DNA of 64,000 nt from Lachnospiraceae bacterium (GTDB lineage: Bacteria; Bacillota; Clostridia; Lachnospirales; Lachnospiraceae): the NCBI GenBank assembly GCA_017936885.1, contig JAGBEO010000004.1:62001-126000 (forward strand), written 5' to 3'. The translations under genes were made by a program, and so were the position numbers. Of this stretch, positions 1 to 64,000 are shown one piece after another. The notes beneath the pieces were generated by a model. The model made no database searches. It saw nothing but the letters and a program-made list of their open reading frames with translations, and was not told the DNA's origin. Each line of letters opens with the position of its first letter. Position 1 is the first letter of the stretch.

Positions 1-561
1 GCATCCGCTGATAACCTCATCACCTTCCTTCACTTCTCTCGGCAGGCTCTCACCTGTCAGGGCGCTGGTGTTAAGGGATGCTGCACCGCTTACAACCACG
101 CCGTCTAACGGCACCTTTTCACCCGGCTGTACCGTGATGATCGTTCCAATGGCAACCTCATCGGGATCTATCTGTTCCAGTTTGCCATCTACTTCTATAT
201 TAGCATAATCGGGACGGATATCCATTAACTGGGAAATATTTCTGCGGCTTTTGCCTACCGCATAGCTCTGGAACAGTTCGCCGATCTGATAGAACAGCAT
301 AACTGCCACACCCTCAACATACTCGCCGAGAATGATAGCGCCCACAGTGGCTACCGCCATCAGGAAATTTTCATCGAAAACCTCTCCGTGGATGATGCCG
401 AAAATTGCCTTTTTCAAAATGTCATATCCGATGATAAAGTAGGGTATTAAAAACAACACCAGCCTGATATATGGGTTTTCCACCGGAACAAAATGCAAAG
501 CGACGACTAAAACTGCCGCTATGATAATACGAATAAATACCTTTTTTTGTTTTTTCGTCAT
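1..561 (-). CDS. Heavy-metal translocating P-type ATPase (P1B), N-terminal part only
   Basis: Only the first 187 codons lie in the window; the gene runs off the left edge. The ATG at 561 follows a GAGGAGGAG ribosome binding site. The protein starts with a basic stretch and several hydrophobic segments. It has no N-terminal CxxC metal-binding domain. The actuator domain follows, with the VPLDGVV region and the TGES phosphatase loop (ALTGESLP) near the window edge. This is the CadA/ZntA-type layout of Zn/Cd/Co exporters. The phosphorylation site and the metal-binding CPx motif lie outside the window, so the metal cannot be assigned. A metal-exporting CDF gene lies 0.7 kb away. Confidence 0.85.
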   Translation of the reverse strand, partial: MTKKQKKVFIRIIIAAVLVVALHFVPVENPYIRLVLFLIPYFIIGYDILKKAIFGIIHGEVFDENFLMAVATVGAIILGEYVEGVAVMLFYQIGELFQSYAVGKSRRNISQLMDIRPDYANIEVDGKLEQIDPDEVAIGTIITVQPGEKVPLDGVVVSGAASLNTSALTGESLPREVKEGDEVISGC

Positions 562-953
562 AGTCTCCTCCTCTGAAGTACCAATCTTTGTACGCCGACT
601 TTTTTATCTAAGTCGGTTTCGGATATTGATTCTTCATTTTATACGTCTTTTTGTATGTATTTTTTCATGCAACTTATTGTATGAACATTTAAACATTTAT
701 TTAATTGTTTGTCAAGACTATTTTGTAACCTTATATGAAAACTTTGACTAAAAATTCTCGCTATATTTTTACTTGAATGTTGCCTTGTTCAGAAATGCAT
801 ATTGTAGCCGGCAGTCATAGCATGATATACTATCTTCATAGAACAAAAGTCATTTTACACAACATCTGCAGCTTGCGTTATGTATACAGAGCATACATAT
901 AACTTCGCAAAATGGGCAAAAACAAAGATTACCAGAAATAACAGGAGAAAACT
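562..953. other. Intergenic region between the P1B ATPase and the TfoX-domain gene
   Basis: This divergent promoter region of about 390 bp is AT-rich. An imperfect repeat with ATGAACATTT/AAACATTTAT at 681-700 vaguely resembles ArsR/SmtB-family operators, but no regulator gene is adjacent and the match is weak. I see no RNA gene here. Confidence 0.4.
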
Positions 954-1211
954 ATGGCAGAACTAACATCTATGATGAATATCGGTAAAGAAATGGCAAA
1001 AAAACTTACAACCGTTGGCATTGATTCCTCCGAAAAACTGATTGAATCAGGTGCCAAGCAGGCATTTTTGAAATTAAAGGAAACATATCCCTCCGTTTGC
1101 CTTGTACATCTATATGCGTTAGAAGGCGCCATTCATAATACCGAATTCAACAGTCTTTCGGAAGATAAGAAACAGGAATTAAAAGAATTCAGCGATTTTT
1201 TAAAAAGGTAA
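954..1211 (+). CDS. TfoX C-terminal-domain protein
   Basis: This is an 85-residue protein with an AGGAGA ribosome binding site 6 nt before the ATG. The NIGKEMAKKL and GIDSSEKLIESG segments fit the helix-hairpin-helix-like TfoX C-terminal domain, followed by the VHLYALEGAI motif common to it. TfoX (Sxy) proteins activate competence genes in Gammaproteobacteria. Stand-alone C-terminal domains like this one are widespread in Firmicutes and their role is unknown. It is monocistronic and ends about 40 bp before the convergent CDF gene. Confidence 0.8.
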   Translation: MAELTSMMNIGKEMAKKLTTVGIDSSEKLIESGAKQAFLKLKETYPSVCLVHLYALEGAIHNTEFNSLSEDKKQELKEFSDFLKR

Positions 1212-1247
1212 TACTACGAATCAGCAAACTCCCCGTTTGCCAAGTGG

Positions 1248-2138
1248 TCAAGGCGTATCTGCCGGATTCACATGCACCATAATATGTTTTACCTTTGGAA
1301 AAGATTTCTCAATAGAGTCATGCACACACTCTGCAATTTCATGCGATTCCTTTAATGTTTTACTGCCGTCTGCACTGATTTCAATATCTACATAGATCTT
1401 ATTGCCAAACACGCGGGTATGTAAAAGATCAATTCCCATTACACCATCCTGCTCCATGGCACAGTCACGAAGTCTGTTCTCCATCTCTTCATCACATGCT
1501 TTATCCACCATCTTATCTACTGCATCCATAAAAATATCATAAGCTGCCTTTTCGATAAAAAAGCAGATGACTAAACTGGCAACCGGGTCCAAAATCGGGA
1601 ATCCCATTCTGGCACCGGCGATACCAATAAGTGCACCCACGGAAGACAATGCATCAGATCTGTGATGCCATGCATCTGCCATCAATGCACTCGAATCAAT
1701 CTTTTTGGCATATATTTTTGTATATTGATACATTCCTTCTTTGACAAGAATGGACAACACTGCGGCAAGCAACGCCAATATGCCGGGAACTGTCAGCCCG
1801 GCATAATCTCCCCCGGTGATCTTGGTCACGGCAGAATAACCAATACCAAGACCCGTAACTGCCAGAATAGTTGCCAATACAATAGCAGCCACACACTCCA
1901 ACCTCTCATGCCCGTAAGGATGATTCTTATCTGATTCTTTTCTGGATATCTTAATGCCGATAATCACTACAATAGTGCTGAACACATCAGAAGCAGAATG
2001 GATTGCATCTGATATCATGGCTCCGGAATGCGCAATGATACCCGCCATTAATTTCAACACAGTCAGCACAACATTGGCCACAATACTGACCGTTGATACT
2101 TTCATTGCCGTCTTTTCAAAATCCTGCTCTTTTCCCAT
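1248..2138 (-). CDS. Cation diffusion facilitator (CDF) metal exporter
   Basis: The 296-residue protein has the normal CDF length: six membrane helices, then a cytoplasmic ferredoxin-like domain. The paired transport-site motifs are visible as HSASD in helix 2 (about residues 47-51) and HHRSD in helix 5 (about 157-161), the residues that bind divalent metal. The C-terminal domain ends in the VKHIMVHVNP pattern. It should export Zn, Co, Ni, Fe or Mn in exchange for protons. The ATG at 2138 follows AGGTGG. The probable NiCo riboswitch in its leader (2260-2336) argues for Co/Ni export. Confidence 0.93.
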   Translation of the reverse strand: MGKEQDFEKTAMKVSTVSIVANVVLTVLKLMAGIIAHSGAMISDAIHSASDVFSTIVVIIGIKISRKESDKNHPYGHERLECVAAIVLATILAVTGLGIGYSAVTKITGGDYAGLTVPGILALLAAVLSILVKEGMYQYTKIYAKKIDSSALMADAWHHRSDALSSVGALIGIAGARMGFPILDPVASLVICFFIEKAAYDIFMDAVDKMVDKACDEEMENRLRDCAMEQDGVMGIDLLHTRVFGNKIYVDIEISADGSKTLKESHEIAECVHDSIEKSFPKVKHIMVHVNPADTP

Positions 2139-2259
2139 CTAATATCCACCTTTTCATATTTGCTTTGTCTGCATCACTATCATTCTATAATTTGTGGGAA
2201 TATATCAGAAAAGAATATTCTGATCATAAGAAAACACCCACGTATTCAGCAATCGTAAC

Positions 2260-2336
2260 TACTGTCCCGCAGATGTCATAATCTACTGTTGCCTTACACA
2301 ACCCGGCTCCCGGGCAAATGCCCCGGCCTGCTCAGT
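2260..2336 (-). promoter_or_regulatory. Probable NiCo (czcD-type) riboswitch in the leader of the CDF exporter
   Basis: Read on the minus strand, the segment folds into a four-way junction. P1 is ACUG pairing with CAGU at the ends. P2 is CCGGGGCA pairing with GCCCGG. P3 is GUUG pairing with CAAC. P4 is AGAU pairing with AUCU. The joining strands are G-rich (AGCAGG, GAGCCGG, GCGGGA), as in the cobalt/nickel-binding czcD motif, whose guanines coordinate the metal. It lies about 120 nt upstream of a CDF exporter, the usual gene context of this class. The assignment is by eye, not by covariance model. Confidence 0.7.
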
Positions 2337-2467
2337 TTGTACTGTATTAGTATGCAGTGCAAATTGTTTTGTTATCTTTATCTTATCATACAGTACTCCG
2401 TCGCGCAAGTTCTTTTTAATGTTTTTTCATCTATTATAATTCGATAGTTCGTCCAGACTAACTTAAA

Positions 2468-2511
2468 AAACAGCCTTTGCATATTTATCATAAGATATGC
2501 AAAGACTGTTT
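2468..2511. terminator. 17-bp hairpin, probable terminator
   Basis: Arms at 2468-2484 and 2495-2511 pair over 17 positions with one mismatch around a 10-nt loop (core CTTTGCATAT/ATATGCAAAG). Both sides carry short A/T runs, so it could terminate in either direction. On the minus strand it would end purB-derived readthrough before the CDF leader. Confidence 0.6.
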
Positions 2512-2598
2512 ATTCACTTTACTATGTCTGTATCCCAAACAGACCACTTTACAATCTGCCGTTTTAAATCTTCTGTTTCAAATACGCAGCCGAATCTT

Positions 2599-2668
2599 CC
2601 GGGAAAAATGCCCCTGTAATATACGTTCAGTTCGCCGGAAAGAATGGCTCATAATATCCGTTCAATTC
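2599..2668. repeat. Two imperfect 35-nt tandem repeats
   Basis: Units at 2599-2633 and 2634-2668 share the pattern CCGG-AA-AATG, then TAATAT-CGTTCA-TTC. The start of a third unit (TGGGAAGAACG) runs into the hairpin at 2673. They lie in the 3' region of purB. There are too few copies, and no spacers, for a CRISPR array. Confidence 0.6.
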
Positions 2669-2672
2669 TCTG

Positions 2673-2761
2673 GGAAGAACGCCCGCTTTCGGCGTTCTTC
2701 CGTGCGAAACTTAGATTTTCTTAGGCGGCGTCCTTCGACGCCTTAGAAAATCTTTTCGCAC
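2673..2761 (-). terminator. Double hairpin downstream of purB
   Basis: The first hairpin has perfect 11-bp arms (GGAAGAACGCC at 2673-2683, GGCGTTCTTCC at 2691-2701). The second is a long stem from GTGCGAAA (2702-2709) to TTTCGCAC (2754-2761), enclosing an inner stem around the TCCTTCGA loop. It lies immediately 3' of the purB stop, so it is probably the transcript end. The lack of a long T-run and the paired structure also fit a REP-like element. Confidence 0.55.
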
Positions 2762-2763
2762 TT

Positions 2764-4215
2764 TTATACATTAATCTCAGCCTTCACACCAAGTAATTCC
2801 TTATTTTCCTCCAGGACCGGATTTACGATCTCTTTTAAGAACTTCTCTACTTGGAGCGGCGCACGACCCACATATTTGGACGGATCCATGGTCTTCTGCA
2901 AATCTTCCAGACTCATATTAAAAGCAGGGTCCTCTGCGATCAATTCTAACAGGTTGTTATCCTTGCCTTCCCGCTTCACATTGGCACCGGCGATCATGGA
3001 CAACTCCCTGATCTTCTCATGCAGTTCCTGACGGTTGCCGCCCATCTTAACCGCATCCATCATAATATTCTCTGTCGCCATAAAAGGAAGCTCACTCATC
3101 AAACGTTTGGTAATCACTTTATCATATACAACAAGCCCGTCTACAACGTTCAGGCACAAATCTAAGATGCCGTCAATCGCTAAGAACGCCTCCGGGATGG
3201 AAAGTCTCTTATTGGCGGAATCATCCAGGGTTCTCTCAAACCACTGTGTTGCGGAAGTGATCGCCGGATTTAAAGCATCCACCATAACAAATCTGGACAA
3301 AGATGCGATACGCTCACTTCTCATCGGATTTCTCTTATAGGCCATGGCAGAGGAACCGATCTGGCTCTTCTCAAAAGGCTCTTCCACTTCTTTCAAATGC
3401 TGTAACAGTCTGATATCATTGGACATCTTATGCGCAGATGCCGCAATGCCTGCCAGAATGTTGCAGACTCTCGTATCTACTTTACGGGAATAAGTCTGTC
3501 CCGATACCGGATAGCATTTCTCAAATCCCATCTTCTTGGCGATCATCGGATCAATCTTGTCGATAGTCTCCTGATCACCGTCAAACAATTCTAAGAAGGA
3601 TGCCTGTGTGCCTGTAGTTCCCTTGGAACCAAGCAGCTTCATGGTAGATAATACATAGTCCAAATCTTCTAAATCCAGACAAAATTCCTGTGTCCAGAGT
3701 GTGGCCCTCTTCCCTACTGTGGTAGGCTGTGCCGGCTGGAAGTGGGTAAATGCCAGTGTGGGCAGCTCCTTATAAGTATCGGCAAACTTGGCAAGTTCTG
3801 CTATCACATTCACCAGTTTCTTCTTCACAAGCTTAAGCGCCTCTGTCATCACGATAATATCTGTGTTATCTCCTACATAGCAGGAAGTTGCACCCAGATG
3901 GATAATACCTGCTGCCTTAGGACACTGCTGTCCGTATGCATATACATGGCTCATAACATCATGACGCACTTCTTTCTCACGGGCTTTCGCCACATCATAA
4001 TTGATATCTTCTGCATGAGCCTTTAACTCGTCAATCTGCTCCTTGGTAATAACAGGCTTACCGTTCTGGCTCAAGCCAAGCTCCATCTCTGTTTCAGCAA
4101 GGGCAATCCACAGTTTTCTCCATGTCCTGAATTTCATATCCGGCGAAAAGATGTACTGCATTTCCTTGCTTGCATAACGCTCTGATAACGGGCTTACATA
4201 TCTGTCTGTACTCAT
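2764..4215 (-). CDS. purB: Adenylosuccinate lyase
   Basis: PurB catalyses two fumarate-releasing steps of purine synthesis: SAICAR to AICAR, and adenylosuccinate to AMP. The 483-residue protein carries the superfamily signature GSSAMAYKRNP (about residues 291-301), where the common form is SSxMPxKxNP. It also has a HxGATS-type segment (IHLGATSCYVGDN) and the THFQPAQPTTVGKR catalytic region. The ATG at 4215 follows AGGAG. It is monocistronic with its own extended -10 promoter at 4315-4341. The later substitution of A for P in the signature is seen in other clostridial PurB proteins and is not a sign of decay. Confidence 0.96.
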   Translation of the reverse strand: MSTDRYVSPLSERYASKEMQYIFSPDMKFRTWRKLWIALAETEMELGLSQNGKPVITKEQIDELKAHAEDINYDVAKAREKEVRHDVMSHVYAYGQQCPKAAGIIHLGATSCYVGDNTDIIVMTEALKLVKKKLVNVIAELAKFADTYKELPTLAFTHFQPAQPTTVGKRATLWTQEFCLDLEDLDYVLSTMKLLGSKGTTGTQASFLELFDGDQETIDKIDPMIAKKMGFEKCYPVSGQTYSRKVDTRVCNILAGIAASAHKMSNDIRLLQHLKEVEEPFEKSQIGSSAMAYKRNPMRSERIASLSRFVMVDALNPAITSATQWFERTLDDSANKRLSIPEAFLAIDGILDLCLNVVDGLVVYDKVITKRLMSELPFMATENIMMDAVKMGGNRQELHEKIRELSMIAGANVKREGKDNNLLELIAEDPAFNMSLEDLQKTMDPSKYVGRAPLQVEKFLKEIVNPVLEENKELLGVKAEINV

Positions 4216-4314
4216 AATTGATTCTCCTATATTTTAGTATTTGGGGAGTTGACCGCACTGTTTTCCATCGTATTCTTCTGTTTTAGGACAGAGCAAACAG
4301 ACTGTCATAAAAAT

Positions 4315-4341
4315 ATTATAACATCCACTGTTAAAAGTCAA
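4315..4341 (-). promoter_or_regulatory. Sigma-A promoter of purB
   Basis: On the minus strand TTGACT (4336-4341) is followed after 15 bp by TATAAT (4315-4320), with the extended -10 form TGTTATAAT. The -35 box overlaps the stop codon of the upstream Rpn gene. No PurR box or purine riboswitch is visible in the roughly 90-nt leader. Confidence 0.65.
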
Positions 4342-5336
4342 TTATGGCACTGACTTACTTCCTTTACCTGCTCCGCTGATATTTCCAACAGATCAGCAAT
4401 TTCTTCTTCGGACATGCCTTTCGAATGCAGCTTCTTTATGATCACTTCTTGTTGCTGCCGTATTCCTTCGGCTCTGCCGCGCTCTATCCCAATCGCAATG
4501 CCTTCCTCTCTGCCTTCTTCCCTACCTTCTTCTATCCCCTCTTTCCTGATCGACCGCTCATATTTCTTCTTATCAAATTCTCTTAACAGCATTCCTAACA
4601 CCTCCGCCCGGTATTCTCTTAGAAAATTCCTCAGAATGTCATGTTCAATACAATATTCGATCGCCGCATTCAGTGCTTGCTGCATATCAGCTCCCGATGC
4701 AGTGTACTGTCTTGCTATTTCCACAAACTGCGCATACTCTTTCAGCACGCTGCACTGTTCCAGCAATGTTTTATTATTCCCATAATTGATGTTGATGACA
4801 CGCACCCGAAGCTCCACGTCTGCCTTGACAGTCTTATTAACAAATGCATCCGACAAACACAGCGTCTGTTCCTCAGGCATATTCTTATCACCGTTATAAA
4901 ACACAACACACTGGGGTGTGGGCAGTTGAATCTGCTTCGTGCCATACAGACTTTCCTCCGCCAGTTCAATGAACTTCTGGTATTCCTCCGCCAAATAGAT
5001 CATAAAACGCACCGGCATATTGGGATTCCATGTACTCTGATGCTCATAAAGGCTGATGGTTCCGACAAGCAGGAAGGCAATGTCATTTTTCATAGTGATA
5101 TAAACCGCACTTCTGATCGTCACCACTTCAAGCAGTGTGGCATCCCGGTAGTCCGTCCCATTCAGAGCATTATAAAGCTGTAGCAGCGCTTCTTTGTCCT
5201 TCTCAAACAAAAAACGAAAAAGTCTGTCTTTAACCTGACGATGTACCTTCCGTTCTTCCCACCATGAAGACAGATGCTCCACCAAAAGTTCCATCGCATT
5301 ACTTTTTTTGCCGCTTTTTTCTTTCTTCTTTTTCAT
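4338..5336 (-). CDS. Rpn-family recombination-promoting nuclease / putative transposase
   Basis: The 332-residue protein starts at an ATG 8 nt after GGAGG. The N-terminal 230 residues match the Rpn/PD-(D/E)XK family by layout: VKDRLFRFLFEKDKEALLQLYNAL, then an acidic and hydrophobic core and the YEHQSTWNPNMPVRFMIYLAEEY region, where the E-x-Q core of the nuclease fold lies. The C-terminus has EGREEGREEG and related charged repeats and a helix-turn-helix-like end (SKGMSEEEIADLLEISAEQV). Rpn proteins promote RecA-independent DNA cleavage and recombination in E. coli. In Lachnospiraceae they occur in many diverged copies, probably selfish or defensive. The gene is not linked to a transposase or terminal repeats here. 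Confidence 0.8.
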   Translation of the reverse strand: MKKKKEKSGKKSNAMELLVEHLSSWWEERKVHRQVKDRLFRFLFEKDKEALLQLYNALNGTDYRDATLLEVVTIRSAVYITMKNDIAFLLVGTISLYEHQSTWNPNMPVRFMIYLAEEYQKFIELAEESLYGTKQIQLPTPQCVVFYNGDKNMPEEQTLCLSDAFVNKTVKADVELRVRVININYGNNKTLLEQCSVLKEYAQFVEIARQYTASGADMQQALNAAIEYCIEHDILRNFLREYRAEVLGMLLREFDKKKYERSIRKEGIEEGREEGREEGIAIGIERGRAEGIRQQQEVIIKKLHSKGMSEEEIADLLEISAEQVKEVSQCHN

Positions 5337-5522
5337 TCAGTATCCTCCCTTGTCCGACAGGACACCTCATGATCCGTCCGGTTCCTGCCATATTCATTTG
5401 TGCTTAAGAAAAATCTGACAGAAACTGTCCGAACGTGCGATCTGCACATAATTTAGATTTTCTTTGATGTGATTATCATAGCCTGTTTTGTTTTGCATGT
5501 CAACTTTTTTTTGACGAAATTA

Positions 5523-5556
5523 AGGCATCAGACTAAAGATAATTATTCTGATGCCT
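5523..5556 (-). terminator. Terminator of the NERD-domain gene
   Basis: The arms AGGCATCAGA (5523-5532) and TCTGATGCCT (5547-5556) pair perfectly. On the minus strand a T-rich stretch (TTAATTTCG) follows the stop of the gene ending at 5562. Confidence 0.75.
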
Positions 5557-5561
5557 CTCCA

Positions 5562-6587
5562 TTATTCGTTTAAAATTTTCAAGATCCCGTCTCCATATTT
5601 CTCTGCTTTCTTACTTCCAAACCCAGAGACGTTAAGCAATTCTTCTTTTGTTCTTGGGTGTTTGCTGATTAGCTCATTCATCTGTGCGTCATTGAAAATA
5701 TAATAAGGTTTCATTTTCTCCAATCTGCTCTGGTTTGTTCTGAACTCTTTCAGCTTTGTAACAAGAACATCTTGTGTTATATCAACAGGCTTTTCTGCCG
5801 ATACTGCCTCCTGCCTGTCAGAAACTTTTTCCATCTCTGCAATAAGTTCTTCATACTTTCTGGCGTAATCCGATTGATTCGGTCTGTTTGCCGCCAAATA
5901 GAATTCTGCCGTTTCCAACATATCCTTGTTACTGAAAGTATAATCCGTCACCTGCGCATCCATCTCTTTTATTTTACGGATGAGCTGATCAGCGCGGATT
6001 ATTTTCTCTTTTACTTCCTTTTTCGCATACTTATCATATAGAACAGTCTTCGGATTCGCTAATACAATCAGAGATTTATAGGTATTGGCAAATCCATTTT
6101 CAAACATTTTCTTTGCGATAAAATTGCTCTTGCTTTCTTTTCTCAAAAGCTTAATCACATTCAAATGCCTTTCATTCTGGGTAATCGGGGAATAGATGCC
6201 TTCTTTGATTTTCCTGCCGGATACTGCAAAGCTTCTTATAAAATTACCTGCATTATCCACTTCAATATTTCCAATCAGGTTTTTACATTCAAGCACATAA
6301 ATGCGCTTTCTTGTAACAACTATGTAATCGATCTGCGCCGACAAATCTCCATATTCAAGAAAAATATCGTGCAGAATATACATATCCATTCCGCTGTTTT
6401 TCAACTCGAAAGCAATATTATTTTCTCCAAACATACCATACTGTGCTACGGTAATCTGTTTCTCAATCTTGTCCTTCAGTTCTCCCTCTGCCTTGTTCCG
6501 CAGTGCTTCCAGTTTTCCGATATACTCTTGTGCACTGCCGGTCTCCTTTAGGAAAACCGGCCCTATTTCTTTCGTAAAAATCCCCAC
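5562..6587 (-). CDS. NERD-domain protein with C-terminal HRDC domain
   Basis: I place the start at a GTG (6587) because GAGGG lies 7 nt upstream; the ATGs further upstream have no ribosome binding site. The protein is 341 residues. The NERD domain spans about residues 55-165. It shows G-E, DYIVV and ECKN, which make up the nuclease-like D...E-x-K core (LECKNLIG), so a PD-(D/E)XK-type fold is likely. The C-terminal 70 residues form an HRDC domain (MKPYYIFNDAQMNELI, then GFGSKKAEKYG), a nucleic-acid-binding fold of RecQ helicases. The function is unknown; DNA processing or defence is the usual guess for such fusions. It stands alone. Confidence 0.8.
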   Translation of the reverse strand: MGIFTKEIGPVFLKETGSAQEYIGKLEALRNKAEGELKDKIEKQITVAQYGMFGENNIAFELKNSGMDMYILHDIFLEYGDLSAQIDYIVVTRKRIYVLECKNLIGNIEVDNAGNFIRSFAVSGRKIKEGIYSPITQNERHLNVIKLLRKESKSNFIAKKMFENGFANTYKSLIVLANPKTVLYDKYAKKEVKEKIIRADQLIRKIKEMDAQVTDYTFSNKDMLETAEFYLAANRPNQSDYARKYEELIAEMEKVSDRQEAVSAEKPVDITQDVLVTKLKEFRTNQSRLEKMKPYYIFNDAQMNELISKHPRTKEELLNVSGFGSKKAEKYGDGILKILNE

Positions 6588-6835
6588 TTCTATGCCCTCA
6601 CATATCAACATTATTTTGCCATTCAAATATAACAAAAAATAAAAGTACATGCAATGCATTTACAGAAATCATTTGATTAGCAATTCAAAAAAACATGAAT
6701 AATTTGATAATTTTTAACAAATTAGGAATAAATATCTCCTAAAGTTTACTCCCTAATCTGTCTTAAAGCTGACACCGCCACCTTCCGCACCCTATATGGA
6801 TCAAACATCTGCCACACATATACATGCAGTTTTTC

Positions 6836-8284
6836 TTATTTCTCATACTCTCCACGAATATCCTCCGTAGGCGGCTCCATCGGATACTTCCCGGTAAAGC
6901 ATCCCCGGCAGATATCAAGCCCGTCTACCAATTCCGGCAAACGTTCCATTCGCAAATATCCCAAAGAATCCGCACCGATAATCTGACAGATTTCTTCTAC
7001 TGAGCGGTTATAAGCAATAAGTTGCTCCCGCGCCGGCACATCCGTACCGAAATAACAGGGATAGAGAAACGGCGGGGAACTAACCCTCATATGCACCTCT
7101 TTGGCTCCTGCCTCACGAAGCATTCTGACGATCCGGTCCGATGTGGTGCCGCGCACGATAGAATCGTCGATCATGATAATACGCTTCCCGTTTACCGCTT
7201 CCCTGATGGCATTCAACTTAACCCGTACACTGCTTTCGCGGCTCTTCTGCTTGGGCTTGATAAAGGTTCGTCCCACATAAGCGTTCTTGACAAATGCCTG
7301 CCCATAAGGGATTCCCGACTGCATGGAATAGCCTAGTGCCGCGCAGTTACCGGACTCCGGCACGCCTACCACCAGATCAGCCTCCACCGGAGAGTCCATG
7401 GCTAAGAACCGTCCTGCCTTGATTCTGGATTCATAGACACTGACTCCGTCTATGTGGCTGTCCGGTCTTGCAAAATAAATATATTCAAATATACATCTGC
7501 CGTGCTGTTCTTTCGGAAGACACATGCTCCGGTCTGATTCGATTCCTTTATCCGGTGAAATCGTCACGATCTCTCCCGGTTCCACGTCCCTTACATATGT
7601 GGCGCCGATGGTATCTAATGCACAGGTCTCTGATGCGATAATATAAGCATTATCTCTTTTCCCGATACATAAAGGCTTAAAGCCGTAAGGATCTCTCGCT
7701 CCGATCAGTTTACGGGGAGACATAACAATCAGGGAATAAGCTCCTTTAATCTTCTTCATCGCACGCCCCACGGCCTCTTCAACCGTCTTGCTGTTCAAAC
7801 GCTCTCTTGCGATATGGTAGGCAATCACCTCAGAGTCTATTGTAGTCTGAAAAATCGCCCCGGAATACTCCAGCTCATGTCTAAGCTCCGGTGCGTTGAT
7901 CAGATTGCCGTTGTGCGCCAGTCCCAGTGTACCTTTTACATAATTTAAGACAAGGGGCTGTGCATTTTCTCTGGTGCTGCTTCCCGCAGTGGAATACCGC
8001 ACGTGTCCTACACCGATATCACCTTTGAGCTTCTCCAGCGTATCCGGCGTGAAATTCTCATTGAGCAGTCCCATTTCCTTGGCACTCAGCACTTTACCTT
8101 TGGGCCCGTTCGTATCGCTGACCGCAATACCGCAGCTTTCCTGTCCTCTGTGCTGCAGGGCAAAGAGCCCGTAGTAGATCGTAGACGCCACATCATTGCC
8201 GTCGAAATCATAGATACCGAATACGCCGCATTCTTCTCCCAGCTTATCCGTCTGTTCCGTGTACATTTCCTTTTCCGTGTTCAT
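6836..8284 (-). CDS. purF: Amidophosphoribosyltransferase
   Basis: PurF makes 5-phosphoribosylamine from PRPP and glutamine, the committed step of purine synthesis. The 482-residue protein has a short propeptide ending before Cys19 (EECGVFGIYD), the glutamine amidotransferase nucleophile. It has the PRPP-binding motif IIMIDDSIVRGTT, and CRGCFTGKYP near the C-terminus, which supplies ligands of the 4Fe-4S cluster in the Bacillus-type enzyme. The ATG at 8284 follows GGAG at 10 nt spacing. It is not in an operon with other pur genes. Confidence 0.96.
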   Translation of the reverse strand: MNTEKEMYTEQTDKLGEECGVFGIYDFDGNDVASTIYYGLFALQHRGQESCGIAVSDTNGPKGKVLSAKEMGLLNENFTPDTLEKLKGDIGVGHVRYSTAGSSTRENAQPLVLNYVKGTLGLAHNGNLINAPELRHELEYSGAIFQTTIDSEVIAYHIARERLNSKTVEEAVGRAMKKIKGAYSLIVMSPRKLIGARDPYGFKPLCIGKRDNAYIIASETCALDTIGATYVRDVEPGEIVTISPDKGIESDRSMCLPKEQHGRCIFEYIYFARPDSHIDGVSVYESRIKAGRFLAMDSPVEADLVVGVPESGNCAALGYSMQSGIPYGQAFVKNAYVGRTFIKPKQKSRESSVRVKLNAIREAVNGKRIIMIDDSIVRGTTSDRIVRMLREAGAKEVHMRVSSPPFLYPCYFGTDVPAREQLIAYNRSVEEICQIIGADSLGYLRMERLPELVDGLDICRGCFTGKYPMEPPTEDIRGEYEK

Positions 8285-8572
8285 TTTAACTTATCTCCAT
8301 TCCGAAGCATTTTCTCTCCGGTGCACATGTGACTTCTAAAATTAGCACACCACTTAGAACAAATGAAAACACCTCTGCATAAATTTGGGTTCCGCTGTCT
8401 CTTCCACAGACAACAGACTGCATTGCATGTTCAAAACTCCCACGTATACCTGTCGTAAATATTAGTAACCATAGCCGCACGCAGTTACAGGTTAACATAA
8501 CATTACTCCTTAGTTTACATAATTTCCATTCTGAATTAACCGGCACAAATACACCATCTGGTTTACATAACT
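8285..8572. other. Leader region of purF
   Basis: About 290 bp separate purF from the upstream gene. I looked for a guanine riboswitch core and a PurR-box pair and see neither. An imperfect hairpin (GGTGTGC/GTGCACC on the minus strand) and the 15-bp repeat at 8294-8308 are the only notable structures. Confidence 0.45.
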
Positions 8573-9757
8573 CTACCCCTGAAATTTCTTCTCATATTCA
8601 TCCACCGTTGCCATAATCTCCTTGGCATACTGCGGATATTTCTCTACCAGCTCCCTAATCTCTTTCTGGGAAGTGCCTGCCACCACATCTTTATTATAAT
8701 CCATCCGGCGTCTTAAGGACTGTCGCCTGATAATAAGATTATGCCGGATTTCCACCATCTCTTTATGATCCAGAATCGCCTCTGTCTGATGTAACCAGAT
8801 CGCCGGGTCTTTGACCTGATAGCGCTTCAATATCTGTAACAGTTCCTGCTGGCTGTAATCCAAATCCAGTTCTGCCCTCTGGTATTTCTCCCGCTCATCT
8901 TTCTCAAGCAGATAGTTCTGCCATCTTTCATCCAGTTCCTTAGCGCTGGACACTCCATATTTCAGATAAAGGTAATCCAGCAGATTCGTGTTATTCACAT
9001 ATCGGATTTTTACTTTATTCTGTAAAAGAATCAGTTTATTAATGCCTGTTTCCACCCGCCGCAGTTCCCGCTTCGCATCCATATGCCTGACATAGATCGC
9101 CGTAATGGCAAATGCAGCCGCAGCCGCTGTCAGAAGATATCCCAGCTTCGTATCCATCTCTAAGAAAAACTGCAGTAACAAAAGAAGCACAATACATAAT
9201 CCCAGCGCGGTCACACAGATCAATGCCATCCCCCTGGTATCCGCTATAATTCCCATCAGTTCATTTTTACGGTACAGATAAGCATGCCGCTCGCCATCCA
9301 GTCGGTTTAAATCCTGCTTGATCAGATTTTGATAATTCTCTGCTTCAGTCAGTTTATCATGTCCCTCCTGCACCTCATCAGCTACTCGCTCCATCTGCCG
9401 AAACTGTTCATCGGTCATCCGCCGGGGTCTTCCCATAAAATCCGCTTTGCTGTCCTGCAAAAGAGCCACCCTCTTGGCACACTCCTTAAGCTGTTCGCTT
9501 TCTTCCGGCGGCAGGGCTTCGATTTCCTCCATGTCCTTGAGATAAGAGGTTACCATATCATATTCAAAGTTCAGATTCTCCAGCTCTTTGGTGGCATCCG
9601 CCATTCTCTCCAAACAGTTCTTGACATAGTCATTTCTCTGTTCTTTGTTATGATAGTCAATCTGTCTGACGTCCTCGTCATCCTCCCATGACTCTTCATC
9701 GAATATCTCTTCTTCATTTTTTCTGAATCTTGCCAGTAAGTTTTTAATAAAACCCAT
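8573..9757 (-). CDS. Coiled-coil membrane protein, last gene of the DUF5717/DUF5716 cluster
   Basis: The start at ATG 9757 has GGAG 6 nt upstream; the ATG at 9769 lacks a ribosome binding site. The 394-residue protein has an acidic N-terminus, a coiled coil at about residues 45-165, two adjacent membrane helices (about 178-200 and 206-222), and a second coiled-coil or helical domain to the end. Both coiled coils would lie on the same side of the membrane. I do not recognise a named family. Its position behind the DUF5717, DUF5716 and TPR-like genes suggests it anchors that group to the membrane; this is inference. Confidence 0.75.
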   Translation of the reverse strand: MGFIKNLLARFRKNEEEIFDEESWEDDEDVRQIDYHNKEQRNDYVKNCLERMADATKELENLNFEYDMVTSYLKDMEEIEALPPEESEQLKECAKRVALLQDSKADFMGRPRRMTDEQFRQMERVADEVQEGHDKLTEAENYQNLIKQDLNRLDGERHAYLYRKNELMGIIADTRGMALICVTALGLCIVLLLLLQFFLEMDTKLGYLLTAAAAAFAITAIYVRHMDAKRELRRVETGINKLILLQNKVKIRYVNNTNLLDYLYLKYGVSSAKELDERWQNYLLEKDEREKYQRAELDLDYSQQELLQILKRYQVKDPAIWLHQTEAILDHKEMVEIRHNLIIRRQSLRRRMDYNKDVVAGTSQKEIRELVEKYPQYAKEIMATVDEYEKKFQG

Positions 9758-9815
9758 TCTCTTCTCCATTCCGAAGCGATTATCTCACATTTCTCCATTC
9801 AGCCTTCCATTACCG

Positions 9816-10661
9816 CTATGATACATACTCTCTGTATTTTTCCTTAAGATTTGTAGTCAGCTTCTCTATTTCATTATAATAAGGCACCGTACTTCCCAGA
9901 TTACTGTTGCCTTCTTCCTTCAATACCTGCAAAGTAAAAAGCATACGGTTCTCATCCGTCCCTTCGAACTGACCGGATGCCTGCTCTATCTTCTTTTCCA
10001 CTTTAAGAGATACATCATGATACTCCGGATGCTCTGAGATAAAAGCAATGTAGTCCTTATCCTGATATTGCATACGAAGCGCCGCCAGATAAGACATCAG
10101 ACTTTCATGATTCTGATCAGTCCTATAGGACTGCATAAACCAGTCTGCTGCCTGTCTGAACATAAACATACCGGCACATGCCACCCCCATATTATGGAGA
10201 AGCTTTGCCCGCAGAAGCCTGTCCGTTTCCGGTATCTGCGCAAGCAGACCATGGTACTGTTCCATTGCTGCATGATACTTTCTATTCTGCAGCAGATAAT
10301 CTGCTTTTGCCTTCTTGCGTTCATAAGGGTTTAACCCTTCATTACTTTTAATAATTTCCTCGGTGCCTGCAATCACGTCCTCCGGATACAGGTTCACATA
10401 TTCCAGTATCGTGCCTACATAAGCAACTGTGGAAGCCTTTTGGTTGAGCAATGAATACAGAGTATGCGCCAGTTGATTCAAACCGCACTGCTCATCCAGC
10501 CACCGTACCATCTTAGGCTGCATCACATCCTGGTCTAACAGTTCCGCTTTTTCCACAAAAAGATAACACAATTCTTCCACAGAATACAAGTTTACATAAA
10601 ATTTATCCATAAAATATGGTTCTTCTGCATATCTTCCCGTCCCCAGGATAATCTGACTCAT
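9816..10661 (-). CDS. TPR-like helical protein of the DUF5717/DUF5716 cluster
   Basis: The ATG at 10661 (MSQIILGTG) has AGGAG at good spacing; the open frame upstream of it lacks a start signal. The protein is 281 residues, all helical. The segment KADYLLQNRKYHAAMEQYHG followed by LLHNMGVACAGMFMFRQAADWF looks like two tetratricopeptide-type repeats (about residues 120-190). It has no signal peptide and no catalytic motif. The reading frame lies 42 bp after the DUF5716 gene and 58 bp before the coiled-coil gene, so the three are probably co-transcribed. Confidence 0.75.
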   Translation of the reverse strand: MSQIILGTGRYAEEPYFMDKFYVNLYSVEELCYLFVEKAELLDQDVMQPKMVRWLDEQCGLNQLAHTLYSLLNQKASTVAYVGTILEYVNLYPEDVIAGTEEIIKSNEGLNPYERKKAKADYLLQNRKYHAAMEQYHGLLAQIPETDRLLRAKLLHNMGVACAGMFMFRQAADWFMQSYRTDQNHESLMSYLAALRMQYQDKDYIAFISEHPEYHDVSLKVEKKIEQASGQFEGTDENRMLFTLQVLKEEGNSNLGSTVPYYNEIEKLTTNLKEKYREYVS

Positions 10662-10702
10662 ATCGGCACACTCCTTTCTCTGCGTTTTCACCTCAAACAT
10701 TC

Positions 10703-12013
10703 TCAGACCTGAAAGCGCTCCTCCCACACCTGTCCGCTTGCCGGGAAAAACTCCCCAAACCCTAAGTCTGTCACCTTAATCTGCACCGTATCCGGCGCAC
10801 ACATAGACACTTCCATCCGGTATCTGGTATAAGAAACACCGCTTACACCCGCATTCTTAAGCGGTATTTCCTTTATCACCCTATTCTTCCCGTCAAGGGG
10901 TGTAATAACGAAAGCAATCTCCTTCTCATTACCTAATAGGAATTCACATTCTTTCTGTACTTCATACCAATTCTCTCCGGCATCTAACAATGCAAAATAG
11001 GATTCCCTGCCCTGCCGCAGCACATTCATACCGATATTGGACTTTAGCTTGTCCTTTCCCAAAAAAACATGCTTCTGTCCCACTTCACCGGGATCTAACT
11101 TCTCTAAAAGGCCATAGCAGGCCCCCCTGCTAAAAAGATTATTTCCGCGAAAAACTCTCCTATTACGGCAGAGAAATTGCAAAGATCTCTCATCCCATCC
11201 TGCCCGAAATCCATCTCCCAACAGATAAGCTGAGGATACAATCCTTCCCTCACACATCTTCTGCAAAATACCGAGAAACCGCTCATCTGCCAGCCGGTAA
11301 GCATCCTCTCTGATGGTTTCCTCTTCCGATTCCTCCGGAAGCACTAACGTTTCATAGATCTGTTCCTCGATCAACACCACAACAGGGGTAGTTCGTTTAT
11401 TGCACTCCATTCGGTAGGTCTTAAGCCGCATCCCGTTGTGTTCACAGGCAATCACCTGATAATTCCACAATTCCGGCGGCTGATGCAATACGAAGAAATA
11501 GAAACTCTCCGTATGACTTTGAAAATAAATACGGGATGTCTTCAGATTAAGATTGGCGGCCGCCTGCGCCAAAACCTCCACCATCCTGTCATCCAACTCA
11601 TCTACGGTAAACATGATCCCATCGATATTCTCAATGGAAGCAATCAGGCTCAACAATGTCATACTTCGCTTTATAAACAGCGTCAGAAGTGCCACCGGAT
11701 CATAAGTTTCCCCATCCAGTTCGACCGTCTCGCCCTTTTTGGCAAGCGCTATCAAACCTTCCACCGGAAACATATCCTCTTCTTCCCTGTGATTCACGGC
11801 ATCTTTTCCATAATACCACTGATTGGCCCCTTTTCGTTTACATAATATAGTGGGGATATTATACTGCCTGGTACCTACCACGGTTGCCACCATCTCCACA
11901 TCTCCCTGTCCATAGATGCAATAGCTGATCTGGGAATACTGTTCTCCCAGATCATAACCGACCAGCACACTTCCGTTATGTAATTTGCTTTCCTCTTTTT
12001 TGTCCAAAAACAT
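10703..12013 (-). CDS. DUF5716-family protein, degenerate Hsp70/actin-like fold
   Basis: I choose the ATG at 12013 (MFLDKKEESK); an upstream ATG at 12049 is possible. The protein is 436 residues. Near the N-terminus VLVGYDLGEQYSQISY matches the phosphate-1 loop of Hsp70/actin ATPases (DLG). Later, AAANLNLKTSRIYFQSHTES sits where Hsp70 has its connect region, and LLGDGFRAGW followed by LFSRGACYGLLEK matches the adenosine-binding loop and the closing helix. The phosphate-2 motif is not conserved, so ATPase activity is doubtful. DUF5716 genes pair with DUF5717 genes in Lachnospiraceae; no function is established. Confidence 0.78.
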   Translation of the reverse strand: MFLDKKEESKLHNGSVLVGYDLGEQYSQISYCIYGQGDVEMVATVVGTRQYNIPTILCKRKGANQWYYGKDAVNHREEEDMFPVEGLIALAKKGETVELDGETYDPVALLTLFIKRSMTLLSLIASIENIDGIMFTVDELDDRMVEVLAQAAANLNLKTSRIYFQSHTESFYFFVLHQPPELWNYQVIACEHNGMRLKTYRMECNKRTTPVVVLIEEQIYETLVLPEESEEETIREDAYRLADERFLGILQKMCEGRIVSSAYLLGDGFRAGWDERSLQFLCRNRRVFRGNNLFSRGACYGLLEKLDPGEVGQKHVFLGKDKLKSNIGMNVLRQGRESYFALLDAGENWYEVQKECEFLLGNEKEIAFVITPLDGKNRVIKEIPLKNAGVSGVSYTRYRMEVSMCAPDTVQIKVTDLGFGEFFPASGQVWEERFQV

Positions 12014-12094
12014 ATCCGCTACACACCTAATCCTACATCTGCGTTCCATGAAGAATGCCCCCGAAAGCCATTCCCCGGATTACACCATTCCCTA

Positions 12095-15000
12095 TTAACG
12101 AATATGGAATATTTTATCGACCATAAAGTCCCGTTTGTAATATTCCTGCAGCAAATGATTCACCGTATCATAATCCTGCAGATTCTTACCGATCATAATA
12201 TCATTCAGCATACTGAATCTGCTTTCTGAACTTTCCTGTCCGACATCACTTTTATTGATCGTGCCGCTCTTCGTCAACTGCTCTCCGCCGTCAGCTTCTT
12301 CCGTAATATAGAACTGCAGTCTTTCACCGAAGAAAAGAATAAACTCTTTGACACAGATTCCGGCGAACATATCCTTCATCTCTTCTTTACAATATTCATT
12401 CCCCCCGCTGCCTTCACTCTGGATCACATAGTGTATCACAGCCTTACTGCCGGGCTTCGCACGGTATTCCACCATCGTCTTATCCAGATACTCTTCCATC
12501 TGGGGAAGATACCCCTGATACTCTTTATAGACCGGAAGCACAATATTCTCTGCCAGAAGATCCTCTAAGAAACAAGTGCACACCTGTCTGCATTTCTCTG
12601 TCTGTTCCTGCTTATTCTCCGCATAATACTGCAGAAATGCGATCTTACAGACCAGATGCAGCGGCACCTGCCTGCGGCATAACTCCATAACACTCTCAAA
12701 AATATAAGGCTCCGTGATCTGCTCACCTACCGCATAATCATAACAGCATTTGGATAAATATGCCGCCATCAGTTCCTCACTGCCGCCATTTTTGCTGTAA
12801 GAGCGGAATATCTCACCCTTCTCTCCTACGTGGGAGCCGGTATAAAGCATCTGTACAAGCATACGCTCACACAGACTGTATGTATCTACGCCAAAGGATT
12901 CCGCCGTTTTCCATATATCCCGCATATCCTTGATGCTGCCGGAATAATATTTCACCAGATATTTCAATATATTCTCATCATATTTACCTTTCCGCAGAAT
13001 ATAGAAGAGAATCCCTGTCATAACCGGATCTTCTTCTCTCTCCTCCATATCCAACAGCCGGCTGCACAGCTTCATCAGAACCTTTGCATCCACATGATAT
13101 GGCCCGATGCTTCTTACCCAGTCATAAGCCTCTTCATACATACCTCTGGCGACCATATAACGGACCATCTTTTTGCAGTCACGTTTCTGCATATCCTCCG
13201 GCTTCAACGCCAGAAGATAGTCATCCAGCTCCCGCATTCTGTCTTTTTCATAAAAGAAATCCACCAGCATCATGCGGATTTCCCGTTTCACATTCTCCTC
13301 TATTCTGTCAGACTCTGCCAGCCGGACAAATAAATCCGCATTGTCCTCCTGCACCGCAAAACTGTTCTGATATTCATAACATGCATAGACAGCATAGCCT
13401 AAATGATCCCTCACAAAAGGCGCTATCATATGTGCCAGTTTCGTCGATTCGATCATTGCTTGTGCCCGGTATTCCATACTGACCGTATAGCGGTTTCCTC
13501 TACCGTCTCCCAACAGAATCTTACAGTCGGAATCATAAACCGGCACCATCGCCCTGCCCGCTGTGACCGGATAAATCTTTGACCCGACACCATAAGGATA
13601 CACGAGAATCACTTCTGCGATCTTGTCAGAGGACACCTGAATCTCTCGCATAAACAATAAGGAGACCAGCTGCCCTGCACTTTCCTCATCAATCATCGGC
13701 AGACTGACCAGATTCCGGTACAGATATGCCAAATCCTTATTGATCCTGCCATGCTGCATCTGCTCCAGCACGAAACGTTCCATGGCAGCGCAGTAGTTTA
13801 CATAAATATCCGGCATTTCCTCTCTGTGTTTATAGACATAAGCATAGAGATATGCCGTAATGTCATACCGTAAATCACTCTGATATGCAAAATACATCAA
13901 TATCATCTTCGGTAACGGCCCATCATAGGATAAGGAGATGGACATCATATAATATTCATACAACCGGGTAATCCTGAGATTCTGTTCCACACCCGCACGA
14001 TACCACGGAAAGTATTCTTCTCCCTGACAATTGCCTTTAATCAGCAGCGTACAGATTGCATGCAGGATATCGTTCTGAGGTCTTCTCTCATAACAGCCTT
14101 TCAGAATCCTAAACAGATTATCAGAATAATTCTTCTGTTTCTGCGCCAGATATACGATCTGTAAGACGATCTCGTCCTTCATCAGATCATTCTTTACAGC
14201 ATACCATAAAATCTGCAGTTCAAAGTCTCCCAGTTTCATAAGCATGGCCGGATTCATACATAAAAGATGCCACGCTTCAATATAGATCACCGGTGAATTG
14301 CAGTGATACCGGAATAATTCCTCTAACAGCAGCCATTTACGGGAAGGGCTCTTAACATACTCATCGGACAAATATAGCAGCAGCCACGCAATCCGCCAGT
14401 TACCCCGGTTGCGGCTATAGGTTTCCTCTACAACGGCAGCCACATCATCCACATAGCTGTCATCCTTACTGTATAAAGTGGTCAGATACAGATAATAGCA
14501 CCACAGTTGGGGGCATTCCTCCCGCATCGCAAGCACCTGCTCCTCCTGTTTCTCAATCAGCCACTTCGCTTCATTGTAACGTTCTTCCGTAAGCAGAATC
14601 TGCCCCCGGAAAAGTTTCAGGGTAATATCCCTGTCATCAAGCTCGGACATCCTGTTTAACAGCTTATGAGTCTCCGCCATCCATGTTTTGGTGCTGATCT
14701 TTTTCAGGCGGAATGCCTGATAATATTCCATCAGCGACACTGTCAGACGCATCTTCTCTCTGTGTAATCCCAATATCCTTCTGGCAGTAGTATGCTGCAC
14801 TATCGTAACAGGTATCCGGATCGTATTATCCTCCTGCTCCAACAAAACAGCGCCGTAATTATTGCCCCCATGCAGTTTCTCATGATCCACATAATAATAT
14901 AATCTATAAATATTGCCTAAGAAAGAAGCGTCTGTCACCGTATCCTCTTCGACACGCAGGAACTCTCCTTCCGTCTTAATCTGCAAATGGGTATACCCCC

Positions 15001-15658
15001 ACCCGTTCCGGTTGATCACAAGCGTATACCGTGTCATTTCAAGAGGGTCTTCAATCTTAATCTGAGTCTCTTCAGGAATAAATTCTACCGGTTTCTTCTT
15101 ATGAATCTCTAAGAGAAACTCCTCCACATTGTGCTCGTTGCCATAGACACCCGAAAGTCCTTTATAGGCAGCGTAGTATTGTCTGTCGTTTCCGACAAAT
15201 ATCTCTTTAAATTCCTCAGAATAGAAAAGCTTCACTGCCTCTTCCCAATTCGTTTTGGCTAAATTCGTAAAATGGAACAGATTCTTGATGTTGCCCAGAC
15301 TGGAAGTGATGATCTTCGGAACAATAACCACAGAAAAAGGAAGATAATATTCTCCCTGATTGGATATTACATGAAAAGCACCCTTGACCTCTTCTCCCGC
15401 TTCCATCCCCCGGGCATCAAACCGGTACAGTATCTCATCCTGACTGCCGCTAAATCCCTGTGTCATACATTCCATACGCAGATCAGAGGATACTACATAC
15501 CCTTCCGTCACCTGTCCTTCGGGTCCGTAAACCGAAAAAGAACCTTCTTCAACCGTGTCGGCGAGAAGGGACAATTCTATACGTGGACAGGAAAAATCTA
15601 AGGAACCTTTATCAAAATTGAAGTTGCCGTTTCGTATTTCTTCTATAACCTGTCTCAC
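12095..15658 (-). CDS. DUF5717-family giant helical-repeat protein
   Basis: I place the start at GTG 15658 (VRQVIEEIRNGNF) because GGAG lies 7 nt upstream; an in-frame GTG at 15706 has no ribosome binding site. The protein is 1,187 residues. The first 330 or so residues are beta-rich, with repeated sandwich-like segments (EEGSFSVYGPEGQVTEGYV, GWGYTHLQIKTEGEFL). The rest is an alpha-helical solenoid of TPR-like pairs with many Tyr, Leu and Glu residues. It has no signal peptide or membrane segment. It is the first gene of the four-gene cluster, 81 bp before DUF5716. The role is unknown; a scaffold for the Hsp70-like partner is a reasonable inference. Confidence 0.78.
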   Translation of the reverse strand: MRQVIEEIRNGNFNFDKGSLDFSCPRIELSLLADTVEEGSFSVYGPEGQVTEGYVVSSDLRMECMTQGFSGSQDEILYRFDARGMEAGEEVKGAFHVISNQGEYYLPFSVVIVPKIITSSLGNIKNLFHFTNLAKTNWEEAVKLFYSEEFKEIFVGNDRQYYAAYKGLSGVYGNEHNVEEFLLEIHKKKPVEFIPEETQIKIEDPLEMTRYTLVINRNGWGYTHLQIKTEGEFLRVEEDTVTDASFLGNIYRLYYYVDHEKLHGGNNYGAVLLEQEDNTIRIPVTIVQHTTARRILGLHREKMRLTVSLMEYYQAFRLKKISTKTWMAETHKLLNRMSELDDRDITLKLFRGQILLTEERYNEAKWLIEKQEEQVLAMREECPQLWCYYLYLTTLYSKDDSYVDDVAAVVEETYSRNRGNWRIAWLLLYLSDEYVKSPSRKWLLLEELFRYHCNSPVIYIEAWHLLCMNPAMLMKLGDFELQILWYAVKNDLMKDEIVLQIVYLAQKQKNYSDNLFRILKGCYERRPQNDILHAICTLLIKGNCQGEEYFPWYRAGVEQNLRITRLYEYYMMSISLSYDGPLPKMILMYFAYQSDLRYDITAYLYAYVYKHREEMPDIYVNYCAAMERFVLEQMQHGRINKDLAYLYRNLVSLPMIDEESAGQLVSLLFMREIQVSSDKIAEVILVYPYGVGSKIYPVTAGRAMVPVYDSDCKILLGDGRGNRYTVSMEYRAQAMIESTKLAHMIAPFVRDHLGYAVYACYEYQNSFAVQEDNADLFVRLAESDRIEENVKREIRMMLVDFFYEKDRMRELDDYLLALKPEDMQKRDCKKMVRYMVARGMYEEAYDWVRSIGPYHVDAKVLMKLCSRLLDMEEREEDPVMTGILFYILRKGKYDENILKYLVKYYSGSIKDMRDIWKTAESFGVDTYSLCERMLVQMLYTGSHVGEKGEIFRSYSKNGGSEELMAAYLSKCCYDYAVGEQITEPYIFESVMELCRRQVPLHLVCKIAFLQYYAENKQEQTEKCRQVCTCFLEDLLAENIVLPVYKEYQGYLPQMEEYLDKTMVEYRAKPGSKAVIHYVIQSEGSGGNEYCKEEMKDMFAGICVKEFILFFGERLQFYITEEADGGEQLTKSGTINKSDVGQESSESRFSMLNDIMIGKNLQDYDTVNHLLQEYYKRDFMVDKIFHIR

Positions 15659-15716
15659 AATTCTACTCCGTGCTTTTCGATTTTTTCTCAAAATACTTGC
15701 GCCCACGCAAACTTGG

Positions 15717-15763
15717 AAGAATCCCGACAGGATTCTTCCGGCTAAGTCTTTGACTTAGCCTAT
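15717..15763. other. Two adjacent hairpins in the DUF5717 leader
   Basis: GGAAGAATCC/GGATTCTTCC and GGCTAAGTC/GACTTAGCC are perfect inverted repeats with 5- and 3-nt loops, lying side by side. They are upstream of the DUF5717 start and between divergent genes. The first hairpin resembles the GGAAGAA hairpin at 2673-2701, so this may be a REP-like family. Confidence 0.55.
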
Positions 15764-15915
15764 TATAGCATTTATAAGGTAGCATGTGCAACCTTAAATG
15801 CATACCCTAATACTAAGAGTATCGTGTAGAAAATCCATATGCAGAAGATTTTTCACACGCAATTTTATGCTGACGCCTGTATTCGCAGGCTAAGCAGAAA
15901 CGGAGAATTTATCTT

Positions 15916-16662
15916 ATGGAAAAGCCCATTTTAAAAAGTATGCAGACCGATGAAACGGATGTCGGCAGACTGCAGATCAACGTCACCGCTGACGTGGGAC
16001 AGATCCCTATTCAGAATGCAACGATATCCATTTCTTTTACCGGAGAACCGGACAGCACGGTAGAAACCTTAAACACCGATTCTTCCGGGCAGACGGATAC
16101 CGTATCCCTTAGAACCCCGCCTTTAGAATACAGTCTGACGCCCAACTCTCCCATGCCCTATTCCGAATATACCGTGTCTGTCACGGCACCGGGATATGAA
16201 CCGGTTACCGTGTCCGGTGTGGAAGTATTACCGGACGTAACCGCCGTTCAGAATATCGAAATGACGCCTTCGGAAGTGTCTCAGGAGCCGGAAGAAACGA
16301 TCACCATCCCGGATCACACCCTCTACGGAGACTATCCGCCCAAAATCCCCGAAGACGAAATCAAGCCCATGGATGAGACCGGAGAAATTGTTTTAAGCCG
16401 CGTAGTCATTCCCGAATACATCATTGTACATGACGGTGTCCCCTCAGACTCCACCGCCGGAAACTATTACGTCCGCTACAGAGATTATATCAAGAACGTG
16501 GTTTCTTCGGAAATCTATGCTACCTGGCCGGAAAGTGCCATCTATGCCAATACGCTGGCTATCATGTCTGTTACACTGAACAGAGTATATACTGAATGGT
16601 GTCTGGGCTACCACAAATCACTGGTAAACCAATTCAAGGGAAAATTATTTACAATGAATTGA
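15916..16662 (+). pseudogene. 5' part of a SpoIID-like, peptidoglycan-binding protein gene, split by the element
   Basis: Residues 1-227 are host sequence; the last 21 codons after the GT core (16599-16600) are element DNA, ending in TGA. A CarboxypepD_reg-like beta domain (about residues 18-118) is followed by a linker and the start of a SpoIID/LytB-like domain (YIIVHDGVPSDSTAGNYYVR, ALSI-type helix and TLNRVYTEW). Joined to the 3' part across the core (GAATG-GT-ATCGC), the frame is continuous and gives a 421-residue protein ending in a PG-binding-1 domain. Such proteins are common in clostridia and probably act on the cell wall, perhaps in sporulation. The ATG at 15916 has a GGAGA site. Confidence 0.88.
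16590..16612. other. attL junction (left attachment half-sites)
   Basis: The host half (TATACTGAATG) meets the element half (GTCTGGGCTACC) at the core GT (16599-16600). A five-base match GGTGT with the right end also exists, but joining there would put the host gene out of frame; the GT alignment keeps it in frame. Confidence 0.85.
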
Positions 16663-16939
16663 TTATTCATGCATCTTCCAAGAAGTACAAGCGTTTCCGC
16701 GCCCCATACAAAACCGAACTTAAATCAATCTGTAATCAATAGCAAAACTAAAAGCATTGGCATCCAGCAATTAGGTACTAATGCAATAAGCATATCGAAA
16801 TAGTCTATAAGCAGACCATATATATATGAGGCAATGAGAGAAATGAGCTTTTTGGCATTTCTCTTTTTTTTAATCCTTATTTTCAACAAGTTTTGAAATT
16901 CCGGTTATAAAAAATTTATGAATAATGGGGGTTTCGGTC

Positions 16940-17731
16940 ATGGAAAACAACAAAGTAAATGTATTCGGCTACACAAGGGTATCTACAGAAGGGCAGGTAA
17001 AACAGGGATATTCACTGGCGGAACAGCGCGAGGAAATTAAAAAGTTCTGCGATTCCAACGGTTACAACTTATTGGAGATTTTTAAGGACGAAGGTATCAG
17101 CGGTGCTAAAGCAAATGAGGACGAAATGTGCATTGAGCGTGACGGGCTGCTGGATATGCTGGCTTCACTGAAGGAAAAAGAGATTCAGTATGTTGTGGTA
17201 CTGAGTACCAACCGCTTATGGCGGTCTGACTTAGTTAAGGTTCTGCTCCACAGGGAACTGAAAAAGAATCACGTGGATATCAAAGCAATCGACAGACCAA
17301 ATTATACGATCTACACGCAGAATCCCAATGAGATTTTTGTCAACGGTATGTTCGAACTGCTGGACGTTTATGAGAGACTGGAAATCGCATTAAAACTCAA
17401 ACGCGGCAGACTACAGAAAGCCAAAAGCGGCGGCTATGCAGGAGGCGGCATCCCATTCGGCTACTACTGCCCCAACGGTGGCAAAAAGCTATGTGTAAAT
17501 ATACAAGAAGCAAAGGCGGTGCAAAGAGTATTCCAGTTAAAACAGTTGATGCCGGATATTACCTTACAGAAATTATCCGATTATATGAATCTTGAAGGCT
17601 ACAAAGGAAGAAAAGGAAATGACTTTAATCCTATGTTAGTCAAACGTATTCTTGACAGGGAATACTTTTATAAGGGGATTTACTGTTATGGTGATATTGT
17701 CAGCATGGGAAAATATGAACCACTGCTTTGA
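16940..17731 (+). CDS. Short serine recombinase, probably a C-terminally shortened large serine recombinase
   Basis: The start at ATG 16940 has GGGGG upstream. The 263 residues hold a resolvase catalytic domain (YTRVSTEGQ with the catalytic serine; DEGISGAKANE; STNRLWRSD) and a recombinase domain (KAKSGGYAGGGIPFGYY, then RILDREYFYKGIYCYGD). The protein stops where large serine recombinases normally continue into a zinc ribbon and coiled coil (after G-K-Y-EPLL). No continuing frame is visible downstream. It may be a decayed integrase from an older element, or a naturally short resolvase of this element. Confidence 0.85.
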   Translation: MENNKVNVFGYTRVSTEGQVKQGYSLAEQREEIKKFCDSNGYNLLEIFKDEGISGAKANEDEMCIERDGLLDMLASLKEKEIQYVVVLSTNRLWRSDLVKVLLHRELKKNHVDIKAIDRPNYTIYTQNPNEIFVNGMFELLDVYERLEIALKLKRGRLQKAKSGGYAGGGIPFGYYCPNGGKKLCVNIQEAKAVQRVFQLKQLMPDITLQKLSDYMNLEGYKGRKGNDFNPMLVKRILDREYFYKGIYCYGDIVSMGKYEPLL

Positions 17732-18067
17732 TTTTGGGATTGTGGCTGCGTGAAGCGGTTACAGTGTGAAAAAATCGGGTTGCAGTATGGGTGTTTTCAA
17801 CATGAGACAAAAATCGGGTAATTTTATCTGTAATTATTCAGAAGGGTGTTTTTGGGTATGGACATATGACAGATCGCAATAATAGCAGTGGGGTAAATTT
17901 GGTATGCATTGGGTAGTGAAAAAAATGGGGTTTCGGAATTTTGAAAATTTCGGAAGGTATTGATGGCATAAAAAACGGTTATGTTTATTTGATTTGTCTG
18001 ATCAACGTGATTTCATAGCAGAGACAGAGAGGTTTACACTGCTACAATGAAATCTGATTCTTCCAAC

Positions 18068-18116
18068 AGCAGTAAAGGTTTCACAAGCATATGATGAAAC
18101 ATTTACTGCTTTTTTC
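18068..18116 (+). terminator. Strong hairpin with T-run
   Basis: The arms AGCAGTAAAGGTTTCA (18068-18083) and TGAAACATTTACTGCT (18095-18110) pair with one mismatch around an 11-nt loop, followed by six T residues. It probably ends transcription from the short recombinase or from a small RNA upstream. Confidence 0.7.
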
Positions 18117-18282
18117 ATTTCATATAATGGCGTATAAAAAGTACATAATTGTGATATATACATACACACCACGAAAAAAGAGGGTGAATGATATAACACA
18201 ATAAGATAAAAGGACACAATAAGTATGATAAGAAGAAAATGATGACAATAAAAATAAAATGGTGGCAATAATTAATTTATGA

Positions 18283-18311
18283 TTGACAGGATAATATCAT
18301 GGCGGTACAAT
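18283..18311 (+). promoter_or_regulatory. Consensus-like sigma-A promoter
   Basis: TTGACA (18283-18288), a 17-bp spacer and TACAAT (18306-18311). Only the third base of the -10 box departs from consensus. It should drive the small gene at 18346. Confidence 0.75.
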
Positions 18312-18345
18312 CCACCCCAATCTGAATCGGGAGGAGATGTACGCT

Positions 18346-18561
18346 ATGAGTAACATGGTCAGATATGAGGAATGCTTGGAAATTGTCTCGTTACAGTTAC
18401 AGTCTCTGCATAACATGATAACCACATTACATATGGGATTATTAAAAGAAAACATAGAGAAGCAGGCTCTTGACTGTATTGAATGTATTGATTTCTGTGT
18501 GTTGCATATCAACGGCATAATACAGGAAAAACAGACCAAAGCTGAAGGCATGAGTGGATAA
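18346..18561 (+). CDS. Small helical protein (unknown)
   Basis: 71 residues, start at ATG 18346 with GGAGGAG 9 nt upstream (an earlier ATG overlaps the site). The sequence is two or three amphipathic helices (EECLEIVSLQLQSLHNMI, QALDCIECIDFCVLHING) with three cysteines. I recognise no family. It is convergent with the XRE repressor and shares a bidirectional terminator with it. Confidence 0.65.
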   Translation: MSNMVRYEECLEIVSLQLQSLHNMITTLHMGLLKENIEKQALDCIECIDFCVLHINGIIQEKQTKAEGMSG

Positions 18562-18577
18562 GTCCGCTCATGCCTTC
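18544..18577. terminator. Bidirectional terminator between convergent genes
   Basis: GAAGGCATGAGTGGA (18544-18558) and TCCGCTCATGCCTTC (18563-18577) form a stem of 14-15 pairs with a 4-nt loop. It overlaps both stop codons. Confidence 0.7.
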
Positions 18578-18861
18578 ATTACTTTTATAAGTGATTGTAA
18601 AACCTTTATCTGTTCATTATTCAGACCCTCAGTGTCTAAAATAACAGCGGGTGTATCGGTTGTTTTACCTAAAAGATAATCAGTCGAACATTTATATAAG
18701 TAGGCTAATGACAATAGATTTTCTGTACTGGGTGTTCTTTCGCCTGTTTCATAGCCACTGACAATCGACGGAGAAATGTTCAGTTTTGAAGCAACTTCTC
18801 TCTGGGAAAGATTATTTAACGTTCTAAGTTCTTTCAGCTTTTTAGGTAATTCTTTGATCAT
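18568..18861 (-). CDS. XRE-family repressor 1
   Basis: 97 residues from ATG 18861 (MIKELPKKL), with GGAGG upstream. A Cro/cI-type helix-turn-helix fills residues 5-60 (LSQREVASKLNISPSIVSGYETGERTPS, then LAYLYKCSTDYLLG). The C-terminal tail (LNNEQIKVLQSLIKVMK) resembles the tail of repressor 2 at 21642. It has no protease or peptidase domain. A 10-bp-arm palindrome directly upstream (18874-18899) is its probable operator, giving autoregulation and control of the divergent gene at 19003. Confidence 0.88.
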   Translation of the reverse strand: MIKELPKKLKELRTLNNLSQREVASKLNISPSIVSGYETGERTPSTENLLSLAYLYKCSTDYLLGKTTDTPAVILDTEGLNNEQIKVLQSLIKVMKA

Positions 18862-18873
18862 ATTGTGTTTTCC

Positions 18874-18899
18874 TCCTACACTTATTGTAAAGTGTAGGA
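18874..18899. promoter_or_regulatory. Operator palindrome for repressor 1
   Basis: TCCTACACTT and AAGTGTAGGA are perfect 10-bp arms around ATTGTA. The site lies 13 bp upstream of the repressor start and in the divergent gap to the gene at 19003. Confidence 0.7.
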
Positions 18900-19002
18900 A
18901 AACACATAAGGAGTATATTGCAAACACTTTAAGAGTTGATTAACAACACAAAGTATATTAAAATAATCATGCGAACAAAATATACAGCATAGGAGAAAAA
19001 AC

Positions 19003-19236
19003 ATGGATAATGAAATAAGCGGCAAAAGCAAAGATTATGATTTACATGAGTTGATTGATGATTTACAGGAAAAGCTGGAGGATATACAAAACATAACGCA
19101 GCTTTTAGAAATGTCTCTGGCAAATAATGGCGATGATCCACATATCATAAAAAGTGTGGGTATCATAGACAAGATGCTTGCGGCAATTATCAAGGAAGAT
19201 TTAGAAGCATTAAGAAATTCAGTACAACATGAGTAA
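19003..19236 (+). CDS. Small acidic helical protein (unknown)
   Basis: 77 residues, AGGAGA site before ATG 19003. It is acidic and predicted helical (LHELIDDLQEKLEDIQNITQLLEMSL, then IIDKMLAAIIKEDLEALRNS). It has no known domain. It is divergent from repressor 1 and probably controlled by the same operator. A role as an antirepressor or directionality factor is conceivable but unsupported by sequence. Confidence 0.65.
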   Translation: MDNEISGKSKDYDLHELIDDLQEKLEDIQNITQLLEMSLANNGDDPHIIKSVGIIDKMLAAIIKEDLEALRNSVQHE

Positions 19237-19265
19237 ACAATTATATAACATTTTAGATTGAAAAT

Positions 19266-19317
19266 GGCTGGTACTTCTTCGATTCATTGAAATTGGGAAT
19301 TACCAGCCCCTTGTTTT
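19266..19317 (+). terminator. Terminator after the 77-residue gene
   Basis: GGCTGGTA (19266-19273) pairs with TACCAGCC (19301-19308), followed by TTGTTTT. Confidence 0.65.
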
Positions 19318-19364
19318 AAATGAAGCATATTGCTAATTGAATTACGGACATAAAACAACTAAAA

Positions 19365-19393
19365 GTTGTAAAATGCAACAGATGTGATATAAT
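19365..19393 (+). promoter_or_regulatory. Promoter and operator copy 1 of the repressor-2 type
   Basis: The 15-bp dyad GTTGTAAAATGCAAC (19365-19379) covers the -35 box TTGTAA (19366-19371). The extended -10 TGATATAAT has its hexamer at 19388-19393. The same dyad overlaps the -35 region of the promoter at 21987 and recurs at 22047. It should make the gene at 19449 repressible. Confidence 0.7.
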
Positions 19394-19448
19394 GATGCTA
19401 CATAAAGTAGTAATATACAACAAATTGTAATGTTTAAGGAGACAGTAT

Positions 19449-20180
19449 ATGAAAAAGAAAACACTAACAGGAATAGGACTTATTGCAGTTCTATGTATTG
19501 CAGGGGGAATTGTATTTTATAGCAATAGTAGAAATGAGAATGACGAATTGCAAGAAACATTAGCGACCATTGGGGAGGAAGGTGCACCCATCGCAGACAC
19601 CCCCTCATCTACCGAGTCGGGCAGTATGGGTTCAGAGAATTTAAGTGATTTAGGATATGAGGACGGTGATTATGTTGACCCTGCATCAGAAGAAATAGTT
19701 GAGGACACCACTTCCACAGACTCCACATCATCCACATCCACCTCCACCTCAACCATAGAGATTGTAGAGGAATTAGATGAAATGATGTATGCAGTATCTA
19801 ATTGCAATGCGCGTAAGGGAGATTCAACATCCTATGAAGTCCAGACTCAGATTGAACGTCTCGCATACCTTCATGTGACAGGACTCACAGCGAATAATTG
19901 GTATAGGATAGATTGGAGTAACGAATCAGTTTATGTGCGTGCGGATCTCCTCTCCCCCACCAAACCCACTACCAATAACACAAATACTGAGAACAGTAAC
20001 AACAATGAAAGTACTCCAAGTTCAAACAGTTCATCAACTACAAACGACAATAGTTCATCAAGCAGTAGCAGTCAACAAGAACTTGTAGATCAAATCAATC
20101 AAGGTTTATCAGAACTCGGCGGCGATTGGGGAGATATTGGTAATGTTACAATTGGTGGAGAAGGAGCAGGTAAGTGGTAA
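19449..20180 (+). CDS. Secreted or membrane-anchored SH3-like protein with low-complexity linkers
   Basis: 243 residues. The N-terminus MKKKTLTGIGLIAVLCIAGG is a signal peptide or anchor without a lipobox cysteine. An acidic and Ser/Thr-rich linker (about residues 30-105) leads to a bacterial SH3-like domain (about 112-168: NCNARKGDS, YLHVTG, NNWYRIDW, VYVRADLL). A second Asn/Ser-rich linker (about 170-210) and a short Gly-rich tail follow. It is probably displayed outside the cell and cell-wall-binding. As a cargo gene under an element-encoded operator it may alter the host surface; that is inference. Confidence 0.75.
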   Translation: MKKKTLTGIGLIAVLCIAGGIVFYSNSRNENDELQETLATIGEEGAPIADTPSSTESGSMGSENLSDLGYEDGDYVDPASEEIVEDTTSTDSTSSTSTSTSTIEIVEELDEMMYAVSNCNARKGDSTSYEVQTQIERLAYLHVTGLTANNWYRIDWSNESVYVRADLLSPTKPTTNNTNTENSNNNESTPSSNSSSTTNDNSSSSSSSQQELVDQINQGLSELGGDWGDIGNVTIGGEGAGKW

Positions 20181-20275
20181 TACTAGAACTCAACTATATA
20201 TCCATTCCCAACAACACCAATCACACTAAATGTATAAACAAACCCAATTAGGGGGTATAATATATAATGACCCCT

Positions 20276-20327
20276 AGTTCCAAGAGAGGTACCACACCAT
20301 TCTAAGTGGTATCTCTCTTATCACTTT
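20276..20327. repeat. Hairpin-bearing direct repeat, copy A
   Basis: AAGAGAGGTACCAC (20282-20295) and GTGGTATCTCTCTT (20306-20319) form a stem with one mismatch. The whole segment recurs 807 bp downstream (copy B, 21083-21134). It lies between the SH3-like gene and the gene at 20345, so it acts as a terminator or leader hairpin. Confidence 0.7.
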
Positions 20328-20344
20328 AAAGGAGGTACAAATCA

Positions 20345-20719
20345 ATGAAAGCACAACAACAATTAAAGTATCAAGTAAACCACCATGTATTAAATGTAGA
20401 AGTATATAACTTCAACAATGATGATAATTACCATTTAAAAATAGACATAAGCTTCTATGAAAAGAATAACCCACATCCCGAACTTGCAAATACATATTTT
20501 GGGCATTTAAACCTCATTAACAAAGAATACACTCAAACCCTTAGGGTTTATGGATTTAAGCTAGATGTAAATGGAAATGATATATCCACGCCCAACCCAT
20601 TCGTACCACAAGAAGCAAAATCATGGTATAAAGATGGCTTACCAAAGAAGTATCATAAAATAATACATGAGATAGTTGATTTATATAGAAATTTACTTCC
20701 TGCTGTTGTAGCTCAGTGA
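20345..20719 (+). CDS. Unknown 124-residue protein
   Basis: The ATG follows AAAGGAGGT, a very strong ribosome binding site, directly behind the copy-A hairpin. A -10 TATAAT lies at 20256-20261. The sequence has alternating beta-like segments (LNVEVYNFNN, YHLKIDISFYE, YTQTLRVYGFKLDVNG) and a helical C-terminus. It has no membrane segment or known family. Its last 7 bp overlap the end of the convergent gene at 20713. The corresponding place in copy B of the duplication lacks this gene. Confidence 0.65.
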   Translation: MKAQQQLKYQVNHHVLNVEVYNFNNDDNYHLKIDISFYEKNNPHPELANTYFGHLNLINKEYTQTLRVYGFKLDVNGNDISTPNPFVPQEAKSWYKDGLPKKYHKIIHEIVDLYRNLLPAVVAQ

Positions 20720-21009
20720 AAATGATATAACACATTATATCCTCTGGGATTAGGTTTAACAGGTGGTATAACTTTCTCAGTAGTGATATTTCTATGAGAT
20801 TTACAGCTTGTTCCATTTGAGTAATCATATCCATTAACAGTTTCAAGTGCTGCACGAATACTTTTATAAATATCTTTTACATCGCAGTTATTTAGATATG
20901 ATTTAATTATATTATTAACTTCCCAAGAATAATAATCCTTATCAGATTCAAAAATTGTGGTATCACAAAGTAACTCAATAATTTTATTTCTAGTAGATTC
21001 AGAATTCAT
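20713..21009 (-). CDS. Winged-helix-like protein, tandem paralog A
   Basis: 98 residues from ATG 21009 (MNSESTRNKI), with AAGGAG about 10 nt upstream. It is clearly paralogous to the next gene (shared STR-KII-LLCDTTIF, S-LN-CDV-DI, SIR-ALET-NGY-YSNGT, and the identical end RGYNVLYHFH). The order helix, helix, S-W-V---IKS-L, then SIR-ALET and a beta-like NGY-YSNGT suggests a winged helix. No family is assigned. Confidence 0.7.
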   Translation of the reverse strand: MNSESTRNKIIELLCDTTIFESDKDYYSWEVNNIIKSYLNNCDVKDIYKSIRAALETVNGYDYSNGTSCKSHRNITTEKVIPPVKPNPRGYNVLYHFH

Positions 21010-21082
21010 ACTTTGCACACTCCTTATCATTAGTTTATTTTTGTTATTATAATACACCAACCACCATAATTTTAGCAATGAG

Positions 21083-21134
21083 TTTCCAAGAGAGACACCA
21101 CCCCATCACACAAGTGGTATCTCTCTTCTCACTT
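21083..21134. repeat. Hairpin-bearing direct repeat, copy B
   Basis: AAGAGAGACACCAC (21088-21101) and GTGGTATCTCTCTT (21114-21127) form the same stem as copy A. It serves as terminator for the minus-strand gene at 21150. A 39-bp identical block at the gene ends (20717-20755 and 21154-21192) extends the duplication. Confidence 0.7.
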
Positions 21135-21149
21135 TCAACTCACCCAACC

Positions 21150-21443
21150 TCAATGAAAATGATATAACACATTATATCCTCTGGGATTAGGTCTAATAGC
21201 TTCAACTTTCTCAGTGGTAATGTTTCTGTATGGTTTGCATATAGTTCCATTTGAATACTTATATCCATTGAGAGTTTCAAGTGCTTCACGAATACTGTTA
21301 TCAATATCACTTACATCACAATCATTTAGACGAGATTTAATTTCATCAGCAACATCCCAAGAATGATAACACTCATTAGGTTTAAATATTGTAGTATCGC
21401 AAAGTAGTTTAATAATTTTCTTTCTAGTAGATTCACCTTCCAT
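21150..21443 (-). CDS. Winged-helix-like protein, tandem paralog B
   Basis: 97 residues from ATG 21443 (MEGESTRKKI). It is the second member of the pair described at 20713, roughly two-thirds identical by eye. Here the residues between CDTTIF and SWDV differ most. A paralog pair with the same orientation and the same flanking hairpin shows a recent tandem duplication. The function is unknown; a DNA-binding regulator is the best guess from the predicted fold. Confidence 0.7.
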   Translation of the reverse strand: MEGESTRKKIIKLLCDTTIFKPNECYHSWDVADEIKSRLNDCDVSDIDNSIREALETLNGYKYSNGTICKPYRNITTEKVEAIRPNPRGYNVLYHFH

Positions 21444-21580
21444 ATTTTATAATCTCCTTCTCTTTTGTATATACAGATATCTACAATATCCATATTCTAA
21501 ATTTATGCTACATAATGTGTATATTTGATAAATCATTGAGTATACTAAGTAATGGACTAGGGAATAAAACTAGGGGACAA

Positions 21581-21617
21581 ATAGACGGGTATAATGATAT
21601 GATTTATACCCGTCTAT
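21581..21617 (-). terminator. Terminator of repressor 2
   Basis: Perfect 14-bp arms ATAGACGGGTATAA (21581-21594) and TTATACCCGTCTAT (21604-21617) with a 9-nt loop, 25 bp beyond the repressor stop. Confidence 0.75.
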
Positions 21618-21641
21618 TTCCATGAAATGTTTACTTTTTAA

Positions 21642-21938
21642 TCATTTAGATTTGCGAAAACAATCAGCAGTTAATTTTAATATCTTAATCTGTTCTTCAC
21701 TTAACCCCTCTAATGACATGGTTTTCGGTTCTTCCATATTTATTCCTACCAAATATTCCATAGAAACTTTGTATATGCTAGCTAGCTTGGCAAGTGTATC
21801 TATAGATGGTAAACGCTCATTATTCTCATAAAATCCTATTGTGCTGACAGACACTCCTACCAATTCGGCAACCTGTTTCCTTTTAAGATTGTTATGAATA
21901 CGTGTAATTTTAAGTTTATTTCCCAGATTTTCTAACAT
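21642..21938 (-). CDS. XRE-family repressor 2
   Basis: 98 residues from ATG 21938 (MLENLGNKLK), with GGAGGAG just upstream. The helix-turn-helix domain spans residues 7-62 (KRKQVAELVGVSVSTIGFYENNERLPS, then LASIYKVSMEYLVGI). The tail (GLSEEQIKILKLTADCFRKSK) resembles repressor 1, so the two are related. It is divergent from the gene at 22075. The dyad GTTGyAAAnTrCAAC near both regulated promoters is its likely target. Confidence 0.88.
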   Translation of the reverse strand: MLENLGNKLKITRIHNNLKRKQVAELVGVSVSTIGFYENNERLPSIDTLAKLASIYKVSMEYLVGINMEEPKTMSLEGLSEEQIKILKLTADCFRKSK

Positions 21939-21986
21939 ATGTACTCCTCCCATAGATTCATGTTATTAAAAAAGGCGCTTCAATGG

Positions 21987-22061
21987 GTTGCAAACTACAA
22001 CGTTAAGAAGTATAATGTGACTAAAATTAACAAAATATTACATATTGTTGTAAAGTACAAG
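21987..22061 (+). promoter_or_regulatory. Promoter with two operator copies upstream of the tail-anchored protein gene
   Basis: GTTGCAAACTACAAC (21987-22001) covers the -35 box TTGCAA (21988-21993), and TATAAT follows at 22011-22016 with a 17-bp spacer. A further near-copy GTTGTAAAGTACAAG lies at 22047-22061, between the expected start point and the ribosome binding site. Confidence 0.72.
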
Positions 22062-22074
22062 AGAGGATAAGCAA

Positions 22075-22578
22075 GTGGATAAAAAGACAAAACAAGCATG
22101 GACATATGTTAGAACCTTAAATGAATATTCTAAGGAATGGGATCAACCGTTGGGAGAGTTGATTCATAAGCTCATAGATAATATGGCTGAGAGTTCGATA
22201 GAGGACAGGCAAGATTTTATAGAAGGTCTTATTGTTTTGCACAAAAAGAAAAAAATAATCGGTGACATTAAATTTGAAAAAAACAATGGTGAAATAGATG
22301 AATCCAACTCTGGCTATACTATAACACTTCAAGATGTGAAGTTAAATCCCTATACAAAGATATGGTATTGGATACCATTTAAAATTAAAAATATTCAGAA
22401 TGATTTGGATATGAACGAAATAACAAGTGACGTAAAAAAATGGGATATGAACGAAATAACAAGTAATGTAAAAAAAATAGAAAATAATGCTCATTTGCAA
22501 TTCCTAGTAAATACCATAATACCTATTCTTACATTTATTATTGTAGTTTTGGAATTTTTTGAAAAATTAAGTAACTAA
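22075..22578 (+). CDS. Tail-anchored membrane protein (unknown)
   Basis: 167 residues from GTG 22075, with GAGG 8 nt upstream. A helical N-terminal region (to about residue 70) and a short beta-like part are followed by a 12-residue tandem repeat (DMNEITSDVKKW, DMNEITSNVKKI; encoded by 36-bp repeats starting at 22408 and 22444). A single membrane helix sits at the C-terminus (about 143-160). No signal peptide, so the bulk stays in the cytoplasm. No family recognised. Confidence 0.7.
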   Translation: MDKKTKQAWTYVRTLNEYSKEWDQPLGELIHKLIDNMAESSIEDRQDFIEGLIVLHKKKKIIGDIKFEKNNGEIDESNSGYTITLQDVKLNPYTKIWYWIPFKIKNIQNDLDMNEITSDVKKWDMNEITSNVKKIENNAHLQFLVNTIIPILTFIIVVLEFFEKLSN

Positions 22579-22600
22579 AGCTATTGCTTAGAAAAATCAA

Positions 22601-22628
22601 AGTACCATGTCAATTTTGGCATGGTACT
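22601..22628 (+). terminator. Terminator of the tail-anchored protein gene
   Basis: AGTACCATG (22601-22609) and CATGGTACT (22620-22628) pair perfectly and are followed by a T-rich stretch. Confidence 0.75.
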
Positions 22629-22643
22629 CTTCTATTTTTAAGA

Positions 22644-22697
22644 ATTAAAAGTGCACTGCCAAAAAGAGAATAAAATTAAAAGTGCACTGCCCAAAAA
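22644..22697. repeat. Two direct copies of a TTAAAAGTGCACTGCC element
   Basis: ATTAAAAGTGCACTGCC plus an A-run occurs at 22644-22665 and 22675-22697. A third, shorter copy (AAGTGCACTGC-AAAAA) is at 24368-24384, and an inverted copy (AACAGTGCACTTTTAAT) is at 27139-27155. The centre GTGCAC is palindromic. Confidence 0.65.
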
Positions 22698-22744
22698 ACT
22701 GCATGGTTTCCAGTTAAAAAGAAAAAGACTGGAGGCTGGTTTTT

Positions 22745-23389
22745 ATGTTATCACAGCATAGTGAGTTTTTAGAAAATGCATTTATGGTTCTGAATAAGGT
22801 TTATTTCAATGATGAATTACCCGAAGCAGTTATTACAATTCAATCCGCTCAGCGTTGTTATGGATATATTACAGTAAGAAAGGTATGGAAAGATAACTGG
22901 GACTGCTATAGGGAAATCAATATTTCTGCGGAATATCTAAACCGTCCTGTGGAAAACATAATCAGTACCTTATTGCATGAGATGTGCCATCTTTATGCCA
23001 TGGAGAATCATATCAAGGATACTTCCAATAATGGTCGGTATCATAACAAGATGTTCAAGCAGATTGCGGAGGCTAGGGACTTGCAGATCAGTTATAAACA
23101 GTATATTGGCTGGAGTGTGACTGAGCCAACGGATAAGCTGGTTGCAACAATTAAAAAGTACCATCTTGATTCTCCCATCGAGTATGTGCGGCTGGGTGAA
23201 TATGAAACAGCCGGAACTGGCGGTAACGGTTTAACTGGTACGGACGGCGGTACACCGATAAAACCGCCAAAGAAAAAATCAAGTACAAGAAAATATATAT
23301 GTGTATGCTGTCATAATTCAGTACGTGCAACCAAGGATGTAAATATCCTGTGCATGGACTGTAACTTACAGATGATAAAACAGGAATAA
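22745..23389 (+). CDS. SprT-like zinc metalloprotein
   Basis: 214 residues; the ATG follows GGAGG. The zincin motif is in LHEMCHLY (HExxH, about residues 78-82), with a further candidate ligand His in GRYHNKMF (about 100). A Thr/Gly-rich linker precedes a C-terminal zinc ribbon (CVCCHNSV, then CMDC). This is the SprT/SPRTN-like layout, known from DNA-protein crosslink proteases in eukaryotes; the bacterial proteins are poorly studied. It opens the middle block of the element and lies near the JAMM gene. Confidence 0.9.
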   Translation: MLSQHSEFLENAFMVLNKVYFNDELPEAVITIQSAQRCYGYITVRKVWKDNWDCYREINISAEYLNRPVENIISTLLHEMCHLYAMENHIKDTSNNGRYHNKMFKQIAEARDLQISYKQYIGWSVTEPTDKLVATIKKYHLDSPIEYVRLGEYETAGTGGNGLTGTDGGTPIKPPKKKSSTRKYICVCCHNSVRATKDVNILCMDCNLQMIKQE

Positions 23390-23428
23390 TAGTATTATTT
23401 AATTTTATGGAATTTTAATAAGGTTAGT

Positions 23429-23457
23429 TTGTAATTCCCATAGTCCGGCGGTATAAT
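23429..23457 (+). promoter_or_regulatory. Sigma-A promoter of the JAMM-protein gene
   Basis: TTGTAA (23429-23434), a 17-bp spacer and TATAAT (23452-23457), 30 bp before the gene. Confidence 0.65.
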
Positions 23458-23486
23458 AAAGATATAGATATGGAAGGTATGGACTA

Positions 23487-24041
23487 ATGAAAAATTATAT
23501 AACACAAGAAACAATAGATAAACTTCCACGCATAAGTATTGATGGACTGTTAGCAGATGAAAACAGATTCGTAAATGACTGGATAAAATATACATTGCAA
23601 TATGCCAAAGACTGCAACGACAGCAACGAAGTAGGCATTATGCTTGATAAATCTGAATGGAGTAATTATGATATTGTTTTAGGAAATGAGAAAAGCGTTA
23701 AGTATAATACCGATAAAATGAAAAAATGGCTGGATGAGGGCAATGATAATATCATATTGATTCATAACCACCCCAGCGATAACATATTTTCTGACAGAGA
23801 TATCTTTAATTTTTGCAAAACAGATGCAATTAATACACTTATCGTTGCAGGAAACAAAGGAAGTATTTACTTATTGCAAAAATTAAATGGTTTTGATAAA
23901 TATAAATTAATACAGTATTATTCTGATGCCATTAGTGATAATAAAGGCAGATATAGCAGGAGAAAAATATTAGAGTTTACATTAACAACCTATGAATCAA
24001 TGTTGCAAATCAAGTTTGAAAAGGAGGTAATATCATGTTGA
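23487..24041 (+). CDS. JAMM/RadC-like metalloprotein
   Basis: 184 residues from ATG 23487 (GGAAGG site). The JAMM zinc site is recognisable: a Glu in SNEVGIML (about residue 49), then LIHNHPSD (H-x-H-P-S, about 92-99) and S-D-R-D (about 103-106). The next strand is INTLIVAG. These residues match RadC/JAB metallo-isopeptidases, but the N- and C-terminal parts fit no named family. The next gene overlaps it by 7 bp, which indicates translational coupling. Possible roles are isopeptidase-like processing or a RadC-like accessory function; the sequence does not decide. Confidence 0.82.
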   Translation: MKNYITQETIDKLPRISIDGLLADENRFVNDWIKYTLQYAKDCNDSNEVGIMLDKSEWSNYDIVLGNEKSVKYNTDKMKKWLDEGNDNIILIHNHPSDNIFSDRDIFNFCKTDAINTLIVAGNKGSIYLLQKLNGFDKYKLIQYYSDAISDNKGRYSRRKILEFTLTTYESMLQIKFEKEVISC

Positions 24042-24292
24042 ATATACCAGTAATGCCAAAAGAATGTTCAAGTGTTAAAAAACCTCGTTCCTTGGAATCC
24101 ATAACATCTGAAAAAATGCAAAACATCAAGATGCAGGAACTTGGACTCGACCCATATGAATATGATACAGAAAATGAATACCCTGCTGACGAGCAGGAAT
24201 TGATCAATGAAGCAATGAAGCTGATCATCTTCAATGAAGATGTACCCAAAGATCTGGCTGAAAAAGTAAAAGCAATTACAGGCAAGCAATAA
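24035..24292 (+). CDS. Small acidic protein coupled to the JAMM gene
   Basis: 85 residues. The AAAAGGAGGT site lies inside the JAMM gene and the starts overlap by 7 bp. It is acidic, Pro- and Glu-rich in the middle (LGLDPYEYDTENEYPADEQEL) and helical at the end, finishing ITGKQ. It lacks a C-terminal di-glycine, so it is not a ubiquitin-like substrate by that test. The tight coupling suggests a partner, adaptor or inhibitor of the JAMM protein. Confidence 0.7.
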   Translation: MLNIPVMPKECSSVKKPRSLESITSEKMQNIKMQELGLDPYEYDTENEYPADEQELINEAMKLIIFNEDVPKDLAEKVKAITGKQ

Positions 24293-24314
24293 CTAAGTCT
24301 ATATAAAAACTGAC

Positions 24315-24342
24315 AGGACACTCCCAAGCTGGCGGGTGTCCT
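24315..24342 (+). terminator. Terminator after the JAMM pair
   Basis: AGGACACTCCC and GGGTGTCCT form a stem, followed by a pyrimidine-rich CTTCTATTCTCTTTTT. Confidence 0.7.
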
Positions 24343-24533
24343 CTTCTATTCTCTTTTTCCTATTCATAAGTGCACTGCTAAAAATCAAGAATAATCCTTC
24401 TACAAACTGTCTATTTTAAATCCATATCTTTGTGAAGAAACACCACAGATTTTCTTATGAGATTCCGGTACAATCCTCCCCACTTAAAAGCGATAGTGCT
24501 TTGAGAAAATAAAACAGACGGAGGAAAAAGAAA

Positions 24534-25484
24534 ATGAGTTTTGAAGAATTTACAGAGACAGTAAGAAATGCGGTAGCTGAAAGATTAAGTCTGGAGGTGG
24601 CAGTCAAGACGGTGCCAAAGAATAACGGTGTCATATTAACAGGTTTAATCATCATGGATGAATGTTCCAACACGGCACCTACCATATATCTTGACGGCTT
24701 TTATGAGGAATACCAGCAGGAAAAGGATATGGAAGAAACCATAAGCAACATCTGCAAAGCATTTCATAATAGCAGATTCAGCCATCCCATTGATTTTTCA
24801 GATTTTGTTGTATTTGAAACAGCCAAGAAGCAGATCGTATTACGGCTTATCAATTATGAAAAGAATCTCGGCATACTGGAAGAAATACCCCACAGAAGAT
24901 TTCTCGACCTTGCCATTGTTTATTATTATGTGGTACAGAAACCGCCTTTCAACGGAAAGGCTTCCATTCGAATCAACAATTACCATATGAAAATATGGGG
25001 TGTTACGGAAGAAAAACTGTATCAGACGGCAACAGCAAATACCCCGAAACTGTTACCCGTACAGATCACGGATATACAGCAACATGTCGGAGATATGACA
25101 GAAACAGTGCTTAAGGGGCTTCTTAGTGGAAATGAGGAAATGCAAAGGTTATGTATTCAGACGGTTTTATTGGGAAGTCTTATGGATGAAATAGAAAGAC
25201 TTCCTATGTATGTCATGTCAAACAGGGATATTCTCATGGGTGCGGCATGTATGTTATATCCCGACAGTCTGAAAGAGTTTGCAGAAAAGATGCAGAGGGA
25301 TTTATATATCCTGCCAAGTTCCGTGCATGAGACAATCTTACTGCCTGTTTTTGAAGAAGCTGGCTCTGAGAGTCTGTATGAAATGGTAAGGGAAGTAAAC
25401 AGAAATCAGGTCGCTGTGGAAGAAAGGTTATCTGATAATGTTTATATTTACAGAAGGGCAACGGACAGCATCGAACTGGCATAA
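24534..25484 (+). CDS. DUF5688-family protein
   Basis: 316 residues with GGAGG before ATG 24534. The start MSFEEFTETVRNAV, the segment NNGVILTGLIIMDECSNTAPTIYLDGFY and the later LPSSVHETILLP with YEMVREVNRNQV are typical of DUF5688, a large Lachnospiraceae family often found in mobile elements. It is cytoplasmic with no membrane segment. No biochemical role is known. Confidence 0.88.
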   Translation: MSFEEFTETVRNAVAERLSLEVAVKTVPKNNGVILTGLIIMDECSNTAPTIYLDGFYEEYQQEKDMEETISNICKAFHNSRFSHPIDFSDFVVFETAKKQIVLRLINYEKNLGILEEIPHRRFLDLAIVYYYVVQKPPFNGKASIRINNYHMKIWGVTEEKLYQTATANTPKLLPVQITDIQQHVGDMTETVLKGLLSGNEEMQRLCIQTVLLGSLMDEIERLPMYVMSNRDILMGAACMLYPDSLKEFAEKMQRDLYILPSSVHETILLPVFEEAGSESLYEMVREVNRNQVAVEERLSDNVYIYRRATDSIELA

Positions 25485-25627
25485 CAGAGTATGCCGTCAC
25501 TTCGTACAATCCAAAGTTTCATCTTTGGCTATTCCCACCACAGACGCCACATTTTTTCAGCGTTAAAGTATATGTATAAGATAAATAAAGGTTAGTGCTT
25601 AGGGCACGGAAAGATGAGGTAATGATT

Positions 25628-26125
25628 ATGTGTATGTATTTAACAAATGGTAACTTTTTAGGACAGAGACTTATCGGGTATGATTTCTACGAAAGCAAAA
25701 GCAAGGGTTTTATCGGCATGAGTGAGAAGCAGATCATTGATAAGCTGAAACGCAGCGAAAAGGTTTATGGGTTTGTACTCGGCAAGGAAGAGGATAAGGA
25801 CGTTCTGGTACTGGATTCCGGTTTCAACATGACGAACTTACAGCTTAAGACTGGCGTAAACAACCTGTCATGGTTACATGAAAATCCTGACTGCGATATG
25901 AATATTGCGCTGGTTGTAGTCGCTGTATTCAATAATAAGGGCAGAAAAACTTATGAAACAGTAAATGCGAGACATGCAAGAATGGAATATGACGAAAACA
26001 AACTGCGCATGATGATGGAACTGGGTGTTCCTGTTGCGGGTGTTAAACTGGTAAATAATCGTCTGGTGGCTTGTGAAGGTGTTGAGCAGTTCAACGGTTC
26101 TGAGGAAATCAAAGAGGGTGCATAA
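25628..26125 (+). CDS. Unknown protein of the DUF5688 block
   Basis: 165 residues. I take ATG 25628 (MCMYLTNGNFLGQ) because GAGG lies 8 nt upstream; earlier ATGs are too near or lack a site. Alpha/beta-looking sequence (KVYGFVLGKEEDKDVLVLDSG, MNIALVVVAVFNNKGRK). Not recognised. A hairpin GGGTGC/GCACCC plus TTT overlaps the stop and ends the transcript. Confidence 0.68.
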   Translation: MCMYLTNGNFLGQRLIGYDFYESKSKGFIGMSEKQIIDKLKRSEKVYGFVLGKEEDKDVLVLDSGFNMTNLQLKTGVNNLSWLHENPDCDMNIALVVVAVFNNKGRKTYETVNARHARMEYDENKLRMMMELGVPVAGVKLVNNRLVACEGVEQFNGSEEIKEGA

Positions 26126-26397
26126 GGATAAGCACCCTTTCCCCTATGGGGGAGACTGCATCCTTTAAAGATTCTATAATAAAAAACTGGATATAATACT
26201 GTATATTTAATGGTTCGTTGAATTATTTTGGCGGACTATTATTTTTGCCCATCCACATTTCACGAATCGTTTAATTTCCCCAAATAATTTAATAGGATTG
26301 AAAAATATATCATGATGCTTCTGACAGTCCGCTCTGTATTCCTTATTTTATACATGATATGGAGAATAAAGAAAAAAGGAATTGGAGGTAAAATATC
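26126..26397. other. Intergenic region
   Basis: About 270 bp. It begins with the terminator hairpin (26115-26140). A second imperfect inverted repeat (TTGAATTATTTTGG near 26218 and CCAAATAATTTAA near 26279) has no obvious function. The end carries the ribosome binding site of the next gene. Confidence 0.45.
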
Positions 26398-26679
26398 ATG
26401 GACAGACTCGAACAGCGTTTAAATATCATGTCAAACCAAATGACGAATATGCAGAAACAATTAGCTAATGTACAAAGACTGCTGATATCAACGAGTGGAC
26501 AAAGGAGTTCGGGGGTGATACATCAGCCTGTTATTGTGGGGATAAAGGATATCAGCTCTGCACAGTTATACCATGCTTACAAAAAGGGGTTAAACCTTGA
26601 GCAGTTATGCCAGCTTGCAGATGGTAAATACACAGCAGACCAGATATATAGGAAAATACAGAAAATGGAGGCACAGTGA
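26398..26679 (+). CDS. Small coiled-coil protein (unknown)
   Basis: 93 residues with GGAGGT before ATG 26398. Residues 1-35 form a coiled coil (LEQRLNIMSNQMTNMQKQL). The C-terminal half has a helix-turn-helix-like run (LYHAYKKGLNLEQLCQLADG, TADQIYRKIQKM). It is adjacent to the gene at 26681 by 1 bp, so they are co-translated. Confidence 0.68.
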   Translation: MDRLEQRLNIMSNQMTNMQKQLANVQRLLISTSGQRSSGVIHQPVIVGIKDISSAQLYHAYKKGLNLEQLCQLADGKYTADQIYRKIQKMEAQ

Positions 26680-26680
26680 T

Positions 26681-26983
26681 ATGGGTGTAATGGTTATGTT
26701 CAATAATAAGAGACTGGACGGCAAAGGACTTGTCAGCATAGTTGATACAACAGAAAACGGCTATACATTTCTTGATGTTGTGGAGACTGCCAAAACTACA
26801 GATGCCACAGGCAGTATCAGTGTCAACGGGGAGGAAATACCGGAAGGATATTTTCAATTAGATATGAAGAATAACTCAGCTTCACTGACCACTCCTGCCC
26901 TGCCATGGATTCTTCTTGATTTGGATAAGGTTCATGTGGATATCAATATATATGGGGATATCGGTTTATGTGGAAAAGAATAA
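26681..26983 (+). CDS. Small beta-rich protein (unknown)
   Basis: 100 residues from ATG 26681 (MGVMVMFNNK), with GGAGG 10 nt upstream inside the previous gene; an in-frame ATG at 26597 has no site. The sequence alternates beta-like segments (GLVSIVDTTENGYTFLDVVETAKT, GSISVNGEEIPEGYFQLDM). No family recognised. Confidence 0.65.
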   Translation: MGVMVMFNNKRLDGKGLVSIVDTTENGYTFLDVVETAKTTDATGSISVNGEEIPEGYFQLDMKNNSASLTTPALPWILLDLDKVHVDINIYGDIGLCGKE

Positions 26984-27697
26984 CAGCATCCTTTTAGGAA
27001 ACATATGCTTTTCTGAAATACTGGATGGGCTATTTCATCAGATAAGGAAACAAAAAGCCATATACAACATAGGAAACGTTGTGTATGGCTTTTGTCATGC
27101 TTATAATATAGAAGAAAAATTGATACAACGATTTTTTTAACAGTGCACTTTTAATAAGTAGAAATAATTTTTTTCAGAAAAAATGATGTGATTTAGGGGT
27201 GGAAACATAGGATTTCAAAAAAATATTTTTGCTGGGTTACATGGATAAGGAAAAAATTTGAGGTATTCATAAAATAAACTGGTTGTTAAATTCTGTACTC
27301 GTTAGATGATTCAAAAAAGCATAAAGGGTTGATTCTGGGTAAATGACCACAATGACAGCGTAATGGTATTTACATGAAATGTAAAATATAAATAGCTTGT
27401 GATATCTGACTGCTGGCAGTATTGATTTTCAGAGAAATGAGAGAAACGTTAATGTCATTTATCGGCATGGAAAAGTAAACATTGTAAAAAATAAAATGGT
27501 ATGCATAAATTGTACTGGTTGATAAAGTGATATCAGCCTTTCGGATTTTTAATGTTGGAAGTGAGAATTTGTAAAAATATCCATCTGACCTAGATAGTTT
27601 CGGTTTACAAAGATTCCATCTGCAACAAGGCATTAAAAAAAAAGGATGATTTATGACTCCGCTGACTGTATAATGGGGGCAGGGGGATGGTGAATGT
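26984..27697. other. Non-coding region inside the element
   Basis: About 710 bp. It holds a terminator (27053-27093), an inverted copy of the GTGCAC repeat (27139-27155) and AT-rich sequence without a ribosome binding site followed by a long frame. A -10-like TATAAT lies at 27669-27674, 24 bp before the next gene. Confidence 0.55.
27053..27093 (+). terminator. Terminator after the 26398-26983 gene pair
   Basis: AAAAGCCATATACAAC (27053-27068) and GTTGTGTATGGCTTTT (27078-27093) pair with one mismatch and end in Ts. Confidence 0.78.
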
Positions 27698-28447
27698 ATG
27701 GCTGAGGAAAAAAAGAATAACACTAATAATAAGAAGAAAACAGGAAGTTTTAAAAATCTGTATAATAAAGATAACGGACTACCCATTATGATCAACCTCT
27801 ATGTGATCAAATATATTTATTATCATATCAATAAGGCTGATCGTTTTATGGAACAAAAGCCGGCAGGCAAAAAAGCGAAAGCGTACCCTATCTACCAAAA
27901 CGAGATCCCCATCTCACGGCAGAGATTTGACAGAATCAATAAGGGCATGACTTTTGAAATATCATCTGGTGATGCAAATTTCATCATAGAGAAATTCGGA
28001 ATAGATAATCAATATTTCAGAAAGAATGACCCTGTCGCTTTTGAAATAAAAGGGATTGACCTTACTGACTGGAAGTGTTTTTACAACGACCGTTATAACG
28101 ACGGCTACAGCCTGCCTGATAACATAGATGATGACATATGCGAACAGCGGGCTAAAAAAGTATTAAAGACATTGAAAGCGTTAGTAAAATCTGACTGGGA
28201 AAACAATCTGAAAAAAGATAATCCGTTGTTTGCTGTTTTATTCTATTTTCATTATGGGAAAAGGTCTGACAGACCAAACAGCATCAAAATCATTAAAGAT
28301 ACTTTACGAGAACTGGACTACAAAGAATGGGATCATGAAAATGCTGCGTCGTTAAAGGAAATATACGGACTTCTGAAAAAACATTATAATTATATCAATT
28401 CAATCATGATGATTGATAAACTTCGTAATGAAAAAAAATCTGAATAA
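27698..28447 (+). CDS. Unknown 249-residue protein
   Basis: ATG 27698 follows AGGGGGATGG. The N-terminus is Lys/Asn-rich (KKNNTNNKKKTG); the rest is mixed alpha/beta. The segment IPISRQRFDRINKGMTFEISSGDANFIIEKFGID resembles the helix-turn-helix region of an XRE-like domain, so DNA binding is possible. Trp/Tyr-rich middle and helical C-terminus (LKEIYGLLKKHYNYINSI). A strong terminator follows. I do not recognise the family. Confidence 0.68.
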   Translation: MAEEKKNNTNNKKKTGSFKNLYNKDNGLPIMINLYVIKYIYYHINKADRFMEQKPAGKKAKAYPIYQNEIPISRQRFDRINKGMTFEISSGDANFIIEKFGIDNQYFRKNDPVAFEIKGIDLTDWKCFYNDRYNDGYSLPDNIDDDICEQRAKKVLKTLKALVKSDWENNLKKDNPLFAVLFYFHYGKRSDRPNSIKIIKDTLRELDYKEWDHENAASLKEIYGLLKKHYNYINSIMMIDKLRNEKKSE

Positions 28448-28875
28448 AAAACCCAAAATTGACCTTTAAATGGTGGTGTGCTAAAGTGCACCACCATTTT
28501 TTTGTTTATTGGTTACATTTTTCAATTCTGTGTGCCATATTTATTTTTCAAGCGTGGCTTTATTCCACATATGCGGTTCAATATTGCGGTAAAATTATGC
28601 AAATATACATCACAATATTACTATTATATAATTTGAGCATAAGGACAGCGAAGTGGGGTGATGAATATGATTGAGTAATGCAGCGCAGTATAACGTACCT
28701 TGACAAGAGTAGACGGATTGGAATTTTGTGGATATGCACACATTAGGAAAATCATGTTGAAAGCATATAGATGTTGGCGCAGAAAATCTAGGCTATCCCT
28801 AGGCATATATGGGGAAAGCCTGCTGTACTTATGCATTGCAACAAAAATTTTAGTTTAATATGGGAGGTTTTACTC
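28448..28875. other. Intergenic region before the DUF927/methylase pair
   Basis: About 430 bp, with a terminator at 28468-28505. Sequence near 28690 (ATAACGTACCTTGACAAG) resembles part of the palindrome at 31339-31362 on the far side of the DUF927/methylase pair. No gene is visible. Confidence 0.5.
28468..28505 (+). terminator. Terminator of the gene at 27698
   Basis: AAATGGTGGTG (28468-28478) and CACCACCATTT (28489-28499) pair perfectly and run into a seven-T stretch. Confidence 0.82.
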
Positions 28876-30441
28876 ATGAAAAATAAAAAATACATAAATT
28901 TAGCGGTGGTTCTGTTCTCTAATGAGCGGGCAACCGTGGTTGCACTTGCAGTAAAAAAGAAAAATGGAAAGGTGAATGTCCGCCTGCATGCCTGCGGCAA
29001 AGATGGCGAGATCAGTAATCCTGTAGAGATTACGCGAAGCCAGATAGACAAGGCGAGGGAATTAGCCGACTATGCGGATTTGGACAGGCGCGACATTAAG
29101 AAGATCAAAGACACCCTGATGGCGCGCTGGTTCTCTCTGCCCCAGCTTGAAGAAACCGAACACATCGGATTTCAGAAGGATGACAATGGTTTTCTGACAT
29201 CCTACATGGGGTCGCGTTGTTACGACATACACGGAAACAAGCTGGTCAAAGACGAATTTGTGTCTCTCCCAAAATGTATGGGTAATGTGCCGGACGTTGT
29301 CAACACGCTTAACCGTTACATGGCAAAAAATATTAAGCGGGAAATTGTGATGGCACATGCTCTATCGGGTGCGGTGTGCGGACTTCTTGGCAAAAACATC
29401 ATTTTGTCGGTTGTCGGCGAAAGCAGCAAAGGAAAAACCACCGCGCTTAAAATGGGCGCCAGCTTTTTCGCGCAACCCGATTACGAGACTACGTTCCTAA
29501 AATGGTCTTCCACGCAAAATGCGCTGGTCAGACAGATGAGTGATCTTAGCGGCGTTAATGTTCTTATAGACGATACCCAGCTCAGCAGGATTAAGACGTT
29601 TGAGCAGATTATCTACAGCTTTGAGAGCGGACAATCGATCGATCGCCTTGTACACGGCAATGAGCTGTGCAAACGTTCCTACTGGTCTGTTTCCATCGGG
29701 ATCACAGCGGAACATTCCGTTCTGGATTCCATCAATGCGCTGGGTGCTGTGGCACGTCTAATAGAAATGCCAGTCCGTAAGGACGATTTATTTGATGATG
29801 TGGCGGAGGTCGCAGAAATCAAAAACCTCTATAACAACCATTATGGTTCAGTCGGTGCCACTTTCGTCAGATTCCTCCTCACATGCTATGGACAAAAGAC
29901 GATTTCTAGGCTGGTCAAAGATGAAGGTCAGCGATCCTGTCAGGTCTATGAAAAGAGAATCGGAGACAACACTCTGTTGAAACGGCATCTCGATAATGAT
30001 ATTGCTGTGATGATCACGACCGCAAAACTCGCAAATCAATGTTTAGGCTTCCATTTCCATGTTCCTCTCCTGCGCTCTGCACTGCTGGGGCTGTGTGAAG
30101 AAAATTATAGAACGTTTAACGAAAACACGTTCGAGTTTCTTGTCGCGCACACGGTTTACAAGGATATCCTCGGCACGGGTCGAAGATTATACCCGCAAAA
30201 TGAAAGGGACGGCAGGATTGTCATTCCATCTGAACTGATGAAGGGTCTGCTGGCAAAATATTCCGCGCAGCTAAAAGTAAAGGCGGCAAGAATCAAGGCA
30301 GAACTGGCGCAGAATGGCATGTTATCCGAGAAAGCTGGTACGTACTGCTGGAACCACACAATAGACGGAAGCACCGTTACCGGTTACGAACTGATTATAA
30401 CAAATAGTGAGGATGACCAGAATGAAAAAGGGCATATTTAA
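28876..30441 (+). CDS. DUF927-family ATPase
   Basis: 521 residues from ATG 28876 (MKNKKYINLAV), with GGGAGG 8 nt upstream. The DUF927 region covers about residues 120-420: a Walker A motif GESSKGKTTALK, a Walker B-like NVLIDDTQL and sensor-like TAEHSVLD. DUF927 proteins are P-loop ATPases found in phages and integrative elements, often beside primases or helicases. Here there is no primase, so a replication role is only one option. The gene is markedly richer in G+C than the integrase and the repressor genes around it, and the methylase start lies inside its 3' end. Confidence 0.85.
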   Translation: MKNKKYINLAVVLFSNERATVVALAVKKKNGKVNVRLHACGKDGEISNPVEITRSQIDKARELADYADLDRRDIKKIKDTLMARWFSLPQLEETEHIGFQKDDNGFLTSYMGSRCYDIHGNKLVKDEFVSLPKCMGNVPDVVNTLNRYMAKNIKREIVMAHALSGAVCGLLGKNIILSVVGESSKGKTTALKMGASFFAQPDYETTFLKWSSTQNALVRQMSDLSGVNVLIDDTQLSRIKTFEQIIYSFESGQSIDRLVHGNELCKRSYWSVSIGITAEHSVLDSINALGAVARLIEMPVRKDDLFDDVAEVAEIKNLYNNHYGSVGATFVRFLLTCYGQKTISRLVKDEGQRSCQVYEKRIGDNTLLKRHLDNDIAVMITTAKLANQCLGFHFHVPLLRSALLGLCEENYRTFNENTFEFLVAHTVYKDILGTGRRLYPQNERDGRIVIPSELMKGLLAKYSAQLKVKAARIKAELAQNGMLSEKAGTYCWNHTIDGSTVTGYELIITNSEDDQNEKGHI

Positions 30442-31315
30442 ACACGTCGGTGGAAAAAACGGTTTGTTGGGAGCAGAGCTTACGGCTCTGCTCCCCCAAG
30501 TACCGCCTGACGTATACATCGAACCGTACGGAGGCAGTTTTGGATTAGCCATTCAGTCAGACTATAATCCGGACAAGATTCTTATGATACACAATGAGTA
30601 CGATATCCGTGTACATTCTATTTTCAAAGCGGTTACTACTTATCCAGAAGAAACATTAAAGGCAGTATATTCACTGTTGGAAAAGTTTGACTGCGGAAAA
30701 TGTACACTGGACTATTTTAGATTTGTTTTTGACTTATACGACCGTACCGGCATTATGCTGTTTGATGATGATATCTTTAGGGGTGCTGCTGCTTGGATAC
30801 TAAAATCAATAACCTGTCATGGAAACTGCAGGTCTTTAGTTAGGTCTGAATCCGGTGACACGAAGGAAAAACTTGAAAAGTATTTTGAAAGACGCGAAGA
30901 AACAGCCCTTGATCTGGAAGGTGTCATTGCGCTGAATTATGATGCCATGGATATTCTAAAAGAGATTAAAAACGCGGGCAGGTCACATGATATGAAGATT
31001 TTCTTATATATCGATGCACCCTATTCCCACAGCGGGAAAAGGACTACCTCCGGCAATTTGTATAACAAGGATATCAGCAAGGATGATAAAGAAATCGTAG
31101 AACTGGCTGAGATACTCGTTGAGATAAACCAATGTACCGACTGCAAGATAATGGTGTCGGAATATGACAGCCCTATATATAATTCCATCTTAACGGAAGA
31201 AAACGGGTGGCATAAGGTAAAGGTCTGTGACATGCCTAAGCGTGCGTACTTTTCGCTTAATGGTGAGTGCAAACCGATAGAAACAGAATATGTCTGGCTT
31301 AATTATGATAGGTGA
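30422..31315 (+). CDS. D12-class DNA adenine methyltransferase-like protein
   Basis: 297 residues; I choose ATG 30422 (MKKGIFKHVGGKNG) with GAGG 9 nt upstream. It overlaps DUF927 by 20 bp. The AdoMet motif K-H-V-GGK and the EPYGGSFGL segment (about residues 33-41) match Dam/D12 enzymes. The catalytic motif reads DAPY (about 200) instead of the usual DPPY. A proline-to-alanine change there is unusual and may alter activity, though the other D, P and Y are kept. The protein lacks the usual end YGR-N segments that I would expect. It could be a solitary methylase protecting the element. Confidence 0.78.
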   Translation: MKKGIFKHVGGKNGLLGAELTALLPQVPPDVYIEPYGGSFGLAIQSDYNPDKILMIHNEYDIRVHSIFKAVTTYPEETLKAVYSLLEKFDCGKCTLDYFRFVFDLYDRTGIMLFDDDIFRGAAAWILKSITCHGNCRSLVRSESGDTKEKLEKYFERREETALDLEGVIALNYDAMDILKEIKNAGRSHDMKIFLYIDAPYSHSGKRTTSGNLYNKDISKDDKEIVELAEILVEINQCTDCKIMVSEYDSPIYNSILTEENGWHKVKVCDMPKRAYFSLNGECKPIETEYVWLNYDR

Positions 31316-31639
31316 TATGCTCATCTAAAAATTTACGGGATAACGTACTTTCCCCTTGACAAACGTAAGGGTTTGGCGTTATCCCTATCCATGCCAAAAA
31401 CATAATTGGGTGTACCATTGCAAACACACTGAAATTTAAGCATAATTTAGTGTTTTTAAGATGGTACACCGAAATCAAAACTCTGTAATCTTATCTATAT
31501 TCTAATTAACTTAGGTTTTTATCCAAAAACTAGATAGACGTCTAAAACCATGCATACTCATTACCTTAAAAATCCACCCTCCTATAAAATAGACATTTCC
31601 GTATAAGAGTTATCTTTTAGAAATTTGGAGGTAACTTTT
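31316..31639. other. Intergenic region with long palindromes before the integrase operon
   Basis: About 320 bp. An inverted repeat GGGATAACG/CGTTATCCC (31337-31345, 31377-31385) is followed by GGTGTACCAT/ATGGTACACC (31409-31418, 31461-31470). The second encloses an inner imperfect dyad ACACTGAAATT/AATTTAGTGT. One of these may be the methylase terminator. The integrase-operon promoter should lie at 31500-31620. Confidence 0.6.
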
Positions 31640-31921
31640 ATGAATCAACGCATTAACGCACTAAAGCAGAGAGAATACAATACTTCTTTCTCTCATACCC
31701 TAGAAACAAGAAATCAAGTGAGGTCAACATCAACAATGACATCACCAGTTCAGTCTAAATACAAAATAGAGTTAGAGTTTCTAGGAACAGTAGATAACGC
31801 TCAAGTGGAAGAAGAAATAATCACTATATTAAAGAGACAATTTTTGTCTAAAATTACGTCTATTGATTCTCTACCCCAAGCGTTACAATCCAATCCCATT
31901 AAAGGAGGTACGAAAGAATGA
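31640..31921 (+). CDS. Small protein translated with the serine integrase
   Basis: 93 residues from ATG 31640 with GGAGGT 8 nt upstream. Its TGA overlaps the integrase ATG by 4 bp. The N-terminus is polar; the second half (YKIELEFLGTVDNAQVEEEIITILKRQF) looks like a beta-alpha segment. No family recognised. Genes just upstream of serine integrases sometimes encode recombination directionality factors, so this is a candidate; the sequence alone does not show it. Confidence 0.72.
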   Translation: MNQRINALKQREYNTSFSHTLETRNQVRSTSTMTSPVQSKYKIELEFLGTVDNAQVEEEIITILKRQFLSKITSIDSLPQALQSNPIKGGTKE

Positions 31922-33672
31922 GTAACAAGAAACGAGTAAGAAGTTTATTAAGAGTAAGTTCTAAGCAACAGTTACACAATGATGATATTCCTATTCAACG
32001 TGCAGAAATAGCAAATTATATTGCTAAGCAACCTGACTGGGAATTAGACCGTGAGTATATTGAAAAAGCAGTAAGTGCATTCAAAAACTCATTTGACGAA
32101 AGAGAAGTATTATTGGAAATATTAGAAGATGCAAAAGCCCATAAGTTTGATATACTTCTCACATTCATGTCAGACCGAATAGGTCGAAAAGAAGAATATA
32201 GTATGTATATAGCACTCCTTAACAAGTTGGGTATAGAAGTTTGGACTATCAAAGAAGGTCTCCTCTCCACTAAAGGGGCTACAGAGCGACTTACCCTATT
32301 TCTTAAGTTTTGGTGCAACGAAAGTGAATCAAGAAAAACAGGTGAACGAGTAAAAGCAGCTCAAACAGAAATGATTAAACAAGGTAAACATGTAGGTGGA
32401 TATGCTCCATATGGTTACGAATTTGTTTACAGTGGAGAAATAGGAACTCATGGTAGAGCAATCAAAAAGCTACAAATAGTAGAAAGTCAAGCAATTATTG
32501 TCAGAGAAATCTTTCGTTTATGCGTAGAAGAAAATCTAGGTTCCTACGCTATTGCAAAAAGATTAAATGAACAACATATACCATCAATCAATGGTAACGA
32601 GTGGAAATCCTGTACTATTTCAGATAGGTTAAAGAATCCAATATACATGGGATATCTTACATACAACAGAAGATCTCACAAGGATACCTATAAAAAGAAT
32701 CCTACAGAAGAATGGGTATTTTCAGAGAAACCATTAGAAGAATTACAGATAGTGACTCCTGCTATATGGCATAAAGCCCAGCAATTAAGGGAACAGCGTA
32801 AATCCCATATCAACACTACCAAAGAAACCTATCCAATAAAATCTTCTGGTAGTCTTCCACTCATGGGTTTAATATATTGTGGTTCCTGTGGTTGCAGATT
32901 AACAAATGGTTCTAGGTATGACCAATGGTATTTAAAAGATGGTACAAAGGTAAAGAAAATGTCACGCAGATACAAGTGTACTCAACGTGCTAATGCTTCA
33001 ATAAACTGCCAAGGTTCAGCGCTTTATAAAGCAGATGAAATTGAACCAATCATATTTTCAGAGATTAACAAGTACATGACCAACCTAAAGCAATCCAACT
33101 TATACGAAGATATACTCAAAAACCAAGAGAAAACTCGAAAATCAATACAAAAAGAGATAGCATCCATTGAGAAGGAATTAAAATCCATTCAAGCAGATAT
33201 AGAAACCTTGGAATTGCAGATACCTCAAGCATTACGCGGAGAAGGTGTATTCAGTGCAGAAAAATTATCTGATCTCCTTGCTCAAAAGGAAACCCAAAAA
33301 TCAGAGATTCAGAATGATCTCACTCAAAAGCAACAAGAGTATGACTCTACAGAACTGACAAACAAAGATATGAATAGATTTACTCAGATAATTCCTAACT
33401 GGTCACAAGAGTTTAATGAGGCTCCCACTCACATAAAAAAGGTACTCCTTTCCAAAATCATAGAAAGAATAGAAATAGAAAAAGATAGAATAAAAATTAT
33501 ATTTAAAATCAGTGAGAGTGACTTTCAAAATGAATCTCATTTTCAAGCTGGGATAAAGATTGAGGATAATGCTGAGGATAAGGTTGAAAATAGGGTTGAA
33601 AATAGGGTTGAAGGTGGTTCCCATTTACCAAGGATTATAGGTGGTTCCGGTGTATCGCAATCAAGGCTATAA
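31918..33672 (+). CDS. Large serine integrase of the element
   Basis: 584 residues in the integrated form. Resolvase domain with catalytic Ser (RVSSKQQLHNDDIPIQ), LLTFMSDRIGRKEEY, then the recombinase domain (GKHVGGYAPYGYEF to about residue 275), a zinc ribbon (CGSCGCRLTNG, then CTQRANASINCQG), a long coiled coil (about 400-490) and a variable end. The ribosome binding site AAAGGAGGT lies in the preceding gene. The frame crosses attR: the last codons after the GT core (33652-33653) are host DNA ending at 33672. In the excised circle the frame would continue through 16601-16742 for 46 further codons after the core. Confidence 0.93.
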   Translation: MSNKKRVRSLLRVSSKQQLHNDDIPIQRAEIANYIAKQPDWELDREYIEKAVSAFKNSFDEREVLLEILEDAKAHKFDILLTFMSDRIGRKEEYSMYIALLNKLGIEVWTIKEGLLSTKGATERLTLFLKFWCNESESRKTGERVKAAQTEMIKQGKHVGGYAPYGYEFVYSGEIGTHGRAIKKLQIVESQAIIVREIFRLCVEENLGSYAIAKRLNEQHIPSINGNEWKSCTISDRLKNPIYMGYLTYNRRSHKDTYKKNPTEEWVFSEKPLEELQIVTPAIWHKAQQLREQRKSHINTTKETYPIKSSGSLPLMGLIYCGSCGCRLTNGSRYDQWYLKDGTKVKKMSRRYKCTQRANASINCQGSALYKADEIEPIIFSEINKYMTNLKQSNLYEDILKNQEKTRKSIQKEIASIEKELKSIQADIETLELQIPQALRGEGVFSAEKLSDLLAQKETQKSEIQNDLTQKQQEYDSTELTNKDMNRFTQIIPNWSQEFNEAPTHIKKVLLSKIIERIEIEKDRIKIIFKISESDFQNESHFQAGIKIEDNAEDKVENRVENRVEGGSHLPRIIGGSGVSQSRL

Positions 33673-34234
33673 TTTTACCATTACTTCGTCAACCGCATAC
33701 GATCAGAAATGGATTCGCGGCCGCAATATCTACACCAATATTGACAGACTGGTAGATACCATCTTCGCCAACTTCCTCTCCCGTCCCGGTGTACGCCAGC
33801 CTATCTTTACTTCTTACTGCGACGGCAAAAATGTAACCTGCAGCGGTTTAAGCCAGTGGGGTTCCAAGTATCTTGGAGATGAGGGGTATTCCCCCATCGA
33901 GATTATCCGCTACTACTACGGCAACGATATGTATATCAACTCTGCCGTGGCCGTATCCGGGGTGCCTTCTTCCTGGCCCGGTTACAACCTAAGTGTCGGG
34001 GCCTCCGGTGATAAAGTGCGGCAAATCCAGCAGCAGTTAAACCGTATCGCCCAGAACTACCCTGCCATCCCGCGGATCACGGCAGACGGCGTCTACGGTT
34101 CCGCTACCGCCAATGCGGTACGTACCTTCCAGCGTATCTTCAATCTGCCCCAGTCCGGTATCGTGGACTACCCGACCTGGTATAAAATCTCTGAGATCTA
34201 TGTGGGAGTCAGCAGGATTGCAGAGCCGGGATGA
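33641..34234 (+). pseudogene. 3' part of the split SpoIID-like, peptidoglycan-binding protein gene
   Basis: Host sequence starts after the core at 33654 with TAT CGC AAT. It encodes the rest of the SpoIID-like domain (SSTAYDQKWIRGRNIY, SYCDGKNVTCSGLSQWGS, IEIIRYYYGNDM) and a PG-binding-1 domain (ASGDKVRQIQQQLNRI, ITADGVYGSATANAVRTFQ). The first 4 codons belong to the element and lack a credible ribosome binding site, so this part is probably silent until excision. The rejoined protein is 421 residues. Confidence 0.88.
33643..33665. other. attR junction (right attachment half-sites)
   Basis: The element half (GGTTCCGGT) meets the host half (ATCGCAATCAAG) at the core GT (33652-33653). The excised attP would read GGTTCCGGT-GT-GTCTGGGC. 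Confidence 0.85.
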
Positions 34235-34280
34235 TTGCCTGCCGGATGTTGCCGGGTTCAGAATGCATAATTGAAAAAAC

Positions 34281-34325
34281 TTAACGGCAGAGCCTGTTTA
34301 AAAGATCTCTGCCGTTAAAGTTTTC
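34281..34325. terminator. Bidirectional terminator
   Basis: TTAACGGCAGAG (34281-34292) and CTCTGCCGTTAA (34307-34318) pair perfectly, with Ts on the plus side and on the minus side. It separates the split gene from the convergent ABC operon. Confidence 0.8.
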
Positions 34326-34363
34326 GTTATGAAGAAGTATATGTAATGATCTCTCAGCAGCCT

Positions 34364-36013
34364 CTATCTGGTTGCATACCATTCCTCATACTGTCTGTTA
34401 AATTCATCCAATACCTGCTGCAGTCCCGCATCATAGCACTCCCGAATCATCTGATCCAGCGTAGCGTCCACATCATCTACAAGTCCCAGCTCGATCATCG
34501 GAACATAGTCTTTTAATACCACATTAACTGCAGCTTTATAAGATTCTACGCTGCTGTCGTCAAAGACAAACGTGATAGTCGGATTGCTCTTAACACGATC
34601 CTGCCATGGATCTGTGATGGCTGTCTCTCTGGGATCGGCACCTGTTTCGCCCAAATCTCCGTTCTTGATTGCCCAGGAAGCAGAGATCGCATAGGCAGCA
34701 AAATCGCCTGCAGCATCTAACTCCGTATATTTGCCTTCTTCGTCAATGGAGTAATGCTTATCTTCCACACCAAGGATCAGAAGTCTGTTCAGATAAGTAT
34801 CCATTTTAATCAAATCAAGCACCATAGCTGCTCTTTCCGGATTCTTGGAACTTGCCGTAATTGCCATATCATTGTTGGAATAAGCCTCACAGCCTACGAA
34901 ATGATCCTTTGTCAGGTCATAGGCAGCACCCACAACGCCTTCTGTCTGCTCTGCCTGCTCGATATAGGTAAATACGGAAGTGTTCCATGCGATAGAAGCG
35001 CCCTGCAAAGCACCAAAAGCATCATCATCCGTTACCGTATTGGTAAGTGCCGAACGGCTCCATGCGCCGGCATCTGCCAGTTCCTTCATATCATATGCAA
35101 ACTGACGGAACTCATCTGTCTCATATACCAGAGAAATATCAGCTGTTGTAGGAAGGCTGCCGTTATCCTTGTAAATCAAATCCATATAGTCACTGTCCAG
35201 AGCCAGGAAGGTGTCATACTGCTGACGGTAGACATCCCACAGTTCGTTGTTGTCAACCGAAGCAGCCAGTGCATAGATACCGCTCTCCGGTGTTTCCTTC
35301 TCTGCCACTGTCAGACAGAAGTTCTTGTAATCCTCCCAGCTTTCCAGAGATTTAATTCCGTACTTATCTGCAATATCCTGACGGATCGCCACGATCTTGC
35401 CTGCTGCCTGAGCCGTATTGGTAGGAACAGCGATGGTTTTGCCAGCGATCGTCGTCTCATCCCAGCTCTCCGGTGCCTGATACTTATTGGTAAGCGGCAT
35501 ATAAGCTGCTCTGAAGTCTTCTGTCAACTCATAGAAAGAACCCTTGGATGCCTCGGTGTACATATAGCACCATGGAGCCGTAAAGATAATATCCACATCT
35601 TCACCTCCGGCTAATACCAGAGAGTACATCGTCTGATAATCACTCCAACTCATAAAGGTAACTGCCAGTTCTGTGTTAAAAGGCTTTAAATATTCGTTGA
35701 CAAGCCCCAGCACTTCCTCCCAGTCATTGGGTGTATCACCGATCAGATACATATTAACGGTTTCCTGTTTGCTTAAATCTGTGTTCACATACATCTCCGG
35801 TGTAGCTGCCACTTTGCCCTCTCCGATGGCTGCGGGCAGATCTGCCAGCGCATCACTTACTGCTGCCGTGTCTGCGGATGCCGTCTCACCGCCTGCTGAT
35901 TCCGTATTGCTGCCTGAAGCTGGTGTCTCGGAAGAAGAGCCGCCGCATCCGGACAGAACCGATGCCGTCATTGCTGCAACAAGCAGCATGGAAATTACTT
36001 TCTTCTTTTTCAT
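34364..36013 (-). CDS. ABC transporter substrate-binding lipoprotein (DUF3502-type)
   Basis: 549 residues from ATG 36013 (MKKKKVISML), with AAGGAG upstream. The signal peptide ends in the lipobox LSGC, so Cys24 or nearby would be lipidated. The solute-binding domain shows FTAPWCYMY and AVPTNTAQAAGKIVAIR. A C-terminal DUF3502-like part follows (NRLLILGVEDKHYSIDEEGKY). It is the last gene of the permease-GH53 operon. This transporter class imports complex oligosaccharides; with a galactanase and an arabinofuranosidase nearby, arabinogalactan fragments are the likely substrate. Confidence 0.9.
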   Translation of the reverse strand: MKKKKVISMLLVAAMTASVLSGCGGSSSETPASGSNTESAGGETASADTAAVSDALADLPAAIGEGKVAATPEMYVNTDLSKQETVNMYLIGDTPNDWEEVLGLVNEYLKPFNTELAVTFMSWSDYQTMYSLVLAGGEDVDIIFTAPWCYMYTEASKGSFYELTEDFRAAYMPLTNKYQAPESWDETTIAGKTIAVPTNTAQAAGKIVAIRQDIADKYGIKSLESWEDYKNFCLTVAEKETPESGIYALAASVDNNELWDVYRQQYDTFLALDSDYMDLIYKDNGSLPTTADISLVYETDEFRQFAYDMKELADAGAWSRSALTNTVTDDDAFGALQGASIAWNTSVFTYIEQAEQTEGVVGAAYDLTKDHFVGCEAYSNNDMAITASSKNPERAAMVLDLIKMDTYLNRLLILGVEDKHYSIDEEGKYTELDAAGDFAAYAISASWAIKNGDLGETGADPRETAITDPWQDRVKSNPTITFVFDDSSVESYKAAVNVVLKDYVPMIELGLVDDVDATLDQMIRECYDAGLQQVLDEFNRQYEEWYATR

Positions 36014-36126
36014 AAAATTTCTCCTTTTCTTTTTGTTCGGAATGACTGCAATCATTCCGTATTTTATTTTGTTTTTATTAATATCTTGTCTTTAAAATCC
36101 CCAGTGCATCCCGGATGCGGGACTAT

Positions 36127-37044
36127 TTATCCTTTCACTGCACCAATGGTTAAGCCCTTTACGAAATACCGCTGTACGAAAGGATATAGCAGAACGATCG
36201 GGCCGGTAGCGATAATCGTCATAGCCATCTTCATGCTCTCGATCGGTACGGAAGGAAGTGCCATACCAGACTTCTCCGCAACAATCCTCATCGCCTCCGC
36301 GCTGCCTAAGACTCTTTGCAGGTAATACTGCAGGGTAAACATATTTTCCTCCGTCTGAAACAGCATACAGTTATACCAGTCATTCCAATATGCCAAGGCT
36401 GCGAACAATCCCAATGTAGCGATCAAAGGCTTACTGAGCGGCAGAATCAGCCGGATAAAAATAACCATATCATTTGCCCCGTCCATCTTGGCGGATTCGG
36501 AAATCTCTGCCGGAATACCGCTCATAAACGACTTGGCGATAATCACATTCCAAACCGAGAACATTAACGGCAGGATCAATCCTAAATATGTATTCTTAAA
36601 ATGCATGTATCTGATACAGAGCAGATACCACGGAACCAGTCCCCCGTTAAATAATGTAGTGAAGAAAAAGAAGAACGAAAACTGGTTTCTCCACGGAAAA
36701 TCCTTGCGGGATAATACATATCCGGTCATAGTCGCTATGAATACCGCTAAGAACGTACCTACAGCCGTTACACCTATCGTGGTTCCGTAGGCGTGCAGAA
36801 TTGCGGTGGGATTTTTCAGGCACAACTGATATGCCTGCACACTAAAATCCGCAATCTGCGGCCAGATCGGATAACCGTTCCGAATCAGGGCTGTCTCATC
36901 CGTAAAGGATGCAATGATAATCAGATAAAACGGTGCCAGACAGATCAGGGCAAACAGACCGATCACAATATATCCCACAATGTTGATTGCCCAGACATCC
37001 TTTCCCTTTTTAACCTTTGGACTTTGATAAGCTTCTGCTTTCAT
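36127..37044 (-). CDS. Sugar ABC transporter permease (LplC/YtcP-like)
   Basis: 305 residues from ATG 37044 with GGAGG 6 nt upstream. Six membrane helices. The EAA loop that contacts the ATPase is ESAKMDGANDMVIFIRLILP (about residues 185-204). CUT1-type permease; the shared ATPase (MsmX-like) is not encoded here. Partner of the permease at 37084. Confidence 0.92.
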   Translation of the reverse strand: MKAEAYQSPKVKKGKDVWAINIVGYIVIGLFALICLAPFYLIIIASFTDETALIRNGYPIWPQIADFSVQAYQLCLKNPTAILHAYGTTIGVTAVGTFLAVFIATMTGYVLSRKDFPWRNQFSFFFFFTTLFNGGLVPWYLLCIRYMHFKNTYLGLILPLMFSVWNVIIAKSFMSGIPAEISESAKMDGANDMVIFIRLILPLSKPLIATLGLFAALAYWNDWYNCMLFQTEENMFTLQYYLQRVLGSAEAMRIVAEKSGMALPSVPIESMKMAMTIIATGPIVLLYPFVQRYFVKGLTIGAVKG

Positions 37045-37083
37045 ATTTTCCTCCATTTTTCATGCTTAGTGATTTCCTTCGAA

Positions 37084-38028
37084 CTAATACAATGCGTAAT
37101 CAGGGTTTACCTTCTTCACCAGCTTGTTACATACGGTGATCGTTATAAAGCACAGCACGGACTGGTATAATCCGGCCGCCGCAGATACCCCGATATCACC
37201 CGTATCAATCAGTAAGCGGAACACATAGGTATCGATAACGTCCGTCATAGGCTGTAATAAAGCACTGCTCTTGACTGTCTGATAGAACAAACCGAAATCT
37301 CCCCGGAAAATATTGCCGATTGCCAGAAGCACCAGCACCATCATGGTAGGAATCAGGGAAGGAATCGTCAGATACTTGATTTTCTGCCACGCATTGGCAC
37401 CGTCTATAGAAGCCGCTTCGAACATTTCCTGATCAATACCCGTAATGGCCGCCAGATACACTACCGAACCGTATCCGGTTCCTTTCCACAATTTCAAAAA
37501 GACTAACACGAAGGGCCATGCATGGGGTGTGTTATACAAGTCGAAAGAGGTTGCGCCAAAAAAGTTCAGGATATGGTTAAACACACCTTTTTCATAATTA
37601 AAAATGTTATACATAATGGCTCCCGCAACTACCCAGCTTATGAAGTAAGGCAGGAACATAAGAGACTGCGCCCCTTTCTTAAAATATTTATTGCACAGCT
37701 CATTGATTAAGATTGCACTTCCCATCTCGCAGACTACGCCAAGAAAAATAAATGCAATATTATAAAGCATTGTATTTCTTGTCACCTGACCTAATTTGCC
37801 GGAAACCAAAAGCGCTTTAAAATTATTCAGTCCATTCCACGGTGAACCGTAAATTCCGCCCGCATACTGATATTTCTTAAATGCCAGCACGATACCCGTC
37901 ATAGGCGCATAACTGAAAACCAACACGTAGATGACAGCCGGAGCCAGCATCAGAAGCAGCATCCAGTGTTTTTGAATCACTTGTAAGGGTGACGGGGATA
38001 TCCCCTTTGCTTTCTTTTTCTTCTTCAT
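37084..38028 (-). CDS. Sugar ABC transporter permease (LplB-like)
   Basis: 314 residues; Lys-rich start, then APAVIYVLVFSYAPMTGIVLAFKKY, typical of LplB. EAA loop EAASIDGANAWQKIKYLTIP. Six membrane helices. 57 bp downstream of the GH53 gene and 39 bp upstream of the second permease gene, so the set is one operon. Confidence 0.92.
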   Translation of the reverse strand: MKKKKKAKGISPSPLQVIQKHWMLLLMLAPAVIYVLVFSYAPMTGIVLAFKKYQYAGGIYGSPWNGLNNFKALLVSGKLGQVTRNTMLYNIAFIFLGVVCEMGSAILINELCNKYFKKGAQSLMFLPYFISWVVAGAIMYNIFNYEKGVFNHILNFFGATSFDLYNTPHAWPFVLVFLKLWKGTGYGSVVYLAAITGIDQEMFEAASIDGANAWQKIKYLTIPSLIPTMMVLVLLAIGNIFRGDFGLFYQTVKSSALLQPMTDVIDTYVFRLLIDTGDIGVSAAAGLYQSVLCFITITVCNKLVKKVNPDYALY

Positions 38029-38085
38029 CTCTTATTCACACACCTTTCCTTGCTATGTACCACTTGTAACTTTGCCGCCTTAGCG

Positions 38086-39102
38086 TTACTTCCTTCCCTT
38101 GTATTTACCGTATACCGAAAGTGCCTCCGTAAGCTGCAGTGTCTTCTCCGCCACCAGTCTGGCCGCCCCCAGCGGATAGCCGTCGGGAAGCATATCTACG
38201 CTGACCTCCGGCTCCCAATAGAACACGCCCAGTCCCTGATGATCCGGCACCTGTAAGACAGCTTCTATCGTATTTGCCAGTACCTGCGCTGACAGTGTTT
38301 CTTCTGCCGCATCTTCTCCTACTTCACAGATCATCACCGGTTTTTCAAACCGTTTCGCATAAGTTATGAGCGGATTATAGAAACGATCCGGTTCATCACT
38401 GTTCATGCGTTTATCCCAATAAGGATAATAGGAGAAGCCTAAGATGTCCGTCTTGCCCCCCAGTGAAAAGAAAGTATCTAAAAAGGGATCACAACCTTTC
38501 TTCGAAGTCACTCCTGCAAGATGGGTAATGACCTGGCAATCCGGCAAACATTCCTTCACCGCATCATAACCGCTGTTTAGCAGCCGCACCATAAGCTGTG
38601 GGTTCTCTTGCAGGCCTCCTCTGGGAAGCAGCAGCCCTGGATTGATTTCATTTCCTACCTGTACCCATTCCGGGCAGATTCCCTCTTCCTTCAAAAGCGT
38701 CAGAACCTCTTTGGTATGCTCTGCCACATGCCGGATCAGCTCTTCATCGCTGTCATCCATCCAGGCTTCCGGGATATCCTGAATCTGGGCGTCCGCGAAG
38801 TGATCGCTGTAATGAAAATCAATCATCAGACGTAAGTTTTTCTCTTTGATTCTCTTCGCTGCCTGAAGCACGCTCTCTCTGTCGCAGTAGCCTAACATAC
38901 ACAGGACATCTTCAAACTTCTGCCAGTAAGCATCCTTCGGCGGATTTACGAACACCCGCAGTCTGACCGAATCAGCTCCTTTGGCTATGACTGCATCAAG
39001 CAGATCTGTCTCCTGCCCGCTTTCATCTACCCATCTCATCCCCATATCTTCCAACTGCGTCATCCATCCCAAGTCTACTCCAAAAGCCATTTTTTGTATC
39101 AT
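38086..39102 (-). CDS. Arabinogalactan endo-beta-1,4-galactanase (GH53)
   Basis: 338 residues from ATG 39102 (GGAG 8 nt upstream; a GTG two codons earlier is too near the site). A single GH53 TIM barrel: SVRLRVFVNPPKD, MIDFHYSDHFADAQIQDIPEAW, VQVGNEINPGLLLP (acid/base Glu in NE) and MICEVGE (nucleophile Glu). There is no signal peptide, so it should act in the cytoplasm on galacto-oligosaccharides brought in by the transporter. First gene of the operon. Confidence 0.9.
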   Translation of the reverse strand: MIQKMAFGVDLGWMTQLEDMGMRWVDESGQETDLLDAVIAKGADSVRLRVFVNPPKDAYWQKFEDVLCMLGYCDRESVLQAAKRIKEKNLRLMIDFHYSDHFADAQIQDIPEAWMDDSDEELIRHVAEHTKEVLTLLKEEGICPEWVQVGNEINPGLLLPRGGLQENPQLMVRLLNSGYDAVKECLPDCQVITHLAGVTSKKGCDPFLDTFFSLGGKTDILGFSYYPYWDKRMNSDEPDRFYNPLITYAKRFEKPVMICEVGEDAAEETLSAQVLANTIEAVLQVPDHQGLGVFYWEPEVSVDMLPDGYPLGAARLVAEKTLQLTEALSVYGKYKGRK

Positions 39103-39266
39103 TTTCACTTCTCCATTTCAACTAATTGTTTAAGAAACATGAAATTGCTATTGATTTATAAGTAAATTTTAGATATTTTATATAAAAAGGACAATGTCAT
39201 ATATAGTCTTAACGGGATTACTTTTGTATCAAATATGGGAATAATAAGTAGAAAGGATGATAAGAC

Positions 39267-40336
39267 ATGTCAAAAGAAAAAACATTTTACGATAACAATT
39301 CCATTGATATTTCCAACGTGGACAGCAAAGTCAGCCTTTTCTTCCGACTGCCTACCCCGTTTCAGATGCCTATGAATTTTGCAGTGGAATTCAGGATGAC
39401 GACTATCTGAATATCGTGACGCTGTCAGAGAACGATCCTTTCTACCTACAGGAATCCATGAAGACACACAACAGCTTCTTCAACGGAAGGGCCGCACATT
39501 TTCATGACCATTATGAATTCCTGCTTGTGTTAGAGGGTATGCTGATTCATCAGATTGAAGGTAAGAATTATCTGTATCCTGCCGGGTCGTGCTGCCTGAT
39601 CAACAGAAACATACTCCACAAAGAAACCTTTAAGACGACGAGCAAAATATGCTTCTTCGGCTTCTCCGCCCGCTTTATCGCCGGACTCCTGCATTCCGCT
39701 GACGATGCCTATTTCACACAGGAGCGGGCGATTAAAAACAGTGAGCTGTATCAGTTTATTATGGAAGATTTGAAAAATCCGGGTAAAAAAGTCTATCTGG
39801 ACTTTCTGCCCACTGGTGATAACGTGATGAAAACCCTGCAGAAATGCCGAAACATCCGGCTTCTTATGGATGCCATGATGTTTCCTAAATTCGGAGCCAC
39901 TTACCAGATCAACGGTGCCCTGTGCGATATTATCTCCTTCCTTGCAGACAAAAGAAACTTCCACTGCACTACGGTCGAGGTAAGCAACGACAGCGACCAC
40001 TTATTATTCCAGCGCATCAGCCATCTGCTGGAAGATGAAAACGGCCGGCTGTCCAGACAGGACTTGAGCAAGCGCCTTAATTACAGCGGTGACTACATCA
40101 ACAGAATCGTTCATAAGTACACCGGCATGTGCCTGCACGATTACAGTATGGACTTCGCCATCCGGAAAGCTGCCTCTGATCTGCTCTCCACCGATGATTC
40201 TATCGCAGAAATCGGTGCCCGCCTGCAGTTTAGCAACAGAACTTATTTTTATCAGATCTTTAAAGACAAATACGGCATGACCCCGAAGGAATACCGGAAT
40301 ATCCACAGAAACGAAGAAAACGGTACGCAAGTCTGA
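39267..40336 (+). pseudogene. AraC-family regulator with an apparent frameshift in the N-terminal domain
   Basis: The only good start is ATG 39267 with GAAAGGATG upstream; its frame (MSKEKTFYDNN...FFRLPTPF) stops soon after 39390. The next frame from about 39365 encodes DAYEFCSGIQDDDYLNIVTLS and continues without break into the cupin-like sensor domain (HFHDHYEFLLVLEG) and a C-terminal AraC helix-turn-helix pair (LSRQDLSKRLNYSGDYINR; SIAEIGARLQFSNRTYF, ending KYGMTPKEYR). A one-base loss near 39350-39364 (CTACCCCGTTTCAG) explains this. It may be real inactivation or a sequencing error. The gene is divergent from the GH53 operon and would be its activator. Confidence 0.8.
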
Positions 40337-40366
40337 AAGTGCATTTCAGGCCCGCGTACCGTATTT
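40320..40366. terminator. Bidirectional terminator between araC-like and GH51 genes
   Basis: ACGGTACGC (40320-40328) and GCGTACCGT (40354-40362), with an inner CTGAAA/TTTCAG pair, followed by ATTTTC. Confidence 0.75.
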
Positions 40367-40424
40367 TCTCTTGCAAACCGCCGACATTTAGGAGCGGTTT
40401 AGCGCATATCGTTACACTGTTTTG

Positions 40425-42623
40425 TTATTGATGTTTCACACGGATCACCGTCAGAGAACAGGCCGGTGCCGTATACAGGAAAGATTCACCGATCTCCATC
40501 GTGCCGCTCTCCGGCGCAACCTCTGTCTTATCCATGCTGTTGATGGATTTTTCATTATCTCCGGTCAGCACGGTCACATCCGCCTGTGTCATAAATGCGC
40601 TGATATCTGCGCTGCCGCTGTCCAATGTCACATGCATGGGGATGTCTTCTCCTGATACATTGACGATCTTTAAGATCACATCCCCGTTCTCATCACAGAC
40701 CGCAGATTCATATAAGGTTTGCTCCGCTGCACCCGCAAGCTCCGTTGGCAGGCTTACGGTTCCCGCATTGGTTCCGTAAAGCTGCTGCACATAGTAGTTG
40801 GCAGAAGCAAAGATACTGTCATTGGAGTAGAAGATCATGTCCGGCTGCCACTGGTTCAGCTTCACGTTAGCAAAGAGCGGCGCATAGCATGCCATCGCCA
40901 CCACATCTCCGTTTTTCTCCAAGCCCGTCATATAGGCTGCCTCCGCTAATGCCGCATCTAAGGTATTGGCTTTCGCCGCATATTCTCCTAAGAATACTTT
41001 CGCCTGACTGTCTCTGTCATAGCTGTCATAACGGTCTGTATTAGCCAGAAACCATTCCGGTGTCTGATAATAATGCTCATCTACCAGTGTAGTAACAGAA
41101 TCGGGATTTAAAATCAGATAATTCCAGCCGTCCTCACTGTCGGAAACCGTACCGTTTGCAACGATCAACTCAATATCTCCGTATAATGCCGGGTTTTCTT
41201 CTGCCGCTTCCTCGAAAGCTTTGACGAACTGTTTGTAATGCTGATGGTATTCCGTCTGCCACTGTTCGTTGCCGATCCCGATATATTGCAAGGCAAAAGG
41301 CTCCTCATGTCCCATAGCAATACGCACCGCACCCCAGACCGTACTTTCGTCCCCTCTACAGAACTCTACCAGATCAAGGGCATCCTGTACATACTGTTTA
41401 AACTCATCGTCTGCAATGCTATACACCTTATAAAAAGGACTCTGGATCTCACAGGTCATACCTGCATTGAGCACAGGAACCGGCATACAGTCTAACGCCT
41501 CGCACAGTTCGAAATATTCATAGAAGCCCAATCCATAAGTCATATAGTAAGGATTGGCTTTAGAACCCTGCCAGATGTTCTTACCCTGAGGACGCACAGC
41601 CACATCTCCCACCGTCTCTTCTCCGTTGACGGTAAAGGCAAGCCCGTTGCCGATGGAATCCTTCCAGCTGTAGATGCTTTCTTCATCTCTGCCTTCCACC
41701 ACGCAGCCGCCGGGGAACCGCAGGAAAGAAGGATTTAAAGCTTCCAGATATTCCCCGAAATCCTTGCGCACAGGCAGTCCTTTATAAGTTTCCTGAGGCA
41801 TCATGGAGATCATGTCAAAATATGCCGTGCCTGCCGGGATCTCCACGGCAAGCAGCACATCCTTATTGACCGTGGCCGGAGCAGTCAGCGTAGTCTCATA
41901 TTTCACCCACTCCGATGTGATACCCTCCACTGTCTGTTCGTCATAAACGGTGCCGTCTTCATTACATAAGGTAACATGCACCTGATCCACTGCACCATCC
42001 TGTGCCTTACAGTAAAAAGACACATCATAAACTGCTCCCTCCGTGATCGCCATACCTTCAACATAACCGCCGTTGCTGATACCTGCACAGGGCTTTGCAG
42101 AGGAAGTGCCCGGATTCGAAATAACCGCATAATGGGGATTTTGTTCATTCAAAGCCGTCCCGTCCGTGCTGCCGTCTGTCACACTGAATTCCACGCTCTC
42201 ATCGGTCGTATCCCAGCCGTGCAGTTCGGCGTCCCTGGCTTCCATGCCATACTCGAAGGAACGATTCTTGACAAGCTCCACATACATACCGCCGTCCACT
42301 GCATAATTGATGTCTTCCAAAAAAAGACCGAACAGCGTATCGGATATCTGATGGCTCTCGTCTAAGCCGGAAGTATCTGTATGTACGGTATAAGTTACCG
42401 TTCCGTCTGCACTTATCGCGCCCTCACCGGACACTCCGCTTTGTCCGCCGGAATTATCCTGTGCGCCTGCTTCTGCTGCTTCGCCGTTATCATTTGCTGC
42501 TTCTGTTGATGTCTGCCCGGATTCGCTGCTGCCGGTGCCGCAGCCCACGGCGCTGATTGCCATTGCTGCACACAAGGTACAGGCAATCCCCTTTTGTACT
42601 GTTTTTGCCATGTTTCTTTTCAT
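40425..42623 (-). CDS. Alpha-L-arabinofuranosidase lipoprotein (GH51-like)
   Basis: 732 residues. The signal peptide ends in the lipobox SAVGC, so it is displayed on the membrane outside. A linker (to about residue 75) precedes the GH51 N-terminal part (LFGLFLEDINYAVDGGMYVELVKNRSFEY), with an inserted CBM4/9-like beta-sandwich domain (about 140-285). The catalytic barrel has RFPGGCVVEG, YIGIGNEQW (acid/base Glu) and VFLGEYA (nucleophile Glu); the C-terminal beta domain follows. It should release arabinose side chains from arabinogalactan or arabinoxylan outside the cell. Confidence 0.92.
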   Translation of the reverse strand: MKRNMAKTVQKGIACTLCAAMAISAVGCGTGSSESGQTSTEAANDNGEAAEAGAQDNSGGQSGVSGEGAISADGTVTYTVHTDTSGLDESHQISDTLFGLFLEDINYAVDGGMYVELVKNRSFEYGMEARDAELHGWDTTDESVEFSVTDGSTDGTALNEQNPHYAVISNPGTSSAKPCAGISNGGYVEGMAITEGAVYDVSFYCKAQDGAVDQVHVTLCNEDGTVYDEQTVEGITSEWVKYETTLTAPATVNKDVLLAVEIPAGTAYFDMISMMPQETYKGLPVRKDFGEYLEALNPSFLRFPGGCVVEGRDEESIYSWKDSIGNGLAFTVNGEETVGDVAVRPQGKNIWQGSKANPYYMTYGLGFYEYFELCEALDCMPVPVLNAGMTCEIQSPFYKVYSIADDEFKQYVQDALDLVEFCRGDESTVWGAVRIAMGHEEPFALQYIGIGNEQWQTEYHQHYKQFVKAFEEAAEENPALYGDIELIVANGTVSDSEDGWNYLILNPDSVTTLVDEHYYQTPEWFLANTDRYDSYDRDSQAKVFLGEYAAKANTLDAALAEAAYMTGLEKNGDVVAMACYAPLFANVKLNQWQPDMIFYSNDSIFASANYYVQQLYGTNAGTVSLPTELAGAAEQTLYESAVCDENGDVILKIVNVSGEDIPMHVTLDSGSADISAFMTQADVTVLTGDNEKSINSMDKTEVAPESGTMEIGESFLYTAPACSLTVIRVKHQ

Positions 42624-42687
42624 GCTGTTTCCTTTCCTCTCTTCCCCATTTTCTCATCCTTTTTTATCATTTGATCTGTTATAACAT

Positions 42688-42721
42688 TTTAGTTTTTATT
42701 AAAATACTTTAGTTTTTATTA
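42688..42721. promoter_or_regulatory. Direct repeat upstream of the GH51 gene
   Basis: TTTAGTTTTTATTA occurs at 42688-42701 and 42708-42721, with 20 bp between starts, i.e. two helical turns on one face. AraC-family activators bind such direct repeats. The AT-rich sequence makes chance possible. Confidence 0.45.
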
Positions 42722-42902
42722 TACTTTATTGTTATAATAAAAGCAATATGGGAATCACGGTTTTCCAGAAATCCCGAAATAATTCCAGAATGGTTTTCCC
42801 GAGATGATCTGAAATGTCCTTCTCGAAATTCATGACTTTATAGCAGGATTATGGTAAAATGACCCATATGAACGCTATCTGAAATACCATGGAGGATTTC
42901 CT

Positions 42903-44087
42903 ATGTTTCGAAGGAACACTTTAGATTGGAATATTTCTAAACGGCACAATCTGCAGCGATGCTGTGCCTGTATTTTCGCACTCCTTACTGCCGGACTGCT
43001 GACTGCCTGCGGTACAGACCATGATACCATCAGAAGCACAGAAACGACTTCGTCCTCACACCCTGAACATAACGATACCCAATCCTCTCAGGCAGATACG
43101 CTGCATAAGCAATTCGGCGAATCCTGCATCACGGAGCAGACCTTTGAAGTCGAACTCAGTGAATATCAGGGTAAGGTATGGTTCGTTCCCTATGCCCCTT
43201 CCGGGGACGAGCAGACTCTGCGTATACAGATCATGCAAGACGGAGAAATTCTCGCCGATTTATATCCCTATGTTCCGGAGTTGTTGGAAAGTGCGTCATT
43301 TACAAGTTTGGATGCGGTAGCCTTTTTTGATGTGAACTATGATAACTGCACAGACATTGTATTGATCGAAACCTATGACGATACAAGCTTTGCCGCCATT
43401 TACTATGGTTTTGCCGCAGATGCGGATGCCTATGAAAGATACTTCTTTTCACAAAGCCAATTATCAGAAAATATTACAAACAGGCTTAAGACACTGACCA
43501 TTCCCGAGATTCGCAGTTTGACGCAAGGGAAAAAGAACGGCTCATTTACCGACTATCAGGAAGCTTATGAAACGATCAGCCACCTGAGCGAACTGGAAAG
43601 CAGCGGAAGTTTAGAATACAATCTTATCGATTTTGACGGGGATGACACCCCTGAATTGGTAACCGGGGTCGAAGGATATTATATCAGCCTGTACACCTAT
43701 CACGACGGCACTGTCTACCCGTTGATGGATAAATGGGCATATGGTGCCATGGGTAATGCCGGCTACGAATATGTACCGGGCAAAAACAACCTCCGCAACT
43801 ATAATACTGACTATGCCGGATTAATTTTATATACTGCATACATGAAGATCGGCACACAACATTCTTTGGAAATGGTTGCACATATAGAAACCCTTAATTT
43901 CGATGATGTAAACGGAAACGGAATCCCCGATGAAGAGGAAGAAGCATCCTTCGGCTGTTACAGCGTCAGCTATATAGACGACAAAGAAGTGTCACCGGAA
44001 GAATGTGACTCTTATAACGCAGGGGAATATGAATACATTACTCCGATCATGAGTCTGGAAGAATTACTGGCGGCATTACAACAATAA
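42903..44087 (+). CDS. Lipoprotein with calcium-binding-like loops (unknown)
   Basis: 394 residues. A basic start and hydrophobic segment end in the lipobox LLTAC. A Ser/Thr/His-rich linker follows. The C-terminal half has repeated acidic loops (DVNYDNCTDIVL, DFDGDDTPELVT, DVNGNGIPDEEE) like FG-GAP/VCBS or EF-hand-type calcium sites. The function is unknown; such lipoproteins are common in Lachnospiraceae. A perfect terminator follows directly. Confidence 0.78.
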   Translation: MFRRNTLDWNISKRHNLQRCCACIFALLTAGLLTACGTDHDTIRSTETTSSSHPEHNDTQSSQADTLHKQFGESCITEQTFEVELSEYQGKVWFVPYAPSGDEQTLRIQIMQDGEILADLYPYVPELLESASFTSLDAVAFFDVNYDNCTDIVLIETYDDTSFAAIYYGFAADADAYERYFFSQSQLSENITNRLKTLTIPEIRSLTQGKKNGSFTDYQEAYETISHLSELESSGSLEYNLIDFDGDDTPELVTGVEGYYISLYTYHDGTVYPLMDKWAYGAMGNAGYEYVPGKNNLRNYNTDYAGLILYTAYMKIGTQHSLEMVAHIETLNFDDVNGNGIPDEEEEASFGCYSVSYIDDKEVSPEECDSYNAGEYEYITPIMSLEELLAALQQ

Positions 44088-44112
44088 GGTCAGAGACCAA
44101 ATGTCTCTGACC
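44088..44112 (+). terminator. Terminator of the lipoprotein gene
   Basis: GGTCAGAGAC (44088-44097) and GTCTCTGACC (44103-44112) with a 5-nt loop; the stop codon lies just before the stem. Confidence 0.72.
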
Positions 44113-44113
44113 C

Positions 44114-44334
44114 CTATACTCTTCTTTCTATAAGAAACTGTATTACTCTTTGATGGAAATTTTTCGCATAGACTCTGTATGCCAGGGCAAAGAAAGCTGC
44201 CATGCCTTTTACCGTGGAGAGTCCGTCTCCCAATCCGGAAGCATGATCAAAACATCTTCTCCCCTGCCGAAGATTATATAGTCCATATCCGTCTCTCCCA
44301 TACGGACAGTTCCGCTCTTTACATGAGAAAACAT
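44114..44334 (-). pseudogene. Truncated and frameshifted remnant of an alpha/beta-hydrolase gene
   Basis: ATG 44334 has AAGGAG 6 nt upstream and encodes a typical alpha/beta-hydrolase N-terminus (TDMDYIIFGRGEDVLIMLP). The frame then shifts near 44233: one frame ends quickly, while the next frame continues as GLGDGLSTVKGMAAFFALAYR, exactly what this family has. It stops at 44114. The family is usually about 250 residues; the catalytic Ser and His parts are missing. It is a dead fragment. Confidence 0.7.
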
Positions 44335-44393
44335 AGCCGTCTCCTTATTCCGTTTATGGCTCCTGATTGTAGTCCGCCATATAAAATATGGGT

Positions 44394-45203
44394 TCACCCA
44401 CGGCACTCTTCATAAGCCTTCCAGATATCAAAGAATACAGAACTCCTTGCTTCATATTCCGGATAAAATGCCTTGGTTAAGCTATCATATGTCAGTGCCG
44501 CACAATATAATTTATCAGCAATCATACGGAACCCTTCATTCTCCGTCTTTATGGGACATTTATGCCTATTTTCCCAATATGCAAGTTCTTCCTCATATCC
44601 GTAGCGATGATGATTGGTTCCGTATTTCATATCCCTTAGTACCATCTGTTGTACTAAAGTTTCGTTAATATTCAGATTTGCCAGATGATCTCCGATCAAA
44701 AAATCGTTCCGATATAGTTTCCCCAATGCCTGAATTTGAACAAACCAAAATCGGTTCACATTGTCAATCGGCCAATTCGGATTGTTGTACTCCTCTTCTT
44801 TGGGTAACATATATATGAAATCAGCACTGTTATCAAACTCGAAGTCAAATCCAAAATCATACCGCATTCCATTCTTTAATATGATGCGGTACATGTTGTT
44901 TTCATTTACAAACATTAACCCCAGACAGTTCCCGGTGCTGATCCCAAATCTGTCTATGCGCTCCATATAAGCTGCAGGTGTTATAGCATCTTTTGGATTC
45001 AATCTAACTAAAACAGATAAGTCAATATCACTATAACAATCATGATAGCTTTGGGCTATTGCCTCTTGTATTTTTTCACACCGATCGGAGTTGTTTTCTA
45101 TTATCACATCTCTGACTTTGACATAAACAATCTCCGGCAAAGCAAAAATAGTTCCTACCAGCTTATCCAATTCTAATGTCATCGTTTCCTTATTGATCTG
45201 CAT
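44394..45203 (-). CDS. Nucleotidyltransferase-like protein
   Basis: 269 residues; ATG 45203 follows GGAAGTGG. The segment CYSDIDLSVLVRL (about residues 56-68) carries the two metal-binding aspartates (DxD) of the Pol-beta nucleotidyltransferase fold, and RYDFGFDFEFD may supply the third acidic residue. The usual GS dipeptide before the DxD motif is not evident (the preceding residues are AQSYHD). A helical C-terminal domain (DKLYCAALTYDSLTKAFYPEYEARSS) resembles aminoglycoside 6-adenylyltransferase-type enzymes. It might modify a small molecule, or it could be an inactive member. Confidence 0.65.
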   Translation of the reverse strand: MQINKETMTLELDKLVGTIFALPEIVYVKVRDVIIENNSDRCEKIQEAIAQSYHDCYSDIDLSVLVRLNPKDAITPAAYMERIDRFGISTGNCLGLMFVNENNMYRIILKNGMRYDFGFDFEFDNSADFIYMLPKEEEYNNPNWPIDNVNRFWFVQIQALGKLYRNDFLIGDHLANLNINETLVQQMVLRDMKYGTNHHRYGYEEELAYWENRHKCPIKTENEGFRMIADKLYCAALTYDSLTKAFYPEYEARSSVFFDIWKAYEECRG

Positions 45204-45224
45204 ATACCACTTCCTGCCGCATTC

Positions 45225-46877
45225 TTACTGCACTACACCGTCTCCGCCTCTGGTCCACATCACCTTCTGGCTGATCATCTGGTCGATATCCATACCGATA
45301 ATCTCCGAAGCCCTTGCCTTAGCTGAAGCTTCATTGGCAGTGCCGAGACTCTGGTAGATATAATAAGCAGGCTTCTTATTGCCGCTCAAATCATACAAAC
45401 CAAGCGCCAGATTGCTCTCCATCTCATGGGCATCATCCGTCTGCCTGAACAGGATAAACGCATCCACATCCGGTAAAGAAGCCGCTTTCAGATAACCGTA
45501 AGCAACCGATGCCTCCTGCGCTTCCGTGCCGAAGCTTGACGTATATCCGATCTCGGCAAGAGAGATACTTCTCACCTGTCCTGCCGGATTTAAGAAGCTT
45601 TCCTGATGCATATAGTCAATCAGAATATCGATATTCTGCATCGTAATATACGGGGTCGAAATACTGTTCTTCACCCATACCGCCGGGCCGTTCCACGCAT
45701 AAGGATCATACAGCGGAGAATTGTACGGATGGTAAGAAAGACTCCAGTCAATATTACCCTCTCTCTTCATATAATAGTTGAACTGGTCTAAATACTCTTT
45801 CGCAAGGAAGCTGCCCGGATTAGATTTCCGGTTCCACTCCTGATCGATGGAATTATAAACCCTGACGTTGGCATTCTGGCTTTTCAGCTCGTTATATACA
45901 ATACGGAAAGCCTTCACATAAATATTCACATTGTAATCAAGGGATGTGGAGCTGCTGTACCACCATGAAGTTCTGGCATTTACCTCATTGCCGAGAATCC
46001 AGTTATCCACCTGTCCATGCCCTGCCGTACCGGAATAACGCTGTCCCAGAAAAGCCCCTATCGCTTTCAGATGGTTCGTGCCGGACGCATCAGCCACATT
46101 TAAGGCATAGCCGGGGCAGTCTGCTCCCTGTGCCGTGGGATGAATCAAATCCTGGGAATAAGCCCCGTGCCCTCCGTTTAAAAGCACCATCGTTACCTGC
46201 ATGCCGTAGCTGTTAAAGCTTCTGATCATGGAATCATATTTCCCCACCATGGTACTGTTGAAATAATAAGTCTGTCCGTTATAGTCAAAAGGAATCGAGC
46301 CGGATACCGAAGCATCGGAACAGATATCGTCCACATATAAGTTATATACCACCTGCTGTACACCGAGTGCCTGTAGTTCTCCGTTAGAGGCTTTGGTCAG
46401 ATCAGGCAGAATGCCTTTGATCCCGGCAGCTTTTCTGGGCGATGTATGCGCTGCAATCGCCTCCGGGTTGGTTATGTAATGTTCATCACTGACCTGCACC
46501 ATCTGACCGCCGCGCTTGACGGCTACCAGAAACTTCCTGCTCAAGTTAGAATCTGCCGTATTATAAGCAAGCGGAAAAGCGGCTGTCACGGAAGTACCGG
46601 CATCCACGGTTGCCACGATATTTCCTGTGGTTCCGTCCTGATACACTTCATCTGCATAGACATAGAATTTGCCGTCATCACTTGAAGGAACACTTCCTGT
46701 CTTAATCTGACACACTACATTGCCGCCGGATATCAGGCAGGAATCAATGGCAACCGGACGTCCTGCAGCCTCTACGACCTGCAAATCATCTCCCAATACC
46801 GTAGAACTGCCCGCTGCAAGTATGACTGCTGCCAGTATCGCCAGCATAGTTATCATAATCTTTCGTAATCTTCTCAT
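45225..46877 (-). CDS. DUF5722-family secreted protein (glycoside hydrolase-like barrel)
   Basis: 550 residues; GGAGGAG before ATG 46877. An N-terminal signal peptide (MLAILAAVILAAGSSTVLG) without lipobox, a beta-sandwich (about 40-135) and a TIM-barrel-like domain (LGVQQVVYNLYVDDI, YGMQVTMVLLNGGHG, WILGNEVNARTSWWY, SLSYHPYNSPLYDPY, SISLAEIGYTSSFG). The NE in WILGNEVN and the E in LAEIGYT sit where GH clan-A enzymes have their acid/base and nucleophile. A carbohydrate-active role near the arabinogalactan locus fits, but the substrate is unknown. Confidence 0.8.
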   Translation of the reverse strand: MRRLRKIMITMLAILAAVILAAGSSTVLGDDLQVVEAAGRPVAIDSCLISGGNVVCQIKTGSVPSSDDGKFYVYADEVYQDGTTGNIVATVDAGTSVTAAFPLAYNTADSNLSRKFLVAVKRGGQMVQVSDEHYITNPEAIAAHTSPRKAAGIKGILPDLTKASNGELQALGVQQVVYNLYVDDICSDASVSGSIPFDYNGQTYYFNSTMVGKYDSMIRSFNSYGMQVTMVLLNGGHGAYSQDLIHPTAQGADCPGYALNVADASGTNHLKAIGAFLGQRYSGTAGHGQVDNWILGNEVNARTSWWYSSSTSLDYNVNIYVKAFRIVYNELKSQNANVRVYNSIDQEWNRKSNPGSFLAKEYLDQFNYYMKREGNIDWSLSYHPYNSPLYDPYAWNGPAVWVKNSISTPYITMQNIDILIDYMHQESFLNPAGQVRSISLAEIGYTSSFGTEAQEASVAYGYLKAASLPDVDAFILFRQTDDAHEMESNLALGLYDLSGNKKPAYYIYQSLGTANEASAKARASEIIGMDIDQMISQKVMWTRGGDGVVQ

Positions 46878-47198
46878 AATCTCCTCCCCTATCAGAACAA
46901 TTTATTGCCGGATACAGCTTGCCATCTGCTGTTTCTGCCGTTTTTATGATGTCTTATTTTATCATACTACGCCTTAAAAGTCATTATGCATCAGAACTTT
47001 TCTCTCTTTTTCTGACCGTGTAAAAAAGTCAGGCTCGAACACTGTCCTATCACAGGAAAAAGCCCATGGCATTTTATCTCCATGGGCTTTACATCTGTAC
47101 TACACAATCATTTTGTTATCAATCATTTTACTTTATTTTGCGATACATTTTTTGTGAAAAACAATACATATGTTTCCCGAACCATACAACTATATCAT
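46878..47198. other. Intergenic region between DUF5722 and htpG
   Basis: About 320 bp with the htpG terminator (47059-47090) and the promoter region of the DUF5722 gene. No further gene is seen. Confidence 0.55.
47059..47090 (-). terminator. Terminator of htpG
   Basis: AAAGCCCATGG (47059-47069) and CCATGGGCTTT (47080-47090) pair perfectly, followed on the minus strand by TTTTTCC. Confidence 0.82.
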
Positions 47199-49313
47199 TT
47201 ACTTCGTCAGCAGCATCATAATATCATTGCTTCTCGCCACGAACTTCGTCATAGCCTCCGGCTCAAGCGGTGCCTGCTGCAGCAGTGCCAGATCGTAGAG
47301 CTGCTCGCAGATCATCTTCACATTCTCGCCGTCCTGATGCTCTATCACATACTGCACTAACGGATGGTTGGCATTCAGAATCAAAGTCTCACCTTCTTTG
47401 CCGAACATACCCATATCCATACCGCCCATGCCCTGCATAGCATACATCTTCATCATATCCTGCATTCTGCGGGATTCTTCAGATAACGTGATCATGGAAG
47501 AAATCTTCTTATTTTTCAGTTTCTCAATCTTAACCTTGATGGCATCCTTTTTCAGAACCTTCTTCATCAGCTTGCCAACAGCCTCTGCCTGCTCTTCCAT
47601 CTCTTTCTCAGCCTTCTTGGAAGTCTTAGCCTTAAAGACATCGGTTAAGTCCGCATCAATTCTCTGAAACTTAATGCCCTCATTCTTAGCCTCTAACTGA
47701 GATACGAATGGCTGGTCAATGTTATGCGTTAAGACAACCGCATCCATCTTAGCCGCTTTAAACATATTGATATACTGGCTCTGCTGTTTTTCGTCAGTTA
47801 CATAGTAGATGACTTTCTCTTTCTTCTCTTCTTCGGCATCGTCTCCGTCTTCTCCGGTCACGGCTTCACCATTTTCATCTACTACTTCTGCTTCTACTTT
47901 TTCACCGTTCTCATCTACGACCTCGGCATCTACCTTCTCACCGTTTTCATCCGTAGCGTTCTCTCCCACTTCATCCGGATCTGTCTTATTGACCTCTAAG
48001 CACTCAGGAAGCGTCATATACTCTCCATCCAGATTCTTAAAGAGGATATAGTCTGTCATCTTCTCACAGAACTTATCGTCTTTCAGGCAGCCGAACTTGA
48101 TAAACGGACTGATGTCATCCCAGTACTTCTCATACTCCTCTTTCTCCGTCTTGCACATGCCGGACAGCTTATCTGCCACCTTCTTGGTAATGTATTCGCT
48201 GATCTTCTTCACGAACCCATCATTCTGCAGCGCACTTCTGGATACGTTAAGAGGCAGATCAGGACAGTCGATCACACCCTTTAACAGAAGTAAGAATTCA
48301 GGAATTACTTCTTTGATATTATCAGCGATAAATACCTGATTATTGTATAACTTGATCGTTCCCTCGATGGACTCATATTCCATATTGATCTTCGGGAAAT
48401 ACAGGATACCTTTCATATTAAACGGATAATCCATATTCAGATGAATCCAGAACAAAGGCTCCTTATAATCCTGAAATACCTTACGGTAAAATTCCAAATA
48501 CTCTTCTCTGGTACACTCATTCGGATGCTTCGCCCACAGCGGATGCGTCTCGTTTAAAAGTTCCGGACGTTTCTTAATCTTAAGCTTCTGTTCGTCCTCT
48601 TCCTTCTCCTTCGCGATTTCCTCTACCACCTCGTCAGTGTCTAACTTTTCATCAGCCTTAATAGTCTGTGTTTCTGTAGTGTTCGCCTTGGACAAATAGA
48701 TCTCTGTAGGCATAAAGGAACAGTATTTCTTAATCACTTCTCTTGCCTTGTACTCGTTACAGAACTCCAAGCAGTCCTCATTGATAAAAAGGGTAATCTC
48801 AGTACCAACTTCCGTTCTCGTACCCTCTTCCATATCGAATTCCGTACCGCCGTCACACTCCCAGTGTACAGCCTGCGCACCATCCTTGTAGGATAACGTA
48901 TCGATATGTACCTCATCCGCTACCATGAATGCTGAGTAGAAACCAAGCCCGAAATGACCGATGATCTGGTCATCATTTGCCTTATCTTTATATTTCTCAA
49001 TGAAATCCGTTGCACCGGAAAAAGCGATCTGGTTAATATATTCCTCTACCTCATCCGCCGTCATACCGATACCGTTATCGATGAATTTCAGTGTTTTTTC
49101 CTCAGGATTAACAATGACCTGCACTTTCGCTTTATAATCATCTGCCAGTGCATACTCGCCCATCATGTCTAATTTCTTAAGCTTTGTGATCGCATCACAT
49201 CCGTTAGAGATCAGCTCTCTGAAAAAGATATCGTGATCAGAATACAACCACTTCTTGATAATCGGGAAAATATTGTCGCTGTTAATTGATAAATTACCGT
49301 GTTTTGCTGCCAT
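47199..49313 (-). CDS. htpG: Molecular chaperone HtpG (Hsp90)
   Basis: 704 residues from ATG 49313 (MAAKHGNLSINSDN), with GAAAGG upstream. The GHKL ATP-binding domain shows ELISNGCDAITK, FIDNGIGM and GHFGLGFYSAFMVA; the middle domain has PLNVSRSALQND. The protein is longer than E. coli HtpG (624). The extra length includes an acidic insert at about residues 453-500 (47818-47958), built from three copies of DENGEKV-AEVV-like repeats. HrcA control is indicated by CIRCE upstream. Confidence 0.96.
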   Translation of the reverse strand: MAAKHGNLSINSDNIFPIIKKWLYSDHDIFFRELISNGCDAITKLKKLDMMGEYALADDYKAKVQVIVNPEEKTLKFIDNGIGMTADEVEEYINQIAFSGATDFIEKYKDKANDDQIIGHFGLGFYSAFMVADEVHIDTLSYKDGAQAVHWECDGGTEFDMEEGTRTEVGTEITLFINEDCLEFCNEYKAREVIKKYCSFMPTEIYLSKANTTETQTIKADEKLDTDEVVEEIAKEKEEDEQKLKIKKRPELLNETHPLWAKHPNECTREEYLEFYRKVFQDYKEPLFWIHLNMDYPFNMKGILYFPKINMEYESIEGTIKLYNNQVFIADNIKEVIPEFLLLLKGVIDCPDLPLNVSRSALQNDGFVKKISEYITKKVADKLSGMCKTEKEEYEKYWDDISPFIKFGCLKDDKFCEKMTDYILFKNLDGEYMTLPECLEVNKTDPDEVGENATDENGEKVDAEVVDENGEKVEAEVVDENGEAVTGEDGDDAEEEKKEKVIYYVTDEKQQSQYINMFKAAKMDAVVLTHNIDQPFVSQLEAKNEGIKFQRIDADLTDVFKAKTSKKAEKEMEEQAEAVGKLMKKVLKKDAIKVKIEKLKNKKISSMITLSEESRRMQDMMKMYAMQGMGGMDMGMFGKEGETLILNANHPLVQYVIEHQDGENVKMICEQLYDLALLQQAPLEPEAMTKFVARSNDIMMLLTK

Positions 49314-49420
49314 TACTACCACTTTCCTTTCTAAATCCTACATTTCATTCCGCCTGATTCAACAGGTATTTTCCGTGAAATCTGCAGCAAACAGATTCCT
49401 CTCCATTTCCTATGTGAAAT

Positions 49421-49449
49421 AGTTTAATACCCTCAAAAAAAGAAGTCAA
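49421..49449 (-). promoter_or_regulatory. Candidate promoter of htpG
   Basis: On the minus strand TTGACT (49444-49449), 17 bp, TAAACT (49421-49426). It lies between CIRCE and the gene. A second candidate (TTGCAA with ATAAAA about 17 bp later) lies upstream of CIRCE and would put CIRCE at the transcript start, the more usual layout. Confidence 0.5.
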
Positions 49450-49456
49450 GACAAAA

Positions 49457-49483
49457 TTAGCACTCATTTCAAATGAGTGCTAA
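49457..49483. promoter_or_regulatory. CIRCE operator (HrcA site)
   Basis: TTAGCACTC-N9-GAGTGCTAA, perfect consensus arms at 49457-49465 and 49475-49483. It is the binding site of the heat-shock repressor HrcA, here in front of htpG. Confidence 0.95.
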
Positions 49484-49550
49484 TAATTCCCGTTTTATTT
49501 AGATTTTATGCGGGTTTGCAAAATTCTAAAGTTTTTATAAAGTCCACATT

Positions 49551-50615
49551 TTATTCAAAATAATCATTATACACGTCAAAAAAACTCTGCGTAGTCACAT
49601 TCTCATCATGGATAAATCCAACGCTGTCCCACAATTCCTCATTCAGATTTCTGGTCAGTGTTGCCACATAGGCATCATACTCCTGCCCGAAGGCTTCCTC
49701 CCGTCTCTGTTCTACGATTTTTATTTTGTTGGCGTCCGTCTCATCCTTATCAAAAGTAGTCAGGCATTTAATAATATGATATCCGTACTCTGTTTCTACA
49801 ACCTCACTGATCTCATCCGTTCCTAAATTAAATGCCGCCGTCTCAAAAGCCGGATCCATCTCCCCTTTGCCAAAGGAATACGTAGACTTATCATCTTCAC
49901 TGTATTTACGAATCAGCTCATCGAAATCTTCACCTTCTCTGGAAAGCGCCAACACCTCACATGCCTCTTCATAAGCATCCTGCTTCGCCTTCTCCGTATA
50001 CTCTATCTTTTTGCCCGTGCCGTCAAGGGCATAAGTCTTGATCAGAATATGCTGCACCGTAATCGTTCTGGCTTCATCATCACTGATCTCCGGGTTGATA
50101 TCCTTAATCGTATACTGATACACCTTTTGCGCCAGTGCAAATTCTGTATAAAGGCTTTGAATCGTTTTCTCGGTCACACCCATTTTCTCTATTTCTTCTG
50201 CACCAAGAGAATCATAATAGGCTTTTGCCGCATTTTCCGCCTTGGCTTTTTCTTCGTCATCAAGTTCTACCTGATACTTTTCCGCCATCAGATTCATAGT
50301 CTTGATCCTGGCGATCTGTGCCAGTGCGATATCTTTCACGTTTTCCTCCAACGTAACACCATTGGCTGTAGTGTTCCAGATTTCCGTACCATAGACATTT
50401 TCATAACGATTCTGGATATTCGTCAGATATACCATAATCTCCGGCAGCGTGCAGGAGCTGGTCTCAATACGGAATATTTCATCCTTATCGAAGCCTGTGG
50501 TAAGCACCACCTTGGTTCCGATACCGTCACCGCTTTTGCATCCTGTCAAACAACCTGATATCAGGACTAATCCAAGAGCAAACACTGCTATCGTTATCCA
50601 TCGAATTTTCTTCAT
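49551..50615 (-). CDS. PrsA-like peptidyl-prolyl isomerase lipoprotein (parvulin type)
   Basis: 354 residues from ATG 50615 with GGAGG upstream. Signal peptide with possible lipobox cysteines (ISGC, LTGC). An N-terminal helical SurA/PrsA-like domain is followed by a PpiC rotamase domain (about residues 185-290: VQHILIKTY, EDFDELIRKYSEDDKS, FGKGEMDPAFETAAF, VETEYGYHIIK). It should help fold exported proteins outside the membrane. Its stop lies about 65 bp from the CIRCE site. Confidence 0.88.
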   Translation of the reverse strand: MKKIRWITIAVFALGLVLISGCLTGCKSGDGIGTKVVLTTGFDKDEIFRIETSSCTLPEIMVYLTNIQNRYENVYGTEIWNTTANGVTLEENVKDIALAQIARIKTMNLMAEKYQVELDDEEKAKAENAAKAYYDSLGAEEIEKMGVTEKTIQSLYTEFALAQKVYQYTIKDINPEISDDEARTITVQHILIKTYALDGTGKKIEYTEKAKQDAYEEACEVLALSREGEDFDELIRKYSEDDKSTYSFGKGEMDPAFETAAFNLGTDEISEVVETEYGYHIIKCLTTFDKDETDANKIKIVEQRREEAFGQEYDAYVATLTRNLNEELWDSVGFIHDENVTTQSFFDVYNDYFE

Positions 50616-50771
50616 CACGATACCTCCATCTATTCCGATGCTGTACCCTTACAGCACTTAATTTCTTCTTTGATTTTGACCCGCTCCTGATATCACCTTA
50701 ACGTCGAATATTTCTTTTAAAAACGATGATATGTCTGATTTAACATAACCCCGGCTCTTTAAGATTTTCCA

Positions 50772-51527
50772 TTATAACGCATTTCCTTCTTTATCATACC
50801 ACACTTCGCCGTTGGTCAGCACATAATCTTCTCCTGTGAGAATTGCCTTCACATAATCCCGTGCGGAAGTCAGTTTCCTGCGGAAAGCCACACCGCCGCC
50901 CAGTAAATTCGTAGTATGAATATCGGAACCGGCACTGATAGGCAGTTTATGCTCTCTGGCATATTGTATCGCTTTTATATCATATGCCGGATCATTATGC
51001 GCCATGCTGCGGGAATTGGAATGAGTCGCATTGATTCCCTCTACACCGTCCACCCATTCGGGGAAAAGACGTATTTCCGGAATATAATCCTCTTCCCGAT
51101 AAGGATGGGCGTGCATCACCAGCCCGCCTGCCTCATGCACCAGTCTGTATTGTTCTTCTATGGTGGCTGTCCATAATTCCGAATGGGCTTTCATCCACGC
51201 CTTATCAATTCCGTATAACAGAAACTCCGTACCCTTAAATCCCGCTTCATAACCGAAGAACACATCCAGCCCGATCCGGTCACCCTCTGCCTTAGCATGT
51301 TCATACCCCTCACAGAACCGGTTAACCCACTCTTCCCATGGCAGGCCTCTGTCAATCCTCGTATTGCCGCCCCAGTTGTGATCTGTCACGAAAATACCCG
51401 TATAACCGTATTCCTTGCAGGCTCTTGCCATTTCTGCGCCTGTATTGTGCGCACAGGCGCTGGATTCACTGGTGTGTAAATGTGTTTCATATAAATAAGG
51501 ATATTGTTTTCTGATTTTCATACTCAT
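50772..51527 (-). CDS. PHP-domain phosphoesterase
   Basis: 251 residues from ATG 51527; AAGGA lies 11 nt upstream, and an upstream in-frame GTG is too near it. PHP metal-site motifs in order: ETHLHTSESS, VTDHN, a Glu in FGYEAGFKG, HAHPYR and GSDIHT. This matches the PHP superfamily of phosphoesterases (PolC/HisK-like). The substrate is unknown; RNA or nucleotide 3'-phosphates are possible. Confidence 0.86.
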   Translation of the reverse strand: MSMKIRKQYPYLYETHLHTSESSACAHNTGAEMARACKEYGYTGIFVTDHNWGGNTRIDRGLPWEEWVNRFCEGYEHAKAEGDRIGLDVFFGYEAGFKGTEFLLYGIDKAWMKAHSELWTATIEEQYRLVHEAGGLVMHAHPYREEDYIPEIRLFPEWVDGVEGINATHSNSRSMAHNDPAYDIKAIQYAREHKLPISAGSDIHTTNLLGGGVAFRRKLTSARDYVKAILTGEDYVLTNGEVWYDKEGNAL

Positions 51528-51716
51528 ATCTGTCACTGTCCTTCATTATCATTTCACCATTATTTTCATGCATTCTCTATGATTAATTCTCTTTTCATAT
51601 CATTCAGCTCGTTCTGATGTTCCCGTGCCGCAGATTACATTGCAATATCTGCCACTTTACAAACGCATTATTGCACACAGATTTTCTATCCTATAATAAA
51701 TTGGAATGCATTGAAA

Positions 51717-51760
51717 AAGGGATTAAATCCTCTGCCTGCGCATCGCAACCTAATCCCTCT
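51717..51760 (-). terminator. Terminator of ilvE
   Basis: On the minus strand GGGATTA and TAATCCC enclose a GC-rich loop and are followed by TTTTTC. Confidence 0.65.
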
Positions 51761-51788
51761 CCTCTACCTATCTTTTGCTGTTACTCTC

Positions 51789-52814
51789 TTACTTGATTAC
51801 ATGAATCCATCCTTCAGGTGCCTCGATACGTCCCATCTGGATACCTGTCAGTGTATCATACAGCTTCTTGGTGACCGGTCCCATCTCGCTCATACCGCTC
51901 GGGAATGCGATCTCTTTGCCATGATCTACGATCTTGCCTACCGGAGAGATAACTGCTGCCGTACCGCACAGACCGCATTCTGCGAAATCTTTTACCTCTG
52001 CAAAAGGAACTTCTCTCTCTTCTACCTCTAATCCCAGATACTCTTTGGCTACTACCATCAAAGAACGTCTTGTGATAGACGGCAGGATACTGTTGGACTT
52101 CGGTGTAACCACTTTATTGTCTTTTGTTACAAACAGGAAGTTCGCGCCGCCTGTCTCTTCTACGTTCGTTCTGGTAGCTGCGTCTAAATACATGTTCTCG
52201 TCATAGCCTTCTTCATGCGCCGTTACAATCGCATGTAAGCTCATAGCATAATTTAAGCCTGCCTTAATATGACCTGTACCGTGCGGTGCTGCTCTGTCGA
52301 AATCACTCACTTTGATGGTCAACGGTTTTACACCGCCTTTGAAGTAAGGGCCTACCGGTGTAGCAAAGATTCTGAACTGGTACTCATCTGCCGGTTTCAC
52401 ACCGATTACGGAAGAACTGCCGAACATATACGGACGAATATATAAAGTTGCACCGGAACCGTATGGCGGCACATATGCCTCATTGGCTGCCACTACATCA
52501 GTAACCGCCTGTACGAAACGATCCTTAGGAAATACCGGCATCTCCAGTCTCTTACAGGAATCTTCCATACGCTGTGCATTTAAATCAGGACGGAAACATA
52601 CGATATGTCCATCCTCTGTTGTATAAGCCTTTAAGCCCTCAAAACATGTCTGCGCATACTGGAACACACCGGCACATTCATTGATTGTAATATTAGCATC
52701 GGATACAAGCGCTCCTTCATCCCATGCTCCATTCTTATAATTTGCTACAAATCTCTTGTCTGTCTCCTGATATCCAAATCCAAGATTTGCCCAGTCAATG
52801 TTTTTCTTTTCCAT
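51789..52814 (-). CDS. ilvE: Branched-chain amino acid aminotransferase
   Basis: 341 residues from ATG 52814 (MEKKNIDWANLGF), with GGAG 9 nt upstream. A fold-type IV PLP enzyme: FEGLKAY near the start, YIRPYMFGSSSVIGVKP, GHIKAGLNYA with the PLP lysine in the K-A-G-L-N-Y motif, and EETGGANFLFV. It interconverts Leu/Ile/Val and their 2-oxoacids with glutamate. Monocistronic. I see no T-box in the leader. Confidence 0.95.
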   Translation of the reverse strand: MEKKNIDWANLGFGYQETDKRFVANYKNGAWDEGALVSDANITINECAGVFQYAQTCFEGLKAYTTEDGHIVCFRPDLNAQRMEDSCKRLEMPVFPKDRFVQAVTDVVAANEAYVPPYGSGATLYIRPYMFGSSSVIGVKPADEYQFRIFATPVGPYFKGGVKPLTIKVSDFDRAAPHGTGHIKAGLNYAMSLHAIVTAHEEGYDENMYLDAATRTNVEETGGANFLFVTKDNKVVTPKSNSILPSITRRSLMVVAKEYLGLEVEEREVPFAEVKDFAECGLCGTAAVISPVGKIVDHGKEIAFPSGMSEMGPVTKKLYDTLTGIQMGRIEAPEGWIHVIK

Positions 52815-53091
52815 TTTCCCAAACTCCTTTTCCCTCAAAGTATCTTACCCTATTCTTTTATAAGCTTTCCTGTAAAAGCTTTCATGAATAAGCAAAATCA
52901 ACTGTGCTCTGCACACTATACTTAATATTATACTTTTATGAATAAAAGTCAAGATACAACGTCCTGATTCTGCCGGAAAACGTTACAGTTCACACTCCAT
53001 GTCAGTTTTAGCTCATTATTCAGAATATCCAGTCTGAACAATAACCGGAAAACAGTTCTCATGATGCAGTCTGAGCAGAAACTCTCTCATA

Positions 53092-55068
53092 CTACAGCAC
53101 CGCATTTACAATTTCCAGTGCGATATCATAAGCATAATCCTTAACCGCTTTCTCACACAGACGAAGCATTTTCTGATCCGATTCCGGTCTTTCGTATTTC
53201 TTAAGCTCGATAATCTTCTCATTGGCACTGTCTGAATCAAAATCATCCAGCCTGTCCGCTAATTCCTGCAATGCTTTCTTCCACTCATCTTCCGTGATCT
53301 TCTTGATCAGAGTATCTTCCTCAACCTTCTTTGTGGACTCTGTTTTTTCCTCATGATCCAGGTATACCTTCAAACTCTCACGCATGGTTCTCATCATGCT
53401 GAAAAGAATCGGCGAACGGACTTCCACATCCTCAAGCTGTCCCGCCTTACTCATCTTTTCCAGTGTGAATGCTTCATCGGCCAGGTCATCTGCTCCCACA
53501 TTTCTGGCATTTCCTTTTAAGGAATGTACTATGATGGCATAGCCCGGCATATCACCTTTCTTTAAGAAATCCTGTAAGGCCTCTTCCTTCTCCTTCAGTA
53601 TTGTATGGAAATCAAGAAGTACTTTACCGTAAAGTGCCTTGTCACCATTCATGTATTTTAATCCGTTACGAATATTGAAACCGATCATGTACAACTGGCT
53701 TTCTTTGATGCTCAGCGCCATCTCGGCATCCTCTTTCTCATAGTCTCTTCCCATATCCTGATCTTCGGTCAGATATACTACATTGTCCGGCAGATACTCG
53801 ATCAGCATATTTTCGAACTTGTCCGCATCAATAGGCTTCGTAAGATAATCCTGAAAGCCTTCGTTGATATAGAATTCCCTGGCACCCGCCACCGCATTCG
53901 CCGTCAGGGCAATCACCGGGATGTCCCTGGAAGGATTGCCTTCCATCGCCCTGATTGCATGAAGCGTCTGCACACCGTCCATCACCGGCATCATATGGTC
54001 TAAGCAGATCAGATGATAGGTCTTACGCTTGATTAACGCCAGACATTCTTCTCCGCTGTTTGCCACATCGATCTGCAGTCTGGTCTGTTTCAAAAGCCCC
54101 TGCGCCACCGCAAGATTCATGGCATTATCATCCACGATCAGGATTCTTCCAAGGGGCGCGATAAATTTCTGCTGATAATTCTCCCGGCTTCTGAGGCTCT
54201 CCTTATACTGTTTCTCAAAATCGCCAAGTGGTTCCTTATCCACTACATGCTGCACAAGCTTAAAGGCAAATGCGGAGCCTTTACCGTAGACGCTCTGCAC
54301 CTCCAGTTTGCCTCCCATCATCTCTACCAGACGATTGGTAATGGCAAGCCCGAGTCCTGTCCTTTTCCCTGAACTTCTAACTGTCGAATCCATACGCTGG
54401 AAAGCCCCGAACAACTTCGGCATATCCTGTTCCTTAATGCCGATACCGGTGTCTTTCACGATCACATCGATCTCTATCGCATCATCTTCAAGCTGCTTCC
54501 ACCCAAGATGCAGCGTAACCCTTCCTTCCTCCGTAAACTTTACGGCATTGGACAGCAGATTACTGATAATCTGACGGATATGTATCTCATCCCCCATCAG
54601 TTTATAAGGAATATCATTTGCGATATCCAACACCAGATCCAGTTTCTTCTTGCGAAGCTGTATCGAAATACTGTTAATCAGATCATTGAGCAGAGAACTG
54701 ACATCGTAGATTCCTTCCTTCAACTGCAGCTGCCCCGCTTCCAGCTTGGAGAAATCCAGAATATCACTGACTAATGTCAGCAGAATATTACCCGCCTGTC
54801 TGATATCCAGTGCGTATTCTTTGATCGCTTCATCCTGACTCTCACGTATGATTAATTCGTTTAATCCCAAAATCGTATTAATCGGTGTTCTCAATTCATG
54901 GGACATGTTGGCTAAGAATATGTCTCTGGCACCTTCCGCCTTCTTCGCCGCTTTCATAGCATCTTTTAATTCCACATCTTTTTGTTCCAACTGCTCTTTT
55001 GCCTGCAAAAGCGCGGATACCTTCACTTTATTTTTCTCTGCCGGTGTCTGCTTCATTTCCTGATTCAT
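53092..55068 (-). CDS. Soluble hybrid histidine kinase (HisKA-HATPase-REC-HPt)
   Basis: 658 residues; GGAGGGG before ATG 55068. A coiled coil (1-45), H-box SHELRTPINTILG (His about 57), N-box NLLSNAVKF, G-boxes DTGIGI and GLGLAI, a REC domain with DHMMPVMDG (Asp phosphosite, about 355) and an HPt domain with HSLKGNARNVG (His about 513). There is no membrane helix and no PAS, GAF or other sensor domain, so signals must come through a partner. The phosphorelay chain is all in one protein; no output regulator lies nearby. Confidence 0.9.
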   Translation of the reverse strand: MNQEMKQTPAEKNKVKVSALLQAKEQLEQKDVELKDAMKAAKKAEGARDIFLANMSHELRTPINTILGLNELIIRESQDEAIKEYALDIRQAGNILLTLVSDILDFSKLEAGQLQLKEGIYDVSSLLNDLINSISIQLRKKKLDLVLDIANDIPYKLMGDEIHIRQIISNLLSNAVKFTEEGRVTLHLGWKQLEDDAIEIDVIVKDTGIGIKEQDMPKLFGAFQRMDSTVRSSGKRTGLGLAITNRLVEMMGGKLEVQSVYGKGSAFAFKLVQHVVDKEPLGDFEKQYKESLRSRENYQQKFIAPLGRILIVDDNAMNLAVAQGLLKQTRLQIDVANSGEECLALIKRKTYHLICLDHMMPVMDGVQTLHAIRAMEGNPSRDIPVIALTANAVAGAREFYINEGFQDYLTKPIDADKFENMLIEYLPDNVVYLTEDQDMGRDYEKEDAEMALSIKESQLYMIGFNIRNGLKYMNGDKALYGKVLLDFHTILKEKEEALQDFLKKGDMPGYAIIVHSLKGNARNVGADDLADEAFTLEKMSKAGQLEDVEVRSPILFSMMRTMRESLKVYLDHEEKTESTKKVEEDTLIKKITEDEWKKALQELADRLDDFDSDSANEKIIELKKYERPESDQKMLRLCEKAVKDYAYDIALEIVNAVL

Positions 55069-55159
55069 TTCGGCACACCCCTCCTTACTGTTATTTTCTC
55101 CCCTTTATCTATCTCCGCATATAGGCATTTACGAAACACACCACCTATATCTCCACATC

Positions 55160-55651
55160 TCATTTCCTGCGTTCATATTTTACAAATTCATATGCAATAT
55201 CAAAATAAGTCTGTTCCTCGCTGTCCGCTGTGATCTCCCACTCGCCCGTCTCATCCAGATTGGGAAAATACGCATCCGCCTCATATTCATGGTCAATCTT
55301 GGTTACATGTGCCACATCACAGTAAGGAAGCATCATGCGGTAGACGCTCTCACCGCCGATAATATACACATCTTCACTGTTATACTTCTTAAGTTCTTCC
55401 AGTAATTCTTCTTTGCTGTGAACAATAATGGCATCCTTCACCTGATAATTCGGATTGGTTGACAGGATAACATTTGTCCTGTTTTTCAAAGGCATACCCT
55501 GCGGGAATGTCTCCAGTGTCTTTCTGCCGAGTACCACCACTTTACCCGTAGTTTCCTGTCTGAACATTTTATGATCTGCGGGAATACTGACAAGAAGGCT
55601 GTTCCTGCAGCCGATCGCCCAGTTGTTGTCTACTGCTACGATTAAATTCAT
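55160..55651 (-). CDS. folA: Dihydrofolate reductase
   Basis: 163 residues, AAGGAG before ATG 55651. DHFR motifs: LIVAVDNNWAIG, LGRKTLETFP, VYIIGGESVYR, and the final YEFVKYERR. It reduces dihydrofolate to tetrahydrofolate. 30 bp behind thyA, which produces the dihydrofolate. Confidence 0.95.
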   Translation of the reverse strand: MNLIVAVDNNWAIGCRNSLLVSIPADHKMFRQETTGKVVVLGRKTLETFPQGMPLKNRTNVILSTNPNYQVKDAIIVHSKEELLEELKKYNSEDVYIIGGESVYRMMLPYCDVAHVTKIDHEYEADAYFPNLDETGEWEITADSEEQTYFDIAYEFVKYERRK

Positions 55652-55681
55652 ATGTTGCTCCTTTCAAACCCTTTCCCACAC

Positions 55682-56530
55682 TTAAATGGCAACGGGAATA
55701 TTCTCTATCTGTGGTCCGGTCACATAATTTTCCACCTTCACGTCGTTTCTCGTAAACTGATAGAAATCCTTAATCTCCGGATTCAGCCAAAAGACAGGTG
55801 CCTCATAAGCCGGTCTTGCGATCAGTTCCTCAATCAGCGGAATATGCCTGTCATAGATATGGGCGTCTGCAATCACATGTACCAGCTCGCCCACCTCCAT
55901 ATCACAGACCTGAGCCAGCATATGAACAAGTACGGCATACTGCACCACGTTCCAGTTGTTGGCTGCAAGCACATCCTGTGAGCGCTGATTTAAAATAGCA
56001 TTCAGTGTCAGCTTATCGTGTCCCTTCTTCTGTGTCACATTAAACGTCATACTATAAGCACACGGGTACAAATTCATCTCATGCAGATCCTGATGCACAT
56101 AAATATTCGTCATAATACGGCGGCTGAAGGGATTGTTTTTCAGATCATAAATCACCCTGTCTACCTGATCCATCATCCCTTCTTTATACTGGTGCTTCAC
56201 ACCCATCTGATAGCCGTAAGCCTTGCCGATGGAACCATCCTCATCTGCCCATTCATCCCAGATATGGCTGTGTAAGTCATTCACGTTATTAGACTTCTGC
56301 TGCCAGATCCAGAGCATCTCATCCGTAGCGCTTTTCAAAGCAGTACGGCGCAGCGTAATTAAAGGAAACTCCTTCGATAAATCATAACGGTTGACGACAC
56401 CGAATTTCTTAATCGTATAAGCGGGCGTACCGTCCTCCCAGTGGGGTCTGACCTTCTCACCCTCCGTACTGGTTCCATTCTCCAGAATATCCTTGCACAT
56501 ATTAATAAAAATCTGATCTGCTGCACTCAT
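55682..56530 (-). CDS. thyA: Thymidylate synthase
   Basis: 282 residues from ATG 56530 (MSAADQIFINMCKDIL); the longer frame upstream overlaps the preceding gene and lacks a site. Catalytic Cys in LYPCAYSMTFNV (the common form is PPCH-xx-QF, so this is a diverged branch), then LNQRSQDVLAANNWNV and HIYDRHIPL. It methylates dUMP with methylene-THF. 7 bp after the beta-CASP gene and 30 bp before folA. Confidence 0.93.
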   Translation of the reverse strand: MSAADQIFINMCKDILENGTSTEGEKVRPHWEDGTPAYTIKKFGVVNRYDLSKEFPLITLRRTALKSATDEMLWIWQQKSNNVNDLHSHIWDEWADEDGSIGKAYGYQMGVKHQYKEGMMDQVDRVIYDLKNNPFSRRIMTNIYVHQDLHEMNLYPCAYSMTFNVTQKKGHDKLTLNAILNQRSQDVLAANNWNVVQYAVLVHMLAQVCDMEVGELVHVIADAHIYDRHIPLIEELIARPAYEAPVFWLNPEIKDFYQFTRNDVKVENYVTGPQIENIPVAI

Positions 56531-56537
56531 GATTTTG

Positions 56538-58139
56538 TTAATCCCTTTCCCATTTATCGCACAATGAATTGATCTGATCCGCGAACTTCGCCAGATCCTT
56601 ATTGGCACCGCCCTCATTCTTATGGATAACGGCAATAAGTCTCTGTCCGCTGGCAAGCAGCCTTGCGAAGACATCCGATACACCGTGGGCTTTCTTCTTC
56701 ACTGCCACAGGCTCTGCCTCATAAATAAAGCTGCTGCTTATCAAATCAAATCTTGTACCGCTGTAAGGCGCATAGGCACTGATGCCGTGCTCGATTTTCA
56801 GGCATTCGGTAAACAACTTGCAGACACTGTCTTCACCATGTACCACAAACACTTTCTTAGGCTTCTGTGTAAAACCTTCTACCCAGTTGATTAGTCCGTT
56901 CTTGTCCGCATGACCACTCATACCCGCAAGCTTCATGATCCGGGAACGGATTTCTATAGGCTCCCCGAACAGCTTCACCTCTTTGGCACCCTCCACAATC
57001 GCGCGGCCAAGGGTTCCCACTGCCTGATATCCCACAAACAGGATCGTACATTCCGGTCGCCACAGATTGTGCTTCAGGTGATGTCTGATACGTCCCGCCT
57101 CGCACATACCGGAAGCGGATATAATTACCTTCGGTGTATTTTCAAAATTGATCGCCTTGGATTCCTCACTGGTAATCGCAAGCTTAAGCCCCGGAAATGT
57201 GATGGGATTAATGCCCTGTTTCACCAGATCCATAGCTTCTTCATCAAAACAATCGAATTCATTCTTCTGGAAAATTCCGGTAGCTTCCACCGCCAGCGGA
57301 CTGTCCACATAAACGGGAAAATCCTCATGTCCCTTCACCAGACGGTCAGCTTTAATCTGCCGGAGGAAATACAGCATTTCCTGCGTTCTTCCCACTGCGA
57401 AAGAAGGAATCACCACATTACCGCCTTGGTCAAAGGTCTCCTTAAGGATCTTCGTCAGTTCCCCGATGTAATCCGGTCTCTCTTCCCCGTGCAGCCTGTC
57501 ACCGTAGGTGGATTCCATAACCACATAATCCGCCTCCGCCGTCAGCTTCGGATCTTTGATCAGAGGCTGATCGTAATTGCCGATATCACCGGAAAATACG
57601 ATTTTCTTCGTTATACCATCCTCTGTAGCCCAGACCTCGATACTGGAGGAACCCAGCAGATGCCCGATATCCGTAAATCTTATTTTCACACCGTCACAGA
57701 CGGTCACTTCACTGTCATAATCGCAGGGAACAAGCCTTCTGATTGTTCCGTCCGCATCTTCCATCGTATAAAGCGGCTCCACCAGCGCATTGTTGGCACT
57801 ACGCTTCGCCTTACGATTCTTCCATTCCGCTTCCTGCATCTGAATATGTGCACAGTCACGAAGCATGATGCTGCACAGATCACAGGTCGCCGACGTGGCA
57901 TATATCTGCCCTCTGAATCCCCTCGCATACAGCAGAGGAAGCATACCGGAGTGATCCACATGTGCATGTGTCAGGAACACATAATCTATCAATGCAGGCT
58001 CCACCGGCAGTTCACAGTTCTCAAAAGCCTGGCTTCCCTGCTCCATACCATAGTCCACCAACATATTTTTCTCACCGACACGCAGGTAATGACAACTGCC
58101 AGTCACCTCATGATCGGCCCCAATAAACATAAGTTCCAT
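56538..58139 (-). CDS. Metallo-beta-lactamase/beta-CASP RNA-type hydrolase
   Basis: 533 residues, GGAGGG 7 nt before ATG 58139. The metallo-beta-lactamase motif is THAHVDHSG (HxHxDH, about residues 56-61). Further motifs are GHLLGSSS, FSGDIG, the beta-CASP domain, FVGYQAVGTLGRAI, and SGHADKNGL near the end, as in CPSF-73/YhfI-like enzymes. It is probably an RNA endonuclease or related hydrolase. It opens the thyA-folA operon. Confidence 0.92.
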   Translation of the reverse strand: MELMFIGADHEVTGSCHYLRVGEKNMLVDYGMEQGSQAFENCELPVEPALIDYVFLTHAHVDHSGMLPLLYARGFRGQIYATSATCDLCSIMLRDCAHIQMQEAEWKNRKAKRSANNALVEPLYTMEDADGTIRRLVPCDYDSEVTVCDGVKIRFTDIGHLLGSSSIEVWATEDGITKKIVFSGDIGNYDQPLIKDPKLTAEADYVVMESTYGDRLHGEERPDYIGELTKILKETFDQGGNVVIPSFAVGRTQEMLYFLRQIKADRLVKGHEDFPVYVDSPLAVEATGIFQKNEFDCFDEEAMDLVKQGINPITFPGLKLAITSEESKAINFENTPKVIISASGMCEAGRIRHHLKHNLWRPECTILFVGYQAVGTLGRAIVEGAKEVKLFGEPIEIRSRIMKLAGMSGHADKNGLINWVEGFTQKPKKVFVVHGEDSVCKLFTECLKIEHGISAYAPYSGTRFDLISSSFIYEAEPVAVKKKAHGVSDVFARLLASGQRLIAVIHKNEGGANKDLAKFADQINSLCDKWERD

Positions 58140-58300
58140 AAGTAACCCTCCTATTTATTTATCATACCATTTTTTAAATGATGCGTAAATCTTTTCCAGA
58201 ATATCTTTTCAGATTTCTTTCTTAGTCCTGCGGGAATCCGGCGCAACTTTTTCCCCTCTCCCATACAATAAAGTAAGGCTATCATAAAGGGGACCACCCC

Positions 58301-58936
58301 ATGTTTCACATATTCCCTGCCTTGATGTTCTTTCTCCTTGCGGTCACCCTGGATTCCCTGACTGCCGGATTAACCTACGGTACCCGCAGGGTTCACATCA
58401 AGACTATATCTTATATCATTCTGATCTGCGTACCGGCACTCTTTATCACCGCCGCCAACCGAATCGGCTCACTGCTTGCCTGTCTGCTGCCTCCCGGAGC
58501 GCTTCCGTGGATTTCCTTCACTCTTCTGCTCGTGCTTGGCATGAGCAAACTGGCAGAAAGCCTGATCCGTTATCTGGCAGGAAAACACCCCAGTCTCTCC
58601 AGAAACTGGGGTTGCAAAATCAAGCAGATCAACATTATCTTTACCATCTATCTGTCACCCGAAGACGCCAATCAGGAGGATCTGCAGACGCTGAGCGCCA
58701 AAGAAGCGCTTCTTCTCAGTCTGGCCCTTTCCTTGGACAGCATTCTGGTGGGTATGGCTTTTACCGCAGAACCTGTCTCATGGGTTCTTCTTTTCTTCCT
58801 TGCCGTACTTTTCAATCTGTTCTTTTTCCTGCTTGGTTACTTCCTTGGGCATTTCCTCTGTCATCTGTTTCATGTAGATCTCTCCTGGCTCAGCGGTTTA
58901 TTCCTTCTTCTGCTGGCACTACATGCTCTCGCATAA
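58301..58936 (+). CDS. MntP/YtaF-like membrane protein
   Basis: 211 residues, AAGGGG before ATG 58301. Six hydrophobic helices in two halves, each with the family motif (AVTLDSLTAG, ALSLDSILVG). B. subtilis YtaF is a sporulation membrane protein of this family, related to the manganese exporter MntP. Its 3' end overlaps the convergent ATPase gene by 47 bp. Confidence 0.85.
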   Translation: MFHIFPALMFFLLAVTLDSLTAGLTYGTRRVHIKTISYIILICVPALFITAANRIGSLLACLLPPGALPWISFTLLLVLGMSKLAESLIRYLAGKHPSLSRNWGCKIKQINIIFTIYLSPEDANQEDLQTLSAKEALLLSLALSLDSILVGMAFTAEPVSWVLLFFLAVLFNLFFFLLGYFLGHFLCHLFHVDLSWLSGLFLLLLALHALA

Positions 58937-61637
58937 CAGGCGCCTCCGCACTCTCTTTATGACGGCTCCTGCCCACGGCTACAAGCAGCTCATGAACAAT
59001 TAACGGTGTGGCGGACAGGGCAATTAACTGCACCCACTCCGTCATACTCAGGCGCACCGTTCCGAATAATTGAATCAACGGTGATATCTCAGTCACGGCT
59101 ATCTGTAACAGGATTCCCGCCGCAAAGGCAATTATCATATAGGGATTATTCCTGTGATTCATTTTGAATACGGAACGGTTCACATCCCTCATACCTATGG
59201 CATGAAATAACTGACTGATTCCCAACACCATAAAAGCATGGGTCTGCGCCTGTGCCAGCACCGCAGAAATCTTAAGTCCTTCCAAAATATTATGTAAACT
59301 CACAGGCAGGCCTTCCGCCAAAATTCTGTCATACGGCACTTTCAGAAATGCTGCCAGACTCACACCGCCAATCACCAGCCCGTAACAGATCACACACATC
59401 AGTCCTCCTTTGGCGAACAGGGAATCCTCTTTCCTGCGGGGCGGTTCCCGCATCAGGACTTCCGTCTCATTGTCATCCACTCCCAGCGCCAGTGCCGGCA
59501 GCGAATCCGTAATCAGATTGATCCACAGAATAAAGCTTGCTTTTAAAGGGCTGGGCAGACCGGCGGCAATAGTAAGCAGCATCGTTATAATCTCCCCCAG
59601 ATTGGAGGACAGCAGAAAGAGCACCGATTTCCTGATATTCTCATAGATACCCCTGCCTTCCTTAATGGCCAGATGAATGGTAGCAAAATTGTCATCCATC
59701 AAAATAAAATCCGCTGCCCCTCGCGCCACATCGGTACCGTTTAATCCCATGGCAATACCGATGTCTGCCGCCTGCAAAGAAGGAGCATCGTTCACACCGT
59801 CTCCTGTCATCGCCACTGTCCTGCCTAATGTCCGGTACCCCTCCACGATCCGTACCTTGTGCTCCGGTGTCACTCTGGCAAACACTTTAAGGGCCGGCAA
59901 TTTCTGTAAGAAGCTATGATCCTTCATATGATCCAGTTCCCTTCCCGTAATACACTCTGCGGTACTTGAAGCAATTCCCAGCTCTTTCGCAATGGAAAAT
60001 GCCGTATCCGGATGATCCCCCGTAATCATCACCGTGGACACGCCTGCATGTTTAAACGCCTCCACCGCTTCTATCGCCTCCGGTCTGACAGGGTCCTGCA
60101 TACTGATCAGTCCCAGGAAAATCATATGCTTTTCTTCCATACTTCCATGAAGCTCCATGGCAAGTGCCATAACACGTCTTCCATCAGCCATCAGCCGTTT
60201 CTGCATACGAACCACTTCGTCCCGGTCAGACTGCTGCATATCCGCCACCTGTCCGTATCTGTACAGGCTGTCACAGCCTTCCAGAATCCGTTCTGCCGCT
60301 CCTTTGGAATAAGCGATTCTCTCTGTCCCCTCCTGATGTACCGTCGTCATCATTTTACGTCCGGAATCAAACCCTTTCTCATCCACACGGGGATAACGGC
60401 TTCTGATCTGTTCAATGGCCGCTCCGCATTCCTGCGCCATATAGAGCAGCGCCATCTCCGTAGGGTCTCCCAGACTTCCTTCTTCTGTTATGATGCCGTC
60501 ATTACACAAAACGCTTCCCAGAATAAAATGTTTTAAGCACGGGTCAGTTTCCTGTCCTTGCACCGCCGAAGCGAAAAGTCCCTCAAACCGCTCCCGTTTC
60601 GTGAGTCTGCCTTCTAGATAACATTCTGTTACTGTCATTTTATTCTGTGTTAAAGTGCCTGTCTTATCCGAGCACACCACCTCCACGGCACCCAGCGTCT
60701 CTACCGATGCCAGTTTGCGGACAATAGTTCTGGCGCGAACCATACGGGATACGCAGAGCGCCAGCACGATCGTGACGATGGCAGGCAGTCCCTCCGGCAC
60801 GGCTGCCACTGCCAAAGATACCGAAGTAAGCAGCATTTCTCCCACATCCCGTTTCTGCAGTACGGCAACCAGAAATAAAAGCACGCAGATCCCCACTGCC
60901 AGGGCACTGAGCACTTTCCCCAGTTCTCCAAGTTTGATCTGCAGCGGTGTCAGCTTCTCCTTGCCGCTATGCAGCATATCCGCGATATGACCGATACGGG
61001 TATCCATGCCGGTTGCCACCACAATTCCTTTGCCCCGTCCCTTGGTCACATAGGTGGACATATATGCCATATTCATACAACTGTTATCTCCCTGCACCTC
61101 CACCACATGCTCCGCATCCTTTTCCACGGCAACAGACTCTCCTGTAAGGGTAGACTCTTCCACATAAATCCCCTGTGTCTCAATTAATCTCAGATCCGCC
61201 GGAATCATATTACCGGCTTCTAACAGCACGATATCCCCCTGTACCAGATCCTCTGCCGGAATCTTAAGGCGCTCCCCGTCCCGCACGACAACCGCCTGCG
61301 GTGTGGATATTTTCTTCAGTGCTTCCACCGCTCTGCCCGCCTTACCTTCCTGTATGATCCCTATGGTAGCATTGAGCGCAACTACCGTGACAATAATGAC
61401 CGCATCCCCGATCTCCCGAAGCATTACAGAGATCGCCATAGCCACTACCAGAATCAGAATCAGAGGGTCATTCAACTGCTCCAGAATCATCTGGCCCACA
61501 CTTTTCTTCTCCTGATCCTTAAGCTTATTGGCACCGTATTTCGCCTTGCGCTCCATTGCCTCTCTGCGGCTAAGTCCCAGCTCTCTGTCCGTTCCCAGGC
61601 TACGGATCACATCCGACGCCGTTTTCATCTCATACAT
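58890..61637 (-). CDS. Calcium-type P-type ATPase (P2)
   Basis: 915 residues from ATG 61637, GGAGGAG 6 nt upstream. TGES actuator motif, CSDKTGTLTQNKM phosphorylation site, TGDH-D and MTGDGVNDAP hinge. The PEGLP motif in helix 4 (AVPEGLPAIV) is typical of Ca2+ pumps, and DGVNDAPSLQAADIGIAMG follows. The C-terminal helix bundle ends in a polar tail. It should pump Ca2+ or a similar ion out of the cytoplasm. Confidence 0.93.
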   Translation of the reverse strand: MYEMKTASDVIRSLGTDRELGLSRREAMERKAKYGANKLKDQEKKSVGQMILEQLNDPLILILVVAMAISVMLREIGDAVIIVTVVALNATIGIIQEGKAGRAVEALKKISTPQAVVVRDGERLKIPAEDLVQGDIVLLEAGNMIPADLRLIETQGIYVEESTLTGESVAVEKDAEHVVEVQGDNSCMNMAYMSTYVTKGRGKGIVVATGMDTRIGHIADMLHSGKEKLTPLQIKLGELGKVLSALAVGICVLLFLVAVLQKRDVGEMLLTSVSLAVAAVPEGLPAIVTIVLALCVSRMVRARTIVRKLASVETLGAVEVVCSDKTGTLTQNKMTVTECYLEGRLTKRERFEGLFASAVQGQETDPCLKHFILGSVLCNDGIITEEGSLGDPTEMALLYMAQECGAAIEQIRSRYPRVDEKGFDSGRKMMTTVHQEGTERIAYSKGAAERILEGCDSLYRYGQVADMQQSDRDEVVRMQKRLMADGRRVMALAMELHGSMEEKHMIFLGLISMQDPVRPEAIEAVEAFKHAGVSTVMITGDHPDTAFSIAKELGIASSTAECITGRELDHMKDHSFLQKLPALKVFARVTPEHKVRIVEGYRTLGRTVAMTGDGVNDAPSLQAADIGIAMGLNGTDVARGAADFILMDDNFATIHLAIKEGRGIYENIRKSVLFLLSSNLGEIITMLLTIAAGLPSPLKASFILWINLITDSLPALALGVDDNETEVLMREPPRRKEDSLFAKGGLMCVICYGLVIGGVSLAAFLKVPYDRILAEGLPVSLHNILEGLKISAVLAQAQTHAFMVLGISQLFHAIGMRDVNRSVFKMNHRNNPYMIIAFAAGILLQIAVTEISPLIQLFGTVRLSMTEWVQLIALSATPLIVHELLVAVGRSRHKESAEAPVMREHVVPAEEGINR

Positions 61638-61844
61638 TCGCACTCCTCCTACCTCTTTAAATATGTCGTCTCAATGGCACAGGCTTGTCATTACTCTGTA
61701 ACATATATGTAGAAAAGCTATTTAATATTACACATTATGTAAACTTTATTTAATAATTTGTCCTACTTTTCCCATTGTAAATTCTGTCTGCCGCCACTAT
61801 AATAAATTGCAAATCAATGATAATAAACTTGAAAGGCATAATAC

Positions 61845-62573
61845 ATGTCCATGATAAATTCCATACTGATTATAGAAGATGACTCAGCTCTGGCAGCGGG
61901 ACTTACCAGAGCGTTAACTTATGAGAACCAGATTGCAGACTCCTGCAGAAGCATTGCTGCCGCAAGAGCCAAATTAGAACATACTTCTTATGATTTACTG
62001 CTCTTAGATATCAATCTGCCTGACGGAAGCGGGCTGGATTTTCTCGCCGAACTGAAAACAGCCTATAAGGTTCCCGTCATTTTACTGACTGCCAACGACA
62101 TGGAAACCGACATTGTCACAGGCCTGGAAGCAGGTGCCGATGACTATATCACCAAACCCTTCTCCCTCGCCGTACTCCGCGCCAGGGTAAATGCCAGACT
62201 AAGAGCATCCGTCACCGGGAACACTTGCAACATACAGCCCGGAGCCGCCGGGCAATCGGCTGGTCATACTGCTGCCCCGCTGTGCTTTGACGATTACAGC
62301 TTTGATTTTGAGCGAATGGTCTTCACTCATGCGGGCATCAACGTGGAACTTAGTAAAACAGAACAAAAACTTCTGCGCCTGCTTGTAGAAAATGCCGGAA
62401 ACACCCTTTCCCGCAGCACTTTGATAGACCGCATCTGGACAGATGGGGCTGCCTATGTAGATGAAAACGCCCTGTCCGTGACAGTCAAAAGACTGCGGGA
62501 CAAGCTTTCCGCGCAGAATTATATCAAAACCGTTTATGGTATCGGATATTCGTGGGTCGATCCCTCAGACTGA
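61845..62573 (+). CDS. OmpR-family response regulator
   Basis: 242 residues, GAAAGG before ATG 61845. A receiver domain (LIIEDDSALAAG acid pocket, LLLDINLPDGSG with phospho-Asp, LTAND, KPFSLAVL) and a winged-helix output domain (LSKTEQKLLRLLVEN, VDENALSVTVKRLRDKL). First gene of a two-component system followed by an ABC transporter. Confidence 0.93.
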   Translation: MSMINSILIIEDDSALAAGLTRALTYENQIADSCRSIAAARAKLEHTSYDLLLLDINLPDGSGLDFLAELKTAYKVPVILLTANDMETDIVTGLEAGADDYITKPFSLAVLRARVNARLRASVTGNTCNIQPGAAGQSAGHTAAPLCFDDYSFDFERMVFTHAGINVELSKTEQKLLRLLVENAGNTLSRSTLIDRIWTDGAAYVDENALSVTVKRLRDKLSAQNYIKTVYGIGYSWVDPSD

Positions 62574-62730
62574 GAACATCCGTCTGCCATGAAAACATCA
62601 CCAGCCAGAAAACATAATAGTTGATTGCAAAACTCGCTTAGGTTTATTGAAATATGCACAACAAAAGTTATGTTGTGACGAGTTTCACAAACGCCTATAA
62701 AAATTTAAGTTCATAAGGAGAATCCACACT

Positions 62731-63771
62731 ATGTTAAACAGCCAACAGCTTCTGTCTCTATGCATTATTGCAGACCTGCTTGTTATTCTGCTATTTCTGA
62801 CTCTGATCGTCGTCTCCTATTTTCATACGTGGAAAACCATGAAACATTTAAATGCGATGCTGGATGCCGCCATTAACGGCTCTTTTCAGGAAATGCATAT
62901 GGATGAATCCATGCTCTCTTCTCTGGAAAGCAAATTTGCCGCTTATCTTTCCGCACAGGAAACTGCCTCCATGCATGTGGCAGAAGAGAAAAACACGATC
63001 AAAGAGCTGATTTCCGATATTTCACACCAGACCAAAACACCGATTGCCAATATCATGCTTTACACAGAACTTCTCTCAGAGCAGGAACAGCTCATATCGC
63101 CGCAAGGCAGAGACTATCTCACAGCACTTCATACACAGACCGAAAAACTGAATTTCCTGATTTCTTCCCTGATTAAAATGTCCCGTCTGGAGACGGATGT
63201 CTTCGTACTACATCCGGTTCCCACCCCCATTTTGCCGGTGCTTGTAGAAGTAATACGGCAGCTTGCGCCGAAGGCACAGGCTAAAGGGCTGCGCATGTTT
63301 CTGCCTTTTGACAGCCCAAACACATCCGGCAATACCCACACGCACAATGTGTCCGCTTCTCTTGGCCCGGATACCATTTTTACGGCGGACACATTGTCTG
63401 ATACAGTCAACGCCTGTGCACAATCCGCTGATCTGACTGCTGTCTTTGACCCCAAATGGACACAGGAAGCACTTTTTAATCTGGTGGACAACGCCGTCAA
63501 ATATACGAAACAAGGCAGTATCACTATAGATGTTACCCTCTTTGAACTGTTCTGCCGCATCACCATAACCGATACCGGTATCGGCATTGCCGAAGAAGAA
63601 CATGCTAAAATTTTCTCCCGATTCTATCGGTCTGCACAGGTGTCGGAACAGGAGGGTGTCGGAATCGGGCTATACCTGACACGGGAAATCATCAGTCGTC
63701 AGGGCGGCTATCTCAAACTGACCTCCGCACCCGATGAAGGTTCCTCCTTTGCTGTCTATCTGCCCAGATAA
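62731..63771 (+). CDS. Sensor histidine kinase
   Basis: 346 residues, AAGGAG before ATG 62731. One N-terminal membrane helix (about residues 9-31), then H-box ISHQTKTPIANIMLY, N-box NLVDNAVKYT, DTGIGIAEEEH and GIGLYLTREII. It lacks an extracellular sensor domain, as in kinases that sense through a partner ABC transporter. The downstream ABC ATPase fits that. Confidence 0.92.
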   Translation: MLNSQQLLSLCIIADLLVILLFLTLIVVSYFHTWKTMKHLNAMLDAAINGSFQEMHMDESMLSSLESKFAAYLSAQETASMHVAEEKNTIKELISDISHQTKTPIANIMLYTELLSEQEQLISPQGRDYLTALHTQTEKLNFLISSLIKMSRLETDVFVLHPVPTPILPVLVEVIRQLAPKAQAKGLRMFLPFDSPNTSGNTHTHNVSASLGPDTIFTADTLSDTVNACAQSADLTAVFDPKWTQEALFNLVDNAVKYTKQGSITIDVTLFELFCRITITDTGIGIAEEEHAKIFSRFYRSAQVSEQEGVGIGLYLTREIISRQGGYLKLTSAPDEGSSFAVYLPR

Positions 63772-63969
63772 CAATTCTTTCAAAACTGTAAGAATTTTAC
63801 CTCTCCTACGAAAGACTCTGGAAAGATTGTTTTGCTAGAATGACTTCGTCAGAAGGAAGCGCATAGAATAAAGCCTCTTTCAAAAGCATCTCAGAAGCAA
63901 TGGATTACAATGCAGAATATTTCTGCGCAGAGTGCTTCCAAAGCGTGCGCTTCGGAACAGGAGGAAATT

Positions 63970-64000
63970 ATGACAATATTATCTACCACGGAACTAAGAA
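63970..64000 (+). CDS. ABC transporter ATPase, first codons only
   Basis: ATG 63970 follows GAGGAAA and encodes MTILSTTELR before the window ends. This start and its place after a two-component system match the ATPase of bacitracin-efflux-type (BceA-like) transporters. Too short for certainty. Confidence 0.5.
   Translation, partial: MTILSTTELR

Follow-up and report, generated by a model that had tools for sequence, protein, structure and literature searches.

The locus described here raises the question of how a gene needed for spore germination can lie in two pieces in a Lachnospiraceae genome, and whether it may be rebuilt when the sequence between the pieces leaves. Many gut Lachnospiraceae are believed to pass from host to host as spores. 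In the 64,000-nucleotide stretch of DNA that we analysed (the window), two parts of one gene flank an integrated element of 17,053 bp (16601..33653, one GT counted; GC 0.37). A preliminary description had proposed that a serine-integrase element had inserted here in the manner of skin, possibly reversibly, and that it may be linked to a gene for the cell wall or for sporulation, a reading that the analysis supports: the gene is sleC, and in relatives it is found either joined or split at this point.

The interrupted gene is sleC, whose predicted product is the clostridial spore cortex-lytic germination enzyme. An intact orthologue (L003) is similar to characterised SleC over its full length, with residues 20-423 of 425 aligned to the solved structure of pre-pro-SleC (PDB 9H68) at E 3e-128. 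Since the Pfam and NCBIfam matches are weak and do not name SleC, the generic SpoIID or cell-wall label was insufficient and was dropped for SleC after this alignment. The 5' part (15916..16600, + strand) encodes residues 1-228 of 421, comprising an Ig-like pro-region and the beginning of the SpoIID-like catalytic domain, and in the split state its frame reads on past the core to a stop at 16662. The 3' part (33652..34234, + strand) encodes residues 229-421, with the remainder of the SpoIID-like domain and PG_binding_1. Pfam finds a partial SpoIID domain in the left half and, in an intact orthologue, one that spans the joint, in line with the domain continuity claimed at the outset. The GC content of the two halves (0.49 and 0.52), set against that of the element, fits an insertion. 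The host genome (93.6% complete) yielded no second full sleC, only a partial match with stops, and it does contain spoIVA. SleC is described as the main enzyme enabling germination of clostridial spores (PMC3567191); in the accounts of PMC3738446 and PMC3567191, normal germination requires it in C. difficile and C. perfringens, and C. difficile sleC is sigmaK-dependent.

Excising 17,053 bp between the GT dinucleotides at 16599 and 33652 is predicted to give a single gene. Joining 15916-16600 to 33654-34234, with one GT kept, gave 1266 nt, that is 421 codons and a stop with zero internal stops, which reproduces the uninterrupted frame first proposed. It had also been argued that a longer five-base match would break the frame and that GT must therefore be the core. 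The match GGTGT (16598/33649) does lead to a stop, at codon 262, but three further 5-mers that match by chance close to the ends (AATGG, GGCTA, TTTAC) leave the frame open to the last stop, so that the frame by itself is not decisive; we rejected it as a sufficient basis for the choice and used the comparison with relatives instead. There the assignment of GT holds. In intact relatives the halves meet without a gap at residue 228|1, and related inserts share GT at 64/65 left and 67/67 right ends (89 rows, second copies included). Once seven second copies from the same genomes were taken out, the positions of the window's attL (16599..16600, + strand) and attR (33652..33653, + strand) dinucleotides were shared by 57/58 and 62/62 distinct ends, respectively, with L131 and L153, which come from one assembly, both kept in both counts. 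The lone non-GT left end (L119) reads CT. The reconstructed attP has a left arm at 33622..33651 and a right arm at 16601..16630 (both + strand), which pair as an imperfect inverted repeat around GT and match at 15 of 26 positions. Across the family, median arm symmetry (of 26) is 15 for attP, 7 for attB and 11 for mixed arms, single elements ranging from 7 to 21. Arms of this kind flanking a central dinucleotide are a mark of the att sites of sporulation-gene intervening elements.

Because the preliminary description had looked to relatives for an intact gene, we compared 77 genomes of the same genus. The halves are joined at this joint in 54 and split there in 19; in the other four the gene is either absent (G007 and G056) or ends at residue 168-169 and is followed by other sequence (G027 and G058). 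The comparison for relatives carrying the same broken gene without the element, which had been named as evidence against the proposal, turned out largely in support of it. In one carrier, G067, the sleC insert has no integrase, and a second insert, in a sleC paralogue, has an integrase with an internal stop. The sporulation gene spoIVA is present in 16 of the 19 split genomes. Outside the genus, a sleC-type gene and spoIVA occur together in 44 genomes, spoIVA alone in nine, the gene alone in two and neither in 13 (Fisher p 1.2e-6, over related and hence non-independent rows; G142, with a C half only at E 3e-18, was scored as lacking the gene, G111, with an N half only, as having it, and G143 was assigned spoIVA-negative by elimination).

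The element carries its own serine recombinase, a large integrase of 584 aa (31918..33672, + strand) with Resolvase, Recombinase and Zn_ribbon_recom domains and a PHROG integrase match at E 1e-88; its stop codon lies beyond the core, within sleC. A 98-aa ORF (31625..31921, + strand) overlaps the integrase start by 4 nt and is a candidate for the recombination directionality factor or for a partner of the integrase. ORFs resembling it precede other integrases, including those in 2-kb inserts, and by a crude ORF rule small ORFs of differing types stand ahead of 62/86 integrases (pooled small-ORF omega 0.24, 5 pairs). Also on the + strand are genes for a DUF927 or primase-helicase-like protein of 536 aa (28831..30441) that resembles the SCC replicative helicase Cch1 (E 1e-19, far below the NCBIfam cut-off), a D12/Dam-like adenine methyltransferase (30407..31315; below Pfam and NCBIfam cut-offs), a DUF5688 protein (24534..25484), a SprT-like protein (22745..23389) and a second serine recombinase of 268 aa (16925..17731) that ends early within its Recombinase domain. 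The ten larger element proteins, scanned against PHROGs, gave no match to phage structural genes and matched only integrase/invertase, helicase/primase, methyltransferase and unknown families. On these ten proteins we set aside a prophage identity for the element. We also set aside a defence role, for which one of the ten, the methyltransferase-like protein, gave weak matches.

We consider it likely that the serine integrase of this sleC-intervening element removes it, as happens with skin, and that it probably does so in the mother cell during sporulation. The integrative element that splits sleC uses the gene as its attachment site; the integrase would recombine attL with attR at the GT, probably assisted by a directionality factor for which the small ORF just upstream is the candidate, and the precise removal of 17 kb would restore the 421-codon frame. 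The event would most likely fall late in sporulation and in the mother cell, the compartment in which C. difficile makes sleC. Because the mother cell dies, the germ line would retain the element, as we propose by analogy with skin in sigK. In relatives, this precise position is occupied by other elements, which suggests that spores can germinate only once the element has left.

The host gene's promoter is consistent with such timing. A sigmaK/sigmaE-type -10 motif, CATACCCTA, lies upstream of sleC in the window (15801..15809, + strand), which has the -10 rather than the full motif, a strict -35 at the right spacing being absent in this species. Similar -10 motifs stand upstream of 31/31 intact genes (3.9 expected) and 41/49 split ones (5.9 expected), and of 2/29 other window genes (2.9 expected). 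Together with the co-occurrence with spoIVA and the identity of the gene, this places the insert inside a sporulation or germination gene. Ahead of the integrases, 81 upstream regions showed no clear excess of a sporulation promoter (-10 in 30, 18.8 expected; full motif in 8, 3.9 expected), and as this excess is mild at most, the integrase side lends the timing little weight. A search for excised forms found no joined attB in the window's own assembly and no window attP in IMG/VR.

The integrase family is, by its genomic placement, tied to the sleC attachment site across many Lachnospiraceae. Among 79 integrase loci, taken from the best 80 of 189 confirmed stretches, 77 lie within sleC or its paralogue and the other two at contig edges. 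A sleC half lies near 92 of 99 integrase loci; the seven others comprise two at a contig edge (L175, L178), the first integrase of a two-integrase insert that is itself located in sleC (L095) and four distant integrases of 28-32% identity (L107, L110, L111, L112). At least 12 of 397 drawn family genomes carry the integrase at E<=1e-120, a lower bound because a maximum of three candidates was scored per genome, and all 12 loci are at the sleC site (nine repeat the scanned set, one is the window and two are new). The inserts range from 1.9-kb integrase-only cassettes up to 17 kb, and on two phage contigs the attP appears to be unintegrated. Nearly identical integrases recur across distant hosts (L162/L164/L165; L061/L071/L083), from which we judge some inserts to be mobile.

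Such mobile members and phage contigs with an apparently free attP are what would be expected if excision were nothing more than routine induction of a phage or element, or random switching, with no sporulation programme, and if selection acted through an element-free minority in mixed populations. The lack of a clear promoter excess before the integrase fits this reading too, as does the report of integrated and excised forms of C. botulinum yin together in one culture (PMC10747680). We nevertheless think it unlikely: the 1.9-2.1-kb integrase-only inserts, kept through speciation, contain little else that could help them spread, and in C. difficile SleC is made under sigmaK, in the mother cell.

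Selection on the split gene bears on a further alternative, a plain insertion hot spot at which sleC is permanently inactivated in lineages that no longer need spore germination. Among split genes, 64/69 C halves keep an open frame as far as their own stop, two are cut by a contig end and three are broken. Median omega for split-split pairs is 0.053 in the N half (13 pairs) and 0.034 in the C half (19 pairs), and for intact-intact pairs 0.068 (30 pairs) and 0.023 (38 pairs), with halves whose length was atypical or whose identity was low (paralogues) excluded; second genome copies were excluded from the omega, co-divergence, promoter-motif and C-half counts. In seven species pairs sharing an insertion, integrase dS is close to host dS and the halves show omega of 0.00-0.06 at dS 0.2-0.95; in several pairs the alignment is continuous over gene and insert. 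L126 and L147 have a 2-kb integrase-only insert at a syntenic position within the paralogue; their integrases are 69% identical and their host halves 82-83%. Read from these sequences, both sleC halves are under purifying selection while split in other carriers; the window's insertion is absent from its nearest relatives, so this selection in the split state belongs to other species than the window's own. In many pairs, among them L140/L144 and L167/L177, the integrases have diverged far less than the hosts, as mobile elements do, or to an intermediate extent, so that shared descent applies to a minority. The integrase tree covered 83/86 rows, leaving out L153, L171_2 and rows below 450 aa or with X. 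The broken C halves and G067 suggest that some insertions are dead ends, and sporulation has been lost in some gut lineages (PMC8340488). As a general rule we rejected permanent inactivation on the omega values, retaining it for single cases; with most C halves of full length and spoIVA in most split genomes of the genus, we regard it as improbable.

It is very doubtful that the two halves act as separate cooperating proteins with no need for excision: a start codon does lie by chance a few codons ahead of the 3' half in the window and in some relatives, but it is derived from the right arm and is not common to all element types, and the cut falls within the SpoIID-like catalytic domain. An assembly artefact, conceivable in that many relatives are metagenome bins, is scarcely credible given that records titled as strains (Lachnospiraceae bacterium 28-4, 10-1 and A2, Mediterraneibacter catenae SW178 and Sellimonas caecigallum SW451) show the same joint with differing insert contents. 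Of these, A2, 10-1 and SW178 have their insert in sleC, and 28-4 has a 1.9-kb insert in the paralogue.

Building on programmed excision from sleC, we tentatively advance a wider picture, in which we place rather less confidence. sleC and its sleC-like paralogue may be shared docking sites for which phages compete with larger integrative elements and with domesticated 2-kb integrase cassettes; the germination capacity of carriers would be rebuilt in each mother cell by programmed excision, and the cassettes kept by selection through speciation. If so, we know of no developmental DNA-splicing switch smaller than the 2-kb cassette of small ORF and integrase would be, nor of an earlier example acting on the gene of a germination enzyme. 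If the DNA of sleC has to be spliced, germination is subject to a veto by mobile elements, and finding sleC split in a genome need not mean a species unable to germinate. Parallel inserts of varied size at one dinucleotide, graded from phage to minimal cassette, would form a natural series in which to ask how a parasite becomes a developmental switch.

Known systems share parts of this arrangement. In the account of PMC5595907, gin in gerE of Bacillus cereus ATCC10987 is likewise a non-phage insert with a serine recombinase that splits a sporulation gene; its att sites form an inverted repeat around a central dinucleotide, as here, and its excision restores gerE. However, gin is 28.6 kb long, with three recombinases, in a regulator gene and in the few strains named, whereas the sleC elements interrupt a germination enzyme gene, use one integrase family, span 1.9 to 17 kb and many genera, and are here known from sequence alone. 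With skin in sigK of B. subtilis and C. difficile (PMC5025042) the element shares a large serine recombinase and expected excision in the mother cell; a directionality factor is probable, with the small ORF as candidate here, and the gene interrupted is sleC, itself a sigmaK target, not the sigma factor. The element yin in C. botulinum yabG, likewise a SigK-regulated gene, is described in one strain only and is prophage-like, with a different gene and site; YabG processes pre-pro-SleC in C. difficile (PMC10747680), so yin touches the same germination pathway. Excision of the prophage SPbeta rebuilds the spore gene spsM (PMC4191935), comparable to the proposed restoration of sleC, although SPbeta is a complete phage in a spore-envelope gene and the window element gave no structural match among ten proteins. 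The intervening-element targets named in the introduction of PMC10747680 are sigK, spsM, spoVFB, gerE and yabG, without sleC. Titles and abstract openings among the literature matches listed (several sets being the best 12-20 of many, with subscription papers outside) reported no sleC-intervening element. Against NCBIfam, the window integrase matched the excision recombinase XisF at E 2e-23 and CcrC at E 3e-21, both far below the cut-offs; membership of the SCC family was rejected, the CcrC match scoring 75.6 bits against a cut-off of 900 and the site being sleC. SCC elements insert at rlmH. Judging by record titles, several named strains carry an insert at the sleC site.

The preliminary description had read a SpoIID-like gene as cut by a serine-integrase element, and the split itself held up, the frames at 15916 and at 33641-34234 belonging to a single gene: with 17,053 bp taken out and a single GT retained from 16599-16600 and 33652-33653, the two parts join into 421 uninterrupted codons plus a stop. 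The element has a GC content of 0.37 against 0.49 and 0.52 for the gene halves, in which Pfam recognises a partial SpoIID domain (left) and PG_binding_1 (right); in an intact same-genus orthologue (L003; N half 93% identical to the window gene) the SpoIID domain spans the joint (residues 190-252 of 425). Because this orthologue aligns almost end to end with the pre-pro-form structure of SleC, the spore cortex-lytic enzyme (PDB 9H68; residues 20-423 of 425, E 3e-128), the split gene is, by homology, sleC, and spoIID is ruled out as its identity. The sleC transcript and protein need sigmaK in C. difficile (PMC3738446), and sleC disruption causes a severe germination defect in C. difficile and C. 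perfringens (PMC3567191).

The intact gene that the preliminary description proposed to look for in relatives was found in most of them, 54 of 77 same-genus genomes (own included) having the two sleC halves directly joined at residue 228|1 (contig ends cut three of the 54). The gene is split at this joint in 19 (G000, G002, G006, G008, G015, G024, G030, G034, G035, G037, G039 with the right half only, G041, G044, G047, G048, G061, G066, G067 and G071) and absent or truncated in four (G007, G056, G027, G058). The 11 same-genus inserts that could be read whole vary in both length and content; an integrase from a single family is present in 10 of them, the exception being G067; each of four partly read inserts carries it too, and in G015, G039, G041 and G061 the contig ends before an integrase can be assessed. 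Many same-genus genomes also hold a paralogue of ~600 aa, which in other loci is split at the residue matching the sleC joint.

For the integrase (31918-33672), we scanned named genomes with an alignment of 11 integrase sequences, taking the best 80 of 189 confirmed stretches, which gave 79 loci. A half of sleC or the paralogue lies at the joint in 77, and the other two end at a contig edge. In a draw of 397 family genomes the integrase passed a strict cut in 12, all 12 at the sleC/paralogue site (nine duplicate the named-genome scan and one is the window); integrases at only 28-32% identity are located elsewhere. With second copies of genomes removed, the GT core is present at 57/58 left and 62/62 right ends, and the reconstructed arms of attP, the site on the free element, form an inverted repeat centred on GT. 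The integrase tree (n=83) has two deep groups. The paralogue label requires six changes on the tree, at least five of them via well-supported branches (shuffled mean 8.7), and on this topology the target has therefore shifted repeatedly within the gene pair; the paralogue-site integrases of L126, L136, L147 and L149 form a single clade. The window integrase frame runs through its own core and stops within sleC (33652-33672), so that in the integrated state the host supplies the final codons, which would be different ones in the excised circle. In the L114 integrase the stop codon lies before the core.

Comparison of integrase and host divergence revealed two modes, plus intermediates (L140/L144, L167/L177). 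The integrase is much less diverged than the host in L162/L164/L165, L061/L071/L083/L077, L062/L146/L151, L185/L187 and L155/L191, and to judge from these distances such groups are mobile. Divergence is similar in seven pairs (L063/L064, L114/L115, L148/L173, L172/L183, L174/L181, L156/L138, L135/L139). Nucleotide alignment is continuous over flank, both halves and insert for L135/L139 and for the paralogue loci L147/L149, and across the available parts for L114/L115 and L148/L173; the 2-kb paralogue inserts of L126 and L147 have syntenic surroundings, with identities of 69% in the integrase and 82-83% in the host halves. For the seven co-diverged pairs, omega is 0.00-0.06 in the gene halves (dS 0.20-0.95) and 0.07-0.17 in the integrases. 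Median omega is 0.053 (N) and 0.034 (C) across all split-split pairs, a set including pairs that do not share one insertion, and 0.068 and 0.023 for intact pairs; 64 of 69 C halves of split genes are full length, two end with the contig and three are broken. Such constraint would not be expected of a gene interrupted within its catalytic domain unless the gene is rejoined at some stage of the life cycle.

In the 130 bp upstream of sleC, a -10 motif of the sigmaK/sigmaE type occurs for 31/31 intact and 41/49 split genes (shuffles: 3.9 and 5.9), and a fuller motif for 22/31 and 31/49 (expected 0.8 and 0.9), these counts coming from related sequences and so not being independent. The respective motifs precede three and two of six split paralogues, and two and one of 29 other window genes (expected 2.9 and 0.5). 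In the window, the -10 of sleC lies at 15801-15809, with no strict -35 found upstream; the scanned regions before integrases gave no clear signal of a sporulation-type promoter. Among genomes outside the genus, the gene and spoIVA tend to occur together: 44 have both, nine spoIVA only, two the gene only and 13 neither. The source genome encodes spoIVA, and its sigmaK-like factor scores 275.6 bits, short of the 298.65 that the model demands.

At the level of sequence, these comparisons establish a precise site, the frame, a conserved integrase, the att structure, selection in carriers and the promoter motif. By analogy with skin, gin and yin, the element probably works alike: its excision would rejoin sleC, would be timed to sporulation and would involve a recombination directionality factor, for which the small ORF at 31625-31921 is a candidate. 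Counterparts precede 62 of 86 integrases under a crude ORF rule (not all clearly of one type), also in 2-kb inserts, and their pooled omega is 0.24 (five pairs). Besides the absence of a clear promoter signal at the integrases, two observations count against this reading. No excised form was found, either as joined attB in the source assembly or as the window attP in IMG/VR; and G067 has no sound integrase at either site, its sleC insert (L067) lacking one and that of its paralogue insert (L104/L176) containing a stop, which perhaps reflects excision in trans, or decay. PMC10747680 names sigK, spsM, spoVFB, gerE and yabG as intervening-element targets, and none of the literature matches listed reports sleC as one. 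PMC5025042 names sleC solely as a sigmaK target, and the word sleC is absent from PMC5595907. A large survey of integrases (PMC10083194) mentions SpoIID and sleC nowhere in its main text, where sporulation occurs just within a reference.

Inserts with both ends seen range from 1,901 to 17,053 bp (43 rows; 38 without second copies), long ones being under-represented because scan flanks were limited to 6 kb. Four of 1.9-2.1 kb, all in the paralogue, contain a small ORF, the integrase and little else. In IMG/VR, the phage contigs L195 and L196 (68 and 146 kb) carry a family integrase, an apparently unintegrated attP and tail genes, and the 21 kb examined contain no half of sleC; both also encode NrdD. 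A further two, L193 and L194, sit integrated within the gene. Besides its integrase, the window element encodes a helicase resembling Cch1, a methyltransferase-like protein, a DUF5688 protein, a SprT-like protein and a second recombinase that is shortened; none of 10 proteins scanned matched phage structural proteins. This second serine recombinase (16925-17731, at the left end) is cut inside its Recombinase domain, and could be a remnant of another element, or the window element could be composite. A tandem pair of related ORFs (20713-21078 and 21150-21443) shares a 269-nt DNA repeat (78%), and a AAGTGCACTG-centred sequence recurs in several direct and inverted copies (22633-22698, 24354-24384, 27132-27166), perhaps as operator or replication sites.

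Because its nearest relatives by sleC (G075, G057, G029) are intact, the window insertion most simply postdates the split from them; measured against G075, host dS is 1.15 in the N half and 0.82 in the C half, and the nearest integrases (L115, L114) are 73-75% identical. No second full sleC was found in the source genome (93.6% complete), which has only partial C-half matches with stops that look like a decayed paralogue. If the source organism sporulates and depends on SleC, it must excise the element.

In L087 and L088 (G058, G027) sleC breaks off at residue 168-169 and other sequence follows, with no 3' half found, which is another kind of sleC loss. A DUF5722 protein is encoded outside the element at 45225-46877; the cargo protein of L063 is also DUF5722, and its relatives are located between the two parts of sleC in six genomes of the genus (L063, L064, L065, L067, L068, L069). 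The 11.3-kb insert of L069 (G024) is composite, with two integrases, one per deep subfamily, in one sleC. In G025 (L086/L056) the joined sleC lies within a 793-aa open frame, a possible N-terminal fusion.
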